Shown here piece after piece: positions 1-37,211 of a stretch of 37,211 nucleotides of DNA. The notes below the pieces were generated by a model. The model saw only the letters and a program-made list of their open reading frames with translations. It had not been told where the DNA came from and did not search any database. Each line of letters begins with the position of its first letter. Within the stretch, counting starts at the first letter, position 1. The position numbers and the translations under genes are program-made. Source of the stretch: Oscillospiraceae bacterium (GTDB lineage: Bacteria > Bacillota > Clostridia > Oscillospirales > Oscillospiraceae); the NCBI GenBank assembly GCA_017516925.1, contig JAFXAQ010000045.1:1-37211 (forward strand), given 5' to 3'.

Positions 1-678
1 CAGATCAAGGCCGGCGCTACCTACCTGGATGTGAACATCGGACCTGCTGAGAAGGACGGTCCCGAGCGTATGATGTGGGCAGTTAAGCTGCTGCAGGAGA
101 ACTTCAACAATGTTCCTCTGGCTCTGGATACTGCCAATATGAAGGCGATCGAGGCCGGTATCAAGGTCTACAACCGTACCAACGGCAAGCCCATCGTCAA
201 CTCCGCTGACGCAGGCTCCCGTATCGGCTACATCGACCTGGCTGCTGCCAACGATGCGATCTGTATCGCTCTGTGTTCCGCTGACGGCATTGCCAAGGAC
301 AACGAGGAGCGTATGATGCACTGCGACAATATGCTGGAGCGTGGTCTGGCGCTGGGCATGGAGGCTACCGACCTGTGGTTTGACCCCCTGTTCCTGGTTG
401 TCAAGGGTATGCAGGACAAGCAGATGGAGGTTCTGGAGGCCATCAAGATGTTCTCCGAGAAGGGTCTGAAGTCCACCGGCGGTCTGTCCAACAACTCCAA
501 CGGCGCACCCAAGCACGTACGTCCCATTATGGACGCTACTCTGGTTGCTATGTGTATGATGCAGGGTCTGACCTCCGCTATTGTTAACCCCAATGACCAG
601 AGACTGATGGAGACCATCAAGTCCTGCGACATCTTCAAGAACCATACGCTGTACTCTGATTCTTATTTGGAACTGTAA
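1..678 (+). CDS. acsE: Methyltetrahydrofolate:corrinoid/iron-sulfur protein methyltransferase, 5' partial
   Basis: Cytoplasmic Wood-Ljungdahl enzyme that moves the methyl group of methyl-tetrahydrofolate to the cobalt of the corrinoid iron-sulfur protein. The frame is open from base 1 (QIKAGATYLDVNIGPA), so the N-terminus lies outside the window; about 225 residues of an expected ~260 remain. The pterin-binding TIM-barrel features are visible: DVNIGPA, then LALDTAN, PIVNSADAG, the DLWFDPL strand, and STGGLSNNSNGAP, where the SNNSNG loop is characteristic of this family. Arg and Gly codons are strongly biased (many CGT and GGT), as in fhs at the other end of the window, which suggests high expression. 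A terminator follows at 792. acsB lies downstream on the same strand, as in other acs clusters, but a repeat island now separates them. Confidence 0.93.
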   Translation, partial: QIKAGATYLDVNIGPAEKDGPERMMWAVKLLQENFNNVPLALDTANMKAIEAGIKVYNRTNGKPIVNSADAGSRIGYIDLAAANDAICIALCSADGIAKDNEERMMHCDNMLERGLALGMEATDLWFDPLFLVVKGMQDKQMEVLEAIKMFSEKGLKSTGGLSNNSNGAPKHVRPIMDATLVAMCMMQGLTSAIVNPNDQRLMETIKSCDIFKNHTLYSDSYLEL

Positions 679-689
679 GCGGCGAGTCG

Positions 690-752
690 CCGCAGACATT
701 ACGTGCTCGGTGCTAAGCGTGTCGTCAGTTCCCTGACCCGCTCGGTATCGTT
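690..752 (-). repeat. Dispersed repeat family E, copy 1
   Basis: Read on the minus strand, this 63-nt stretch begins AACGATACCGAGCGGGTCAG. It aligns without gaps to 6430-6492, with about 53 of 63 positions identical by eye. A small hairpin (gcggcg-agt-cgccgc) at 679-693 overlaps its edge. The second copy sits inside a coding sequence. Confidence 0.7.
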
Positions 753-791
753 GGATGTGTAGTGTTCGAAAGACTTATTCCCCGCATAAAA

Positions 792-820
792 AGGCAGGGA
801 GGGTAACTCCCTCTCTGCCT
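792..820 (+). terminator. Probable terminator after acsE
   Basis: Hairpin with stem aggcagggaggg / ccctctctgcct and a short TAAC loop, followed by CTTTG rather than a clean U tract. It lies about 110 bp after the acsE stop and would separate acsE transcription from the island and acsB downstream. Confidence 0.6.
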
Positions 821-849
821 CTTTGCTTATCCGGGAGATTTGCTGTTTT

Positions 850-1635
850 AATTGAAAATTGAAAGTTGAAAATTGATGTGTCGGCGGAGCCGACGGATTG
901 ACAGAGAGGGGAGACGGATTCCTCCCCTTCGACTTCGCTCAGGGTCGGAATGACAGAGAGGGGAGACGGATTCCTCCCCTTCGACTTCGCTCAGGGTCGG
1001 AATGACAGGGAAAGTAACGAACATACATGTCATCCTGAGCGAAGCAGCCAAAGGCTGCGTAGTCGAAGGATCCGTTCTCAAAAGGAGAGGTTTATGCAGT
1101 ACTATGTTTATATACTTGCCAGCGTTACCAATGTTACCTTGTATATAGGCGTAACAAGAGATCTGGTTCGCCGGGTGTATGAACATAAACATAATGCTGA
1201 CCCTGATAGCTTTACCGCAAAATATAATGTACACAAGCTGGTGTATTTTGAAGAAACAACAGATGTAAAGGTGGCATTGGAACGGGAAAAACAGCTGAAG
1301 GGTTGGCGGCGTTCCAAAAAGAACAATTTGGTGGAAACGAAAAATCCACAGTGGAAAGATTTGTATCCGTTAATTTTGGGAGAGGGGACGGATTGAAAAA
1401 GGGGAGACGGATTCCTCCCCTTCGACTTCGCTCAGGGTCGGAATGACAGAGGGAGGACGGATTCCTCCCCTTCGACTTCGCTCAGGGTCGGAATGACAAA
1501 AGGGGATACGGATTCTTCGACTCCCTGCGGTCGCTCAGAATGACAAGAGGGGGAACGGATTCCTCCCCTTCGACTTCGCTCAGGGTCGGAATGACAGGTG
1601 GATAATTTTCAATTTTCAACTTTCAATTTTCAATT
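850..1635 (+). mobile_element. Repeat island with 27-nt inverted arms and a nuclease gene
   Basis: The left arm (850-876) and right arm (1609-1635) are perfect 27-nt reverse complements built from TTGAAAA-type words. Inside the left arm comes a GTGTCGGCGGAGCCGAC head hairpin joined to ACGGATTGA. Two direct ~44-bp units follow (913-956, 965-1008; core TTCGACTTCGCTCAGGGTCG), then an inverted relative (1028-1074), the GIY-YIG gene, and four more direct units (1406-1449, 1456-1498, a diverged one at 1507-1545, 1554-1597). No target duplication was recognised. The island separates acsE from acsB. Confidence 0.75.
1094..1396 (+). CDS. GIY-YIG family nuclease-like protein, 100 aa
   Basis: Single-domain GIY-YIG endonuclease-type protein (YhbQ/UPF0213-like size). 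The signature is visible as YYVYILAS then LYIGVTRDLVRRVYEHK, with Y-YIGV, the Arg of the LxxRxxEH helix, and a later VALEREKQLKGWRRSKK segment typical of small stand-alone members. The ATG at 1094 is chosen because AGGAG lies 6 nt upstream; the longer open frame from 950 only translates the repeat units. The last residues (EGTD) and the stop are encoded by the repeat's GGACGGATTGA segment. The family cuts DNA, but no substrate is shown here. The position among many copies of one repeat suggests, without proof, a role in spreading or maintaining it. Confidence 0.85.
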   Translation: MQYYVYILASVTNVTLYIGVTRDLVRRVYEHKHNADPDSFTAKYNVHKLVYFEETTDVKVALEREKQLKGWRRSKKNNLVETKNPQWKDLYPLILGEGTD

Positions 1636-1640
1636 TGAAT

Positions 1641-1669
1641 TTGTATATCCAGCCGGGAGGCTTTATATT
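1641..1669 (+). promoter_or_regulatory. Possible sigma-70 promoter before acsB
   Basis: TTGTAT (1641), 17-nt spacer, TATATT (1664). The -10 is good and the -35 weak. It begins just outside the right arm of the island, so the island may have separated acsB from its old promoter. The implied 5' leader would be very short before AGGAGG at 1679. Confidence 0.35.
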
Positions 1670-1693
1670 TTATTTTTTAGGAGGTACAAGACT

Positions 1694-3814
1694 ATGAGCG
1701 TATTGACTGACCTGATTTATGGCGGCAGCAATGCTGTTGCCGGGCTGACCGAGGGCGCGGTAAACGATGCCATTGCCAAGTACGGTGCAGACAAAGAAAT
1801 CGCATTCGGCGACACCGCATACTTCTTCCCCACCATTTATGCGGCCACCGGCGTGAAGGTCAAGACCCTGGGGGATCTGACCGCCTGCGTAGGGGTGCTG
1901 AAAAGCCTGATTACCAATCAGGAGGATTTGGGTCAGGCACTCAATGCCGGTCTTGCCACCGCTGTGGGTGCGGAAATTCTGGAGGGATTGAAGTACCTGG
2001 AAGCGGACCCCTATGGAAAAGAAACCGGTATCGGCTTTGTGCCGGACCCCATTATTCGCTCTCTGGGTGTGCCCCTGGTGACCGGGAATATTCCCGGTGT
2101 TGCGGTGGTTCTGGGCAAGGCGGACAACGAAAAGGATGTTATCAGCGTGGTCAAGGACTACCAGAGCAAGGGCATTATGACCTTCCTGGTGGGCGACGTC
2201 ATTGAGCAGGTTGCCCAAGGGGTGAAGATGGGTCTGGAGTTCCGTGTGATTCCTCTGGGTCACGATGTGACCAGCGTAATCCACGTGGTCACCGTTGCCA
2301 TCCGTGCGGCGCTGATTTTCGGCAATGTGCAGCCCGGGGATTTGGCAGGGCTTCTGGACTACACCAAAAACCGTGTCCCCGCCTTTGTCAACACCTTCGG
2401 CGCCATCAATGAGGTGGTGGTCTCCGCCGGCGCAGGCGCAATCGCCCTGGGCTTCCCGGTGGTTGTGGACATTGACCTGGGCGAAAACCAGGTACCCGGG
2501 GCTTTGGAGAGCGTTTGCGACCACAGCCTGACGGTTGCGAAGTCTCTGGAGCTGCGGAATATCAAGATTAAGGTGACGGAGCTGCCCATTCCCGTGGCAT
2601 TTGCCGCCGCCTTTGAGGGCGAAATTATCCGCAAGGCGGATATGCACAACGAAATGTGGTCTTCTGCCAATCCCACAGCGGAATTGGTGCTGATGAAGGA
2701 CGTTTCCGAAGTGGAGGACCGGAGAATTACCATTATCGGTCCGGACTTCGATAGAGGGAAGGATTTGGCGCTGGCTACCTTTGTGGAGGTTGCCGGCAAG
2801 AAGATGCAGGTGGACTTCGAGGCGGTCATTGAACGGAAGTTCCATGCCTGGTTCAACTATATGGAGGGTGTGATGCACACCGGTCAGCGCAATCAGGTCC
2901 GGGTCCGGGTGTCCAACGCTGCCTTTGAGGCAGGTCTGCGGCTGCGGCACTTTGCAGAGGTGCTGTATGTGATGATTCGCAATGAGTTTGAGGCGGTGGT
3001 GGACAAGTGTCAGGTGACCATCATCACCGACCCTGCCGAGGCTGCCAAGTTCCGGGATGAGGTTGCCATGCCCCGGTACGCCCAGCGTGATGACCGGCTG
3101 GCGTCTATGACCGACGAGGCTGTGGACCGCTACTACACCTGCATTTTGTGCCAGAGCTTTGCCCCTGCCCACTGCTGCGTGGTCACCCCCGAGCGTTTGG
3201 GCTTGTGCGGCGCCGTGTCCTGGCTGGACGCCAAGGCGACCAATGAGCTGGACCCCAACGGTCCCTGTCAGCCCATTGAAAAGCTGGGCCTGATTGACGA
3301 GCGCACCGGTCGTTACGAGGAAGTCAACCGGATGATTAAAGAGGCTACCCATGGCGCTGTGGAAAATGTGACACTGTACTCCATTTTGGAGGACCCCATG
3401 ACAAGCTGCGGCTGCTTTGAGTGCATTTGCGGCATTGAGGCGGTGTCCAGCGGTGTGATTGTGGTCAACCGGGAGTATAAGGGTATGACCCCGGCGGGTA
3501 TGACCTTCGGTGAGCTGGCAAGCTGCACCGGCGGCGGTGTCCAGACCCCGGGCTTTATGGGGCACGGACGGCACTTTATTGCGTCGAAAAAGTTCCTCTC
3601 TGCCGAGGGCGGTATCGCCAGAATTGTGTGGATGCCCAAGGAGCTGAAGGACGATGTGGCAGAGCGCCTCAACAAGACTGCCAAGGAGCTGTACGGAATC
3701 GAGAATTTTGCGGATATGGTTGCCGACGAGACTGTGACCTGCGACGCAGAAGAGCTGATTGGCTGGCTGACCGAAAAGGGTCACCCGGTTTTGGGTCTTG
3801 AGCCTCTTATGTAA
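1694..3814 (+). CDS. acsB: Acetyl-CoA synthase (CO-methylating), 706 aa
   Basis: Alpha subunit of the CODH/ACS complex: it joins CO, the methyl group from the corrinoid protein and CoA into acetyl-CoA. The A-cluster ligands are all present: C483, C486, C495 and C505 (CILC, then HCC and LGLCG) and C572/C574 (SCGCFE). The spacing matches Moorella AcsB C506/C509/C518/C528/C595/C597, including the 89-residue gap. The N-terminal CODH-interaction region is present, so this is the long bacterial form rather than the short archaeal CdhC. ATG 1694 follows AGGAGG at 1679; the frame upstream only reads repeat sequence. The CODH (acsA) and corrinoid protein (acsC/D) genes are not in the window. A GC-rich hairpin and a family A repeat follow. 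Confidence 0.96.
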   Translation: MSVLTDLIYGGSNAVAGLTEGAVNDAIAKYGADKEIAFGDTAYFFPTIYAATGVKVKTLGDLTACVGVLKSLITNQEDLGQALNAGLATAVGAEILEGLKYLEADPYGKETGIGFVPDPIIRSLGVPLVTGNIPGVAVVLGKADNEKDVISVVKDYQSKGIMTFLVGDVIEQVAQGVKMGLEFRVIPLGHDVTSVIHVVTVAIRAALIFGNVQPGDLAGLLDYTKNRVPAFVNTFGAINEVVVSAGAGAIALGFPVVVDIDLGENQVPGALESVCDHSLTVAKSLELRNIKIKVTELPIPVAFAAAFEGEIIRKADMHNEMWSSANPTAELVLMKDVSEVEDRRITIIGPDFDRGKDLALATFVEVAGKKMQVDFEAVIERKFHAWFNYMEGVMHTGQRNQVRVRVSNAAFEAGLRLRHFAEVLYVMIRNEFEAVVDKCQVTIITDPAEAAKFRDEVAMPRYAQRDDRLASMTDEAVDRYYTCILCQSFAPAHCCVVTPERLGLCGAVSWLDAKATNELDPNGPCQPIEKLGLIDERTGRYEEVNRMIKEATHGAVENVTLYSILEDPMTSCGCFECICGIEAVSSGVIVVNREYKGMTPAGMTFGELASCTGGGVQTPGFMGHGRHFIASKKFLSAEGGIARIVWMPKELKDDVAERLNKTAKELYGIENFADMVADETVTCDAEELIGWLTEKGHPVLGLEPLM

Positions 3815-3822
3815 GATTTACC

Positions 3823-3844
3823 GGGGCGGCGGCAACGCCGCCCC
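3823..3844 (+). terminator. GC-rich hairpin after acsB
   Basis: Perfect 9-bp stem GGGGCGGCG / CGCCGCCCC with a GCAA loop, 9 nt after the acsB stop. No U tract follows, so it may act as a 3' stabiliser or weak attenuator rather than a terminator. Confidence 0.4.
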
Positions 3845-3854
3845 AACAGTAATT

Positions 3855-4045
3855 AAGCTAAGCTTTGCTTAGCTTGTCGATATAGCTCCCGGTGGGAGCT
3901 TCGATATGGGTTTTGCCCTCGATATGTGCTTCGCACTCGATATGCCCTTCGGGCGTGATTAGGAGCTATATCATATCGAGTTTGCGGAGCAAACATATCG
4001 AATTTGCGCAGCAAATATATCAATTTTACGAAGTAAAAATATCGA
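3855..4045 (+). repeat. Multi-hairpin repeat family A, copy 1
   Basis: Starts with the hairpin aagctaagc-ttt-gcttagctt. Left-arm hairpins (agctccc/gggagct, gggttttgccc, gtgcttcgcac, gcccttcgggc) are separated by TCGATAT. The core is GGAGCTATATCATATCG. Right-arm hairpins (gtttgcggagcaaac, atttgcgcagcaaat, ttttacgaagtaaaa) are separated by ATATCGA, the reverse complement. It fills the acsB-RACo gap and ends 24 nt before the RACo start codon. Confidence 0.85.
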
Positions 4046-4069
4046 CAAAAACTTTAAGGAAATATTTCA

Positions 4070-5986
4070 ATGAAAGTAGTATTTGAAATCGAGGGCGGGA
4101 GCCCCATTACAATGGAATGCAACGTTGGAGATAATTTACTGGAGCTGGCGCGGCGGGGCAATGTGGCCATCGATGCCCCCTGCTCCGGCAACGGCTCCTG
4201 CGGCAAGTGCCGTGTGAAGCTACTGGAGGGAGAAGTGGAATCTATCCCCTCCCGGCATATTTCCGACGAGGAATATAAAGAGGGCTGGCGCCTGAGCTGC
4301 AACTGCAAGGTTGTGGCAGATTGCCGGGTTCTGGTGCCGGATATTGCCAGCGCTTATCAGTCGAGAATGAAGACCGCTGACCTGTCTTCCCCGGAGGAGG
4401 TTGCCATTTTTAAGGCGGCCCAGGCAGATATGGCTGCGGCGGGGCTGGAATTTGGTACGGCTTTGGTGGCTGTGGAGATTTCTATGGCAGAGCCCACCGG
4501 CGACGACACGATGCCGGATATTGAGCGGCTGACCTGGGCGCTGCAGGAGGCAACCGGGGCAGAGAGGGTGGTTGTGCCCTATCCGGTGATGGTGAAAATG
4601 GCGGAATTTCTGCGAGGGCAAAACTGGCACATTGCTGTCAAAGGCGAGAAAAAAGACAACATTTTTACGGTATATAAGTTATGTAAACCGGAGGATAAGA
4701 CCTTGGTGGGCTGCGCCATTGACATTGGCACCACCACGGTATCCGGGGTTTTGACGGACCTCACCACGGGCGAAATTATCGCCAAGGGCTCCTCCGGCAA
4801 CGGACAGATTCGCTACGGCGCCGACGTGATTAACCGGATTATTCAAAGTGCCAGGCCCGGGGGCAAAAAGGCACTGCAGGATGCCATTGTGAAGGAAACG
4901 CTGGTGCCGCTGCTTGCCAAGCTTTGCCAGCAGGCTGGCATTGGCGCTGACCAGATTTTGCGGCTGTGCATCGGCGCAAATACGACGATGAATCATTTGC
5001 TGGTAGGCGTGGATGCGGACCCGGTGCGGATGGACCCCTACATTCCCAGCTTTTTCGCCTGGGGAGACCTGACGGCAAAGGATATCGGTCTGCCTGCCAA
5101 CCCTCTGGCGAAGGTCATTATCGCACCCAACATCGGCTCCTACGTGGGCGGTGACATTACCGCCGGTGCGCTGGCCACGATGATGTGGAATTCTGAGGAA
5201 ATGACCCTGTTTATCGATTTGGGCACCAACGGCGAAATTGTCTTCGGAAATCAGGACTTTTTGATGTCCTGCGCCTGCAGTGCCGGTCCTGCCTTTGAGG
5301 GCGGCGACATCTCCTGCGGTATGCGGGCAACGGATGGCGCTGTGGAGGCGGTGGTCATTGACAAGGAAAGTATGGAGCCCACCCTGACCATTGTGGGGGA
5401 TGCCGGGCAAAAATGCGTGGGCATTTGCGGCTCGGGCATTATCGATATCATTGCCGAGCTGTTCCGGTGCGAAATTATTAACGCCCGAGGTCAGTTTGTC
5501 CGGGAGGGCAAGCGGGTAGCAAGAGATGAGCACGGTATGGGTCGTTACATTCTGGCGTTTGAAAAGGAAACCGAGACCGGGCGGGAGGTGTCCATCAACG
5601 AGGTGGACATTGACAACTTTATCCGGGCTAAGGGCGCCATTTATTCCGGTATCGATACCCTGCTGCAAAGCGTGGATATGACAGCGGAGTGCATTGAAAA
5701 AGTGGTGGTTGCCGGCGGTATCGGCTCCGGCATCAATATGAAAAATGCCATCCGGATCGGTATGCTGCCGGATGTGGAGCTGGAACGGTATCACTATATC
5801 GGCAATTCCTCTCTCACCGGCGCTTACGCTATGGTGATGAGTGACGAGGCAACGGAAAAGTGCCATCAGGTGGGAGGGAATATGACCTATCTGGAGCTGT
5901 CTACCTATCCCGGGTATATGGATAGCTTTGTGGCGGCGTGTTTCTTGCCCCATACGGATGCAAGCTTGTTTCCCAGCATAAGCTAA
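4070..5986 (+). CDS. acsV: Reductive activator of corrinoid/iron-sulfur protein (RACo), 638 aa
   Basis: ATP-dependent ferredoxin-like activator that returns the inactive Co(II) corrinoid protein to Co(I). The N-terminal [2Fe-2S] domain (1-91) has C38, C44, C47 and C77 (C-x5-C-x2-C then SCNC). After a linker, the ASKHA/DUF4445 ATPase region starts near residue 216 (AIDIGTTTVSG), with a second phosphate loop FIDLGTNGEIVF and a C-terminal VVVAGGIGSG motif. The N-terminal cluster position fits RACo rather than methylamine-type RamA. The start follows AAGGA at 4056. The stop TAA lies inside the first hairpin of the next family A repeat, so the final residues (SIS) come from that element. The neighbours acsB and DUF3786 support the assignment. 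Confidence 0.9.
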   Translation: MKVVFEIEGGSPITMECNVGDNLLELARRGNVAIDAPCSGNGSCGKCRVKLLEGEVESIPSRHISDEEYKEGWRLSCNCKVVADCRVLVPDIASAYQSRMKTADLSSPEEVAIFKAAQADMAAAGLEFGTALVAVEISMAEPTGDDTMPDIERLTWALQEATGAERVVVPYPVMVKMAEFLRGQNWHIAVKGEKKDNIFTVYKLCKPEDKTLVGCAIDIGTTTVSGVLTDLTTGEIIAKGSSGNGQIRYGADVINRIIQSARPGGKKALQDAIVKETLVPLLAKLCQQAGIGADQILRLCIGANTTMNHLLVGVDADPVRMDPYIPSFFAWGDLTAKDIGLPANPLAKVIIAPNIGSYVGGDITAGALATMMWNSEEMTLFIDLGTNGEIVFGNQDFLMSCACSAGPAFEGGDISCGMRATDGAVEAVVIDKESMEPTLTIVGDAGQKCVGICGSGIIDIIAELFRCEIINARGQFVREGKRVARDEHGMGRYILAFEKETETGREVSINEVDIDNFIRAKGAIYSGIDTLLQSVDMTAECIEKVVVAGGIGSGINMKNAIRIGMLPDVELERYHYIGNSSLTGAYAMVMSDEATEKCHQVGGNMTYLELSTYPGYMDSFVAACFLPHTDASLFPSIS

Positions 5987-6168
5987 GCTTTGCTTAGCTT
6001 GTCGATATAGCTCCCTGCGGGAGCTTCGATATGTGCTACGCACTCGATATGTGCTGCGCACTCGATATGCCCTTCGGGCGTGATTGGGAGCTATATCATA
6101 TCGAAACGCGAAGCGTTATATCGAATTTGCGAAGCAAATATATCGATTTTACGAAGTAAAAATATCGA
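5980..6168 (+). repeat. Multi-hairpin repeat family A, copy 2
   Basis: Same order as copy 1: aagctaagc-ttt-gcttagctt, then agctccc/gggagct, gtgctacgcac, gtgctgcgcac and gcccttcgggc separated by TCGATAT. The core GGAGCTATATCATATCG follows, then aacgcgaagcgtt, atttgcgaagcaaat and ttttacgaagtaaaa separated by ATATCGA. The RACo stop codon (5984-5986) is within the first stem, and the DUF3786 start codon is 17 nt beyond the end. Confidence 0.85.
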
Positions 6169-6184
6169 CATATTGGAGTATAAA

Positions 6185-6913
6185 ATGCAAATAGAAAACA
6201 ACAAAGAACAGGTGCCGTTTGAGCATTATCAGGCGCTGTTTCGTCAGGCGGATGCTGCCGGGATGGCGGAGCGCAGTGGCGCAAAATGGGACGGGGAAAA
6301 GTTTTATGTCAACCTTTTGGGTACGGAATATCAGATTTCCCATCCGGAGTACGCCATTGCCTGCAATGTAGGGGAGGCGTTTCGCCTCCCGCGGGACGGG
6401 AAACCCGTCCTCGCAATGACAGAGGAAGGAACGATACCGAGCGGGTCAGGGAAGTGCCGACAAGATCAGCGCCTTGCACGAAATGTCAGCGGGCACTGCC
6501 CGCTGCCGCTGCCGGTGCAGACGTTTTTATTAAGATATCTGCTGGAGGGTAAGCAGGTTCTCTGGCAGGGGCAGTGGAAGACCTTCCGGGAGATGCCCTG
6601 GGGGGAGCTGTATATTAAGCCTTACACCGGCAGAGTACTGACCCGGGCGGCATTTACCTTTGGCACCCGGGTGGAGGCATTCAAAAATGCCTGCGAAAAA
6701 ATGGGAGCAACAAAGCTGTCCCACGGCGACGCCGGCTACGAATTTGACTTTCTGGGCGGCTACAAAATGCGCATTATGGTCTGGGCGGGAGATGAGGAAT
6801 TCCCCCCCAATGCCCAGATTTTGTACTCGGACAATTTTGAAACCGGCTTTGCCCCGGAGGACAGAGTGGTTGCCGGAGATATTTTGATTGGCGCAATCAA
6901 AAGCAGGATGTGA
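6185..6913 (+). CDS. DUF3786 protein with an in-frame repeat-encoded insert, 242 aa
   Basis: A DUF3786 member, a family of unknown function found beside acs/CODH genes in acetogens and methanogens. Recognisable parts are the N-terminal helix with AERSGAKWDGEKFYVNLLG, then PLPVQTFLLRYLL, the GQWKTFREMPWGELY block, a FG-x(n)-F-x-A-C helix, and the C-terminal MVWAGDEEFPPNAQILYSDN signature. Residues about 62-105 are not family sequence: they are translated from two dispersed repeats at 6368-6507 joined in frame without a stop. ATG 6185 follows GGAG at 6175. Position directly after RACo suggests a role in CODH/ACS or corrinoid-protein handling. Whether the enlarged protein still works is unknown. 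Confidence 0.85.
   Translation: MQIENNKEQVPFEHYQALFRQADAAGMAERSGAKWDGEKFYVNLLGTEYQISHPEYAIACNVGEAFRLPRDGKPVLAMTEEGTIPSGSGKCRQDQRLARNVSGHCPLPLPVQTFLLRYLLEGKQVLWQGQWKTFREMPWGELYIKPYTGRVLTRAAFTFGTRVEAFKNACEKMGATKLSHGDAGYEFDFLGGYKMRIMVWAGDEEFPPNAQILYSDNFETGFAPEDRVVAGDILIGAIKSRM
6368..6507 (+). repeat. Composite D+E repeat inserted inside the DUF3786 gene
   Basis: The first part is a family D unit (GTAGGGG, hairpin ggaggcg-ttt-cgcctcc, then gacggg-aaa-cccgtc, then CGCAATGACAGAGG). The second is family E (6430-6492), matching the minus strand of 690-752. A hairpin cagcgggca-ctg-cccgctg closes it. The reading frame stays open throughout. Confidence 0.8.
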
Positions 6914-6946
6914 AAAAACTGCAGGGAGGAATCCCTGCAGTTTTTT
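6913..6946. terminator. Strong bidirectional Rho-independent terminator
   Basis: Stem AAAAAACTGCAGGGA / TCCCTGCAGTTTTTT (15 bp, perfect) with a GGAA loop, A-rich on the left and T6 on the right. It starts on the last base of the DUF3786 stop codon. It ends the Wood-Ljungdahl transcript and can also stop minus-strand transcription from the DUF4838 gene. Confidence 0.9.
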
Positions 6947-7110
6947 AGTGAAGTTTTTGCTTTGCAAAAGTGAAGTTGCTATGCAGTGAAGTTTGGGCTT
7001 TCAGCCCAAGTGAAGTTAAGTTTGCCAAAAACACTTGCGTAAGCAAACTTCACTACGAAGTAACTTCACTGCCGTCAGGCAACTTCACTTGCCCAAAGGG
7101 CAAACTTAGT
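6947..7110 (-). repeat. Multi-hairpin repeat family B, copy 1 (minus orientation)
   Basis: On the minus strand it starts AACTAAGTTTGCC, where TAA is the stop codon of the DUF4838 gene. Hairpins (tgccctttgggca, gcctgacggc, acttcgt) are separated by AGTGAAGTT. A core containing GGCAAACTTAACTTCACT follows, then hairpins (tgggctgaaagccca, gcatagc, tttgcaaagcaaa) separated by AACTTCACT. Confidence 0.85.
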
Positions 7111-9052
7111 TGCCTTCCTGGAGGCTGGGCTGGTTGGTGGGCAGGCGGAGGAACACACGGCGGAAGTACAGGGAATGGTCAAAGTAGCGCTCGATTTCGA
7201 ATTCGTGGACGCCAAAGCGCTTGGCAAATTCCCGGGATTCCAGCCAGGCTTCCTCATTCTTGTTCTGGCAGCGCAGGGTCATCACGTCAATGACGCCCTG
7301 GATGTACTCCTTCTGCAGCTCCAGCAGACGCCAGGAGATACGCTGGGGACGGGTGGGGCAGACACGGTGGGCCTGACCCAAGGGCTCTGCCCGGGCAATG
7401 ATTGCCTTCAGCTTGTCAAAGACCTCCAGCATAGCCTCGTTGAGGTAGGCGTGGGGGGTATCGGGCAATCTTCTGCCACCGGCAAGGTAGGGGAACAAAT
7501 CCAGCTCCAGAATGTCCTGATAGAACTTCAGGGCCTCCTGCCAGTCCTGGCCGTAGGCGTGCTTGTAATAATCCTCCACCAGGTCCTCAAACTTGACAGA
7601 CTTGTTCAGCAGAGTTTCCGCGTACACGTAAATTGCCAGACCGTTGGGCCAGAAGGAACGCTGAGAGCCGTCCTCCACGTAGCCGTCCAGACCCATATAC
7701 TTCAGGCTCAGGATGTCCTCGTACACACGGCGGGCAATGTACAGACCGGTGAGGTCGTCGCACTGGTGGCGCCAGAAGTGGTACTCGTAGCTGAAGGTGG
7801 GACCCTTCCAGCTTTCCTGCCACTTACGAAGCAGCGCCAGGTGGTCCATAGCGGTTTTGGGGGTGAGCCAGGCATTGCGCACATAGGGCTCCGGATCAGG
7901 AATGGGGTCGCCCTCTACCACGGAGGAGCAGTAGCTTCTGTGGATGGGGGCGTACAGCAGGGAGAAACGGGTGGAGTTCTTGATCTTCTCCTGCAGGGGG
8001 GCAAAGAGGGTGTCTACGTAGCAGATGAACACGATGCGGGTGTCCAGACCCTCGGCGGTGAGCATTTCATCCAGCTCGTTCATAATCATCAGGTAGTAGT
8101 CAGAGGGGTTCAGCTTCTGACATTCCTCGCACTCGCAGTGGTTCCGGGAGCCGTCAGCCAGCCACACGTGGAGGTAGGTGACGTTGCTTGCCTGCTTGGC
8201 ATAGTTGGTGATGTACCGAGCCATCTGGGTACGGACCCAGGGGGTGGACATACACAAATTGGTGTTCAGGGCGACGTCGCCGTGGAGCTTCCGGACGCCT
8301 TTTTCCAAGGCAATCGCCTGCTGCTGCTTTTCCGTCAGCTGCACAGCATCCTTTTTCCAGCCCAGGGCAGAGTTCAGACCGAAGGGCTCGGCAGTCCAGC
8401 CGTGACCCATATCGTGGAACTGCAGACCACGCTTGGCAATCTCCGCCTCGCACTGGCGCTTCCACTGGAGCACCAGCTCCTGGGGCACAGGCTCCGGAGG
8501 ACGGTTTGCCTCGTTGTGCTGGTGGGCGTAGTAGTAATCATAGTAAATGAAGGGGTTATCGAACTCCAGCATATACACATTGCATTCCTGCTTTGCGTAG
8601 AAGTCGATGGTTTCCAGCATACAGGTCTGGCTTTCCGCGCCCTCGTTACAGTGACCACGGAAGCGGTGGTCCGCCATATGGTGGTACTTCTGGGGGGTGA
8701 TGTCCCGGACGGGCACGTGCTCGCCGTCTACGCCGGGGTAGAGCCAGCGGCAGCCGTTGAGCCGCAGGAAACGGTACACCGCAAAGAGCACACTGCGGGG
8801 GTTGGAGCCTGCCAGGATACCGCCCTTTTCGTCGGTGTCGATATGTACCACGTCGTCCAGCACCGGGTCGGTGGCTTCGCTTTCGATGCCGAAGTCCTCC
8901 AGAAGACCCAGGCGGAAGCCGTCTTGCGCCTCGGGGTTGTAGGCGATTTCGATTTCACCGCACCGGGGCATCAGCATACGCAGGTATTCCTTCAGCTCCT
9001 CGGCGGCAAAGTCCAGCACGTGGTCAGCTCGCAGCTTGTTGATGGTAAACAT
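7106..9052 (-). CDS. DUF4838 glycoside-hydrolase-like protein, 648 aa
   Basis: Predicted cytoplasmic glycosidase-like protein; no signal peptide is visible. An N-terminal alpha-glucuronidase/GH20-type small domain (residues ~10-115) shows FAAEELKEYL, DGFRLGL and GILAGSNPRSVLFAVYRFL with NGCRWLYPG. A DUF4838 TIM-barrel-like domain follows, with NVYMLEFDNPF, FHDMGHGW, LCMSTPWVR, YLHVWLADGSRNHCECEECQ and a helical C-terminal region. The Cys-x-Cys-x2-Cys cluster is typical of the family. Substrate cannot be read from sequence; a glycan or uronic-acid-containing oligosaccharide is likely. AGGAGG lies 5 nt before the ATG. The stop codon is the first codon boundary of a family B repeat, so the terminal Asn comes from it. 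Confidence 0.82.
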   Translation of the reverse strand: MFTINKLRADHVLDFAAEELKEYLRMLMPRCGEIEIAYNPEAQDGFRLGLLEDFGIESEATDPVLDDVVHIDTDEKGGILAGSNPRSVLFAVYRFLRLNGCRWLYPGVDGEHVPVRDITPQKYHHMADHRFRGHCNEGAESQTCMLETIDFYAKQECNVYMLEFDNPFIYYDYYYAHQHNEANRPPEPVPQELVLQWKRQCEAEIAKRGLQFHDMGHGWTAEPFGLNSALGWKKDAVQLTEKQQQAIALEKGVRKLHGDVALNTNLCMSTPWVRTQMARYITNYAKQASNVTYLHVWLADGSRNHCECEECQKLNPSDYYLMIMNELDEMLTAEGLDTRIVFICYVDTLFAPLQEKIKNSTRFSLLYAPIHRSYCSSVVEGDPIPDPEPYVRNAWLTPKTAMDHLALLRKWQESWKGPTFSYEYHFWRHQCDDLTGLYIARRVYEDILSLKYMGLDGYVEDGSQRSFWPNGLAIYVYAETLLNKSVKFEDLVEDYYKHAYGQDWQEALKFYQDILELDLFPYLAGGRRLPDTPHAYLNEAMLEVFDKLKAIIARAEPLGQAHRVCPTRPQRISWRLLELQKEYIQGVIDVMTLRCQNKNEEAWLESREFAKRFGVHEFEIERYFDHSLYFRRVFLRLPTNQPSLQEGN

Positions 9053-9092
9053 AGAAAACCTCCTGTTTCAATTCTCAATTGGTTCTGGGGGT

Positions 9093-9121
9093 ATTATGGC
9101 ATAAATTGGGTTGGAAAGCAA
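9093..9121 (-). promoter_or_regulatory. Sigma-70-type promoter of the DUF4838 gene
   Basis: On the minus strand: TTGCTT (9116-9121), 17-nt spacer, CATAAT (9093-9098), about 40 nt before the start codon. No operator was recognised. Confidence 0.6.
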
Positions 9122-9139
9122 GTGCGTTTTGGAAAATAG

Positions 9140-9168
9140 TTGATTTCGACAAGATATTGTGGTATCAT
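9140..9168 (+). promoter_or_regulatory. Sigma-70-type promoter of the secreted peptidase-like gene
   Basis: TTGATT (9140), 17-nt spacer ending TGTGG, TATCAT (9163). This places the whole family A copy 3 in a 5' leader of roughly 225 nt ahead of the TTG start at 9402. Confidence 0.55.
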
Positions 9169-9173
9169 TCTAT

Positions 9174-9348
9174 TCGGCGATATTTTTGCTTCGCAAAATC
9201 GGTATATTTGCCGTACGGCAAATTCGATATATGCCTTCGGCATTCGATATGATATAAATCTCGTTTGCGCAGCAAACATATCGAGTGCGCAGCACATATC
9301 GAGCCGCTTTGCGGCATATCGAAAATCTCGCAAGAGATTTATATCGAC
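9174..9348 (+). repeat. Multi-hairpin repeat family A, copy 3 (variant, in a 5' leader)
   Basis: Hairpins ttttgcttcgcaaaa, atttgccgtacggcaaat and atgccttcggcat are separated by CGATAT-type words. Then come gtttgcgcagcaaac, gtgcgcagcac, gccgctttgcggc and aaatctcgcaagagattt separated by ATATCGA. The conserved GGAGCTATATC core is missing, and a further hairpin gggcaagc-gtt-gcttgccc follows at 9350-9368. It lies upstream of a gene rather than after a stop. Confidence 0.75.
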
Positions 9349-9401
9349 AGGGCAAGCGTTGCTTGCCCGCATAATGACAGGAACGGAAGGAGGGCATTGC
9401 T

Positions 9402-10910
9402 TTGAAGCGTTTGATAGCCCTGTGTCTTTGTCTGGTGCTGCTGCTGGCGGCGGTGCCTGCAGCGCAGGCGGATTCCCAGAGCAGACAGGTCTATATGCGT
9501 GAGCTGGCGGACCGGGTCTTTGCCCAGTGCCTTGCCAACTCCGGAAGAACGTCCTTCCACGGCTACTGCGGCGCCTACGTTGCCCATCAGCTCCAGGCCC
9601 TGGGTGTCACCGCCTGGCGGTCCTCCCGGAACGGTAACGAATATTTTGACTACTACAGCAATGTGACCAAGACCTCCGGCGGCTACTACCCCGTGTCCTA
9701 CAGCGCGGCAGAGTACACCCTGGAGGCGGGACTGAATTATATCACCAATTACGGCACCAAGGATGTGCGCAATATCCTCATCGGCTTTCAGTGGACCAAC
9801 ACCGAGGCCGGAGCCAAGTACGGTCATGTGATGCTGATTTACGGCATTTACGACGGGGTGGTGTACTTCTCGGAAAGCTACCCCATTTATCTGGACGGCG
9901 CCCATCAGGAGGGTGAGCTGGTCACCTGCTCCATCGCCCGGTTTGCCAAGTCCTACGGCGCCTGGACAGAGTATGAGGGTATGGTGGTCTTTGACGGCAA
10001 GACCTACATAGACAGCTGCGAAATGCTGGGCACCAATCTGGTGCTCCAGACCCGGTTTGACACCAGATTGCGCTCTATGCCCTGTATGGTGGGAGAAAAC
10101 CGCTGCGAAAAGGGTCGCTTTGTGGGCGCAGGAGAACGGCTTCAGGCCATTGCGGTGGTGAAAAATCCCCAGGGGGAAAGCTTCTACCGGCTCAACGACG
10201 GCACCTACGTTGCTGCCAATGCGGTGGGCGTTGTCCGGTGCAACGGCGAGGATATGTACATTGACGATTTGGAGATTCCCGACACCGCCCAGGTGGGGGA
10301 GGAAATCGAGCTCTCCGGTACGGTGAAAAACCGGTATGCCCGGGCGGCTACCCTGTCGGTGTGCGTGGAGGACAGCCAGGGCAATATGATGTTCCTGGAG
10401 GAAATGCAGTGCGAGGGCTTTGACTTTCAGCTGGGAGCGCTGAACAGGCAAATTCAGTTCAAGAGCCTGCCTGCGGGGGTGTACTCCGTGAAGGTGTACG
10501 GCGAAACCGCCTGCCCCACGGCGGAGGGCATTACCCGGTACGGACGGGCTTGTCTGGGCGGCAGGTACCTGGTGGTGGGGGATGTGACAACCGAGCAGAC
10601 CCTGGGCGCCATCAACCCCTATGTGGAGCGTCCCACCGACGGCTGGCACTACGATGACGGCTGGATGTACTATGAAAATGACCAGCGGCAGGTGGGCTGG
10701 ATAAGCTCCTGCGGCGTGGATTATTACCTGAACCGGGAGGGGCGTGCCCTGACCAACTGGAACTGGGTGGACGGCGCACTGCGGTACTTTACCGACACCG
10801 GCGCTATGCTGAAAAACACCGAGATTTGGTTTGACGAGGTGTGCTACCGGATTGACGAAAATGGCGTGGCTAACGCTGTGCCTGCGGAGCAGGGCACAGC
10901 GCCCAACTAA
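9402..10910 (+). CDS. Secreted CHAP/NlpC-like cysteine hydrolase with wall-binding repeats, 502 aa
   Basis: Exported protein. The signal peptide is residues 1-23 (hydrophobic CLCLVLLLAAVPAAQA, then DS). An N-terminal papain-like amidase region has a candidate catalytic Cys56 (GYCGAYVAHQL) and His142 (YGHVMLIYGIYDGVVYF), the CHAP/NlpC-P60 arrangement. An SH3-like segment follows (~225-280), then an Ig-like region (~285-375) and C-terminal cell-wall-binding repeats (GWHYDDGWMYYEN, NREGRALTNW, TDTGAMLKN). The start is TTG at 9402 with AAGGAGGG 7 nt upstream. The terminal Asn and the TAA come from the following family B repeat. The hydrolase call rests on the Cys/His pattern and is tentative; the secreted wall-associated location is well supported. 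Confidence 0.75.
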   Translation: MKRLIALCLCLVLLLAAVPAAQADSQSRQVYMRELADRVFAQCLANSGRTSFHGYCGAYVAHQLQALGVTAWRSSRNGNEYFDYYSNVTKTSGGYYPVSYSAAEYTLEAGLNYITNYGTKDVRNILIGFQWTNTEAGAKYGHVMLIYGIYDGVVYFSESYPIYLDGAHQEGELVTCSIARFAKSYGAWTEYEGMVVFDGKTYIDSCEMLGTNLVLQTRFDTRLRSMPCMVGENRCEKGRFVGAGERLQAIAVVKNPQGESFYRLNDGTYVAANAVGVVRCNGEDMYIDDLEIPDTAQVGEEIELSGTVKNRYARAATLSVCVEDSQGNMMFLEEMQCEGFDFQLGALNRQIQFKSLPAGVYSVKVYGETACPTAEGITRYGRACLGGRYLVVGDVTTEQTLGAINPYVERPTDGWHYDDGWMYYENDQRQVGWISSCGVDYYLNREGRALTNWNWVDGALRYFTDTGAMLKNTEIWFDEVCYRIDENGVANAVPAEQGTAPN

Positions 10911-11075
10911 GTTTGCCCTGACGGGCAAGTGAAGTTGCCTGACGGCAGTGAAGTTACTTCGTAGTGAAGTTTACTTTGTAAATGTTTTTAGGCAAACTTA
11001 ACTTCACTTTTGCCGCAAGGCAAAAACTTCACTGTGGAACACAACTTCACTGCAAACTGTAAGGTTGCAACTTAA
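10906..11075 (+). repeat. Multi-hairpin repeat family B, copy 2
   Basis: Starts AACTAAGTTTGCC with TAA as the stop of the upstream gene. Left hairpins tgccctgacgggca, gcctgacggc, acttcgt and tactttgtaa are separated by AGTGAAGTT. The core has TTTTTAGGCAAACTTAACTT. Right hairpins tttgccgcaaggcaaa, gtggaacac and gcaaactg... are separated by AACTTCACT. Confidence 0.85.
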
Positions 11076-11076
11076 C

Positions 11077-11111
11077 AAAGCAGAACTGATGTTATCAGTT
11101 CTGCTTTTTTT
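11077..11111 (+). terminator. Rho-independent terminator
   Basis: Stem AAAGCAGAACTGAT / ATCAGTTCTGCTTT with a GTT loop and a run of T. It ends the secreted-protein transcript just beyond the family B repeat. Confidence 0.85.
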
Positions 11112-11262
11112 AATGCAAAATGCATAATGCATAGTGCAAAGTGAAGGTGTCCGCAAAGCGGACGGATTGAAATAGAGACGGATTCCTCCCCTTCGACTTC
11201 GCTCAGGGTCGGAATGACAGGGGAAGTTTGGAAAGTAATACCGTAATTTTGCATTTTGCGCT
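11111..11262 (+). mobile_element. MITE-like element with TGCAAAA-type arms, copy 1
   Basis: Left arm of AATGCAAAATGC words and right arm of GCATTTTGC words. The inside holds the GTGTCCGCAAAGCGGAC head, GACGGATTGA, and one CTTCGACTTCGCTCAGGGTC unit. Positions 11147-11259 match 12109-12221 at 110 of 113 bases. No gene is inside. The stretch 11263-11431 shows no convincing gene. Confidence 0.75.
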
Positions 11263-11431
11263 TAAAAACCGGAGGTTTTGTAAAATTGCACAAAGCCGGG
11301 GGAATTTGGGAGCTGGAAATATTGGAAAATGTTTTGGAAGTTTGGTGATTTGCTGTGAATTGCTGTGTTTGCAATGCTAAAAGTGTGTTTTTAGGTTACA
11401 AATTGACGTTCCAGGGTCGGGAAGACATAGG

Positions 11432-11461
11432 CGAACATATGTTTATGAAAAGAGGTATAAT
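11432..11461 (+). promoter_or_regulatory. LexA-like box with a TATAAT -10 before the phage module
   Basis: CGAACATATGTTTA (11432-11445) matches 13 of 14 positions of the Gram-positive LexA consensus CGAACRNRYGTTYC. TATAAT at 11456-11461 lies 17 nt after GAACAT inside the box, so LexA bound here would cover the -35. A TTGACG at 11403 is also present. It points toward terS at 11788, with a family C repeat in the leader. Confidence 0.5.
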
Positions 11462-11470
11462 AGAGGCACA

Positions 11471-11727
11471 GAGAATTGATGGACATCAATTCTCAATGAA
11501 TTGCCCTGTGGGCATGAATTGGCTGTGCCATGAATTGCCTTCGGCATGAATTGTGCCTTACGGCACATTATTTTGGGGCAATTCAAATCATGGGGAGCGA
11601 TAGGAGCGCCGCCGGAGGCGGATGAAGCGACTTGAGCGAGTGGCAGCGGTCTGCAGGGAGCAAGCCAACTTTGTCTGGCGCAGCTACCGCAGGGTACCGC
11701 AACAGGAAAGTAGCGAGAAATCATGGG
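11471..11727 (+). repeat. Multi-hairpin repeat family C, copy 1, with an extra insert
   Basis: The first hairpin is gagaattgat-ggac-atcaattctc. Then gccctgtgggc, ggctgtgcc, gccttcggc and gtgccttacggcac are separated by ATGAATT. The core is ATTATTTTGGGGCAATTC, then AAATCATGG. Compared with copy 2, the hairpin starting GGAGCGA is split by about 110 bp of unrelated sequence (11604-11711) before AGCGAGAAATCATGG resumes. Confidence 0.8.
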
Positions 11728-11781
11728 GGGATGCGGGACGGGAAACCCGTCCCCTACAGCCTCGCAATGACGGAGGTGTGA
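11728..11781 (+). repeat. Family D repeat directly before terS
   Basis: Contains gacggg-aaa-cccgtc, CCCTACA and CGCAATGACGGAGG, as in the units at 6368, 18371 and 33943. It places a TGA 7 nt before the terS start, in the same frame, separating terS from anything upstream. Confidence 0.7.
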
Positions 11782-11787
11782 GGGGAA

Positions 11788-12132
11788 ATGCGGTTAAATA
11801 AGAAGAATATTTTGAAGCAGCTGTGGGCAGTGGCTACCGCAGACCCCTCGGCGGCGGTTTCGGTGGTGGATGGGGATTTGGTGCTCACCAACTCGCAGGA
11901 CTGGCCGGAGGCGGTGCGTTTGGCGGTGGCGGGGGTAGAGAAGTCCGGAGGCAACGTGAAGATTAAGTTTTACGACAAGCTGAAGGCATTGGAGCTGCTG
12001 GGAAAGCATTTGGGGCTGTTTGAGAAGGCGGCGGAAACGGACGACAAGGCGGAGAGCCTTTTGGAGCAGTTGTTGGAAGAAATGCATAATGCAGAATGCA
12101 AAATGGATGTGTCCGCAAAGCGGACGGATTGA
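11788..12132 (+). CDS. Terminase small subunit-like protein, apparently lacking its N-terminal HTH, 114 aa
   Basis: DNA-recognition subunit of the phage packaging motor. The protein matches only the C-terminal half of Terminase_2/XtmA-type small subunits: NILKQLWAVATADP, an acidic variable part, then the diagnostic KIKFYDKLKALELLGKHLGLF segment. The helix-turn-helix expected before it is absent, and repeats C and D occupy that position. The last residues (about the final 16, ending SAKRTD) are translated from the following MITE-like element, which also supplies the stop. It may be a damaged gene, or a shortened one that still works with terL. AGGGGA precedes the ATG. Confidence 0.7.
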   Translation: MRLNKKNILKQLWAVATADPSAAVSVVDGDLVLTNSQDWPEAVRLAVAGVEKSGGNVKIKFYDKLKALELLGKHLGLFEKAAETDDKAESLLEQLLEEMHNAECKMDVSAKRTD

Positions 12133-12240
12133 AATAGAGACGGATTCCTCCCCTTCGACTTCGCTCAGGGTCGGAATGACAGGGGAAGCTTGGAAAGCAA
12201 TACCATAATTTTGCATTTTGCACTTTGCATTTTGCATTTA
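12081..12240 (+). mobile_element. MITE-like element with TGCAAAA-type arms, copy 2
   Basis: Left arm AATGCATAATGCAGAATGC; right arm of repeated GCATTTTGC and GCACTTTGC words. The interior is nearly identical to copy 1, with the same head hairpin and CTTCGACTTCGCTCAGGGTC unit. The left end overlaps the terS coding sequence and the right end stops just before the terL ribosome binding site. Confidence 0.8.
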
Positions 12241-12256
12241 ACAAATGGGGGATTTT

Positions 12257-13432
12257 ATGGGGTTTAGTGAAAAGCAATTACGGGTGATGACCTGGTGGAA
12301 AGAGGATTATGACGGCATTATCTGTGACGGCGCTATCCGCGCCGGTAAGACCTACAGTATGTGCTGCGGATTTTTCCTGTGGAGTATGAGCCGGTTCCAA
12401 AATCAGGTGTTTGCCCTGTGCGGGAAAACTGTGGGGTCTCTCAGGCGGAACATTGTTTTGCATTTGTCTCAGTGGCTGGGGCGGGATTTTCAAATCACGG
12501 AGAACCGGGGGGAAAACAAGCTGACGGTGCGTCTGGGCAGCCGGGAAAATGTGTACTACCTTTTTGGAGGGCAGGACGAAGGCTCCTATATGCTCATACA
12601 GGGCATTACCCTGGCAGGGGTGCTGCTGGATGAGGTGGCGCTGATGCCCAAAAGCTTTGTGGAGCAGGCCTGCGCAAGGTGCTCGGTGGAGGGGTCGAAG
12701 ATGTGGTTCAACTGCAATCCCGGCTCCCCGGAGCATTGGTTTTACAAGGCGTGGGTGCTGGGGGCGGCGGAGAAAAATGTGCTGCGGCTGCATTTTACCA
12801 TGGGGGACAACCCGGGACTGTCGGAAAGCGTGCGACAGCGGTATGAAACCCTTTACACCGGGGTGTTTTACCGGCGGTACATTCTGGGTCAGTGGTGTCA
12901 GGCAGAGGGGCTTGTGTATGCTTTCGACGAAAATCGACATATTTCGACGTTTTCTCCGGAGGGGGGCAGGTACTACATTTCCGTGGACTACGGCACCCAG
13001 AACCCTTTTTCTGCGGGGCTGTGGTGTGTTGCCGGGGGGAAGGCATACCGGCTCCGGGAGTTTTACCACAACGGACGGGAAACGGGCAGCCGCACCGACG
13101 AGGAATACTACCGGGAGCTGGAAGCCCTGGCGGGGGAAAAACCTGTGGAGGCGGTGGTGATTGACCCCTCCGCTGCCAGCCTGATTACCCTGCTGCGGCG
13201 GAAAGGGCGGTTCCGGGTAAAGAAGGCGAAAAATAAGGTGCTTCCGGGAATTCGGCTGGTTTCTTCCCTTTTGCAGCAGGAGAAAATTCTGTTTTCTCCG
13301 GATTGCAAGGATGCTATCCGGGAGTTTGGGCTGTACCGGTGGGAAGAGACCGGGGATGTGCCGGTGAAGGAAAATGACCACGCAATGGATGATGTGCGGT
13401 ACTTTTGTGCCACCGTTCTGGCACGGAATTGA
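12257..13432 (+). CDS. Phage terminase large subunit, 391 aa
   Basis: ATPase-nuclease that drives DNA into the procapsid (PBSX/Terminase_3-like). Walker A is GAIRAGKT at 25-32 and Walker B VLLDE at 122-126, followed by a coupling segment and FNCNPGSPEHWFY. The RNase H-like nuclease carries acidic residues D244 (SVDYGTQNP), D303 (VIDPSA) and D378/D379 (HAMDDVRYF). All catalytic positions look intact. ATG 12257 is preferred over ATG 12245 because GGGGGA sits 4 nt before it and the family starts at FSEKQ. The TGA stop lies in the first hairpin of a family C repeat. Confidence 0.93.
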   Translation: MGFSEKQLRVMTWWKEDYDGIICDGAIRAGKTYSMCCGFFLWSMSRFQNQVFALCGKTVGSLRRNIVLHLSQWLGRDFQITENRGENKLTVRLGSRENVYYLFGGQDEGSYMLIQGITLAGVLLDEVALMPKSFVEQACARCSVEGSKMWFNCNPGSPEHWFYKAWVLGAAEKNVLRLHFTMGDNPGLSESVRQRYETLYTGVFYRRYILGQWCQAEGLVYAFDENRHISTFSPEGGRYYISVDYGTQNPFSAGLWCVAGGKAYRLREFYHNGRETGSRTDEEYYRELEALAGEKPVEAVVIDPSAASLITLLRRKGRFRVKKAKNKVLPGIRLVSSLLQQEKILFSPDCKDAIREFGLYRWEETGDVPVKENDHAMDDVRYFCATVLARN

Positions 13433-13606
13433 CTGTTGTCAATTCCAATGAATTGCCCTTACGGGCATGAATTGGCATAGCCATGAATTGCCTACGGCAT
13501 GAATTGTGCCTTACGGCACATTATTTTGGGGCAATTCAAATCATGGAGCGAAGCGAGAAATCATGGGGCGAAGCCCCAATTCATGATGCGAAGCATCAAA
13601 TCATTG
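13425..13606 (+). repeat. Multi-hairpin repeat family C, copy 2
   Basis: First hairpin ggaattgac-tgtt-gtcaattcc, holding the terL stop TGA (13430-13432). Then gcccttacgggc, ggcatagcc, gcctacggc and gtgccttacggcac are separated by ATGAATT. After the core ATTATTTTGGGGCAATTC come ggagcgaagcgag, ggggcgaagcccc and gatgcgaagcatc separated by AAATCAT or AATTCAT. It ends where the portal ribosome binding site begins. Confidence 0.85.
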
Positions 13607-13616
13607 GAGGAACATT

Positions 13617-14903
13617 ATGGAAATTTTGAATTATGAGAGTGCGTTTGGTTCTGAGGATGTGTCCTCGGAAAAGATGCAGGCGGCGGTGGAAAAGTGGTTC
13701 CGGCTGTATTATCGGGACAAGGTGGAGGAGGGGCTTGACCCCTGTCAGCGGATTGCCTACACGGTGGTGTCCAAGCTGGTGCGGTGGGTCTTTGCCGAGT
13801 ACAAGGCCTCTGCCGGGGAGGATTTTGCCAAGGCGCTGTTGCAGCAGCTGGACGAGTGCCGGGTGGCGGCGGTGCAGATGGCGCTGATTGGCGGTGAGTG
13901 CTACATAAAGCCGGTGTTTACCGGCAAGGGCTTTTCCTTCCGTCCGGTGCCCCGGAACCGGATTTTGGTTTTCGGCAGAGATGCCCAGGGAGAGCCCACA
14001 GATGTGGGCACTGTGGAGCAGTCCTCCTTTGGGGGCTGGTACTACACGCTGCTGGAGCGCCGGTATCTGACGGAGGGGTATCTGACGGTGGAAAACCGGC
14101 TGTTTCGCAGCAGGTATGCCGGGGTGCTGGGCTTTGAGGTGGCGCTGGACAGCCATCCGGCTTACCGGGAGTTTTTGCCCAGCTACACCTTCCGGGAAAG
14201 ACTTGGCTCGGTGGGGCTGGTGCGGATGAAAACACCCCAGCTCAACTGCGTGGACGGCTCTTGTGAGGGGGTCAGCGTCTATGCCCCGGCGGCGGGGCTG
14301 ATTGATGCCATTGACCGGAACGAATATCTGCTTGGCGGTGAGTTTGAACGGGGGCAGAGCCGGGTGTTTGCCTCCCGGGATTTATTGCGGGAGGATGGCT
14401 TGCAGGACAACCTGTTTGTGGGTCTGGATGAGGACCCGGAGCTGGTGGGACTGACGGTGTTTGCCCCGGAGCTTCGGCATCAGGCATTTCTGGAGCGCAA
14501 GCGGGAGTACCTGCGGAACGTGGAGGCGGTGATTGGGCTGCAAAGGGGCGTTCTTAGCGATGTGTCCAATATGCAGCGCACGGCTACGGAGATTTCTGCC
14601 ACCGCTGCGGAGCACTGTCTGACGGTGATGGATTTTCAGCGGATGTGGGAGGAGGCTGTGCAGCAGGCGCTTTCTCTGTGCGCAGCGCTGGGGCAGCTTT
14701 ACGGTCTGCCCGAAAGTGATGTGACGGTGGCATTTGACTGGGGCAACGGGGTCCTCTACGACGAGGAAAAGCTGTGGCAGGAGTACAAGGATATGGTGGA
14801 CCGGGGGCTGCTGGCGCCGGAGGTGGCGCTGGGCTGGCGGTTTAATCTGCCCAGCGATACCCAGGAGCAGAGGGAATATATCAGGAAAAAGTATATGCGT
14901 TGA
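13617..14903 (+). CDS. Phage portal protein, 428 aa
   Basis: Ring protein at the unique capsid vertex through which DNA enters and to which the tail joins. Size, position right after terL and pattern fit the SPP1 Gp6-like portal family: an N-terminal helical part with YRDKVEEGLDPCQRIAYTVVSKLVRWVF, a beta-rich wing (ECYIKPVFTGKGFSFRPVPRN), a conserved DAIDRNEYLLGGEFERGQSRVF segment, and a long C-terminal helix with LQRGVLSDVSNMQRTATEIS. GGAGG lies 7 nt before ATG. The TGA stop is the first base group of the following repeat arm (TTGAAAGTGG). Confidence 0.82.
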   Translation: MEILNYESAFGSEDVSSEKMQAAVEKWFRLYYRDKVEEGLDPCQRIAYTVVSKLVRWVFAEYKASAGEDFAKALLQQLDECRVAAVQMALIGGECYIKPVFTGKGFSFRPVPRNRILVFGRDAQGEPTDVGTVEQSSFGGWYYTLLERRYLTEGYLTVENRLFRSRYAGVLGFEVALDSHPAYREFLPSYTFRERLGSVGLVRMKTPQLNCVDGSCEGVSVYAPAAGLIDAIDRNEYLLGGEFERGQSRVFASRDLLREDGLQDNLFVGLDEDPELVGLTVFAPELRHQAFLERKREYLRNVEAVIGLQRGVLSDVSNMQRTATEISATAAEHCLTVMDFQRMWEEAVQQALSLCAALGQLYGLPESDVTVAFDWGNGVLYDEEKLWQEYKDMVDRGLLAPEVALGWRFNLPSDTQEQREYIRKKYMR

Positions 14904-15077
14904 AAGTGGAAAGTGTAAAGTGGAAAGTTATGGTGTTTGCTTTGCAAACGATTTTAATTGTCGGCGGAGCCGACACATCAATTTTCAACTTTCAATTTTC
15001 AATTAAAAATTTTTTGAGATTGCCACGGACGGCGGGGCGTCGAGGTCGCCGCCCCCTACAAGCAATGACAGAGGAGG
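14900..15077 (-). mobile_element. Word-arm element (inverted) plus family D unit
   Basis: Left end TTGAAAGTGGAAAGTG with TGA as the portal stop. Then TTATGGTGTTTGCTTTGCAA, GTCGGCGGAGCCGAC, and a right arm of TTTTCAACTTTC words ending ATTAAAAA near 15008. The internal order is the reverse of the other copies. A family D unit follows (15017-15077: GATTGCCACGG, CGAGGTCGCCGCC, GCAATGACAGAGG), whose end supplies the scaffold gene's ribosome binding site. Confidence 0.75.
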
Positions 15078-15082
15078 AACGT

Positions 15083-15487
15083 ATGGACAAGGCGTTTTTA
15101 GAGGGTTTGGGGTCGCTGACGGAGGAGACGGTGGCGGCGATTTTGGAAAAAGCACAGCAGGAGGATTTGGCTTGGCAGGAAAAGCTTACCCAGGCGGAAC
15201 AGGCTCACGCCCGGCAGCGGGAGGAAATGATTTTGGAGCAGGGAATTTCCGCCCTGGGAGGTCGCAACCGGAAAGCCATCACTGCTCTTTTGGACACGGA
15301 GGCGATTTTTACCGCCGAGGACCCGCAGGCGGCGCTGCAGGAGGCTTTGCAGAACCTGAAGCAGGACTGCGGATATCTCTTTGCAGACCCCATTCCACCC
15401 TTTTCCCCGGGGGCAGGCGCCGGGGACAGGGAACTGAAGCAGCCTGCAACACTGGCAAGTGTCTTGAAGGCACGGATGAAGAAGTAG
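15083..15487 (+). CDS. Phage scaffolding protein, GP20 family, 134 aa
   Basis: Internal scaffold directing capsid assembly. It is a charged helical protein with a coiled-coil stretch (about 20-55, EKAQQEDLAWQEKLTQAEQA). The family's C-terminal pattern follows: LGGRNRKAITALLDTE, then the LQEALQNLKQDCGYLF segment. ATG 15083 follows GAGGAGG 5 nt upstream; the in-frame ATG at 15065 is within the family D repeat and is less likely. Its place between portal and capsid genes is the usual one. No capsid maturation protease gene is nearby, as in SPP1-like phages. Confidence 0.82.
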   Translation: MDKAFLEGLGSLTEETVAAILEKAQQEDLAWQEKLTQAEQAHARQREEMILEQGISALGGRNRKAITALLDTEAIFTAEDPQAALQEALQNLKQDCGYLFADPIPPFSPGAGAGDRELKQPATLASVLKARMKK

Positions 15488-15496
15488 TGCTGTTTT

Positions 15497-15545
15497 TTCT
15501 CTCCCTCCGCCCCTGCGGGGCACCTCCCTCATCAGAGGGAGGCTT
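15497..15545 (+). repeat. Family F repeat fragment between scaffold and capsid genes
   Basis: CTCCCTCCGCCCCTGCGGGG and CACCTCCCTCATCAGAGGGAGG, two adjoining hairpins with the CCTCCG...CACCTCCC layout seen in the units at 23849 and 30056. Confidence 0.6.
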
Positions 15546-15588
15546 GGTGGAACAAAAGGACAACACAAGGAAGAAAGGATGATTTTTT

Positions 15589-16536
15589 ATGGCAATTACA
15601 TTACAGGACGCAAAAATCGGTATGGCGGATAAGGTGGATCAGCAGATTGTGGATATGTTCCGCAGAAGCTCCATTTTGCTGGACAAGCTGACCTTTGACA
15701 ACTGCATTTCCCCCGGCACCGGCGGCTCTACGTTGACCTACGGCTACATTCAGCTCAAGAGCCCTGCCACTGCCGCTGTGCGAAATGTGGGCGGTGAGTA
15801 CACCCCCGGGGAGGCTAAGCGGGAGAAGAAGACCACCTCCGCTGTGATTATGGGTGGCTCCTTCCAGGTGGACCGGGTGCTGCAGAACACCGCCGGCGCC
15901 GCCGACGAGGTGGCATTCCAGGCGGAGCAGAAGATTAAGGCTACCGCCAACTGCTTCCACAATATGGCAATCAACGGCGACACGGAACAGGGCGGCTTTG
16001 ACGGTCTGAAAAAGCTGCTGTCCGGCACCGCCAACGAGGTGACCTCCACCGTCAGTCTCACCACCTCCGCCGAGCTGGATGAGAACTACAACGCATTCCT
16101 GGACGAGATGGACGCATTCCTGGCTACTCTGGACGGCAGCGCCGATATGCTGCTGATGAACACCCAGATGCTCATTAAGCTGCGCTCCATTGCCCGCCGC
16201 GCCGGTTACTACGAGCGCAGCGTGGACGATTTCGGCAAGACCGTGGAGACCTATGCCGGGATTCCCATGGTGGATATGGGCAAGTACTTCGACGGCGAAA
16301 ATTCCGTGGATGTCATTCCCACCGAGGAGGGCAAGACCGCCATTTATGCGGTATGTCTGGGTCTGGACGGCTTCCACGGCATCTCTCCCACCGGCACCGG
16401 CGTTCTGAATTCCTATATGCCCGACCTGAACGCACCCGGCGCAGTGAAGACCGGTGAGGTGGAGCTGGTGGCAGGCGTTGCCCTGAAGAACACTCTGAAG
16501 GCGGCAGTGTTGAAAGACGTTGCCATCAGCGCATAA
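15589..16536 (+). CDS. Major capsid protein, 315 aa
   Basis: HK97-fold shell subunit expected directly after the scaffold gene. It begins MAITLQDAKIGMADKVDQQI, typical of this capsid group. A beta-rich E-loop-like region follows (GSTLTYGYIQLKSPATAAVR), then an A-domain-like segment (LDGSADMLLMNTQMLIKLRS) and C-terminal FHGISPTGTGV...PDLNAPGAVKTGEVELV. Codons are more biased here than in neighbouring tail genes, consistent with a highly expressed structural protein. AAAGGA is 10 nt before ATG. Its stop overlaps the next start (TAATG). Confidence 0.88.
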   Translation: MAITLQDAKIGMADKVDQQIVDMFRRSSILLDKLTFDNCISPGTGGSTLTYGYIQLKSPATAAVRNVGGEYTPGEAKREKKTTSAVIMGGSFQVDRVLQNTAGAADEVAFQAEQKIKATANCFHNMAINGDTEQGGFDGLKKLLSGTANEVTSTVSLTTSAELDENYNAFLDEMDAFLATLDGSADMLLMNTQMLIKLRSIARRAGYYERSVDDFGKTVETYAGIPMVDMGKYFDGENSVDVIPTEEGKTAIYAVCLGLDGFHGISPTGTGVLNSYMPDLNAPGAVKTGEVELVAGVALKNTLKAAVLKDVAISA

Positions 16537-16865
16537 TGGTTCCCTACGAGTACTACAAAAACGAGTATCTGGGTCAGGAAATTTATGAGTGGAACTGGCC
16601 TGCCGCCTGCTTTCGGGCAGAGGAAAAGCTGGCGGCGCTGGAGCATAAGTACACCCTGACCCCCTATGGTCCGGAAAGCCGGAAAATGGCGGTGTGCGCC
16701 ATTGCGGAGCTGACCAACCACTTCCGCCGGGATTTCCTCATCACCCAGGAACGGCTGGGTGAGGTGAACGTGGAGTATGACCCGGATGGGGACAAGAAGC
16801 TGCAAAAGCGGATTTTGCAGAATATTGAAGGGTATTTTCACCGGTACCGGGGGGTGCGGCAATGA
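16536..16865 (+). CDS. Probable head-tail connector protein, 109 aa
   Basis: Small protein translationally coupled to the capsid gene (TAATG, 1-nt overlap) and to the next gene (ATGA overlap). Size and position fit the first head-tail adaptor (Gp6/Gp15-like helical connectors), with helices such as AEEKLAALEHKYTL and MAVCAIAELTNHFRRDFL. No catalytic motif is seen. Function is inferred mainly from gene order. Confidence 0.6.
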   Translation: MVPYEYYKNEYLGQEIYEWNWPAACFRAEEKLAALEHKYTLTPYGPESRKMAVCAIAELTNHFRRDFLITQERLGEVNVEYDPDGDKKLQKRILQNIEGYFHRYRGVRQ

Positions 16866-17206
16866 GCCATCTGGAGTGTGTTGCCGCCTGGGTCCAGAGC
16901 CTGGAGCCTATGGCGGAGGTGCTCTTTGGGGAGCAGAAGCTGGGAAAAATCCAAAGAACAGTGGATGGCTCAGTCCGCTGCCCGGTGGAGGAGGTATTCC
17001 TCCTGCGCCGGGTGCTTCCCAAAAGCAAGGAGAGCTTTGAAAAAATGCAGGCATTGCAAAATAAGCTGACCGTTGCCGGTCGGGGAGAAATCGTGGCGGA
17101 AAAAGCCCAGCTTGCCCGGATACTTCCGGGCAATGCCGGGGTGTATCAGATTACCCTGAAGGCAGGGTATCAAATGGATTTGGAGGATGAAAATGGCGAA
17201 AATTGA
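16862..17206 (+). CDS. Phage structural protein of unknown role (minor capsid or tail-completion), 114 aa
   Basis: Overlaps the preceding stop by ATGA and the next start by 14 nt, so it belongs to a tightly coupled connector cluster. The N-terminal half is mixed (ECVAAWVQSLEPMAEVLFGE), the C-terminal half beta-rich (AGVYQITLKAGYQMDL). In comparable phages this slot carries a minor capsid or tail-terminator protein. I do not recognise a specific family. Confidence 0.55.
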   Translation: MSHLECVAAWVQSLEPMAEVLFGEQKLGKIQRTVDGSVRCPVEEVFLLRRVLPKSKESFEKMQALQNKLTVAGRGEIVAEKAQLARILPGNAGVYQITLKAGYQMDLEDENGEN

Positions 17207-17669
17207 ACGCAAATTCCTGGCGCATTTTGTCAATGCGTCGGCAAGTGACCAGCCCCAGTATGAACGGCTGGGTAAGGACCTGGAGGAGTTCTCCCCGGAG
17301 CTTTCCGCCCAGGTGGAGACCAAGAAGAACATTCTGGGTCAGACCGCTGTGGCAGTGACCGGCTATGAAAAAACAGCGGCGGTGGAGCCCTACTACGCAG
17401 AAAGCGGCAGTCCTTTGTTTGCCCGGCTGCAGGAGATTATTGACCGGGGTCTGGTGCTGGAGGATGTGAAAACCGACGTGGTGGAGGTTAAGCTCTGGGA
17501 GCAGGATGATGAGGGCGCTTTCCCGGCTGTGAAGGAAAACGCCTACATCGGCATCACCTCCTACGGCGGTGATACAAACGGCTACAAAATTGCCTTTACC
17601 CTGCACTTCACCGGGGAAAAGACCGTGGGCAAGTTTGACCCGGCAACCAAGACCTTTACGGCTATTTAA
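17193..17669 (+). CDS. Probable major tail (tube) protein, 158 aa
   Basis: Placed after the connectors and before the tail chaperone, the usual slot of the tail tube subunit. It starts MAKIERKFLAHFVNA and is beta-rich with KTDVVEVKLWEQDDEGAFPA and a C-terminal YKIAFTLHFTGEKTVGKFD stretch, resembling tube proteins of Clostridial siphophages. ATG 17193 is chosen over 17187 because GGAGG (17182-17186) is then 6 nt away. The TAA stop is followed immediately by the arm of a repeat element. Confidence 0.6.
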   Translation: MAKIERKFLAHFVNASASDQPQYERLGKDLEEFSPELSAQVETKKNILGQTAVAVTGYEKTAAVEPYYAESGSPLFARLQEIIDRGLVLEDVKTDVVEVKLWEQDDEGAFPAVKENAYIGITSYGGDTNGYKIAFTLHFTGEKTVGKFDPATKTFTAI

Positions 17670-17910
17670 AATGGACAATGGACAATTGACAATTGACAAT
17701 TAGCAGCTCAATAAGCCTTCCCCCGGGGGGAAGGTGGCAAAAATCTCTGATTTTTGACGGATGAGGAATGCGGGCAGAAAATTTAAACAACCTACTTCTT
17801 TCAGGCTTCTGCCTGTGTATTGGATTTCGCTATTCCTCTCCCGCCCCTTCGGGGCACCCTCTCCTCGGGAGAGGGCTTGGCTGACACCTTCATTGTCCAT
17901 TGTCAATTAA
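17670..17910 (+). mobile_element. Word-arm element with TTGACAA-type arms and family F cargo
   Basis: Left arm (17671-17702) of GGACAATGGACAATTGACAA words; right arm (17890-17908) TCATTGTCCATTGTCAATT, its complement. The inside carries family F pieces (hairpin cttccccc/ggggggaag, GGCAAAAATCTCTGATTTTT, and ccctctcctcgggagaggg). It starts one base after the tail-tube stop and ends before the GGGAGG of the next gene. Confidence 0.75.
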
Positions 17911-17927
17911 AAAACTGGGAGGTTTTT

Positions 17928-18329
17928 ATGGAGAATTTGCTGGATATTGGGGTGGAGGAATATAAAATTGCCGGAGGTGGGGTGTTGCGATTTCACCCCG
18001 GCGACCCCAATCTCTTTGCCCGGTTTCTCCGGGCGGAGACGGAAATTCAGGCGCTGGAAAAGCGCTTTGCCGAGGCTGGCAAGGACGGCGCGGAAATGCT
18101 GGCGGCGATGGAGGAAGCGGACCGGAAGATTAAGGAAATCTTAAACGGTGTCTTCGGGTCCGGCAATGATTTCCACACGGCGCTGGGCGGGGTGAACCTG
18201 CTGGCGGTGGACGGAAAGGGCGTGAGCCTGGCGCAGCGGCTGTTTGGGGCGCTGGAGCAGGTGCTCACCGAAGGCGCAAAGCGGTTTGCCAAGCAGCAAG
18301 CAGAAAAGTTGATAGTGGATAATGGATAA
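17928..18329 (+). CDS. Probable tail assembly chaperone (DUF6673-like), 133 aa
   Basis: Small acidic helical protein (VEEYKIAGGGVLRFHPGDPN, then a long helix FLRAETEIQALEKRFAEAG). It precedes a Gp15-family gene and the tape measure gene, which is where tail assembly chaperones sit. ATG 17928 follows GGGAGG; the longer frame from 17820 only reads repeat. The last six residues (LIVDNG) and the stop are encoded by the arm of the next repeat, so the natural C-terminus was probably different. Confidence 0.6.
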   Translation: MENLLDIGVEEYKIAGGGVLRFHPGDPNLFARFLRAETEIQALEKRFAEAGKDGAEMLAAMEEADRKIKEILNGVFGSGNDFHTALGGVNLLAVDGKGVSLAQRLFGALEQVLTEGAKRFAKQQAEKLIVDNG

Positions 18330-18480
18330 TGGATAGTTAAGGAGTCGCCTTTGGCGACGGATTGAATTGTAGGGGAGGCGTTTCGCCTCCCGACGGGACG
18401 GGAAACCCGTCCCCTACATTCAAATCATTTGCGGAGCAAACACCATAATTATCAATTATCAACTATCAATTATCCATTAA
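18309..18480 (+). mobile_element. Word-arm element with TTGATAA-type arms and family D cargo
   Basis: Left arm TTGATAGTGGATAATGG with TAA as the chaperone stop; right arm of ATTATCAACTATCAATTATC words (18446-18480). The interior has GTCGCCTTTGGCGACGGATT (head hairpin plus GACGGATTGA), a family D unit (ggaggcg-ttt-cgcctcc, gacggg-aaa-cccgtc), and CATTTGCGGAGCAAACACCA. It ends just before AAAGGGG of the next gene. Confidence 0.8.
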
Positions 18481-18494
18481 AAAGGGGTGGTTAG

Positions 18495-19043
18495 GTGGAT
18501 TTGTACAGCTTGCCGGAAAGTGTTATCTTTGGCGGAAGAAAGCATCGGCTGAATGCGGATTTTCGGAATATTCTGAAGATTTTCGGGGTCTTGCAGGGAC
18601 CGTTTCCGGCGTATATCCGCTGGCGGATTGCCGCAGAGCTTTTCTATGCGCCGAGCCTTGCGGAGGAGGATATGGAGCCGGGGCTTACGTATCTGGCGGA
18701 GTTTCTCCAGCCCGGGGGCAGTGGCGGCGCCGGGGAAAAGCTTCTGGACTGGCAGACGGATGCCTCCGCCATTGTTGCCGGGGTCAATGCCGCTGCCGGG
18801 CAGGAAATCCGCAGTCTGCCCTTTGTCCACTGGTGGACCTTTTTAAGCTGGTTTCACGCTATGCCGCCCGGGGAGCTGAGCACCCGGGTGGCAATCCGGC
18901 AGAAACGGCAGAAGGGGCAAAAGCTGGAGCCTTGGGAGCAGGAATACTACCGGGAGAATAAAGCGTTGGTGGACCTGAAGCCGTCCTATTCTCAGGAAGA
19001 ACGGGAAGAAATGGAAAGATTAAATGCGCTACTGAACAGTTGA
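18495..19043 (+). CDS. Bacteriophage Gp15-family protein, 182 aa
   Basis: Matches the Gp15 family that lies between tail chaperone and tape measure genes in Gram-positive siphophages. Features are an N-terminal FRNILKIFGVLQG segment, a central LLDWQTDASAIVAGVNAAAG, and the characteristic LPFVHWWTFLSWFHAMPPGE followed by AIRQKRQ and a charged C-terminus. The start is GTG at 18495 after AAAGGGG. In some systems the downstream frame is joined to the chaperone by frameshifting, but here a repeat separates them, so a fusion product is unlikely. The TGA stop is in the next repeat arm. Confidence 0.75.
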   Translation: MDLYSLPESVIFGGRKHRLNADFRNILKIFGVLQGPFPAYIRWRIAAELFYAPSLAEEDMEPGLTYLAEFLQPGGSGGAGEKLLDWQTDASAIVAGVNAAAGQEIRSLPFVHWWTFLSWFHAMPPGELSTRVAIRQKRQKGQKLEPWEQEYYRENKALVDLKPSYSQEEREEMERLNALLNS

Positions 19044-19214
19044 GAATTGAAGATTGAAAATTAGGAACGGATTGCCACGGACGGCGGGGCGTCGAGGTCG
19101 CCGCCCCCTACAAGCAATGACAGAGGAGATTTGGAGGGTGGTTCATTAAAATCATTTGCGGAGCAAATACCATAATTTTCAACTTTCAACTTTCAATTTT
19201 CAATTATCAATTAA
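19040..19214 (+). mobile_element. Word-arm element with TTGAAAA-type arms and family D cargo
   Basis: Left arm TTGAGAATTGAAGATTG with TGA as the Gp15 stop; right arm (19171-19214) of TTTTCAACTTTCAACTTTC words ending ATTAAAAAA. The cargo is a family D unit (GATTGCCACGG, CGAGGTCGCCGCC, GCAATGACAGAGG) nearly identical to 15017-15077. The right-end marker ATCATTTGCGGAGCAAATAC is also present. Confidence 0.8.
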
Positions 19215-19230
19215 AAAAGGGGGGGAGAAA

Positions 19231-20721
19231 ATGGAACAGGAATTGGATGTAGGCTTGGAGCAGATGAAGCTGCAGGCGGTGGATGCGGAAAAAGAGCTTT
19301 TGGTTTTGCGGCTGGCTTTGGGCAAGCTCAGGGCGGTGGCAGAGAAGGCTTTTGCCCCGGTGACGGCGCCCCTTTTGGAGGGGCTGCAAAGGGCGGTATT
19401 CTGGGCGACCCGGCTGGTGAAAAACATCGGCATTGTGCTCAGCGCCCTGACCGGACTGCGTGCCGGGCAGGAGGGCTACACAAAGGCTGTGACCAAAACC
19501 GTCAAGGCGCTGCGCCGGGAGCTGGCAGGCTTTGACGAGCTTAACCGGCTGGGCACCCCCAAGTCAGGGGTGGTGACCACCCAGATTGCCGTAGACCCGG
19601 AGGCATTTGCGGTGCCGGAGCATTTGCAGCGGATTATCGACGGCATCCACGCTGCACTGGAACCGCTGCAGCAGGTGGATTTGGCGCCGCTGAAGTGGCA
19701 TTTTTACCGGCTTTCCGAGGCGGTGCAGGTGCTGTGGGATACGGTCAAGCCGGGGCTTAGCTTTGTGTGGTATCAAATGCTGATGCCCTTTGCCCAGTGG
19801 ATTACCGAGCAGCTTGTGCCCACGGCGCTGTTCTGCCTGCAGCGGGCAGTGGAGGCAGTGACGGCGGTGCTGAAGCCCTTTGGGGAGGGCTTTGGGCTGG
19901 TGTGGGAGGCTATGCAGCCGGTGTTCCGGTTTGTGGGGGACAACCTTTTGTATGTGCTGGACCAGCTGCGGCGGTGCTTTGGCGAGGTGACCCGGGTGTT
20001 TACGGAGAAGGCGCCGGTGCTGAGCGAGGCGTTTGTGAATATCCGGGACACGGTTACCCAGGTCTGGAATGCCATTATGCCCACGCTGGAGACCCTGCGG
20101 CAGAAATTTTTGCAGGCCTTTGGGGATATCCGTGCCGGGGCAGGGGAAAGTCTGGGGTATTTTATCGAGGCCTTCTGCGGTCTGACCCAGTTTCTCAAGG
20201 GGGTATTCTCCGGGGATTGGAGCAGCGCCTGGGAGGGACTGAAAAGATTGGTGAAAAATGCCCTCAACGGCATTTTGAGTATGCTCAACGGCTTGCTTTC
20301 CGGGCTTGCCGGGGGGCTGAATGCGATGATTTCTATGCTCAACAAGCTGTCCTTCAAAATACCGGACTGGGTGCCCGGAATGGGCGGAAAAAGCTTTGGG
20401 CTGAGCCTGCCCAGGGTGAAGGCAATGCAAATTCCCCTGCTTGCCCAAGGCGCTGTGCTGCCTGCCAACAAGCCCTTTCTGGCGGTGGTGGGCGACCAGA
20501 AGCACGGCACCAACATTGAAGCGCCCCTTGCCACCATTCAGCAGGCGGTTGCCCAGGTGATGGGGGACACGGTGCCTGCGATGATGGCGGGCTTCGAGGC
20601 GCTGCTGCAGGAAAATATTGCCCTGCGGCATACGGTGGAAGGCCTGTCGCTGGATACGGATACCCTCTTTGGGGCAGTGGACAGCTACAAGCGGAAAATG
20701 TCGCTGATGCGGGGGGTGTAG
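19231..20721 (+). CDS. Tail tape measure protein (short), 496 aa
   Basis: Sets tail length and fills the tube. It is long, helical and hydrophobic in segments (PVTAPLLEGLQRAVFWATRL; SMLNGLLSGLAGGLNAMISM) with a GDWSSAWEGLKRL motif common near tape measure C-termini, and ends in a globular part (LPANKPFLAVVGDQKHGTN). At 496 residues it is much shorter than many siphophage tape measures, so a short tail is expected by the usual length rule. ATG 19231 follows a G-rich GGGGGGAG site; the frame upstream reads only the repeat arm. It is followed within 4 nt by the next tail gene. Confidence 0.8.
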   Translation: MEQELDVGLEQMKLQAVDAEKELLVLRLALGKLRAVAEKAFAPVTAPLLEGLQRAVFWATRLVKNIGIVLSALTGLRAGQEGYTKAVTKTVKALRRELAGFDELNRLGTPKSGVVTTQIAVDPEAFAVPEHLQRIIDGIHAALEPLQQVDLAPLKWHFYRLSEAVQVLWDTVKPGLSFVWYQMLMPFAQWITEQLVPTALFCLQRAVEAVTAVLKPFGEGFGLVWEAMQPVFRFVGDNLLYVLDQLRRCFGEVTRVFTEKAPVLSEAFVNIRDTVTQVWNAIMPTLETLRQKFLQAFGDIRAGAGESLGYFIEAFCGLTQFLKGVFSGDWSSAWEGLKRLVKNALNGILSMLNGLLSGLAGGLNAMISMLNKLSFKIPDWVPGMGGKSFGLSLPRVKAMQIPLLAQGAVLPANKPFLAVVGDQKHGTNIEAPLATIQQAVAQVMGDTVPAMMAGFEALLQENIALRHTVEGLSLDTDTLFGAVDSYKRKMSLMRGV

Positions 20722-20724
20722 CAA

Positions 20725-21099
20725 ATGGAAATACCCAGCGAGCTGTTTTTGATTGACGGCAAGCCTATGCTGTTGCCGGATGAAAATGTGGAGCTGTCCT
20801 TTGAGGATTTGGACAGCGCCTCTGCCGGACGGGATGAAAGCGGTGTGATGCACCGGATTATGGTCCGGCAGAAGGTGGGCAAGTGGGGCTTTGTGTACAG
20901 CCGCCTGACCCAGGCGGAATATGCCTATATGGAGGGGCTGTTTGCAGGAAAAGCCAGCTTCCGGTTCACCTTCCCCAGCCTGGAGGACCGGGGGAAACGC
21001 ACGACCGTCACTGCCTACCGTTCCAGCCACGGCATCGGCTGGCGCAATGCCGGAACCGGAGAATTTCGCAACTATAAATTCTCCATTATTGAATGTTGA
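20725..21099 (+). CDS. Minor tail protein of unknown family, 124 aa
   Basis: Small mostly beta protein 3 nt after the tape measure stop (MEIPSELFLIDGKPM, then VMHRIMVRQKVGKWGFVYSR and FSIIEC at the end). The slot between tape measure and baseplate genes, and a possible resemblance to DUF6711-like proteins, suggest a distal tail or adaptor subunit. No motif identifies it further. Confidence 0.55.
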   Translation: MEIPSELFLIDGKPMLLPDENVELSFEDLDSASAGRDESGVMHRIMVRQKVGKWGFVYSRLTQAEYAYMEGLFAGKASFRFTFPSLEDRGKRTTVTAYRSSHGIGWRNAGTGEFRNYKFSIIEC

Positions 21100-21107
21100 G
21101 GTGAAGT

Positions 21108-21635
21108 ATGGAAGTTGTAAAGAAACTGGAGGCGGACATCCTCTTTCCGGGGCTGCTTCCCCGGGTGGACTGCTATCAGGGAGACAGCGGCCGGGTGGTG
21201 GAGCTGCAGCTGCTGCAAGGGGGTGTCCGGTGGACACCCGGGGCAGGCACAGAGGCTGTGATTCGCTACCAAAATGCCCGGGGGGAGGGGGGCACCTACG
21301 ATACCCTCCCCAGCGGCGAATGCGCCTATGAAATGCTGGAAACCGGGGTCCGGGTCCGGCTGGCGGAGGCGGTATGCGCCGCAGCCGGTATCACCCGGGT
21401 GCAGGTGGTGCTGCTGCAGGATGGGGCGCAGGTGACGGTGACGGAATTTTTGCTGGAGGTGGCGTCGGCTGCCACCGGGGAGGTCCCCGGCACCTATGTG
21501 AACCTGAGCGCCTGGCTTCGCAACCACGGCATTACCCCCAAAAAGGGGGAGGACTACTGGACCGAGGCGGATATTTTGGAAATTCAGGGCTACATCGATA
21601 CCCAGCTGGGGGTGATTGAGCATGGCGCTTACTGA
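21108..21635 (+). CDS. Baseplate protein with BppU-like N-terminus, 175 aa
   Basis: Beta-sandwich pattern of the baseplate upper protein (BppU) N-terminal domain: CYQGDSGRVVELQLLQGG, then TEAVIRYQNARGEGGTY and a second sheet (GITRVQVVLLQDGAQVTVTE). The C-terminal GEDYWTEADILEIQGYIDTQ resembles linkers in phage fibre proteins. The AGGTGA site is inside the previous intergenic 8 nt. It overlaps the next start by 14 nt. Likely part of the host-recognition apparatus. Confidence 0.6.
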   Translation: MEVVKKLEADILFPGLLPRVDCYQGDSGRVVELQLLQGGVRWTPGAGTEAVIRYQNARGEGGTYDTLPSGECAYEMLETGVRVRLAEAVCAAAGITRVQVVLLQDGAQVTVTEFLLEVASAATGEVPGTYVNLSAWLRNHGITPKKGEDYWTEADILEIQGYIDTQLGVIEHGAY

Positions 21636-22341
21636 TAAGCTCGCTGCCATCGGTGACGCTTTGCGGCGGAACCTGGACAGCGATGAGAAAGTCCTTTTGG
21701 CGGATATGCCCGGGGAGATAGACCGGGTGTACCGGAAGGCAATCTCAGATTTTTGGGCGCAGGTGCCCACAGGAATGGACCGGTACCATTTTGCCGGGGA
21801 CGGCTGGAATGTGGATAATTTCTATCCCCAGGGGCGGTTTACCTGCGCCAGCGGCAATCCCCAGTATGTGTTTGCCTACCACAACCGGCGCCACGCTCCC
21901 TACGACCTTGCCCAAAGGCTGGAGGACTGCGGGGCGGAAATCGTATTTACCGGCGCCAGCAAAATTGACTTCGGCTTCTACGGCGCCAACATAACGGCGC
22001 TGCCTGCGCTGGATTTTTCCAATATGACCCGGCTGCAGGCAACCTTCAGCGGCTGCGGTGCGCTGCAGACCGTCCGGGAATTGAAGCTGGGAGAGGCAAC
22101 GGAGTATTCGCAGGCGTTTGCCGGGTGCGTGGCGCTGGAAAACCTGACAGTTTCCGGCACCATCGGGCAAAACGGCTTTGACGTGTCCGAGTGCCCCCTG
22201 ACAGTCCAGAGCCTCCGGAGCATTCTGGCGGCGCTGAAGCCCGGGGCAAGCAAGACCCTGACCCTGGGGGCGGAGAATTTGGCGAAGCTGACCCAGGCGG
22301 AGCTGGCTGCGGCGGCGGAAGCGGGGTGGAGCGTGGTATGA
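21622..22341 (+). CDS. Leucine-rich-repeat-like phage minor structural protein, 239 aa
   Basis: Starts MALTDKLAAIGDALR, an opening common in phage minor structural proteins. The C-terminal half carries BspA/LRR-like repeats (ITALPALDFSNMTRLQATFS, GCGALQTVRELKLG, CVALENLTVSGTIG), a fold used for binding. Probably a tail-tip or receptor-binding component. ATG 21622 lies inside the previous gene and the stop overlaps the next ATG (ATGA), so translation is coupled. Confidence 0.65.
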   Translation: MALTDKLAAIGDALRRNLDSDEKVLLADMPGEIDRVYRKAISDFWAQVPTGMDRYHFAGDGWNVDNFYPQGRFTCASGNPQYVFAYHNRRHAPYDLAQRLEDCGAEIVFTGASKIDFGFYGANITALPALDFSNMTRLQATFSGCGALQTVRELKLGEATEYSQAFAGCVALENLTVSGTIGQNGFDVSECPLTVQSLRSILAALKPGASKTLTLGAENLAKLTQAELAAAAEAGWSVV

Positions 22342-23834
22342 CCCATTTGGTGGAAATCGGCGGCAGAACCATCGGCTCCGGCACCCAGGGGGCGGCAATC
22401 CAGTCGGTGAAGCTGACCCGGTGCGTCAACGCCGGGGAGGACCTGACCCTGGGGTCGGTGTGCTCGGCGATGGTGGAAATCAGCTTTTTGGAGCTGGATG
22501 TTCCGGTGCCGGTGGGAACGGATTTTAAGCTGTTCACCCAGGAAAATGGCGAAATCACCCAAGTGGGGCTGTTCACCTGCCAGCAGGCGCAGACCCGGGG
22601 GCAGGTGACCAAAATCACTGCCTACGACCGGCTTTTGCGGCTGGAGCAGGATGCCACCCTCTTTCTCAAGACCTTGAAGCAGTGGCCCTATTCTCTGGCA
22701 GAGTTTGCCTGGAGAGTGTGCGATTTCTGCAATATCCCTCTGGCGGAGGAGGACATTCCCGGGGGAGAGCTCCCGTTGTATCAAATTACCGGGCAGAACG
22801 TGACGGCCAGAACCCTGATGCAGTATGTGGGGGAGGTTGCCGGAAGATTTTTGACGGCGGATGCCTACGGCGTTGCCCATTTTGGCTGGTACACCCCCAC
22901 GGATACGGTGATTGCCCCCCAGGGGGAATGCTGCTGCTTTTCCGACGGGCTGAAGCTGGAGCCCTTTCAGGTGCCAAGGGTGGACACGGTGCATATCCGT
23001 GCCACCGGGGAGGATGTGGGGCTGGTGTATCCGGACCACGAGGGCTATCAGCACTATACCTCCACCGGCAATCCCCTGCTGATGCTGGAACGGGAGCTGG
23101 TTGCCCCACGGCTGTATGCGCAGCTGAAGACGGTCACCTACACCCCGGGGCAGCTGCGGGTACCGGACACGGTTCCGGTGGCGCCGGGGGATATCATCAC
23201 GGTGGAGGATACTGCCGGGCAGCGCCACAGCTTTTATGTGATGGAGCTGACCCACCAGAACCGGGCGCTGACCCTGACCTGCTATGGCACTGTCCACCGG
23301 GACGGTGACTACAGCCGCAATTACCGGAAGCTGGAGGCGCTGGAGGGAAAGGTGCTGGAGCTGACGACCACCACCAACGAGCTTTCGGTTTCCAACTGGG
23401 ATATGCAGGGGACGATGTCCAATCTGCATCTGTCTCTGTTGGGAATTTCCAGTCAGGTCTCTGCCCAGACCCAGGAAAACACCCTGGTGCGCAGGGAGCT
23501 TACCGCCCTGACCCAGACAGCCCGGGCGCTATCCGCCTCGGTGAAAACCGTGGAGGAAAACGGCGCCTCCCGGGTGCAGACCCAGTTCGGACTGACTTTG
23601 GACGGCTCGGCGCTGACCATTGCCCGGTCCGGCAGCGAGATGGTCAACCGGCTGAATGAACGGGGGATGTATGTGGTGCGCACTGACGGCGCAGATGCCC
23701 AGACGGTGATGCTGCAGGCGGATGCCGACGGGGTGGTGGCAACGGATGTGTCGGTGCGCAACTACCTGATGGTGGGTGACCACGCCCGGTTTGAGGATTT
23801 CGACACAAACCGCACCGCCTGCTTTTATTGCTAA
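22338..23834 (+). CDS. Phage tail hub/spike protein, 498 aa
   Basis: Large baseplate component. The N-terminal ~340 residues resemble tail hub proteins of the prophage-tail/gp27-like type (FKLFTQENGEITQVGLFTCQ, TKITAYDRLLRLEQDA, and a PGDIITVEDTAGQRHSFYVM strand pair). A predicted coiled coil follows (LEALEGKVLELTTTTNELSV to VKTVEENGAS), then a short C-terminal domain ending in TACFYC. No peptidase motif was recognised, so an endopeptidase role is not claimed. ATG 22338 overlaps the previous stop; the longer frame from 22191 is an artefact. Confidence 0.7.
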   Translation: MTHLVEIGGRTIGSGTQGAAIQSVKLTRCVNAGEDLTLGSVCSAMVEISFLELDVPVPVGTDFKLFTQENGEITQVGLFTCQQAQTRGQVTKITAYDRLLRLEQDATLFLKTLKQWPYSLAEFAWRVCDFCNIPLAEEDIPGGELPLYQITGQNVTARTLMQYVGEVAGRFLTADAYGVAHFGWYTPTDTVIAPQGECCCFSDGLKLEPFQVPRVDTVHIRATGEDVGLVYPDHEGYQHYTSTGNPLLMLERELVAPRLYAQLKTVTYTPGQLRVPDTVPVAPGDIITVEDTAGQRHSFYVMELTHQNRALTLTCYGTVHRDGDYSRNYRKLEALEGKVLELTTTTNELSVSNWDMQGTMSNLHLSLLGISSQVSAQTQENTLVRRELTALTQTARALSASVKTVEENGASRVQTQFGLTLDGSALTIARSGSEMVNRLNERGMYVVRTDGADAQTVMLQADADGVVATDVSVRNYLMVGDHARFEDFDTNRTACFYC

Positions 23835-23848
23835 TGCAAAAGCTTTCA

Positions 23849-23943
23849 TTTTTGACTGAGGGAGAGAATGCAGCGGGCAGGACTACCCCTCCGTCACGGC
23901 ATTCGCCGTGCCACCTCCCCTGACAAGGGGAGGCGTGGCACGG
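23849..23943 (+). repeat. Family F repeat between tail hub and fibre genes
   Basis: TTTTTGACTGAGGGAGAGAA, GGACTACCCCTCCGT, hairpin cacggc-att-cgccgtg, CCACCTCCCCTGACAAGGGG. Nearly the same as 30095-30175, except that the inner hairpin there is tgcc-tga-cggca, so the hairpin has been swapped as a unit. Confidence 0.75.
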
Positions 23944-23959
23944 AAGAAAGGAGTTATTT

Positions 23960-25351
23960 ATGGCACTATCGGGAACCTTTTACGGTACCACCAGCAATTC
24001 CCGGATTAAGCCCCAGATTACCTGGTCGGCTGTGCAGTCGGTGGCGGGAAACTACTCCGACGTTACCGCCACCCTTGCCTATACCCGGTCCAATTCCGGC
24101 TACACCACCGGCGGCACCTGGGAGGGAACCCTCACCATCAACGGTGTGACAGCCTCCAACACCCTGTATATGGAAATCACCTACGGCAATGTCACCGAGG
24201 TGCTCACCAGCACTGTCCGGGTGTACCACGACGAAAACGGCGCCAAGACCATTACCGTTTCCGCCACCGGCGGCATTACCAAGCCGTCATCCGCATCCTT
24301 GAAAACCACGGCGATTTCCCTGACCTTTCCTCTGGATACCATTGCCCGGGCAGCTACCGTGTCTGCCACGGACTGCAATATCGGCGCCTGCTCCACGGTG
24401 GTGATAAGCAAATCGGATGTGAACCTGACTACCTCGCTGTGTTATCAGTTCGGCAGCCTGTCCGGGTACATTGCCCCTGACGGCATAGTCAGCGCCACAG
24501 AGCAGCGGTTTAACGAACCGGTGGTGAATTTTGCGGTGCCCACGGACTTCTACGGACAGATTCCGGCGGCTGCTCAGGGTGTCTGCACCCTGACCTGCAC
24601 CACCTATTCCGGGGAAACCTGCATCGGCAGCGCCACTACCACCTTCACCGCCACCGCAGCGGAAATCCACTGCGCCCCGGAGCTTACGGTAACGGCGGCA
24701 GCGGATATCTGCCCGGAAACCCTGGCGCTGACAGGAAACGACCAGGTGTTGGTGCTGGGCGCCTCCACCTTATCCTGCGGCATTGCCGCCACCGCAAAAA
24801 ACAGCGCCTATATTGTGGAAAAAACCGTTGCCGGACAAGCGCTTTCCGGTGACTGGGTGACCCTGGAGAAGGTGGACGACAGGGAGCTTTCTGTGTGGGT
24901 AAAGGACAGTCGGGGCTATACCGCCCACCAGAGCCTGTTAATGGAACAGGTGCCCTACGTGGCGCTCACCGCCAACGTAACACCCAGACGGATTACCCCC
25001 ACCGGAGATATGGCGCTGGTGATGGTCAGCGGTATGTGCTTTGGCGGGTGCTTTGGGCTTTGCGACAACACCCTGAGCCTGACCCTGGAGGTGGTGGAAA
25101 CCGGAGAGGTCCAGACCCTGAACCCCATCCTGAACAGCGACAACACCTACTGGGCAGAGTTTTTTCTGGAGGGGCTTGCCTATGACAGAGGCTTTGCCCT
25201 GAAGCTGACGGCGGCAGACCGACTCAGCAGGGTGGAAAAAACCCTCTCCCTGTCCCGGGGGCTGCCGGTGTTTGACTGGGGTCCGGAGGACTTCCGGTTC
25301 AACGTGCCGGTGTATGTACCCAAGCTGTACGTAAACGGCAGAGAAATTTAG
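23960..25351 (+). CDS. DUF859-type phage minor structural protein, 463 aa
   Basis: Tail fibre or tip protein of the DUF859 family. It opens MALSGTFYGTTSNSRIKPQI and continues with beta-rich repeats of Ser, Thr and Gly: YTRSNSGYTTGGTWEGTLTI, VRVYHDENGAKTITVSATGG and FPLDTIARAATVS. The C-terminus ends GLPVFDWGPEDFRFNVPVYV, the conserved close found in phage fibres before lysis genes. GAAAGGAG precedes ATG. Probably host-surface binding. Confidence 0.8.
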   Translation: MALSGTFYGTTSNSRIKPQITWSAVQSVAGNYSDVTATLAYTRSNSGYTTGGTWEGTLTINGVTASNTLYMEITYGNVTEVLTSTVRVYHDENGAKTITVSATGGITKPSSASLKTTAISLTFPLDTIARAATVSATDCNIGACSTVVISKSDVNLTTSLCYQFGSLSGYIAPDGIVSATEQRFNEPVVNFAVPTDFYGQIPAAAQGVCTLTCTTYSGETCIGSATTTFTATAAEIHCAPELTVTAAADICPETLALTGNDQVLVLGASTLSCGIAATAKNSAYIVEKTVAGQALSGDWVTLEKVDDRELSVWVKDSRGYTAHQSLLMEQVPYVALTANVTPRRITPTGDMALVMVSGMCFGGCFGLCDNTLSLTLEVVETGEVQTLNPILNSDNTYWAEFFLEGLAYDRGFALKLTAADRLSRVEKTLSLSRGLPVFDWGPEDFRFNVPVYVPKLYVNGREI

Positions 25352-25372
25352 AATGGATAAGGAGGTGTGAGG

Positions 25373-26185
25373 ATGTTTAAGCTTGCGATTGACGCGGGAC
25401 ATTATCTGAAAACCGCCGGACGGCGGGTAAGCAAGAAATTTGACAGCAACCAGACCCGGGAGTGGGTGCTCAATGACCGGGTCGCCCGGTACATAGCCCA
25501 GTATGCCGGGGACTACCCCATAGAAATTCTCCGGGTGGACGATACCACCGGCAAGACCCTGGTGGGCTTGCAGGCAAGGTGCGACAGGGCAAATCGCTGG
25601 GAGGCGGATTTTTACCTGTCTGTCCACCACAACGGGGGCATTGCCGGGGGCAAGGGGGGCGGCATTGTTGCCTACGGCTACAAAAAGCCCTTTACCTACC
25701 GGGACGAGCTTTACAATGCCTGCGTGGCGGCAACCGGACTTCGGGGCAACCGGGCAAAGCCCTTGGTCAGCAAGGGCTTTCACGTGCTCAAGCACACCGG
25801 GATGATGGGGGTTTTGATGGAGTACGGCTTTATGGACAGCGCCACCGATGCCCCGGTGATTTTGACGGAGGAATATGCCCAAAAGGTGGCAAAAGCCACC
25901 CTGGAGGCAATTGTCCGGGTGGCGGGTCTGGAGAAGAAAAAGGAGGATTGTTGCAACGTGGAGGTTCGTATACTGAAGAACGGCGCCAGCGGCGCCGATG
26001 TAAGGGCAATGCAGCTTTTGCTGGCTGCCAACGGCTGTAAGGGGAAAATGGACGAAAAGAAATACGGCTCCTTCGGCTCCAAAACGGAAGCTGCGGTGAA
26101 GCAGTACCAGAAGAAAATGGGGCTGGAGGCAGACGGTGTCTGCGGCGGCAAAACCTGGGGCGCACTTTTGGGGGTAACCGGTTGA
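25373..26185 (+). CDS. N-acetylmuramoyl-L-alanine amidase (Amidase_3) with PG-binding domain, 270 aa
   Basis: Phage endolysin cutting the amide bond between MurNAc and L-Ala of peptidoglycan. The zinc site is visible: His in AIDAGHY, Glu in TREWVLNDR and His in YLSVHHNGG, plus the catalytic Glu in GVLMEYGFMD. The C-terminal peptidoglycan-binding domain (~198-268) shows GASGADVRAMQLLLAANG and FGSKTEAAVKQYQKKMGLEADGV. ATG 25373 follows GGAGGTG 5 nt upstream. There is no signal peptide, so release depends on the holin genes downstream. Confidence 0.92.
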   Translation: MFKLAIDAGHYLKTAGRRVSKKFDSNQTREWVLNDRVARYIAQYAGDYPIEILRVDDTTGKTLVGLQARCDRANRWEADFYLSVHHNGGIAGGKGGGIVAYGYKKPFTYRDELYNACVAATGLRGNRAKPLVSKGFHVLKHTGMMGVLMEYGFMDSATDAPVILTEEYAQKVAKATLEAIVRVAGLEKKKEDCCNVEVRILKNGASGADVRAMQLLLAANGCKGKMDEKKYGSFGSKTEAAVKQYQKKMGLEADGVCGGKTWGALLGVTG

Positions 26186-26409
26186 CGGCGGAGATTTTTG
26201 TGGCGCTGCTGGGCTTTGCCGGAACGCTGGTGGGGTCGCTTCTGGGTGTGGTTACTGCCCAGAAGCTGACCCAGTACCGGCTGTCCCAGCTGGAGGAAAA
26301 GGTGGGCAAGCACAATAATCTGGTGGAGCGCACATATATTCTGGAGGGACAGATAGCAGAGTGCTGCCACGATATCAAGGAATTGAAGGCTTATCATAAG
26401 CCAAGCTAG
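26182..26409 (+). CDS. XhlA-like membrane protein of the lysis cassette, 75 aa
   Basis: One N-terminal transmembrane segment (FVALLGFAGTLVGSLLGVV) followed by a short coiled coil (SQLEEKVGKHNNLVERTYIL), the pattern of XhlA/hemolysin-type holin partners. The TTG start overlaps the amidase stop (TTGA), so it is translationally coupled; a GTG start at 26200 is an alternative. The stop TAG is the loop of a perfect 9-bp hairpin (aagccaagc/gcttggctt) that opens family A copy 4. Confidence 0.7.
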   Translation: MTAEIFVALLGFAGTLVGSLLGVVTAQKLTQYRLSQLEEKVGKHNNLVERTYILEGQIAECCHDIKELKAYHKPS

Positions 26410-26584
26410 GCTTGGCTTAGCGATATAGCTCCCTGCGGGAACTGCGATATAGGCATTGCCTGCGATATGTGCATTGCACACGATATGCCCTGCGGGGCGT
26501 GTGGAGCTATATCATATCGCAACGCGAAGCGTTATATCGCGTTTGCGCAGCCAACATATCGCTTTTGCGAAGCAAAAATATCGC
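26398..26584 (+). repeat. Multi-hairpin repeat family A, copy 4 (covarying spacers)
   Basis: Opening hairpin aagccaagc-tag-gcttggctt. Left hairpins agctccctgcgggaact, ggcattgcc, gtgcattgcac and gccctgcggggc are separated by GCGATAT. The core is GGAGCTATATCATATCG. Right hairpins aacgcgaagcgtt, gtttgcgcagccaac and ttttgcgaagcaaaa are separated by ATATCGC. Other copies use TCGATAT / ATATCGA, so both arms changed together. Confidence 0.85.
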
Positions 26585-26613
26585 CTACAAATTGCGATGG
26601 AAGGAGCATATTT

Positions 26614-26784
26614 ATGAAACAAAATTTGGCAAATCTGATCAAGGTTAAGACCATCGTCACTTTGGCGGTGACGGCGGTGTTTGCGGTGCTGTCTCTCACC
26701 GGGAAAATCACCCCGGACAATGTGATGGTGATTGTGTCGATGGTGGTTTCCTTCTATTTCGGTACACAGCACGAAAAAAACTAA
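26614..26784 (+). CDS. Small holin-like membrane protein, 56 aa
   Basis: Two predicted transmembrane stretches (IVTLAVTAVFAVLSLTG and VMVIVSMVVSFYFGT) joined by a short polar turn, with a charged N-terminus (MKQNLANLIKVK) and tail (QHEKN). Placement after the amidase and XhlA-like genes supports a phage holin that permeabilises the membrane for the endolysin. ATG 26614 follows AAGGAG; the longer frame from 26467 reads only the repeat. The terminal Asn and TAA belong to a family B repeat. Confidence 0.75.
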   Translation: MKQNLANLIKVKTIVTLAVTAVFAVLSLTGKITPDNVMVIVSMVVSFYFGTQHEKN

Positions 26785-26948
26785 GTTTGCCCTTCGGGCA
26801 AGTGAAGTTGCCTGACGGCAGTGAAGTTACTTACGCAGTGAAGTTTGCTCCGCAAGTGTTTTTGGCAAACTTAACTTCACTTTTGCCGTAAGGCAAAAAC
26901 TTCACTGTGCAAACAACTTCACTGCAAACCGCAGGTTTGTAACTTCAC
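26780..26948 (+). repeat. Multi-hairpin repeat family B, copy 3
   Basis: Starts AACTAAGTTTGCC with TAA as the holin stop. Left hairpins tgcccttcgggca and gcctgacggc, then acttacgcagt, are separated by AGTGAAGTT. The core has GTTTTTGGCAAACTTAACTT. Right hairpin tttgccgtaaggcaaa and imperfect successors are separated by AACTTCACT. Same order as copy 2. Confidence 0.85.
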
Positions 26949-26973
26949 CACACCTATAAAAGCACCAAAGAAA

Positions 26974-27002
26974 TTGACACCCTATGGCTTTTTTGGTATG
27001 AT
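26974..27002 (+). promoter_or_regulatory. Strong sigma-70-type promoter of the GH24 gene
   Basis: Consensus TTGACA (26974), 17-nt spacer, TATGAT (26997), about 35 nt before the start codon. It gives the lysozyme gene its own transcription, separate from the phage lysis cassette upstream. Confidence 0.8.
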
Positions 27003-27037
27003 ACTGTCGAAAGATTGCAGAGCAAGGATGTGTATCT

Positions 27038-30000
27038 ATGAGAAAGCTTTGGGTTTGCCTGTTGGCGGCGGTGCTGCTGTGCGCCTGTCTGCCGATGGCA
27101 TACGCAGCGGAGACGGAGGGACGGATGGTTGCCTCTCAGGCGCTGATTGACAAAATGAAGGCAAGGGAGGGCTTTTCCGCCACCCCTTACTGGGACTATG
27201 CCCACTATTCCATCGGCTACGGCACCACCTGCCCGGAGGAGCTGGTGTCCTACTATGAGCAATTTCCTATGTCCGAGGCGCTGGCAGAGACGGAATTTAA
27301 GAAGCATCTGGGGGAATTTGAGGAAGCTGTGCGTGCCTTTGCCCAAAAGCACAGCCTCACCCTGGCGCAGCATCAGTTTGATGCGCTGGTGAGCTTTTCC
27401 TACAACTGCGGCGCCGGCTGGATGGACAGCCTTTCCGGATATTTCAACACCGCTGTCCGTCAGGGAGATACCGGTGCGGCGCTGTTGTACGGCATGAGCC
27501 TGTACTCCACCGCCGGTGGGCAGTACCTGCTGATTGGCAGACGTCTGTGGGAAGCCAATATGTACATAAACGGCGACTACGGAGAAGGGGAAAAGGGCAA
27601 TTATCCGGACAATTACCGCTGGGTGTTCTTAGAGGGCAACGGCGGCAAGGTCCGCTATAAAATCTGCGCCTTTGACACCCATTATCAGGCAGCCCTGCCG
27701 GAGGCCTTCGGGGAAATTCCCCTGGGTAAGGACGAACAGGGCAACACCTTTGTTTATGACTTTGCCGGGTGGTACACCGCCGACGGGGAGCAGGTCACCC
27801 GGCTGGACAGCTCGCTGGTCCGGGGGCAGACCCTGTATGCCCGGTGGACGGACCCCCAGGGCAATTTCCGCCCTGACGAGACGGTGCCCCAATTTCCCCA
27901 GACGGCGGTGGTGAAAACCGACTGCAACACCCGCAAGGGTCCCGGCAGCGAGACCTACGGCAAAAGCGGCAAGCTGTTAAAGGGGCAGACGGTGACGGTG
28001 ACGGAGGAGCGCTACGGCAATACCGTCAGCGGACAGACTGTCTGGTGTAAGGTGGGCAAGAACAAGTGGGTCACCAAGGCCTATCTGGAGTATACCTTCT
28101 CCACCCAAACGGACCTTCCGGCAGATAACGGCGGTACGGCGCTTAAGAGCCTGAAAAAGATAAAAAATCCTGCCCAGACCCAATTTGTCCAGCCCATTTT
28201 GTCTCCGGACTGGGAGGGCAGCGTGGTTCTTGCCACGTATCAGAACGGCTACCAAAAGGCCTTTACCGTCACCCGGGCGATGGTGGAAAATTTCAACGGC
28301 GCCAAGCTGGGCAAGCAGACCGTCACCGCAAAAGTGGAAGGCAAGGCTGTGAAATTTTCCGTCAGTGTTTCCCGGCTGAAGTCCCCCGGTCAGCTGACCG
28401 GCGCAGCCATTGAGGACAATGCCGCTTTGCTTTCCTGGGAGCCGGGGGAAAATGCCACGGATTACTATGTGTACTACCGCAAGGACGGCGACACCCGCTT
28501 TACCCTGGCAGGCACCACCGCAGCGCTGAGCTATGAAATTCCCGCCCTGGAGCGAAATGCCCGGTACCAGTTCCGGGTAGTCAGCTACCGGCTGGAGGAG
28601 GGCTATGCCAAGCAGGGTCCCGGAGCAGAAACAGCCTTGTTTATCAACGACAAAATGGATGCCCCCGGAGACCTGGTGGCAGAGGCAACGGGAGAAACGG
28701 CGGTGCAGCTCAGCTGGAAGGCAGCCTCAGGCGCCACCCATTATCAGGTGCTGTACAAGGCAGAGAATGCCAAAGAATACACCTCCGCCGGTATGACCCA
28801 GGAACTGAATTTTGCCATTTCTGACCTAAGCATCAACACCCGGTATGATTTCAAGGTGGTCAGCTATCTCATAGGAGAAGCGCAGGAGGAGGGTCCCCAG
28901 ACCCGCCCGGTTTCTGTGTTCCTGCACCCCACTTTGGGGGCGGCTACCGGCTTAACCGCAGAGCAGACCGCCCACGATACAGCGGCGCTTACCTGGCAGC
29001 CGGGAGAAAATGCCACCTTCTATCAGGTGCAGTATCAGCTGCCCACCGACGAGACCTACACCACCCTGGGAGAAACGGAAGGGCTGACCTACGAGGCAAC
29101 GCTGCCCCGGGTGAATGTGACCTACCGGTTCCGGGTGGTCAGCTGCTATGCCTACGGCAGCAACCGGGCGACCGGACCTGCCGGCGGCGAAACTTCTCTG
29201 GACACGGCGCCCATCACCGCAGCCCCCCGGCACCTGCAGGCTGCCCGGTCCGGAAACGGAGCCGTCAAGCTTACCTGGGAGGCAGCCGGCGGTACAACAG
29301 ACTACTATGTGTACTACCGCAGGTCCGGCGACACAGCCTTTACCAAAGCAGGCAAGACCCCGGAGCTTACCTATACGGTGGGGGATTTGGACCCCACCGA
29401 AGCCTATGATTTCCGGGTGCACAGCTACTATCAGGACGACACCGGCAGCTACAAAGGACCGATGGCGGAGACAGCCCTGACCCTTTCTTTGCAGGTAGCC
29501 GCCCCCACAGACCTGACGGCAACCCTGACAGACCACGATGATGTGCAGCTTACCTGGACGGCAGCCGATGGCGCCAGCCACTACTATGTATACTACCGCA
29601 AAGCCGGCAAAGAAGCCTTTACCAAGGCGGGGGAAACCGACGGACTTTCCTACACGGTGGAAAATCTGGCGAATAACAAGCCGTATGAATTCCGGGTAAT
29701 TGGCTACTTTAAGAACGGAACCGGCGCCTATAAGGGTGCCGGTACCGAGCCGGTGTCCTGTGCCACCACCCGGGAGCTGTTTGCGCCCCTGTTGCTGCGG
29801 CTGAAGTGCAGCAACAGTGGCACGGTGCAAATCTCCTGGAGCCGGGCGTGGGGCGCCACCGCCTACGCGGTGTATTTGAAAAGGGACGGCGACAGCGGCT
29901 ACACCCTTCTGGGGCATTATGCCGGAACCGCCGCCGAACAAACCGGTCTGACCGGTGGCAGCTATACCTGCAAGGTGGTGCCCTGTACCACCGTCAACGG

Positions 30001-30052
30001 CGGCTATTACGAAGACGACAGCGCAAAAACCGCCACTGTCACAATAAAATAA
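27038..30052 (+). CDS. Secreted GH24 lysozyme with SH3 and six FN3-like modules, 1004 aa
   Basis: Exported muramidase. Signal peptide 1-23 (CLLAAVLLCACLPMAYA). GH24 domain ~30-165 with candidate catalytic E44 (KAREGF) and D53, and S58 where Thr is common (YWDYAHYSIGYGT). A Flg_new/InlB-like repeat lies near 225-275 (YDFAGWYTADGEQVTR), an SH3-like domain near 295-355 (CNTRKGPGSETYGKSGKLL), and six ~92-residue fibronectin III-like modules from ~450 to the end, each with a YxVxYR/K core and FRVxSY strand. Phage endolysins rarely have a signal peptide plus FN3 arrays, so a host surface or remodelling enzyme is more likely than a second phage lysin. AAGGA precedes ATG. Confidence 0.85.
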   Translation: MRKLWVCLLAAVLLCACLPMAYAAETEGRMVASQALIDKMKAREGFSATPYWDYAHYSIGYGTTCPEELVSYYEQFPMSEALAETEFKKHLGEFEEAVRAFAQKHSLTLAQHQFDALVSFSYNCGAGWMDSLSGYFNTAVRQGDTGAALLYGMSLYSTAGGQYLLIGRRLWEANMYINGDYGEGEKGNYPDNYRWVFLEGNGGKVRYKICAFDTHYQAALPEAFGEIPLGKDEQGNTFVYDFAGWYTADGEQVTRLDSSLVRGQTLYARWTDPQGNFRPDETVPQFPQTAVVKTDCNTRKGPGSETYGKSGKLLKGQTVTVTEERYGNTVSGQTVWCKVGKNKWVTKAYLEYTFSTQTDLPADNGGTALKSLKKIKNPAQTQFVQPILSPDWEGSVVLATYQNGYQKAFTVTRAMVENFNGAKLGKQTVTAKVEGKAVKFSVSVSRLKSPGQLTGAAIEDNAALLSWEPGENATDYYVYYRKDGDTRFTLAGTTAALSYEIPALERNARYQFRVVSYRLEEGYAKQGPGAETALFINDKMDAPGDLVAEATGETAVQLSWKAASGATHYQVLYKAENAKEYTSAGMTQELNFAISDLSINTRYDFKVVSYLIGEAQEEGPQTRPVSVFLHPTLGAATGLTAEQTAHDTAALTWQPGENATFYQVQYQLPTDETYTTLGETEGLTYEATLPRVNVTYRFRVVSCYAYGSNRATGPAGGETSLDTAPITAAPRHLQAARSGNGAVKLTWEAAGGTTDYYVYYRRSGDTAFTKAGKTPELTYTVGDLDPTEAYDFRVHSYYQDDTGSYKGPMAETALTLSLQVAAPTDLTATLTDHDDVQLTWTAADGASHYYVYYRKAGKEAFTKAGETDGLSYTVENLANNKPYEFRVIGYFKNGTGAYKGAGTEPVSCATTRELFAPLLLRLKCSNSGTVQISWSRAWGATAYAVYLKRDGDSGYTLLGHYAGTAAEQTGLTGGSYTCKVVPCTTVNGGYYEDDSAKTATVTIK

Positions 30053-30055
30053 AAA

Positions 30056-30182
30056 GGCTCCCTCTGATGAGGGAGCTGGCAAAAATCTTTGATTTTTGAC
30101 TGAGGGAGAGAATGCTGTGGGCAGGACTACCCCTCCGTCTGCCTGACGGCAGCCACCTCCCCTGACAAGGGGAGGCTTTTTT
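30056..30182. terminator. Family F repeat acting as bidirectional terminator
   Basis: Hairpin ggctccctc-tga-tgagggagct directly after the lysozyme stop, then GGCAAAAATCTTTGATTTTT, GACTGAGGGAGAGAATG, hairpin tgcc-tga-cggca, and a final hairpin cctcccc-tgacaa-ggggagg with T6 (30156-30182). It lies between convergent genes and the last hairpin is a good terminator for the plus strand. Confidence 0.75.
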
Positions 30183-30184
30183 AA

Positions 30185-30943
30185 TCATATCCGGTAGAGC
30201 CGTTTGGCATTTTCCGTGGTGGCGGCAATGACCTCCTCCACCGGCAGTCCCCGGATTTCGGCAAGCTTTTCTGCCATCCGGGGCAGGTACCCCGGGTCAT
30301 TCCGCCGTCCCCGGTAAGGCTCCGGCGCCATAAAGGGGCAGTCCGTCTCCAGCACAATCCGGTCCAAGGGGATGCTTTCGGCAGTCTCCACCGCTTTGCG
30401 GGCATTTTTAAAGGTGAGCACCCCGGTAAAGCCGATGTACCAGCCCATATTCACCAGCTGCCGTGCCATCTCCGCAGAGCCGGAGTAGCAGTGGAACACC
30501 CCGGTGACCTCCTTGAATTCCTTGACGATTTTCATACCGTCATCGTGGGCATTGCGCTCATGGACAATCACCGGCATATCCAGCTCCCGGGCAAGCGCCA
30601 GCTGCATCCGGAAGGCCTTTTGCTGAACCTCCCGGGGGATGGTTTCGTAGTAGTAGTCCAGACCAATCTCTCCGATGGCCTTGACCTTGGGATGCCGGGC
30701 AAGACGTCGAAATTCGTCGATTACTTCGTCATTTACCTCGTCGGCGCTGTCCGGATGGGAGCCCACAGAGGCATACACGAAGGGATATTTCTCCGCCATA
30801 GCCACGCAGTCCCGGGAAGATGCCAGAGAGCAGCCTGCATTTAAAAAGTGGGAAACTCCCTTGTCCTGTAAGCCCAAAATCACACTGTCCCGGTCTTCAT
30901 CAAATGCCGGGTCATTCATATGGGCGTGGGTGTCAAACAGCAT
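30185..30943 (-). CDS. tatD: TatD family metal-dependent hydrolase (DNase-like), 252 aa
   Basis: TIM-barrel hydrolase, reported in the family as a 3'-5' exonuclease or D-aminoacyl-tRNA deacylase-like enzyme. Metal ligands: DTHAH at the N-terminus, Glu in IGEIGLDYYY, His in PVIVHERNAH, His in GVFHCYSG and Asp in VLETDCPF; all present. The GRRNDPGYL loop is also typical. The ATG at 30941-30943 (MLFDTHAH) is preferred because GGAGGAG lies 6 nt upstream; the ATG at 30958 would place that site inside the gene. It probably forms one minus-strand unit with the transferase gene, with a word-arm repeat between them. Confidence 0.92.
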   Translation of the reverse strand: MLFDTHAHMNDPAFDEDRDSVILGLQDKGVSHFLNAGCSLASSRDCVAMAEKYPFVYASVGSHPDSADEVNDEVIDEFRRLARHPKVKAIGEIGLDYYYETIPREVQQKAFRMQLALARELDMPVIVHERNAHDDGMKIVKEFKEVTGVFHCYSGSAEMARQLVNMGWYIGFTGVLTFKNARKAVETAESIPLDRIVLETDCPFMAPEPYRGRRNDPGYLPRMAEKLAEIRGLPVEEVIAATTENAKRLYRI

Positions 30944-30964
30944 ATCTTTCTCCTCCATCGAAAT

Positions 30965-31049
30965 GAATTGAGAATTGAGAATTGAAAATTGAAAATTAGG
31001 ATGTCTGCTTTTTATTCATTTTCAATTTTCAACTTTCCATTTTCAATTA
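30965..31049 (-). mobile_element. Short word-arm element between sfp-like and tatD genes
   Basis: On the minus strand it begins TTGAAAATGGAAAGTTG immediately after the transferase TAA. It carries only about 25 nt of inner sequence and ends with CAATTTTCAATTCTCAATTC before the tatD start. It shows the same placement rule (directly after a stop) on the opposite strand. Confidence 0.75.
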
Positions 31050-31514
31050 TTCTATAATTGCTACCAGGTGGTTTTCTATCACCTGTACTCTCGTATCTGC
31101 TAAATCGAAGCTTGTGCGGTTGGGGTAGCCGTTGATGCCCTCGCCGGTCAGCTTCCCCGCAGCCTCCTTCAGCACCCAGAAGGTCAGAAGCGCCTTTCGT
31201 TTATCTTCGGCTTTTTCATATTGGGCGTATTCATAGGGCGAGAGAATTTTCTCTGCCAAAGCGAGCTTAACATCCCGGCTTAAATCCTCGGCGTCAATGC
31301 CCACAGGCTGCTTGCTCAGGGCGCAGAACACCATAGCCTTTGTGTGGGCGATGGAAAAATGGTAATCCCCCTCTGCAAAATAGGGCTTACCCCTTTCCCC
31401 AAGCAAAATTTCCGGCAGCCGGCAGCCGGTTTCTTCTTTATACATTCGGGCAAGGAGCTGCCTGCCGGCATCGTGACCGGTTTCCTTCCCAATGGGCAGA
31501 TACTTTACAATCAT
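31047..31514 (-). CDS. Sfp-type 4'-phosphopantetheinyl transferase, 155 aa
   Basis: Transfers the phosphopantetheine arm of CoA to a carrier-protein serine. Family motifs are present: the PYFAEGDYHFSIAHTK segment, the Mg-binding VGIDAEDL, and FWVLKEAAGKLTGEG (the W-x-x-KEA-x-x-K motif). At 155 residues it is shorter than Sfp (~220) but has the full core. ATG 31514 is chosen because the frame above it does not resemble the family. The partner carrier protein is not in the window; fatty-acid ACP or a secondary pathway is possible. The -10 of its promoter lies 16 nt upstream of the start codon. Confidence 0.85.
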   Translation of the reverse strand: MIVKYLPIGKETGHDAGRQLLARMYKEETGCRLPEILLGERGKPYFAEGDYHFSIAHTKAMVFCALSKQPVGIDAEDLSRDVKLALAEKILSPYEYAQYEKAEDKRKALLTFWVLKEAAGKLTGEGINGYPNRTSFDLADTRVQVIENHLVAIIE

Positions 31515-31529
31515 AAAATCACCGCTATC

Positions 31530-31558
31530 AGTATAACGGCAAAAGGGATAACTGTCAA
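31530..31558 (-). promoter_or_regulatory. Sigma-70-type promoter of the transferase-tatD unit
   Basis: On the minus strand: TTGACA (31553-31558), 17-nt spacer, TATACT (31530-31535). A near-consensus promoter divergent from yabP. Confidence 0.75.
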
Positions 31559-31574
31559 ATGCCGTGCATAGACT
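31548..31574 (+). promoter_or_regulatory. Possible sigma-E-like sporulation promoter of yabP
   Basis: ATA at 31548, 16 nt, then CATAGACT at 31567, resembling the mother-cell sigma-E pattern (ATA-N16-CATA-cac-T). It overlaps the divergent transferase promoter. Bacillus yabP-yabQ is sigma-E dependent, which makes the match plausible, but the motif is short. Confidence 0.3.
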
Positions 31575-31591
31575 TTTTCGAGGTGATGGAA

Positions 31592-31858
31592 ATGGAACCG
31601 CTGGTACTGCCCCACAAGCTGACCCTGGATGAACGGAAAAGCCTGACCATGACCGGGGTGACGGAGGTGCTGAGCTTTGAGGAAAATTATGTGCTCCTTG
31701 CCACCAGTCTGGGACAGCTGGAGGTGCAGGGGGAAAACCTGTTTTTGAAAAATCTGTCGCTGGATGGGGGGCTTTTTGCGGTGGAGGGGGAAATCTCTGC
31801 CCTTTGCTACACCCAGCGCCGGGAAAAACACAGCTTCTGGGAAAGGCTCCGCCCATGA
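31592..31858 (+). CDS. yabP: Sporulation protein YabP, 88 aa
   Basis: Spore-coat/assembly family protein needed in the mother cell. The pattern LPHKLTLDERKSLTMTGVTE then VLSFEENYVLLATSLGQLEV and LFLKNLSLDGGLFAVEGEIS is characteristic, with a FWERL close. ATG 31592 has GAGGTGA 5 nt upstream; upstream ATGs at 31559 and 31586 are less likely. The stop overlaps the yabQ start (ATGA). The order yabP-yabQ-divIC-yabR matches Bacillus and most endospore formers, suggesting a spore-forming lineage. Confidence 0.9.
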   Translation: MEPLVLPHKLTLDERKSLTMTGVTEVLSFEENYVLLATSLGQLEVQGENLFLKNLSLDGGLFAVEGEISALCYTQRREKHSFWERLRP

Positions 31859-32397
31859 CCCCGACCCAGAGCGTCAGCTTTTTTGCCGTTGCCCTTTTCT
31901 TCGGTGTGGGACTGGGGCTGTTTTATGATGTGGTCAGACCCCTGGGGCATTTGGGAGACCTGCTGTTTGTAAGCGCTGTGTTCTGGAGCTTTCTGCAGGT
32001 GGGCTTTGGGGTCTGCCGGGGAGACATCCGGCTGGGGGTGATGTCAGGACTGTTCTGGGGGGCGGTGGGGTGGAAGGTGACCCTGAGCCGTTATTTTGCG
32101 CCTATTCCCCGAAAAATTTTTGAAAAAACCCGGGATTTCCTAAAATTCCTCTTGGCAAAGGTAAAAAAACAAGTTACAATAAGGCTTAAGGAAAGAGGAG
32201 GTGCCCGGAATGAACAGTCCCCTGAAAAATATCCGGATTGTATATCGGCGCGCCCCACTGACGGTAAAGGCGCTGGTGCTCTTTGCGCTGGTGCTGTCCA
32301 TTATGACCCTGACCGTCCTGCGCGTGGCGCTGCAGGACGCAGAAAAGCAGCTGGAAAGCGCCCGGGCAGAGGCGCAGGTTCTGGAGCAGGAAAATGA
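31855..32397 (+). CDS. yabQ: Sporulation protein YabQ, probably with a shifted 3' end, 180 aa as read
   Basis: Membrane protein of the spore cortex pathway. Hydrophobic segments SVSFFAVALFFGVGLGLFYDV, LLFVSAVFWSFLQVGFGV and SGLFWGAVGWKVTLSRYF precede a basic tail, as in the family. The reading frame then runs 188 nt into divIC with a non-family, Gly/Ala/Arg-rich sequence. An A7 run at 32163-32169 lies just before this. One base fewer would give a stop TAA at about 32179, and one more a stop near 32190, both before the divIC ribosome binding site. A natural or sequencing frameshift is therefore likely. Function assignment is good; the C-terminus is doubtful. Confidence 0.75.
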   Translation: MTPTQSVSFFAVALFFGVGLGLFYDVVRPLGHLGDLLFVSAVFWSFLQVGFGVCRGDIRLGVMSGLFWGAVGWKVTLSRYFAPIPRKIFEKTRDFLKFLLAKVKKQVTIRLKERGGARNEQSPEKYPDCISARPTDGKGAGALCAGAVHYDPDRPARGAAGRRKAAGKRPGRGAGSGAGK

Positions 32398-32512
32398 CCG
32401 CCTGCGCAAATCCATTTCCCAGCTGGGCACTGTGCAAAGCGTGGAAAGCCTTGCCACAGAGCTTTTGGGTCTGGTGGACCCGGATACCGTCATTTTTGAT
32501 ATTGGAGGATAG
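32210..32512 (+). CDS. divIC: Septum formation initiator DivIC/FtsL-like, 100 aa
   Basis: Bitopic division protein of the DivIB-DivIC-FtsL complex. A short cytoplasmic N-terminus (NSPLKNIRIVYRRAPLTVKA) is followed by one transmembrane helix (LVLFALVLSIMTLTVLRVAL) and an extracytoplasmic coiled coil (EKQLESARAEAQVLEQENDR), with a C-terminal ELLGLVDPDTVIFDI segment. ATG 32210 is used because GAGGAGG lies 8 nt upstream; GTG 32201 is inside that site. Position between yabQ and yabR supports DivIC. Confidence 0.87.
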   Translation: MNSPLKNIRIVYRRAPLTVKALVLFALVLSIMTLTVLRVALQDAEKQLESARAEAQVLEQENDRLRKSISQLGTVQSVESLATELLGLVDPDTVIFDIGG

Positions 32513-32521
32513 AAAATACCC

Positions 32522-32920
32522 ATGGAGTTTACCACAGGCGCCGTGTTAGACGGCAAAGTCAAATCCATCACCAGCTTCGGCGCATTTATCGCCCTGCCGG
32601 AAAATAAGTCCGGCCTTGTGCACATTTCTGAGGTCGCCAACACCTACGTCAGCGATGTGCGCCAGCACCTGACAGAGGGGCAGGAGGTAAAGGTGATGGT
32701 CATCGGCAACGAAAACGGCAAGCTGAACCTGTCCATCAAGCGCCTGGAGGCAAAGCCTCAGCGTGAGGTAAGACCGGTAAAGGTTGCCCCTCCTGCAGAG
32801 CCGAAAACAGCTGACCAGCTGTTTGAGGAAAAGCTCAAGGCCTTTATGTCGGAGTCTGACAGCAAGATTTCCTCTTTGCGCTCCGTGGCTGACCACCGTA
32901 CCAGAAGCCGCAGGAGATAA
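32522..32920 (+). CDS. yabR: S1 RNA-binding domain protein YabR, 132 aa
   Basis: Small RNA-binding protein. The S1/OB fold occupies residues 1-75: TGAVLDGKVKSITSFGAFIA, SGLVHISEVANTYV, and VKVMVIGNENGKLNLSIKRL. A Pro/Lys linker and a basic tail ending RTRSRRR follow. The start lies 9 nt after the divIC stop, whose end (GGAGGATAG) provides the ribosome binding site. TAA is followed within 2 nt by a family A repeat. Confidence 0.9.
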   Translation: MEFTTGAVLDGKVKSITSFGAFIALPENKSGLVHISEVANTYVSDVRQHLTEGQEVKVMVIGNENGKLNLSIKRLEAKPQREVRPVKVAPPAEPKTADQLFEEKLKAFMSESDSKISSLRSVADHRTRSRRR

Positions 32921-32921
32921 T

Positions 32922-33103
32922 TGTCGGCTTTGCCGACATCGATATAGCTCCCGTTGGGAGCTTCGATATGCGCTTTGCGCTCGATATGTGCTTTGCACTC
33001 GATATGTGCTACGCACGTGTTGGAGCTATATCATATCGAAACGCGAAGCGTTATATCGAATTTGCGCAGCAAATATATCGATTTTGCGAAGCAAAAATAT
33101 CGA
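32922..33103 (+). repeat. Multi-hairpin repeat family A, copy 5
   Basis: Opening hairpin gtcggc-ttt-gccgac in place of the AAGCTAAGC stem. Then agctcccgttgggagct, gcgctttgcgc, gtgctttgcac and gtgctacgcac are separated by TCGATAT. The core is GGAGCTATATCATATCG. Then aacgcgaagcgtt, atttgcgcagcaaat and ttttgcgaagcaaaa are separated by ATATCGA. It directly follows the yabR stop. Confidence 0.85.
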
Positions 33104-33118
33104 CAAAAAACACCCGAA

Positions 33119-33150
33119 GATTGCCACGCCGCTTTGCGGCTCGCAATGAC
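33119..33150 (+). repeat. Minimal family D unit
   Basis: GATTGCCACG, hairpin ccgc-ttt-gcgg, CTCGCAATGAC. The same flanks at 34497-34533 enclose a different hairpin (accagtc-tgc-ggactggt), another example of hairpin swapping. Confidence 0.65.
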
Positions 33151-33188
33151 GCAGTAATTCACGTTAAGCATTCAAACGAGGTTTATTT

Positions 33189-33887
33189 ATGGCAACAGTG
33201 GTGATTACCGGCGGCAGCCGGGGAATTGGAAAGGCAACAACCGAATATTTTGCTGCCCGGGGAGACAGGGTGTACTTTTTATATGAAAAGGAACATGCCA
33301 AAGCCCGGGCGGTGGCAGAAGCCACCGGCGCTACCGCCATTTGCTGCGACGTGGCTGACGGAGAAGCGGTAAAGGCGGCATTCTCCCGGATTCCCGATGT
33401 GGATGTGCTTGTATGCAACGCCGGTATCTGCCATTACGGGCAGCTGCAGGACACCACCGAGGAAGCCTGGGACAGGCAGTTTGCGGTAAACGTCAAGGGA
33501 ATTTACCACTGCGTAAACGCCAGCCTGCCCTTTTTCCTGAAAAAGCAGGCCGGCAGCATTGTCACCGTCAGCTCTATGTGGGGTCAGGTGGGCGCCTCCT
33601 GCGAGGTAGCGTACTCTGCCACCAAGGGCGCCGTCATTGCCATGACCAAGGCGTTGGCACAGGAGCTGGGAAATAGCGGCATCCGGTGTAACTGTGTGGC
33701 GCCGGGTGTGATTCTCACAGATATGTGTAAGGATATGGATCCGGAAATTCTGGCAGGACTGGCAGCAGACGGACTTGTGGGTCGCAACGGCACTCCGGAG
33801 GACGTGGCCAAAGCCATCGGCTATCTTGCGGATGCGGAATTTGTTACCGGACAGGTGCTGCCCGTCAACGGCGGCCTGGTTTTATAA
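33189..33887 (+). CDS. Short-chain dehydrogenase/reductase (FabG-like), 232 aa
   Basis: NAD(P)-dependent oxidoreductase of the classical SDR family. The Rossmann cofactor loop is TGGSRGIG (7-14) with the NAG motif (VCNAGI). The catalytic set is N in FAVNVKG, S in TVSSMWG, and Y-x3-K in YSATKG. The C-terminus RNGTPEDVAKAIGYL...GQVLPVNGGLVL is typical of 3-oxoacyl-ACP reductases. No other fatty-acid genes are adjacent, so the substrate is open. A weak GAGG site precedes the ATG. Confidence 0.88.
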   Translation: MATVVITGGSRGIGKATTEYFAARGDRVYFLYEKEHAKARAVAEATGATAICCDVADGEAVKAAFSRIPDVDVLVCNAGICHYGQLQDTTEEAWDRQFAVNVKGIYHCVNASLPFFLKKQAGSIVTVSSMWGQVGASCEVAYSATKGAVIAMTKALAQELGNSGIRCNCVAPGVILTDMCKDMDPEILAGLAADGLVGRNGTPEDVAKAIGYLADAEFVTGQVLPVNGGLVL

Positions 33888-33889
33888 TT

Positions 33890-33972
33890 GTAGGGGGCGG
33901 CGCCCTCGACGCCCCGTATTTTTGCGCGGGTAGGGGACGGGTTTCCCGTCCCGCTTTCAGTCCCCGCAACGA
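33890..33972 (+). repeat. Family D repeats between SDR and rpiB genes
   Basis: GTAGGGGGCGGCGCCCTCGA then GACGCCCCG, followed by GTAGGGGACGGGTTTCCCGT and CCCCGCAACGAC. Both halves match family D pieces elsewhere (35726; 11728; 18371). The unit ends before AGGAG of rpiB. Confidence 0.65.
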
Positions 33973-33992
33973 CAATAAAAAGGAGTATACCT

Positions 33993-34433
33993 ATGAAAAT
34001 TGCAATTGCTTGTGACCACGGCGCATTGGCGCTGAAAAATGCTATGAAGAAGCATCTGGAGGAAACCGGCTGTGAGGTTATGGATTTCGGTACCCATACC
34101 TTAGACAGCTGTGACTACCCGGACTTTGCCGCCCCTGCCGCCAAGGCAGTCGCCAGCGGCGAATGTGACAAGGGCATCGTGATGTGTACCACCGGAATTG
34201 GCGTGTCCATCACCTGCAACAAGGTCAAGGGCATCCGCTGCGCCCTGTTGTCCGACGTGATGTCTGCCCGGATGACCCGGGAGCATAACGACACCAATAT
34301 GATGGCGCTGGGCGCCGGTGTGGTAGGGGAAATGCTGGCGCTGGAAATCGCCGACACCTGGCTGTCCACGGAGTTTTCCGGCGGTGAGCGCCACCAGCGC
34401 CGTATCGACAAAATGATGCTTTTGGAAAAATAA
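33993..34433 (+). CDS. rpiB: Ribose-5-phosphate isomerase B, 146 aa
   Basis: Interconverts ribose 5-phosphate and ribulose 5-phosphate in the pentose phosphate pathway. RpiB/LacAB family features are MKIAIACDHGALALKNAMKK at the start, DFGTHTLDSCDYPDFA, the catalytic-loop Cys in VMCTTGIGVSITCNKVKGIR, and EHNDTNMMALGAGVVGE. Full length for the family. AGGAG is 7 nt before the ATG. A terminator follows, so it is transcribed separately from the genes downstream. Confidence 0.95.
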   Translation: MKIAIACDHGALALKNAMKKHLEETGCEVMDFGTHTLDSCDYPDFAAPAAKAVASGECDKGIVMCTTGIGVSITCNKVKGIRCALLSDVMSARMTREHNDTNMMALGAGVVGEMLALEIADTWLSTEFSGGERHQRRIDKMMLLEK

Positions 34434-34438
34434 GCTGT

Positions 34439-34471
34439 AGGGAACGGCCTGAAGTGCCGTTCCCTTATTTT
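34439..34471 (+). terminator. Rho-independent terminator after rpiB
   Basis: Stem AGGGAACGGC / GCCGTTCCCT (10 bp) with loop CTGAAGT, followed by TATTTT. Located 5 nt after the stop. Confidence 0.85.
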
Positions 34472-34472
34472 G

Positions 34473-34620
34473 TTGAAAATTGAGAATTAGGAGCTGATTG
34501 CCACGACCAGTCTGCGGACTGGTCTCGCAATGACAGCGAAAGGGCGAAACGCTTACATATTCCTCTGTCACTGCGAGGAGCCGCAGGCGACGTGGCAGTC
34601 CGTTCTGAATTGTCCATGAA
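34473..34620 (+). repeat. Word-arm fragment and two opposed family D units
   Basis: TTGAAAATTGAGAATTAGG arm, then GATTGCCACG with hairpin accagtc-tgc-ggactggt and CTCGCAATGACAG. An inverted D-like segment (CACTGCGAGGAGCCGCAGGC, GACGTGGCAGTCC) ends it. No gene was found in 34472-34667. Confidence 0.6.
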
Positions 34621-34667
34621 AACAAAAACCTATAGAAAGAAACTATAAATAAAATGCATAAAATTTA

Positions 34668-34739
34668 TTGTTTTTTCAGGAACTTGCGTTATAATCTTCT
34701 AGGGTTTGGGTTGCAGTATTCTGCCGGATGTGGTAGAAT
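34668..34739 (+). promoter_or_regulatory. Two tandem sigma-70-type promoters before the trigger-factor-like gene
   Basis: P1: TTGTTT (34668), 16 nt, TATAAT (34690). P2: TTGCAG (34711), 17 nt ending TGTGG, TAGAAT (34734). P2 starts close to the gene (ATG 34771 after AAGGAGCG). Two promoters suggest constant, high expression. Confidence 0.65.
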
Positions 34740-34770
34740 GTTCCTGAACCAAACATAAGGAGCGAAGAAA

Positions 34771-35712
34771 ATGGAATTTACATACAAGGGCTTGACTGCT
34801 TCCTACAGCCGCCATATTGTGACGGAGGAAGAGGTCAATCGAAATATGGAGCGTCTGCGTCAGCAGAACCCCCGGATTGCGGTGGTGACGGACCGCCCCA
34901 CGGAAAACGGTGATGAGGTGGTGCTGGATTACGCAGGCTTCTGCGGTGACGAGCAGTTCCCCGGCGGCACCGCCGAAAAGCAGACGCTGGTTCTGGGCAG
35001 CGGGATGTTCATCCCCGGCTTTGAGGAGCAGCTTTTGGACAAGGTGCCCGGCGAGGAAGTGACGGTGAAGGTCACCTTCCCGGAGCAGTACCATTCCGCC
35101 GACCTTGCCGGCAAGGAAGCCCGCTTTGAATGCAAAATCCACGAAATCCGGGTCAAGACCGAATATCAGCTGGACGATACCTTCGCCCGGGAGGTTGGCA
35201 AGTGCGAAAGCTTTGCCGAAATGCAGCAGAAAATGCAGGAGAGCCTTCAGCAGTATACGGACCAGCGTGGGGAAATGGACCTGCAGGACACTCTGCTGCG
35301 CAAGGCAGCGGAAACGCTGGAAATTCAGATTTCTGAGAAAATGCTGGAGGAAGCCGCCCAGGAGCAGCTGCAGAATTTGAAGGCGCAGCTTGCCCAGCAG
35401 GGCTTGAACATTGAAATGTACTGCCAGTTTATGAACACCACCGAGGAAAAGCTTCTGGAGGAGGCAAAGCCTGCCGCCGAAAATGCCATCCGCTGCCGTG
35501 CAGCCATTGATGAGGTGGTGCAGCTGGAGGGGCTGGAAGCCACGCAGGAGGAAATCGGAAACGCTTTGGCAGTGATTGCCCGGCACAACAATGTGACTGT
35601 GGAGGACCTGAAGGCCCAGTACGATGCCGCTTTTGAGCAGGCGGTGGTCAACAGCGTGCTCACCGGCAAGGTTATGAAGCTCATTCGTGACCACGCCGTC
35701 ATCACCGAGTAA
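34771..35712 (+). CDS. Trigger-factor-like chaperone/PPIase lacking the ribosome-binding domain, 313 aa
   Basis: An FKBP-type peptidyl-prolyl isomerase domain (about 40-130: VVTDRPTENGDEVVLDYAGF, LVLGSGMFIPGFEEQLLDKV, GEEVTVKVTFPEQY) is followed by a trigger factor C-terminal helical chaperone domain (LDDTFAREVGKCESFAEMQQ to the end). The N-terminal ribosome-binding domain with the GFRxGKxP signature is absent; the ORF starts MEFTYKGLTASYSR, roughly where the linker before the PPIase begins, and 313 aa compares with ~430 for Tig. The upstream sequence is promoter, so this is a genuine short form, not a missed start. Likely a cytoplasmic ribosome-independent chaperone; fhs follows 117 bp later. 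Confidence 0.85.
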   Translation: MEFTYKGLTASYSRHIVTEEEVNRNMERLRQQNPRIAVVTDRPTENGDEVVLDYAGFCGDEQFPGGTAEKQTLVLGSGMFIPGFEEQLLDKVPGEEVTVKVTFPEQYHSADLAGKEARFECKIHEIRVKTEYQLDDTFAREVGKCESFAEMQQKMQESLQQYTDQRGEMDLQDTLLRKAAETLEIQISEKMLEEAAQEQLQNLKAQLAQQGLNIEMYCQFMNTTEEKLLEEAKPAAENAIRCRAAIDEVVQLEGLEATQEEIGNALAVIARHNNVTVEDLKAQYDAAFEQAVVNSVLTGKVMKLIRDHAVITE

Positions 35713-35725
35713 GTCCTGTCATTGC

Positions 35726-35769
35726 TGTAGGGGGCGGCGACCTCGACGCCCCGCCCTTTCCAATGACAA
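35726..35769 (+). repeat. Family D unit before fhs
   Basis: TGTAGGGGGCGGCGACCTCG, ACGCCCCGCCC and CAATGACAAAG, matching 15035-15068 in reverse. A small hairpin gtgcc-gaaa-ggcac follows at 35793-35806 ahead of AGGAGG. Confidence 0.6.
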
Positions 35770-35829
35770 AGAAATATAAAATCATTAACATTGTGCCGAA
35801 AGGCACTGAAAAATAGGAGGAAAAATACT

Positions 35830-37211
35830 ATGGCAATCGTGTTTGACGAAAACGGCAAGTACGTAGACGAGAAGGGTTTTGTAAAGCTGGACCCCACCAA
35901 GTTTGCGGACTGGCAAATCGCAGAGGAGGCTGAAAAGACTCTGCCTTCCGTGGATTACTTCCGTGAGAAGCTGGGCCTGCTGGAGGAGGAAATCATCCCC
36001 TACGGCAAGACCCCCAAGATTGACTTCATCAAGGTTATGAACCGTCTGAAGGACAAGCCCGACGGCAAGTTCATCGAAGTCACCGCTGTGACCCCCACCC
36101 CCTTCGGTGAAGGTAAGTCCACCGTTTCTCTGGGTCTGATTGAAGGCCTGGGCTACATCGGCAAGAACGCAGGCGGCGCTCTGCGTCAGCCCTCCGGCGG
36201 TCCTACCATGAACGTGAAGGGTACTGCAGCCGGCGGCGGTAACGCATTGCTCATGCCCATGACCGAGTTCTCCCTGGGTTTGACCGGCGACATCAACGAC
36301 ATTATGAACGCCCACAACCTGGCTATGGTTGCCCTGACTGCACGTATGCAGCACGAGCGCAACAACACCGACGAGTGGCTGGCAAAGAAGGGTCTGAAGC
36401 GTCTGGACATCGACCCCAAGCGTGTGGAGATGGGCTGGATTATTGACTTCTGCGCACAAAGCCTTCGCAACATTATCATCGGTATCGGCGGTCGTCTGGA
36501 CGGCTTTATGATGGAGTCCAAGTTCGGTATCGCTGTTGGCTCCGAGCTGATGGCTATCCTGGCTGTTGCCAAGGACCTGAAGGACCTGCGTGAGCGTATC
36601 GGCAAGGTAGTTGTGGCATACTCCAAGACCGGTGAGCCTGTTACCTGTGAGGACCTGGACGTTGCCGGCGCTATGACCGCCTGGATGCGGAACGCTATCA
36701 ACCCCACCATGTGCTACTCCGTGGAGCATCAGCCTGTGCTGATCCATGCCGGTCCCTTCGCAAACATTGCTATCGGTCAGTCCTCTGTTATTGCTGACCG
36801 TCTGGCGCTGAAGCTGTTTGACTACCACGTTACCGAGTCCGGCTTCGCTGCTGATATCGGCTTTGAGAAGTTCTGGAACGTGAAGACCCGTCTGTCCGGT
36901 CTGACCCCCAACGTCTCCGTTCTGGTTGCCACTGTCCGCAGCCTGAAGATGCACGGCGGCGGTCCCAAGGTTACCCCCGGCGCACCCCTGCCCAAGGAGT
37001 ACAAGGAGGAGAACCTGGAGCTGCTGGAGAAGGGTACCTGCAACCTGTTCCACCACGTGAACACCATCAAGAAGTCCGGCATCAACCCCGTTGTTTGTAT
37101 CAACCGTTTCTACACCGATACCGACGCAGAAATTGCGCTGCTGAAGAAGCTGTGTGCTGAGCGTGGTGTCCGCTGCGCCGAAAGTAACCACTGGCGTTAC
37201 GGCGGCGAAGG
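35830..37211 (+). CDS. fhs: Formate-tetrahydrofolate ligase, 3' partial
   Basis: Methyl-branch Wood-Ljungdahl enzyme that makes 10-formyl-THF from formate, THF and ATP. About 460 of ~555 residues are present; the frame is open at the window end. The P-loop region [14 protein letters not shown] is at 87-100, with family blocks [57 protein letters not shown] and [19 protein letters not shown] 35830 follows AGGAGG by 9 nt. Codon use is strongly biased (CGT, GGT, TCC, CTG), like acsE and unlike the phage genes, indicating high expression. It lies about 30 kb from the acs genes. Confidence 0.96.

Follow-up and report, generated by a model that had tools for sequence, protein, structure and literature searches.

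Multi-hairpin intergenic repeats of an Oscillospiraceae genome, candidate mobile elements associated with S23-type four-helix-bundle proteins

Five copies in the window and the sites they occupy

The window analyzed here is a whole contig of 37,211 nt (JAFXAQ010000045.1) from a 1.65-Mb draft genome of an Oscillospiraceae bacterium (GCA_017516925.1; 83.55% complete). It contains five copies of a ~190-bp repeat, family A, all of which sit between protein genes, with none inside a 23S rRNA gene; the flanking genes are not the same among the copies examined (Table 1). An earlier note, made from the sequence alone, had placed five copies here, and all were recovered at those positions, with the correction that copy 3 is an inverted version of the element, on the minus strand; its core is GAGATTTATATC, and its end hairpin carries it to 9368. 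Each copy has four 7-nt words followed by four reverse-complement words, with hairpins between them, in the order H0-W1-H1-W2-H2-W3-H3-W4-H4-spacer-core-R1-H5-R2-H6-R3-H7-R4, where W is TCGATAT and R is its reverse complement. This agrees with the described spacing of hairpins by TCGATAT on the left and ATATCGA on the right: CGATAT occurs 48 times in the window versus 7.05 expected, and none of 100 shuffles reached 48. The core reads GGAGCTATATC or has a variant sequence tracking H1; the version reported as common to four copies, GGAGCTATATCATATCG, is exact in copies 1, 2, 4, and 5 and has one further exact occurrence elsewhere in the genome. Both halves of copy 4 had been thought to have changed together. 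Its GCGATAT and ATATCGC words bear this out, but the fourth left word is ACGATAT, so that the change is incompletely matched. Other elements of the same architecture, built on different words, lie in the window as well. A hairpin element with GCTAAAT words was found at locus L132.

Table 1. Coordinates of family A copies, the parts of copy 2, and related elements in the window
Feature	Position	Strand	Remarks
Copy 1, H0 to last right word	3855..4045	+	Core GGAGCTATATC at 3962-3972
Copy 2, H0 to last right word	5980..6168	+	
Copy 2, end hairpin H0	5980..6000	+	AAGCTAAGC-TTT-GCTTAGCTT; same sequence in copy 1
Copy 2, word W1	6002..6008	+	TCGATAT
Copy 2, covarying long-range stem, 5' arm	6004..6015	+	GATATAGCTCCC
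Copy 2, hairpin H1	6009..6025	+	
Copy 2, W2-H2-W3-H3-W4-H4	6026..6079	+	
Copy 2, core	6086..6097	+	GGGAGCTATATC; 3' arm of long-range stem
Copy 2, R1-H5-R2-H6-R3-H7-R4	6098..6168	+	ATATCGA words
Element with AGTGAAGTT/AACTTCACT words	6945..7111	-	Same architecture; 61.5 bits with covariance model R1
Copy 3, entire	9177..9368	-	Inverted
Copy 3, core arms	9251-9262, 9334-9345		GATATAAATCTC and GAGATTTATATC, respectively, read on the + strand
AGTGAAGTT-word element, second copy	10923..11060	+	Approximate limits, by eye; no match to model R1
Element with ATGAATT/AATTCAT words	13426..13608	+	Same architecture; some right words AAATCAT; 47.8 bits
Copy 4	26398..26584	+	GCGATAT/ATATCGC words; W4 is ACGATAT
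AGTGAAGTT-word element, third copy	26770..26930	+	Approximate limits, by eye; no match to model R1
Copy 5	32922..33103	+	

Copies 1 and 2 lie before and after one gene (4070-5983), and their H0 hairpins are identical at these two different sites. Copy 2 overlaps the 3' end of the gene, whose stop codon (5984-5986) falls inside H0. Among the copies compared, a hairpin was located within 8 nt of the first word on the left in 80 of 92 copies, versus 8 of 92 at the right end and 88 of 1,600 control sites. We count H0 as part of the element because of this left-side excess and its exact sharing by copies 1 and 2. H0 often resembles a bidirectional terminator, and the idea that it is a host hairpin serving as the target was dropped, since copies 1 and 2 share it exactly at different sites and the orthologues' copy-2 site, inspected by eye, has no such hairpin.

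Neither copy 1 nor copy 2 is present at any of the 29 other orthologous loci, as judged by model search and by eye. The orthologous proteins end in tails such as PSSVQED, while the gene in the window ends in IS, with its stop in H0; the next gene starts within 60 nt of the orthologue in 14 of the 29 loci and within 400 nt in 21. In two genomes, G033 and G089, the copy-1 site holds word arrays devoid of hairpins. A target site duplication was sought at the two sites, and none was readable because the nearest empty sites are orthologues only 79% identical.

Pairing within the element

The hairpin arms are 92 to 97% Watson-Crick paired despite 59 to 88 distinct sequences per slot, and pairing falls to 38 to 71% after arms are swapped between copies. 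Thus, the hairpins do vary while staying self-complementary, as the earlier note had observed, and this divergence with retained pairing supports a conserved folded element. A different outcome was obtained for the words, which had been proposed to form one long interrupted stem. Among 94 copies with clear 4+4 words (32 of the 126 parsed copies, which had no clear 4+4 words of the main families, were excluded), none of 84 deviant word positions was compensated at the predicted partner, and the proposed pairing, at 0.9681, was no better than the 23 other orders (range, 0.9677 to 0.9692 over the 24 pairings). Words match the main word of their copy in 87% of cases on average, and every word is identical in 44 of the 126 copies; the left-right covariation arises because words within a copy tend to be identical and not because specific words pair. 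Family A is not the long-stem RNA first proposed, and the comparison with Rfam that the earlier note had suggested found no family reaching its gathering score within the window.

A long-range stem that does covary has the core as one strand and W1 together with the H1 5' arm as the other. A length of 8 bp or more is reached in 135 of 179 copies, versus 100 of 415 combinations in which the core comes from another word family and 69 of 113 in which it comes from the same one, and an odd W1 may have a matching core (e.g., GAGAT/ATCTC in L191, L229, and L280). This stem and hairpin H1 are mutually exclusive. The three-base loops are mirrored between the halves: T-N-C occurs in 143 of the 319 hairpins on the left and in none on the right, whereas G-N-A occurs in 115 of the 340 on the right and in none on the left, and a C-G pair closes the commonest of these loops. 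High stability in single-stranded DNA is a known property of G-N-A loops. The mirroring fits DNA better than a single RNA strand.

Spread of the element and the S23 gene beside it

A covariance model (R1) built from six copies was used to search 136 genomes of the genus at an E-value threshold of 1e-4 (E-values are rough). It matched 63 of the 136 genomes, with up to 16 matches per genome, and further copies were present in the genome of the window, in line with the many genomic copies that the earlier note had anticipated. Since the model was built on the unsupported word stem, its matches lean toward hairpin-rich sequence, and the words were therefore also checked by parsing. The 126 parsed copies comprise 114 better-scoring ones among the matches listed, in 108 loci, for which flanks were taken, and 12 from the genome of the window. 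Exactly 4+4 words were found in 85 of them. The commonest words, TCGATAT (46 copies), GTGAAAT (38), GCGATAT (20), and ATGATAT (10), differ between species of the genus.

In 17 of these 108 loci, which are the better-scoring among the matches listed, and in one locus of the window's own genome, the right end of the element is directly followed, on the same strand, by a gene mostly of 115 to 134 codons encoding a protein of the S23/four-helix-bundle families PF05635 and TIGR02436. Its start codon, as picked by a script, lies -4 to 50 nt from the end of the model match, although the starts in L173, L216, L225, and L162 were probably picked too far upstream. Past the S23 gene, another element follows in L198 and L210. 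Copies 1 to 5 contain no S23 gene. The reverse view, from the protein to the element, was consistent with this linkage: among the named relatives closest to hairpin-type S23 (the best 80 of at least 551; by title, drafts of Clostridia or its subgroups, many from the ruminant gut), a 4+4-word element scoring above the 99th percentile of the control lies just upstream of the S23 gene in 58 of the 79 loci with sufficient upstream DNA, versus 2 of 170 control windows. Across the genus, S23 was found in 94 of 136 genomes, with a match in 59 of 63 element-bearing versus 35 of 73 element-free genomes (Fisher test, 2.6e-9). No S23 was detected in four element-bearing genomes (G063, G098, G110, and G128), which their draft state may explain in part. 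We know of no catalytic site in S23 proteins. A relative has been solved (2rld), and the S23 protein of Xanthomonas is described as a pentamer in a source that also presents S23 proteins as known from rRNA insertions and as being without known function (PMC4990558).

Word type goes with S23 clade. On a tree of 76 S23 proteins with 9 words, only 8 changes are required, which is the minimum, and each of 200 shuffles required at least 44; the tree rests on few columns and has many unresolved forks, and the word filter retained 57 of the 80 named loci. In complete copies, the word and the S23 gene are physically linked, so part of this match is plain co-inheritance, and the correspondence was therefore also tested across genomes. 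At least three GTGAAAT word pairs were found in 15 of 18 genomes with a GTGAAAT-type S23 versus 23 of 118 others (p = 2e-7), the type being assigned by a 63% identity cut chosen after inspection of the list. The exceptions are thus 23 genomes with such word pairs but no S23 of this type and 3 of 18 with the reverse, part of which may be due to draft assemblies.

Origin of the repeats and other S23 loci

The genomic data point to hairpin elements beside word-matched S23 genes as an undescribed sort of mobile element; searches of one open-access library pointed to no described counterpart. The explanation we favor, at a probability of roughly two in three (0.66), is a mobile element that has an S23-type four-helix-bundle protein (PF05635/TIGR02436) of its own and of which the five repeats are non-autonomous copies. 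In its complete form, an S23 gene would start just past the last right word of the multi-hairpin element, and most copies would have lost the gene or never had one. S23, a homopentamer in a solved relative, may bind the words once the hairpins fold in single-stranded DNA, the putative active form, and this binding would drive copying to new sites, mostly intergenic gaps on the sense strand; S23, aided by host enzymes, is the putative mover of the element. Because an S23 clade matches its repeated word, S23 function is directly testable as the binding and mobilizing of its own word. If the reading is correct, many intergenic repeats that lack an explanation would gain a protein and a test, and an element that moves without a recognized transposase would represent a new mode of DNA mobility.

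Between co-directional genes, as called by our own simple gene finder, 40 copies are in the sense and 4 in the antisense orientation (89 copies not linked to S23). This strong sense-strand bias also fits an RNA role, and no movement has been seen; both are among the points that count against the mobile-element reading. An RNA element, whose copies would act in intergenic mRNA through a terminator-like H0, stable hairpins, and a switch between H1 and the W1-core stem, and whose S23 would bind RNA to regulate its own leader, would also accommodate the covariation of that stem, its exclusion of H1, and the frequent likeness of H0 to bidirectional terminators; in addition, the S23-like protein Avd acts in retroelements (PMC10053308). 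We nevertheless regard it as unlikely, given that the mirrored loops would be unlike each other on one RNA strand, the proposed word stem has no pairwise covariation, no Rfam family was found in the window, and the flanking genes vary. It is quite improbable that the repeats are not mobile at all, with S23 a host protein whose binding sites, the words, arise and are homogenized by recombination or selection. Such an origin would suit the lack of observed movement, the mostly uniform words within copies, and the occurrence of words mixed at the first base, but it would not readily produce whole ~190-bp copies with a common H0 at two sites, their absence from 29 orthologous loci, a linked S23 gene in a fixed place, or a patchy presence in 63 of 136 genomes.

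Enzymes other than S23 were also considered as partners. The polar word and hairpin units in inverted halves resemble REP dimers, and the window's own genome has two Y1_Tnp genes, which would suit mobilization of REP/REPIN-like repeats by a Y1 (RAYT) transposase. We rejected this origin as very improbable: a Y1 transposase gene is present in only 6 of 14 element-bearing genomes (92 to 99% complete), all 14 of which have S23, and one of the genome's two Y1 loci (L042) has another palindrome, GGGACGGG..CCCGTCCC, with no element of CGATAT words in the part examined. A reverse transcriptase was likewise rejected, as PF00078 matched 3 of 15 element-bearing genomes, with no match in the other 12 and none in the window's own genome (84% complete). 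With these counts, neither enzyme is a constant partner.

Family A shares traits with several known systems. MITEs and small bacterial repeats such as BOX are, like family A, small, non-autonomous, intergenic, and able to fold; a transposase-type parent was not found for family A, and no target duplication could be read against the 79%-identical orthologues. The intervening sequence (IVS) in the 23S rRNA of Coxiella burnetii resembles family A in having complementary ends, and it has an S23-family open reading frame, which copies 1 to 5 lack but which abuts the element in the loci noted above. Upstream of the S23 start it is described as carrying three heptamer repeats (two in some strains) and one more that is degenerate, and its 28-bp end stem, interrupted by one mismatch and a bulge, has a length of 4 x 7 (PMC4990558). 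By analogy, this IVS may follow the same plan inside rRNA; if it is counted as the same kind, the hairpin element is a variation on something already known. However, the IVS is located within 23S rRNA, from which RNase III removes it (PMC4990558), whereas family A is intergenic, has hairpins between its words, and is usually without an S23 gene. REP/REPIN sequences with RAYT are similarly short, palindromic, interspersed, polar hairpin units, with non-autonomous copies and a linked protein gene, but they are described as having a GTAG tag and a Y1 transposase (PMC3733652), in place of which variable 7-nt words and S23 are found here; no GTAG (or CGTC) tag was found at the hairpin end, the words being TCGATAT, GCGATAT, GTGAAAT, and others. 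The Avd protein of diversity-generating retroelements is said to resemble PF05635 and works with a nucleic acid element, but these retroelements are described as needing a reverse transcriptase and template and variable repeats (PMC10053308), and PF00078 is confined to the 3 of 15 genomes noted above. Family A fails a defining feature of three of these systems: the place of the IVS, the RAYT and tag of REP/REPIN, and the reverse transcriptase of diversity-generating retroelements.

Word arrays extend to S23 loci beyond the hairpin element. In 24 of 29 of the best S23 loci of the genus, a 6-mer occurs at least twice on one side of the gene and its reverse complement at least twice on the opposite side (control, 0 of 112). 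For plasmids of other phyla, 19 S23 loci were analyzed (from 26 records); inverted exact 7-mers, at least two on each side, enclose 13 of them, those of Nostoc, Planktothrix, and Bernardetia among others (control, 0 of 141); the 7-mers are spaced by 7 nt in 10 of these 13 and by 14 nt in one, and are irregular in L391 and L394. The plasmid loci without inverted 7-mers are those of Treponema, Monoglobus, one Chlorohelix, Anabaena, Pseudanabaena, and Calothrix. We lean slightly toward the broader view that a single class of mobile element, with about 4+4 inverted heptamer words, has the S23/four-helix-bundle proteins of bacteria at large as its cognate proteins. It would take the form of plain heptamer arrays around the gene (gut Clostridia, cyanobacteria, and Bacteroidota), the 23S rRNA IVS, or the hairpin-spaced version, and every form would have gene-less offspring, of which family A is an example. 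Heptamer repeats of cyanobacteria have long been known, and such a class, if real, would also account for them. Two phage-labeled gut contigs were, by eye, of the hairpin type. Against this breadth, and against the mobile-element reading, the best 30 S23 loci of a class-wide sample included, by our scan, only 11 of the hairpin type and 4 of the array type, and several of these elements were weak (controls, 2 and 2 of 54).

Word elements and arrays besides family A

Elements with the family A architecture (an end hairpin, then four 7-nt words, a core and four reverse-complement words, with hairpins between words) were also found in the window with other words, as were short-word arrays without hairpins. 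A GC-rich stretch that follows the second ATGAATT-word copy lies within the core of an own-genome copy (G000:C7). GTGAAGT words are present at loci of S23, the proposed cognate four-helix-bundle protein, in other genomes, and an own-genome S23 gene (G000:C54) is flanked by an array with the ATTGAAA/TTTCAAT word of most of the window arrays.

Repeat features in the window
Feature	Words	Position	Strand
Family A architecture	ATGAATT	13426-13608	+
Family A architecture, second copy	ATGAATT	~11473-11600	+
Family A architecture	AGTGAAGTT/AACTTCACT	6945-7111	-
Family A architecture	AGTGAAGTT/AACTTCACT	10923-11060	+
Family A architecture	AGTGAAGTT/AACTTCACT	26770-26930	+
Hairpin-less array	ATTGAAA/TTTCAAT	846-880	
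Hairpin-less array	ATTGAAA/TTTCAAT	1602-1635	
Hairpin-less array	ATTGAAA/TTTCAAT	19172-19219	
Hairpin-less array	ATTGAAA/TTTCAAT	30966-31048	
Hairpin-less array	other than ATTGAAA/TTTCAAT	18445-18478	
Palindrome	GGGACGGG..CCCGTCCC	6392-6416	
Palindrome	GGGACGGG..CCCGTCCC	11734-11758	
Palindrome	GGGACGGG..CCCGTCCC	18394-18418	

Plasmid S23 genes are flanked by cas2 and cas1 in Anabaena (L390) and Nostoc (L397); other plasmid copies adjoin DISARM/BREX or type I restriction genes.

Y1 transposase palindromes and other repeats

The GGGACGGG..CCCGTCCC palindromes occur both inside and beside the Y1 transposase gene of an own-genome locus (L042, G000:C16), and this gene and the scattered palindromes likely constitute a separate REP/RAYT pair. 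The window also carries a 58-nt repeat bearing CCCTTCGACTTCGCTCAGGGTCGGAATGACA (7 copies, at 907-1605, 11171-11228 and 12133-12190) and two 100% identical copies of a 59-nt repeat (15018-15076 and 19070-19128).
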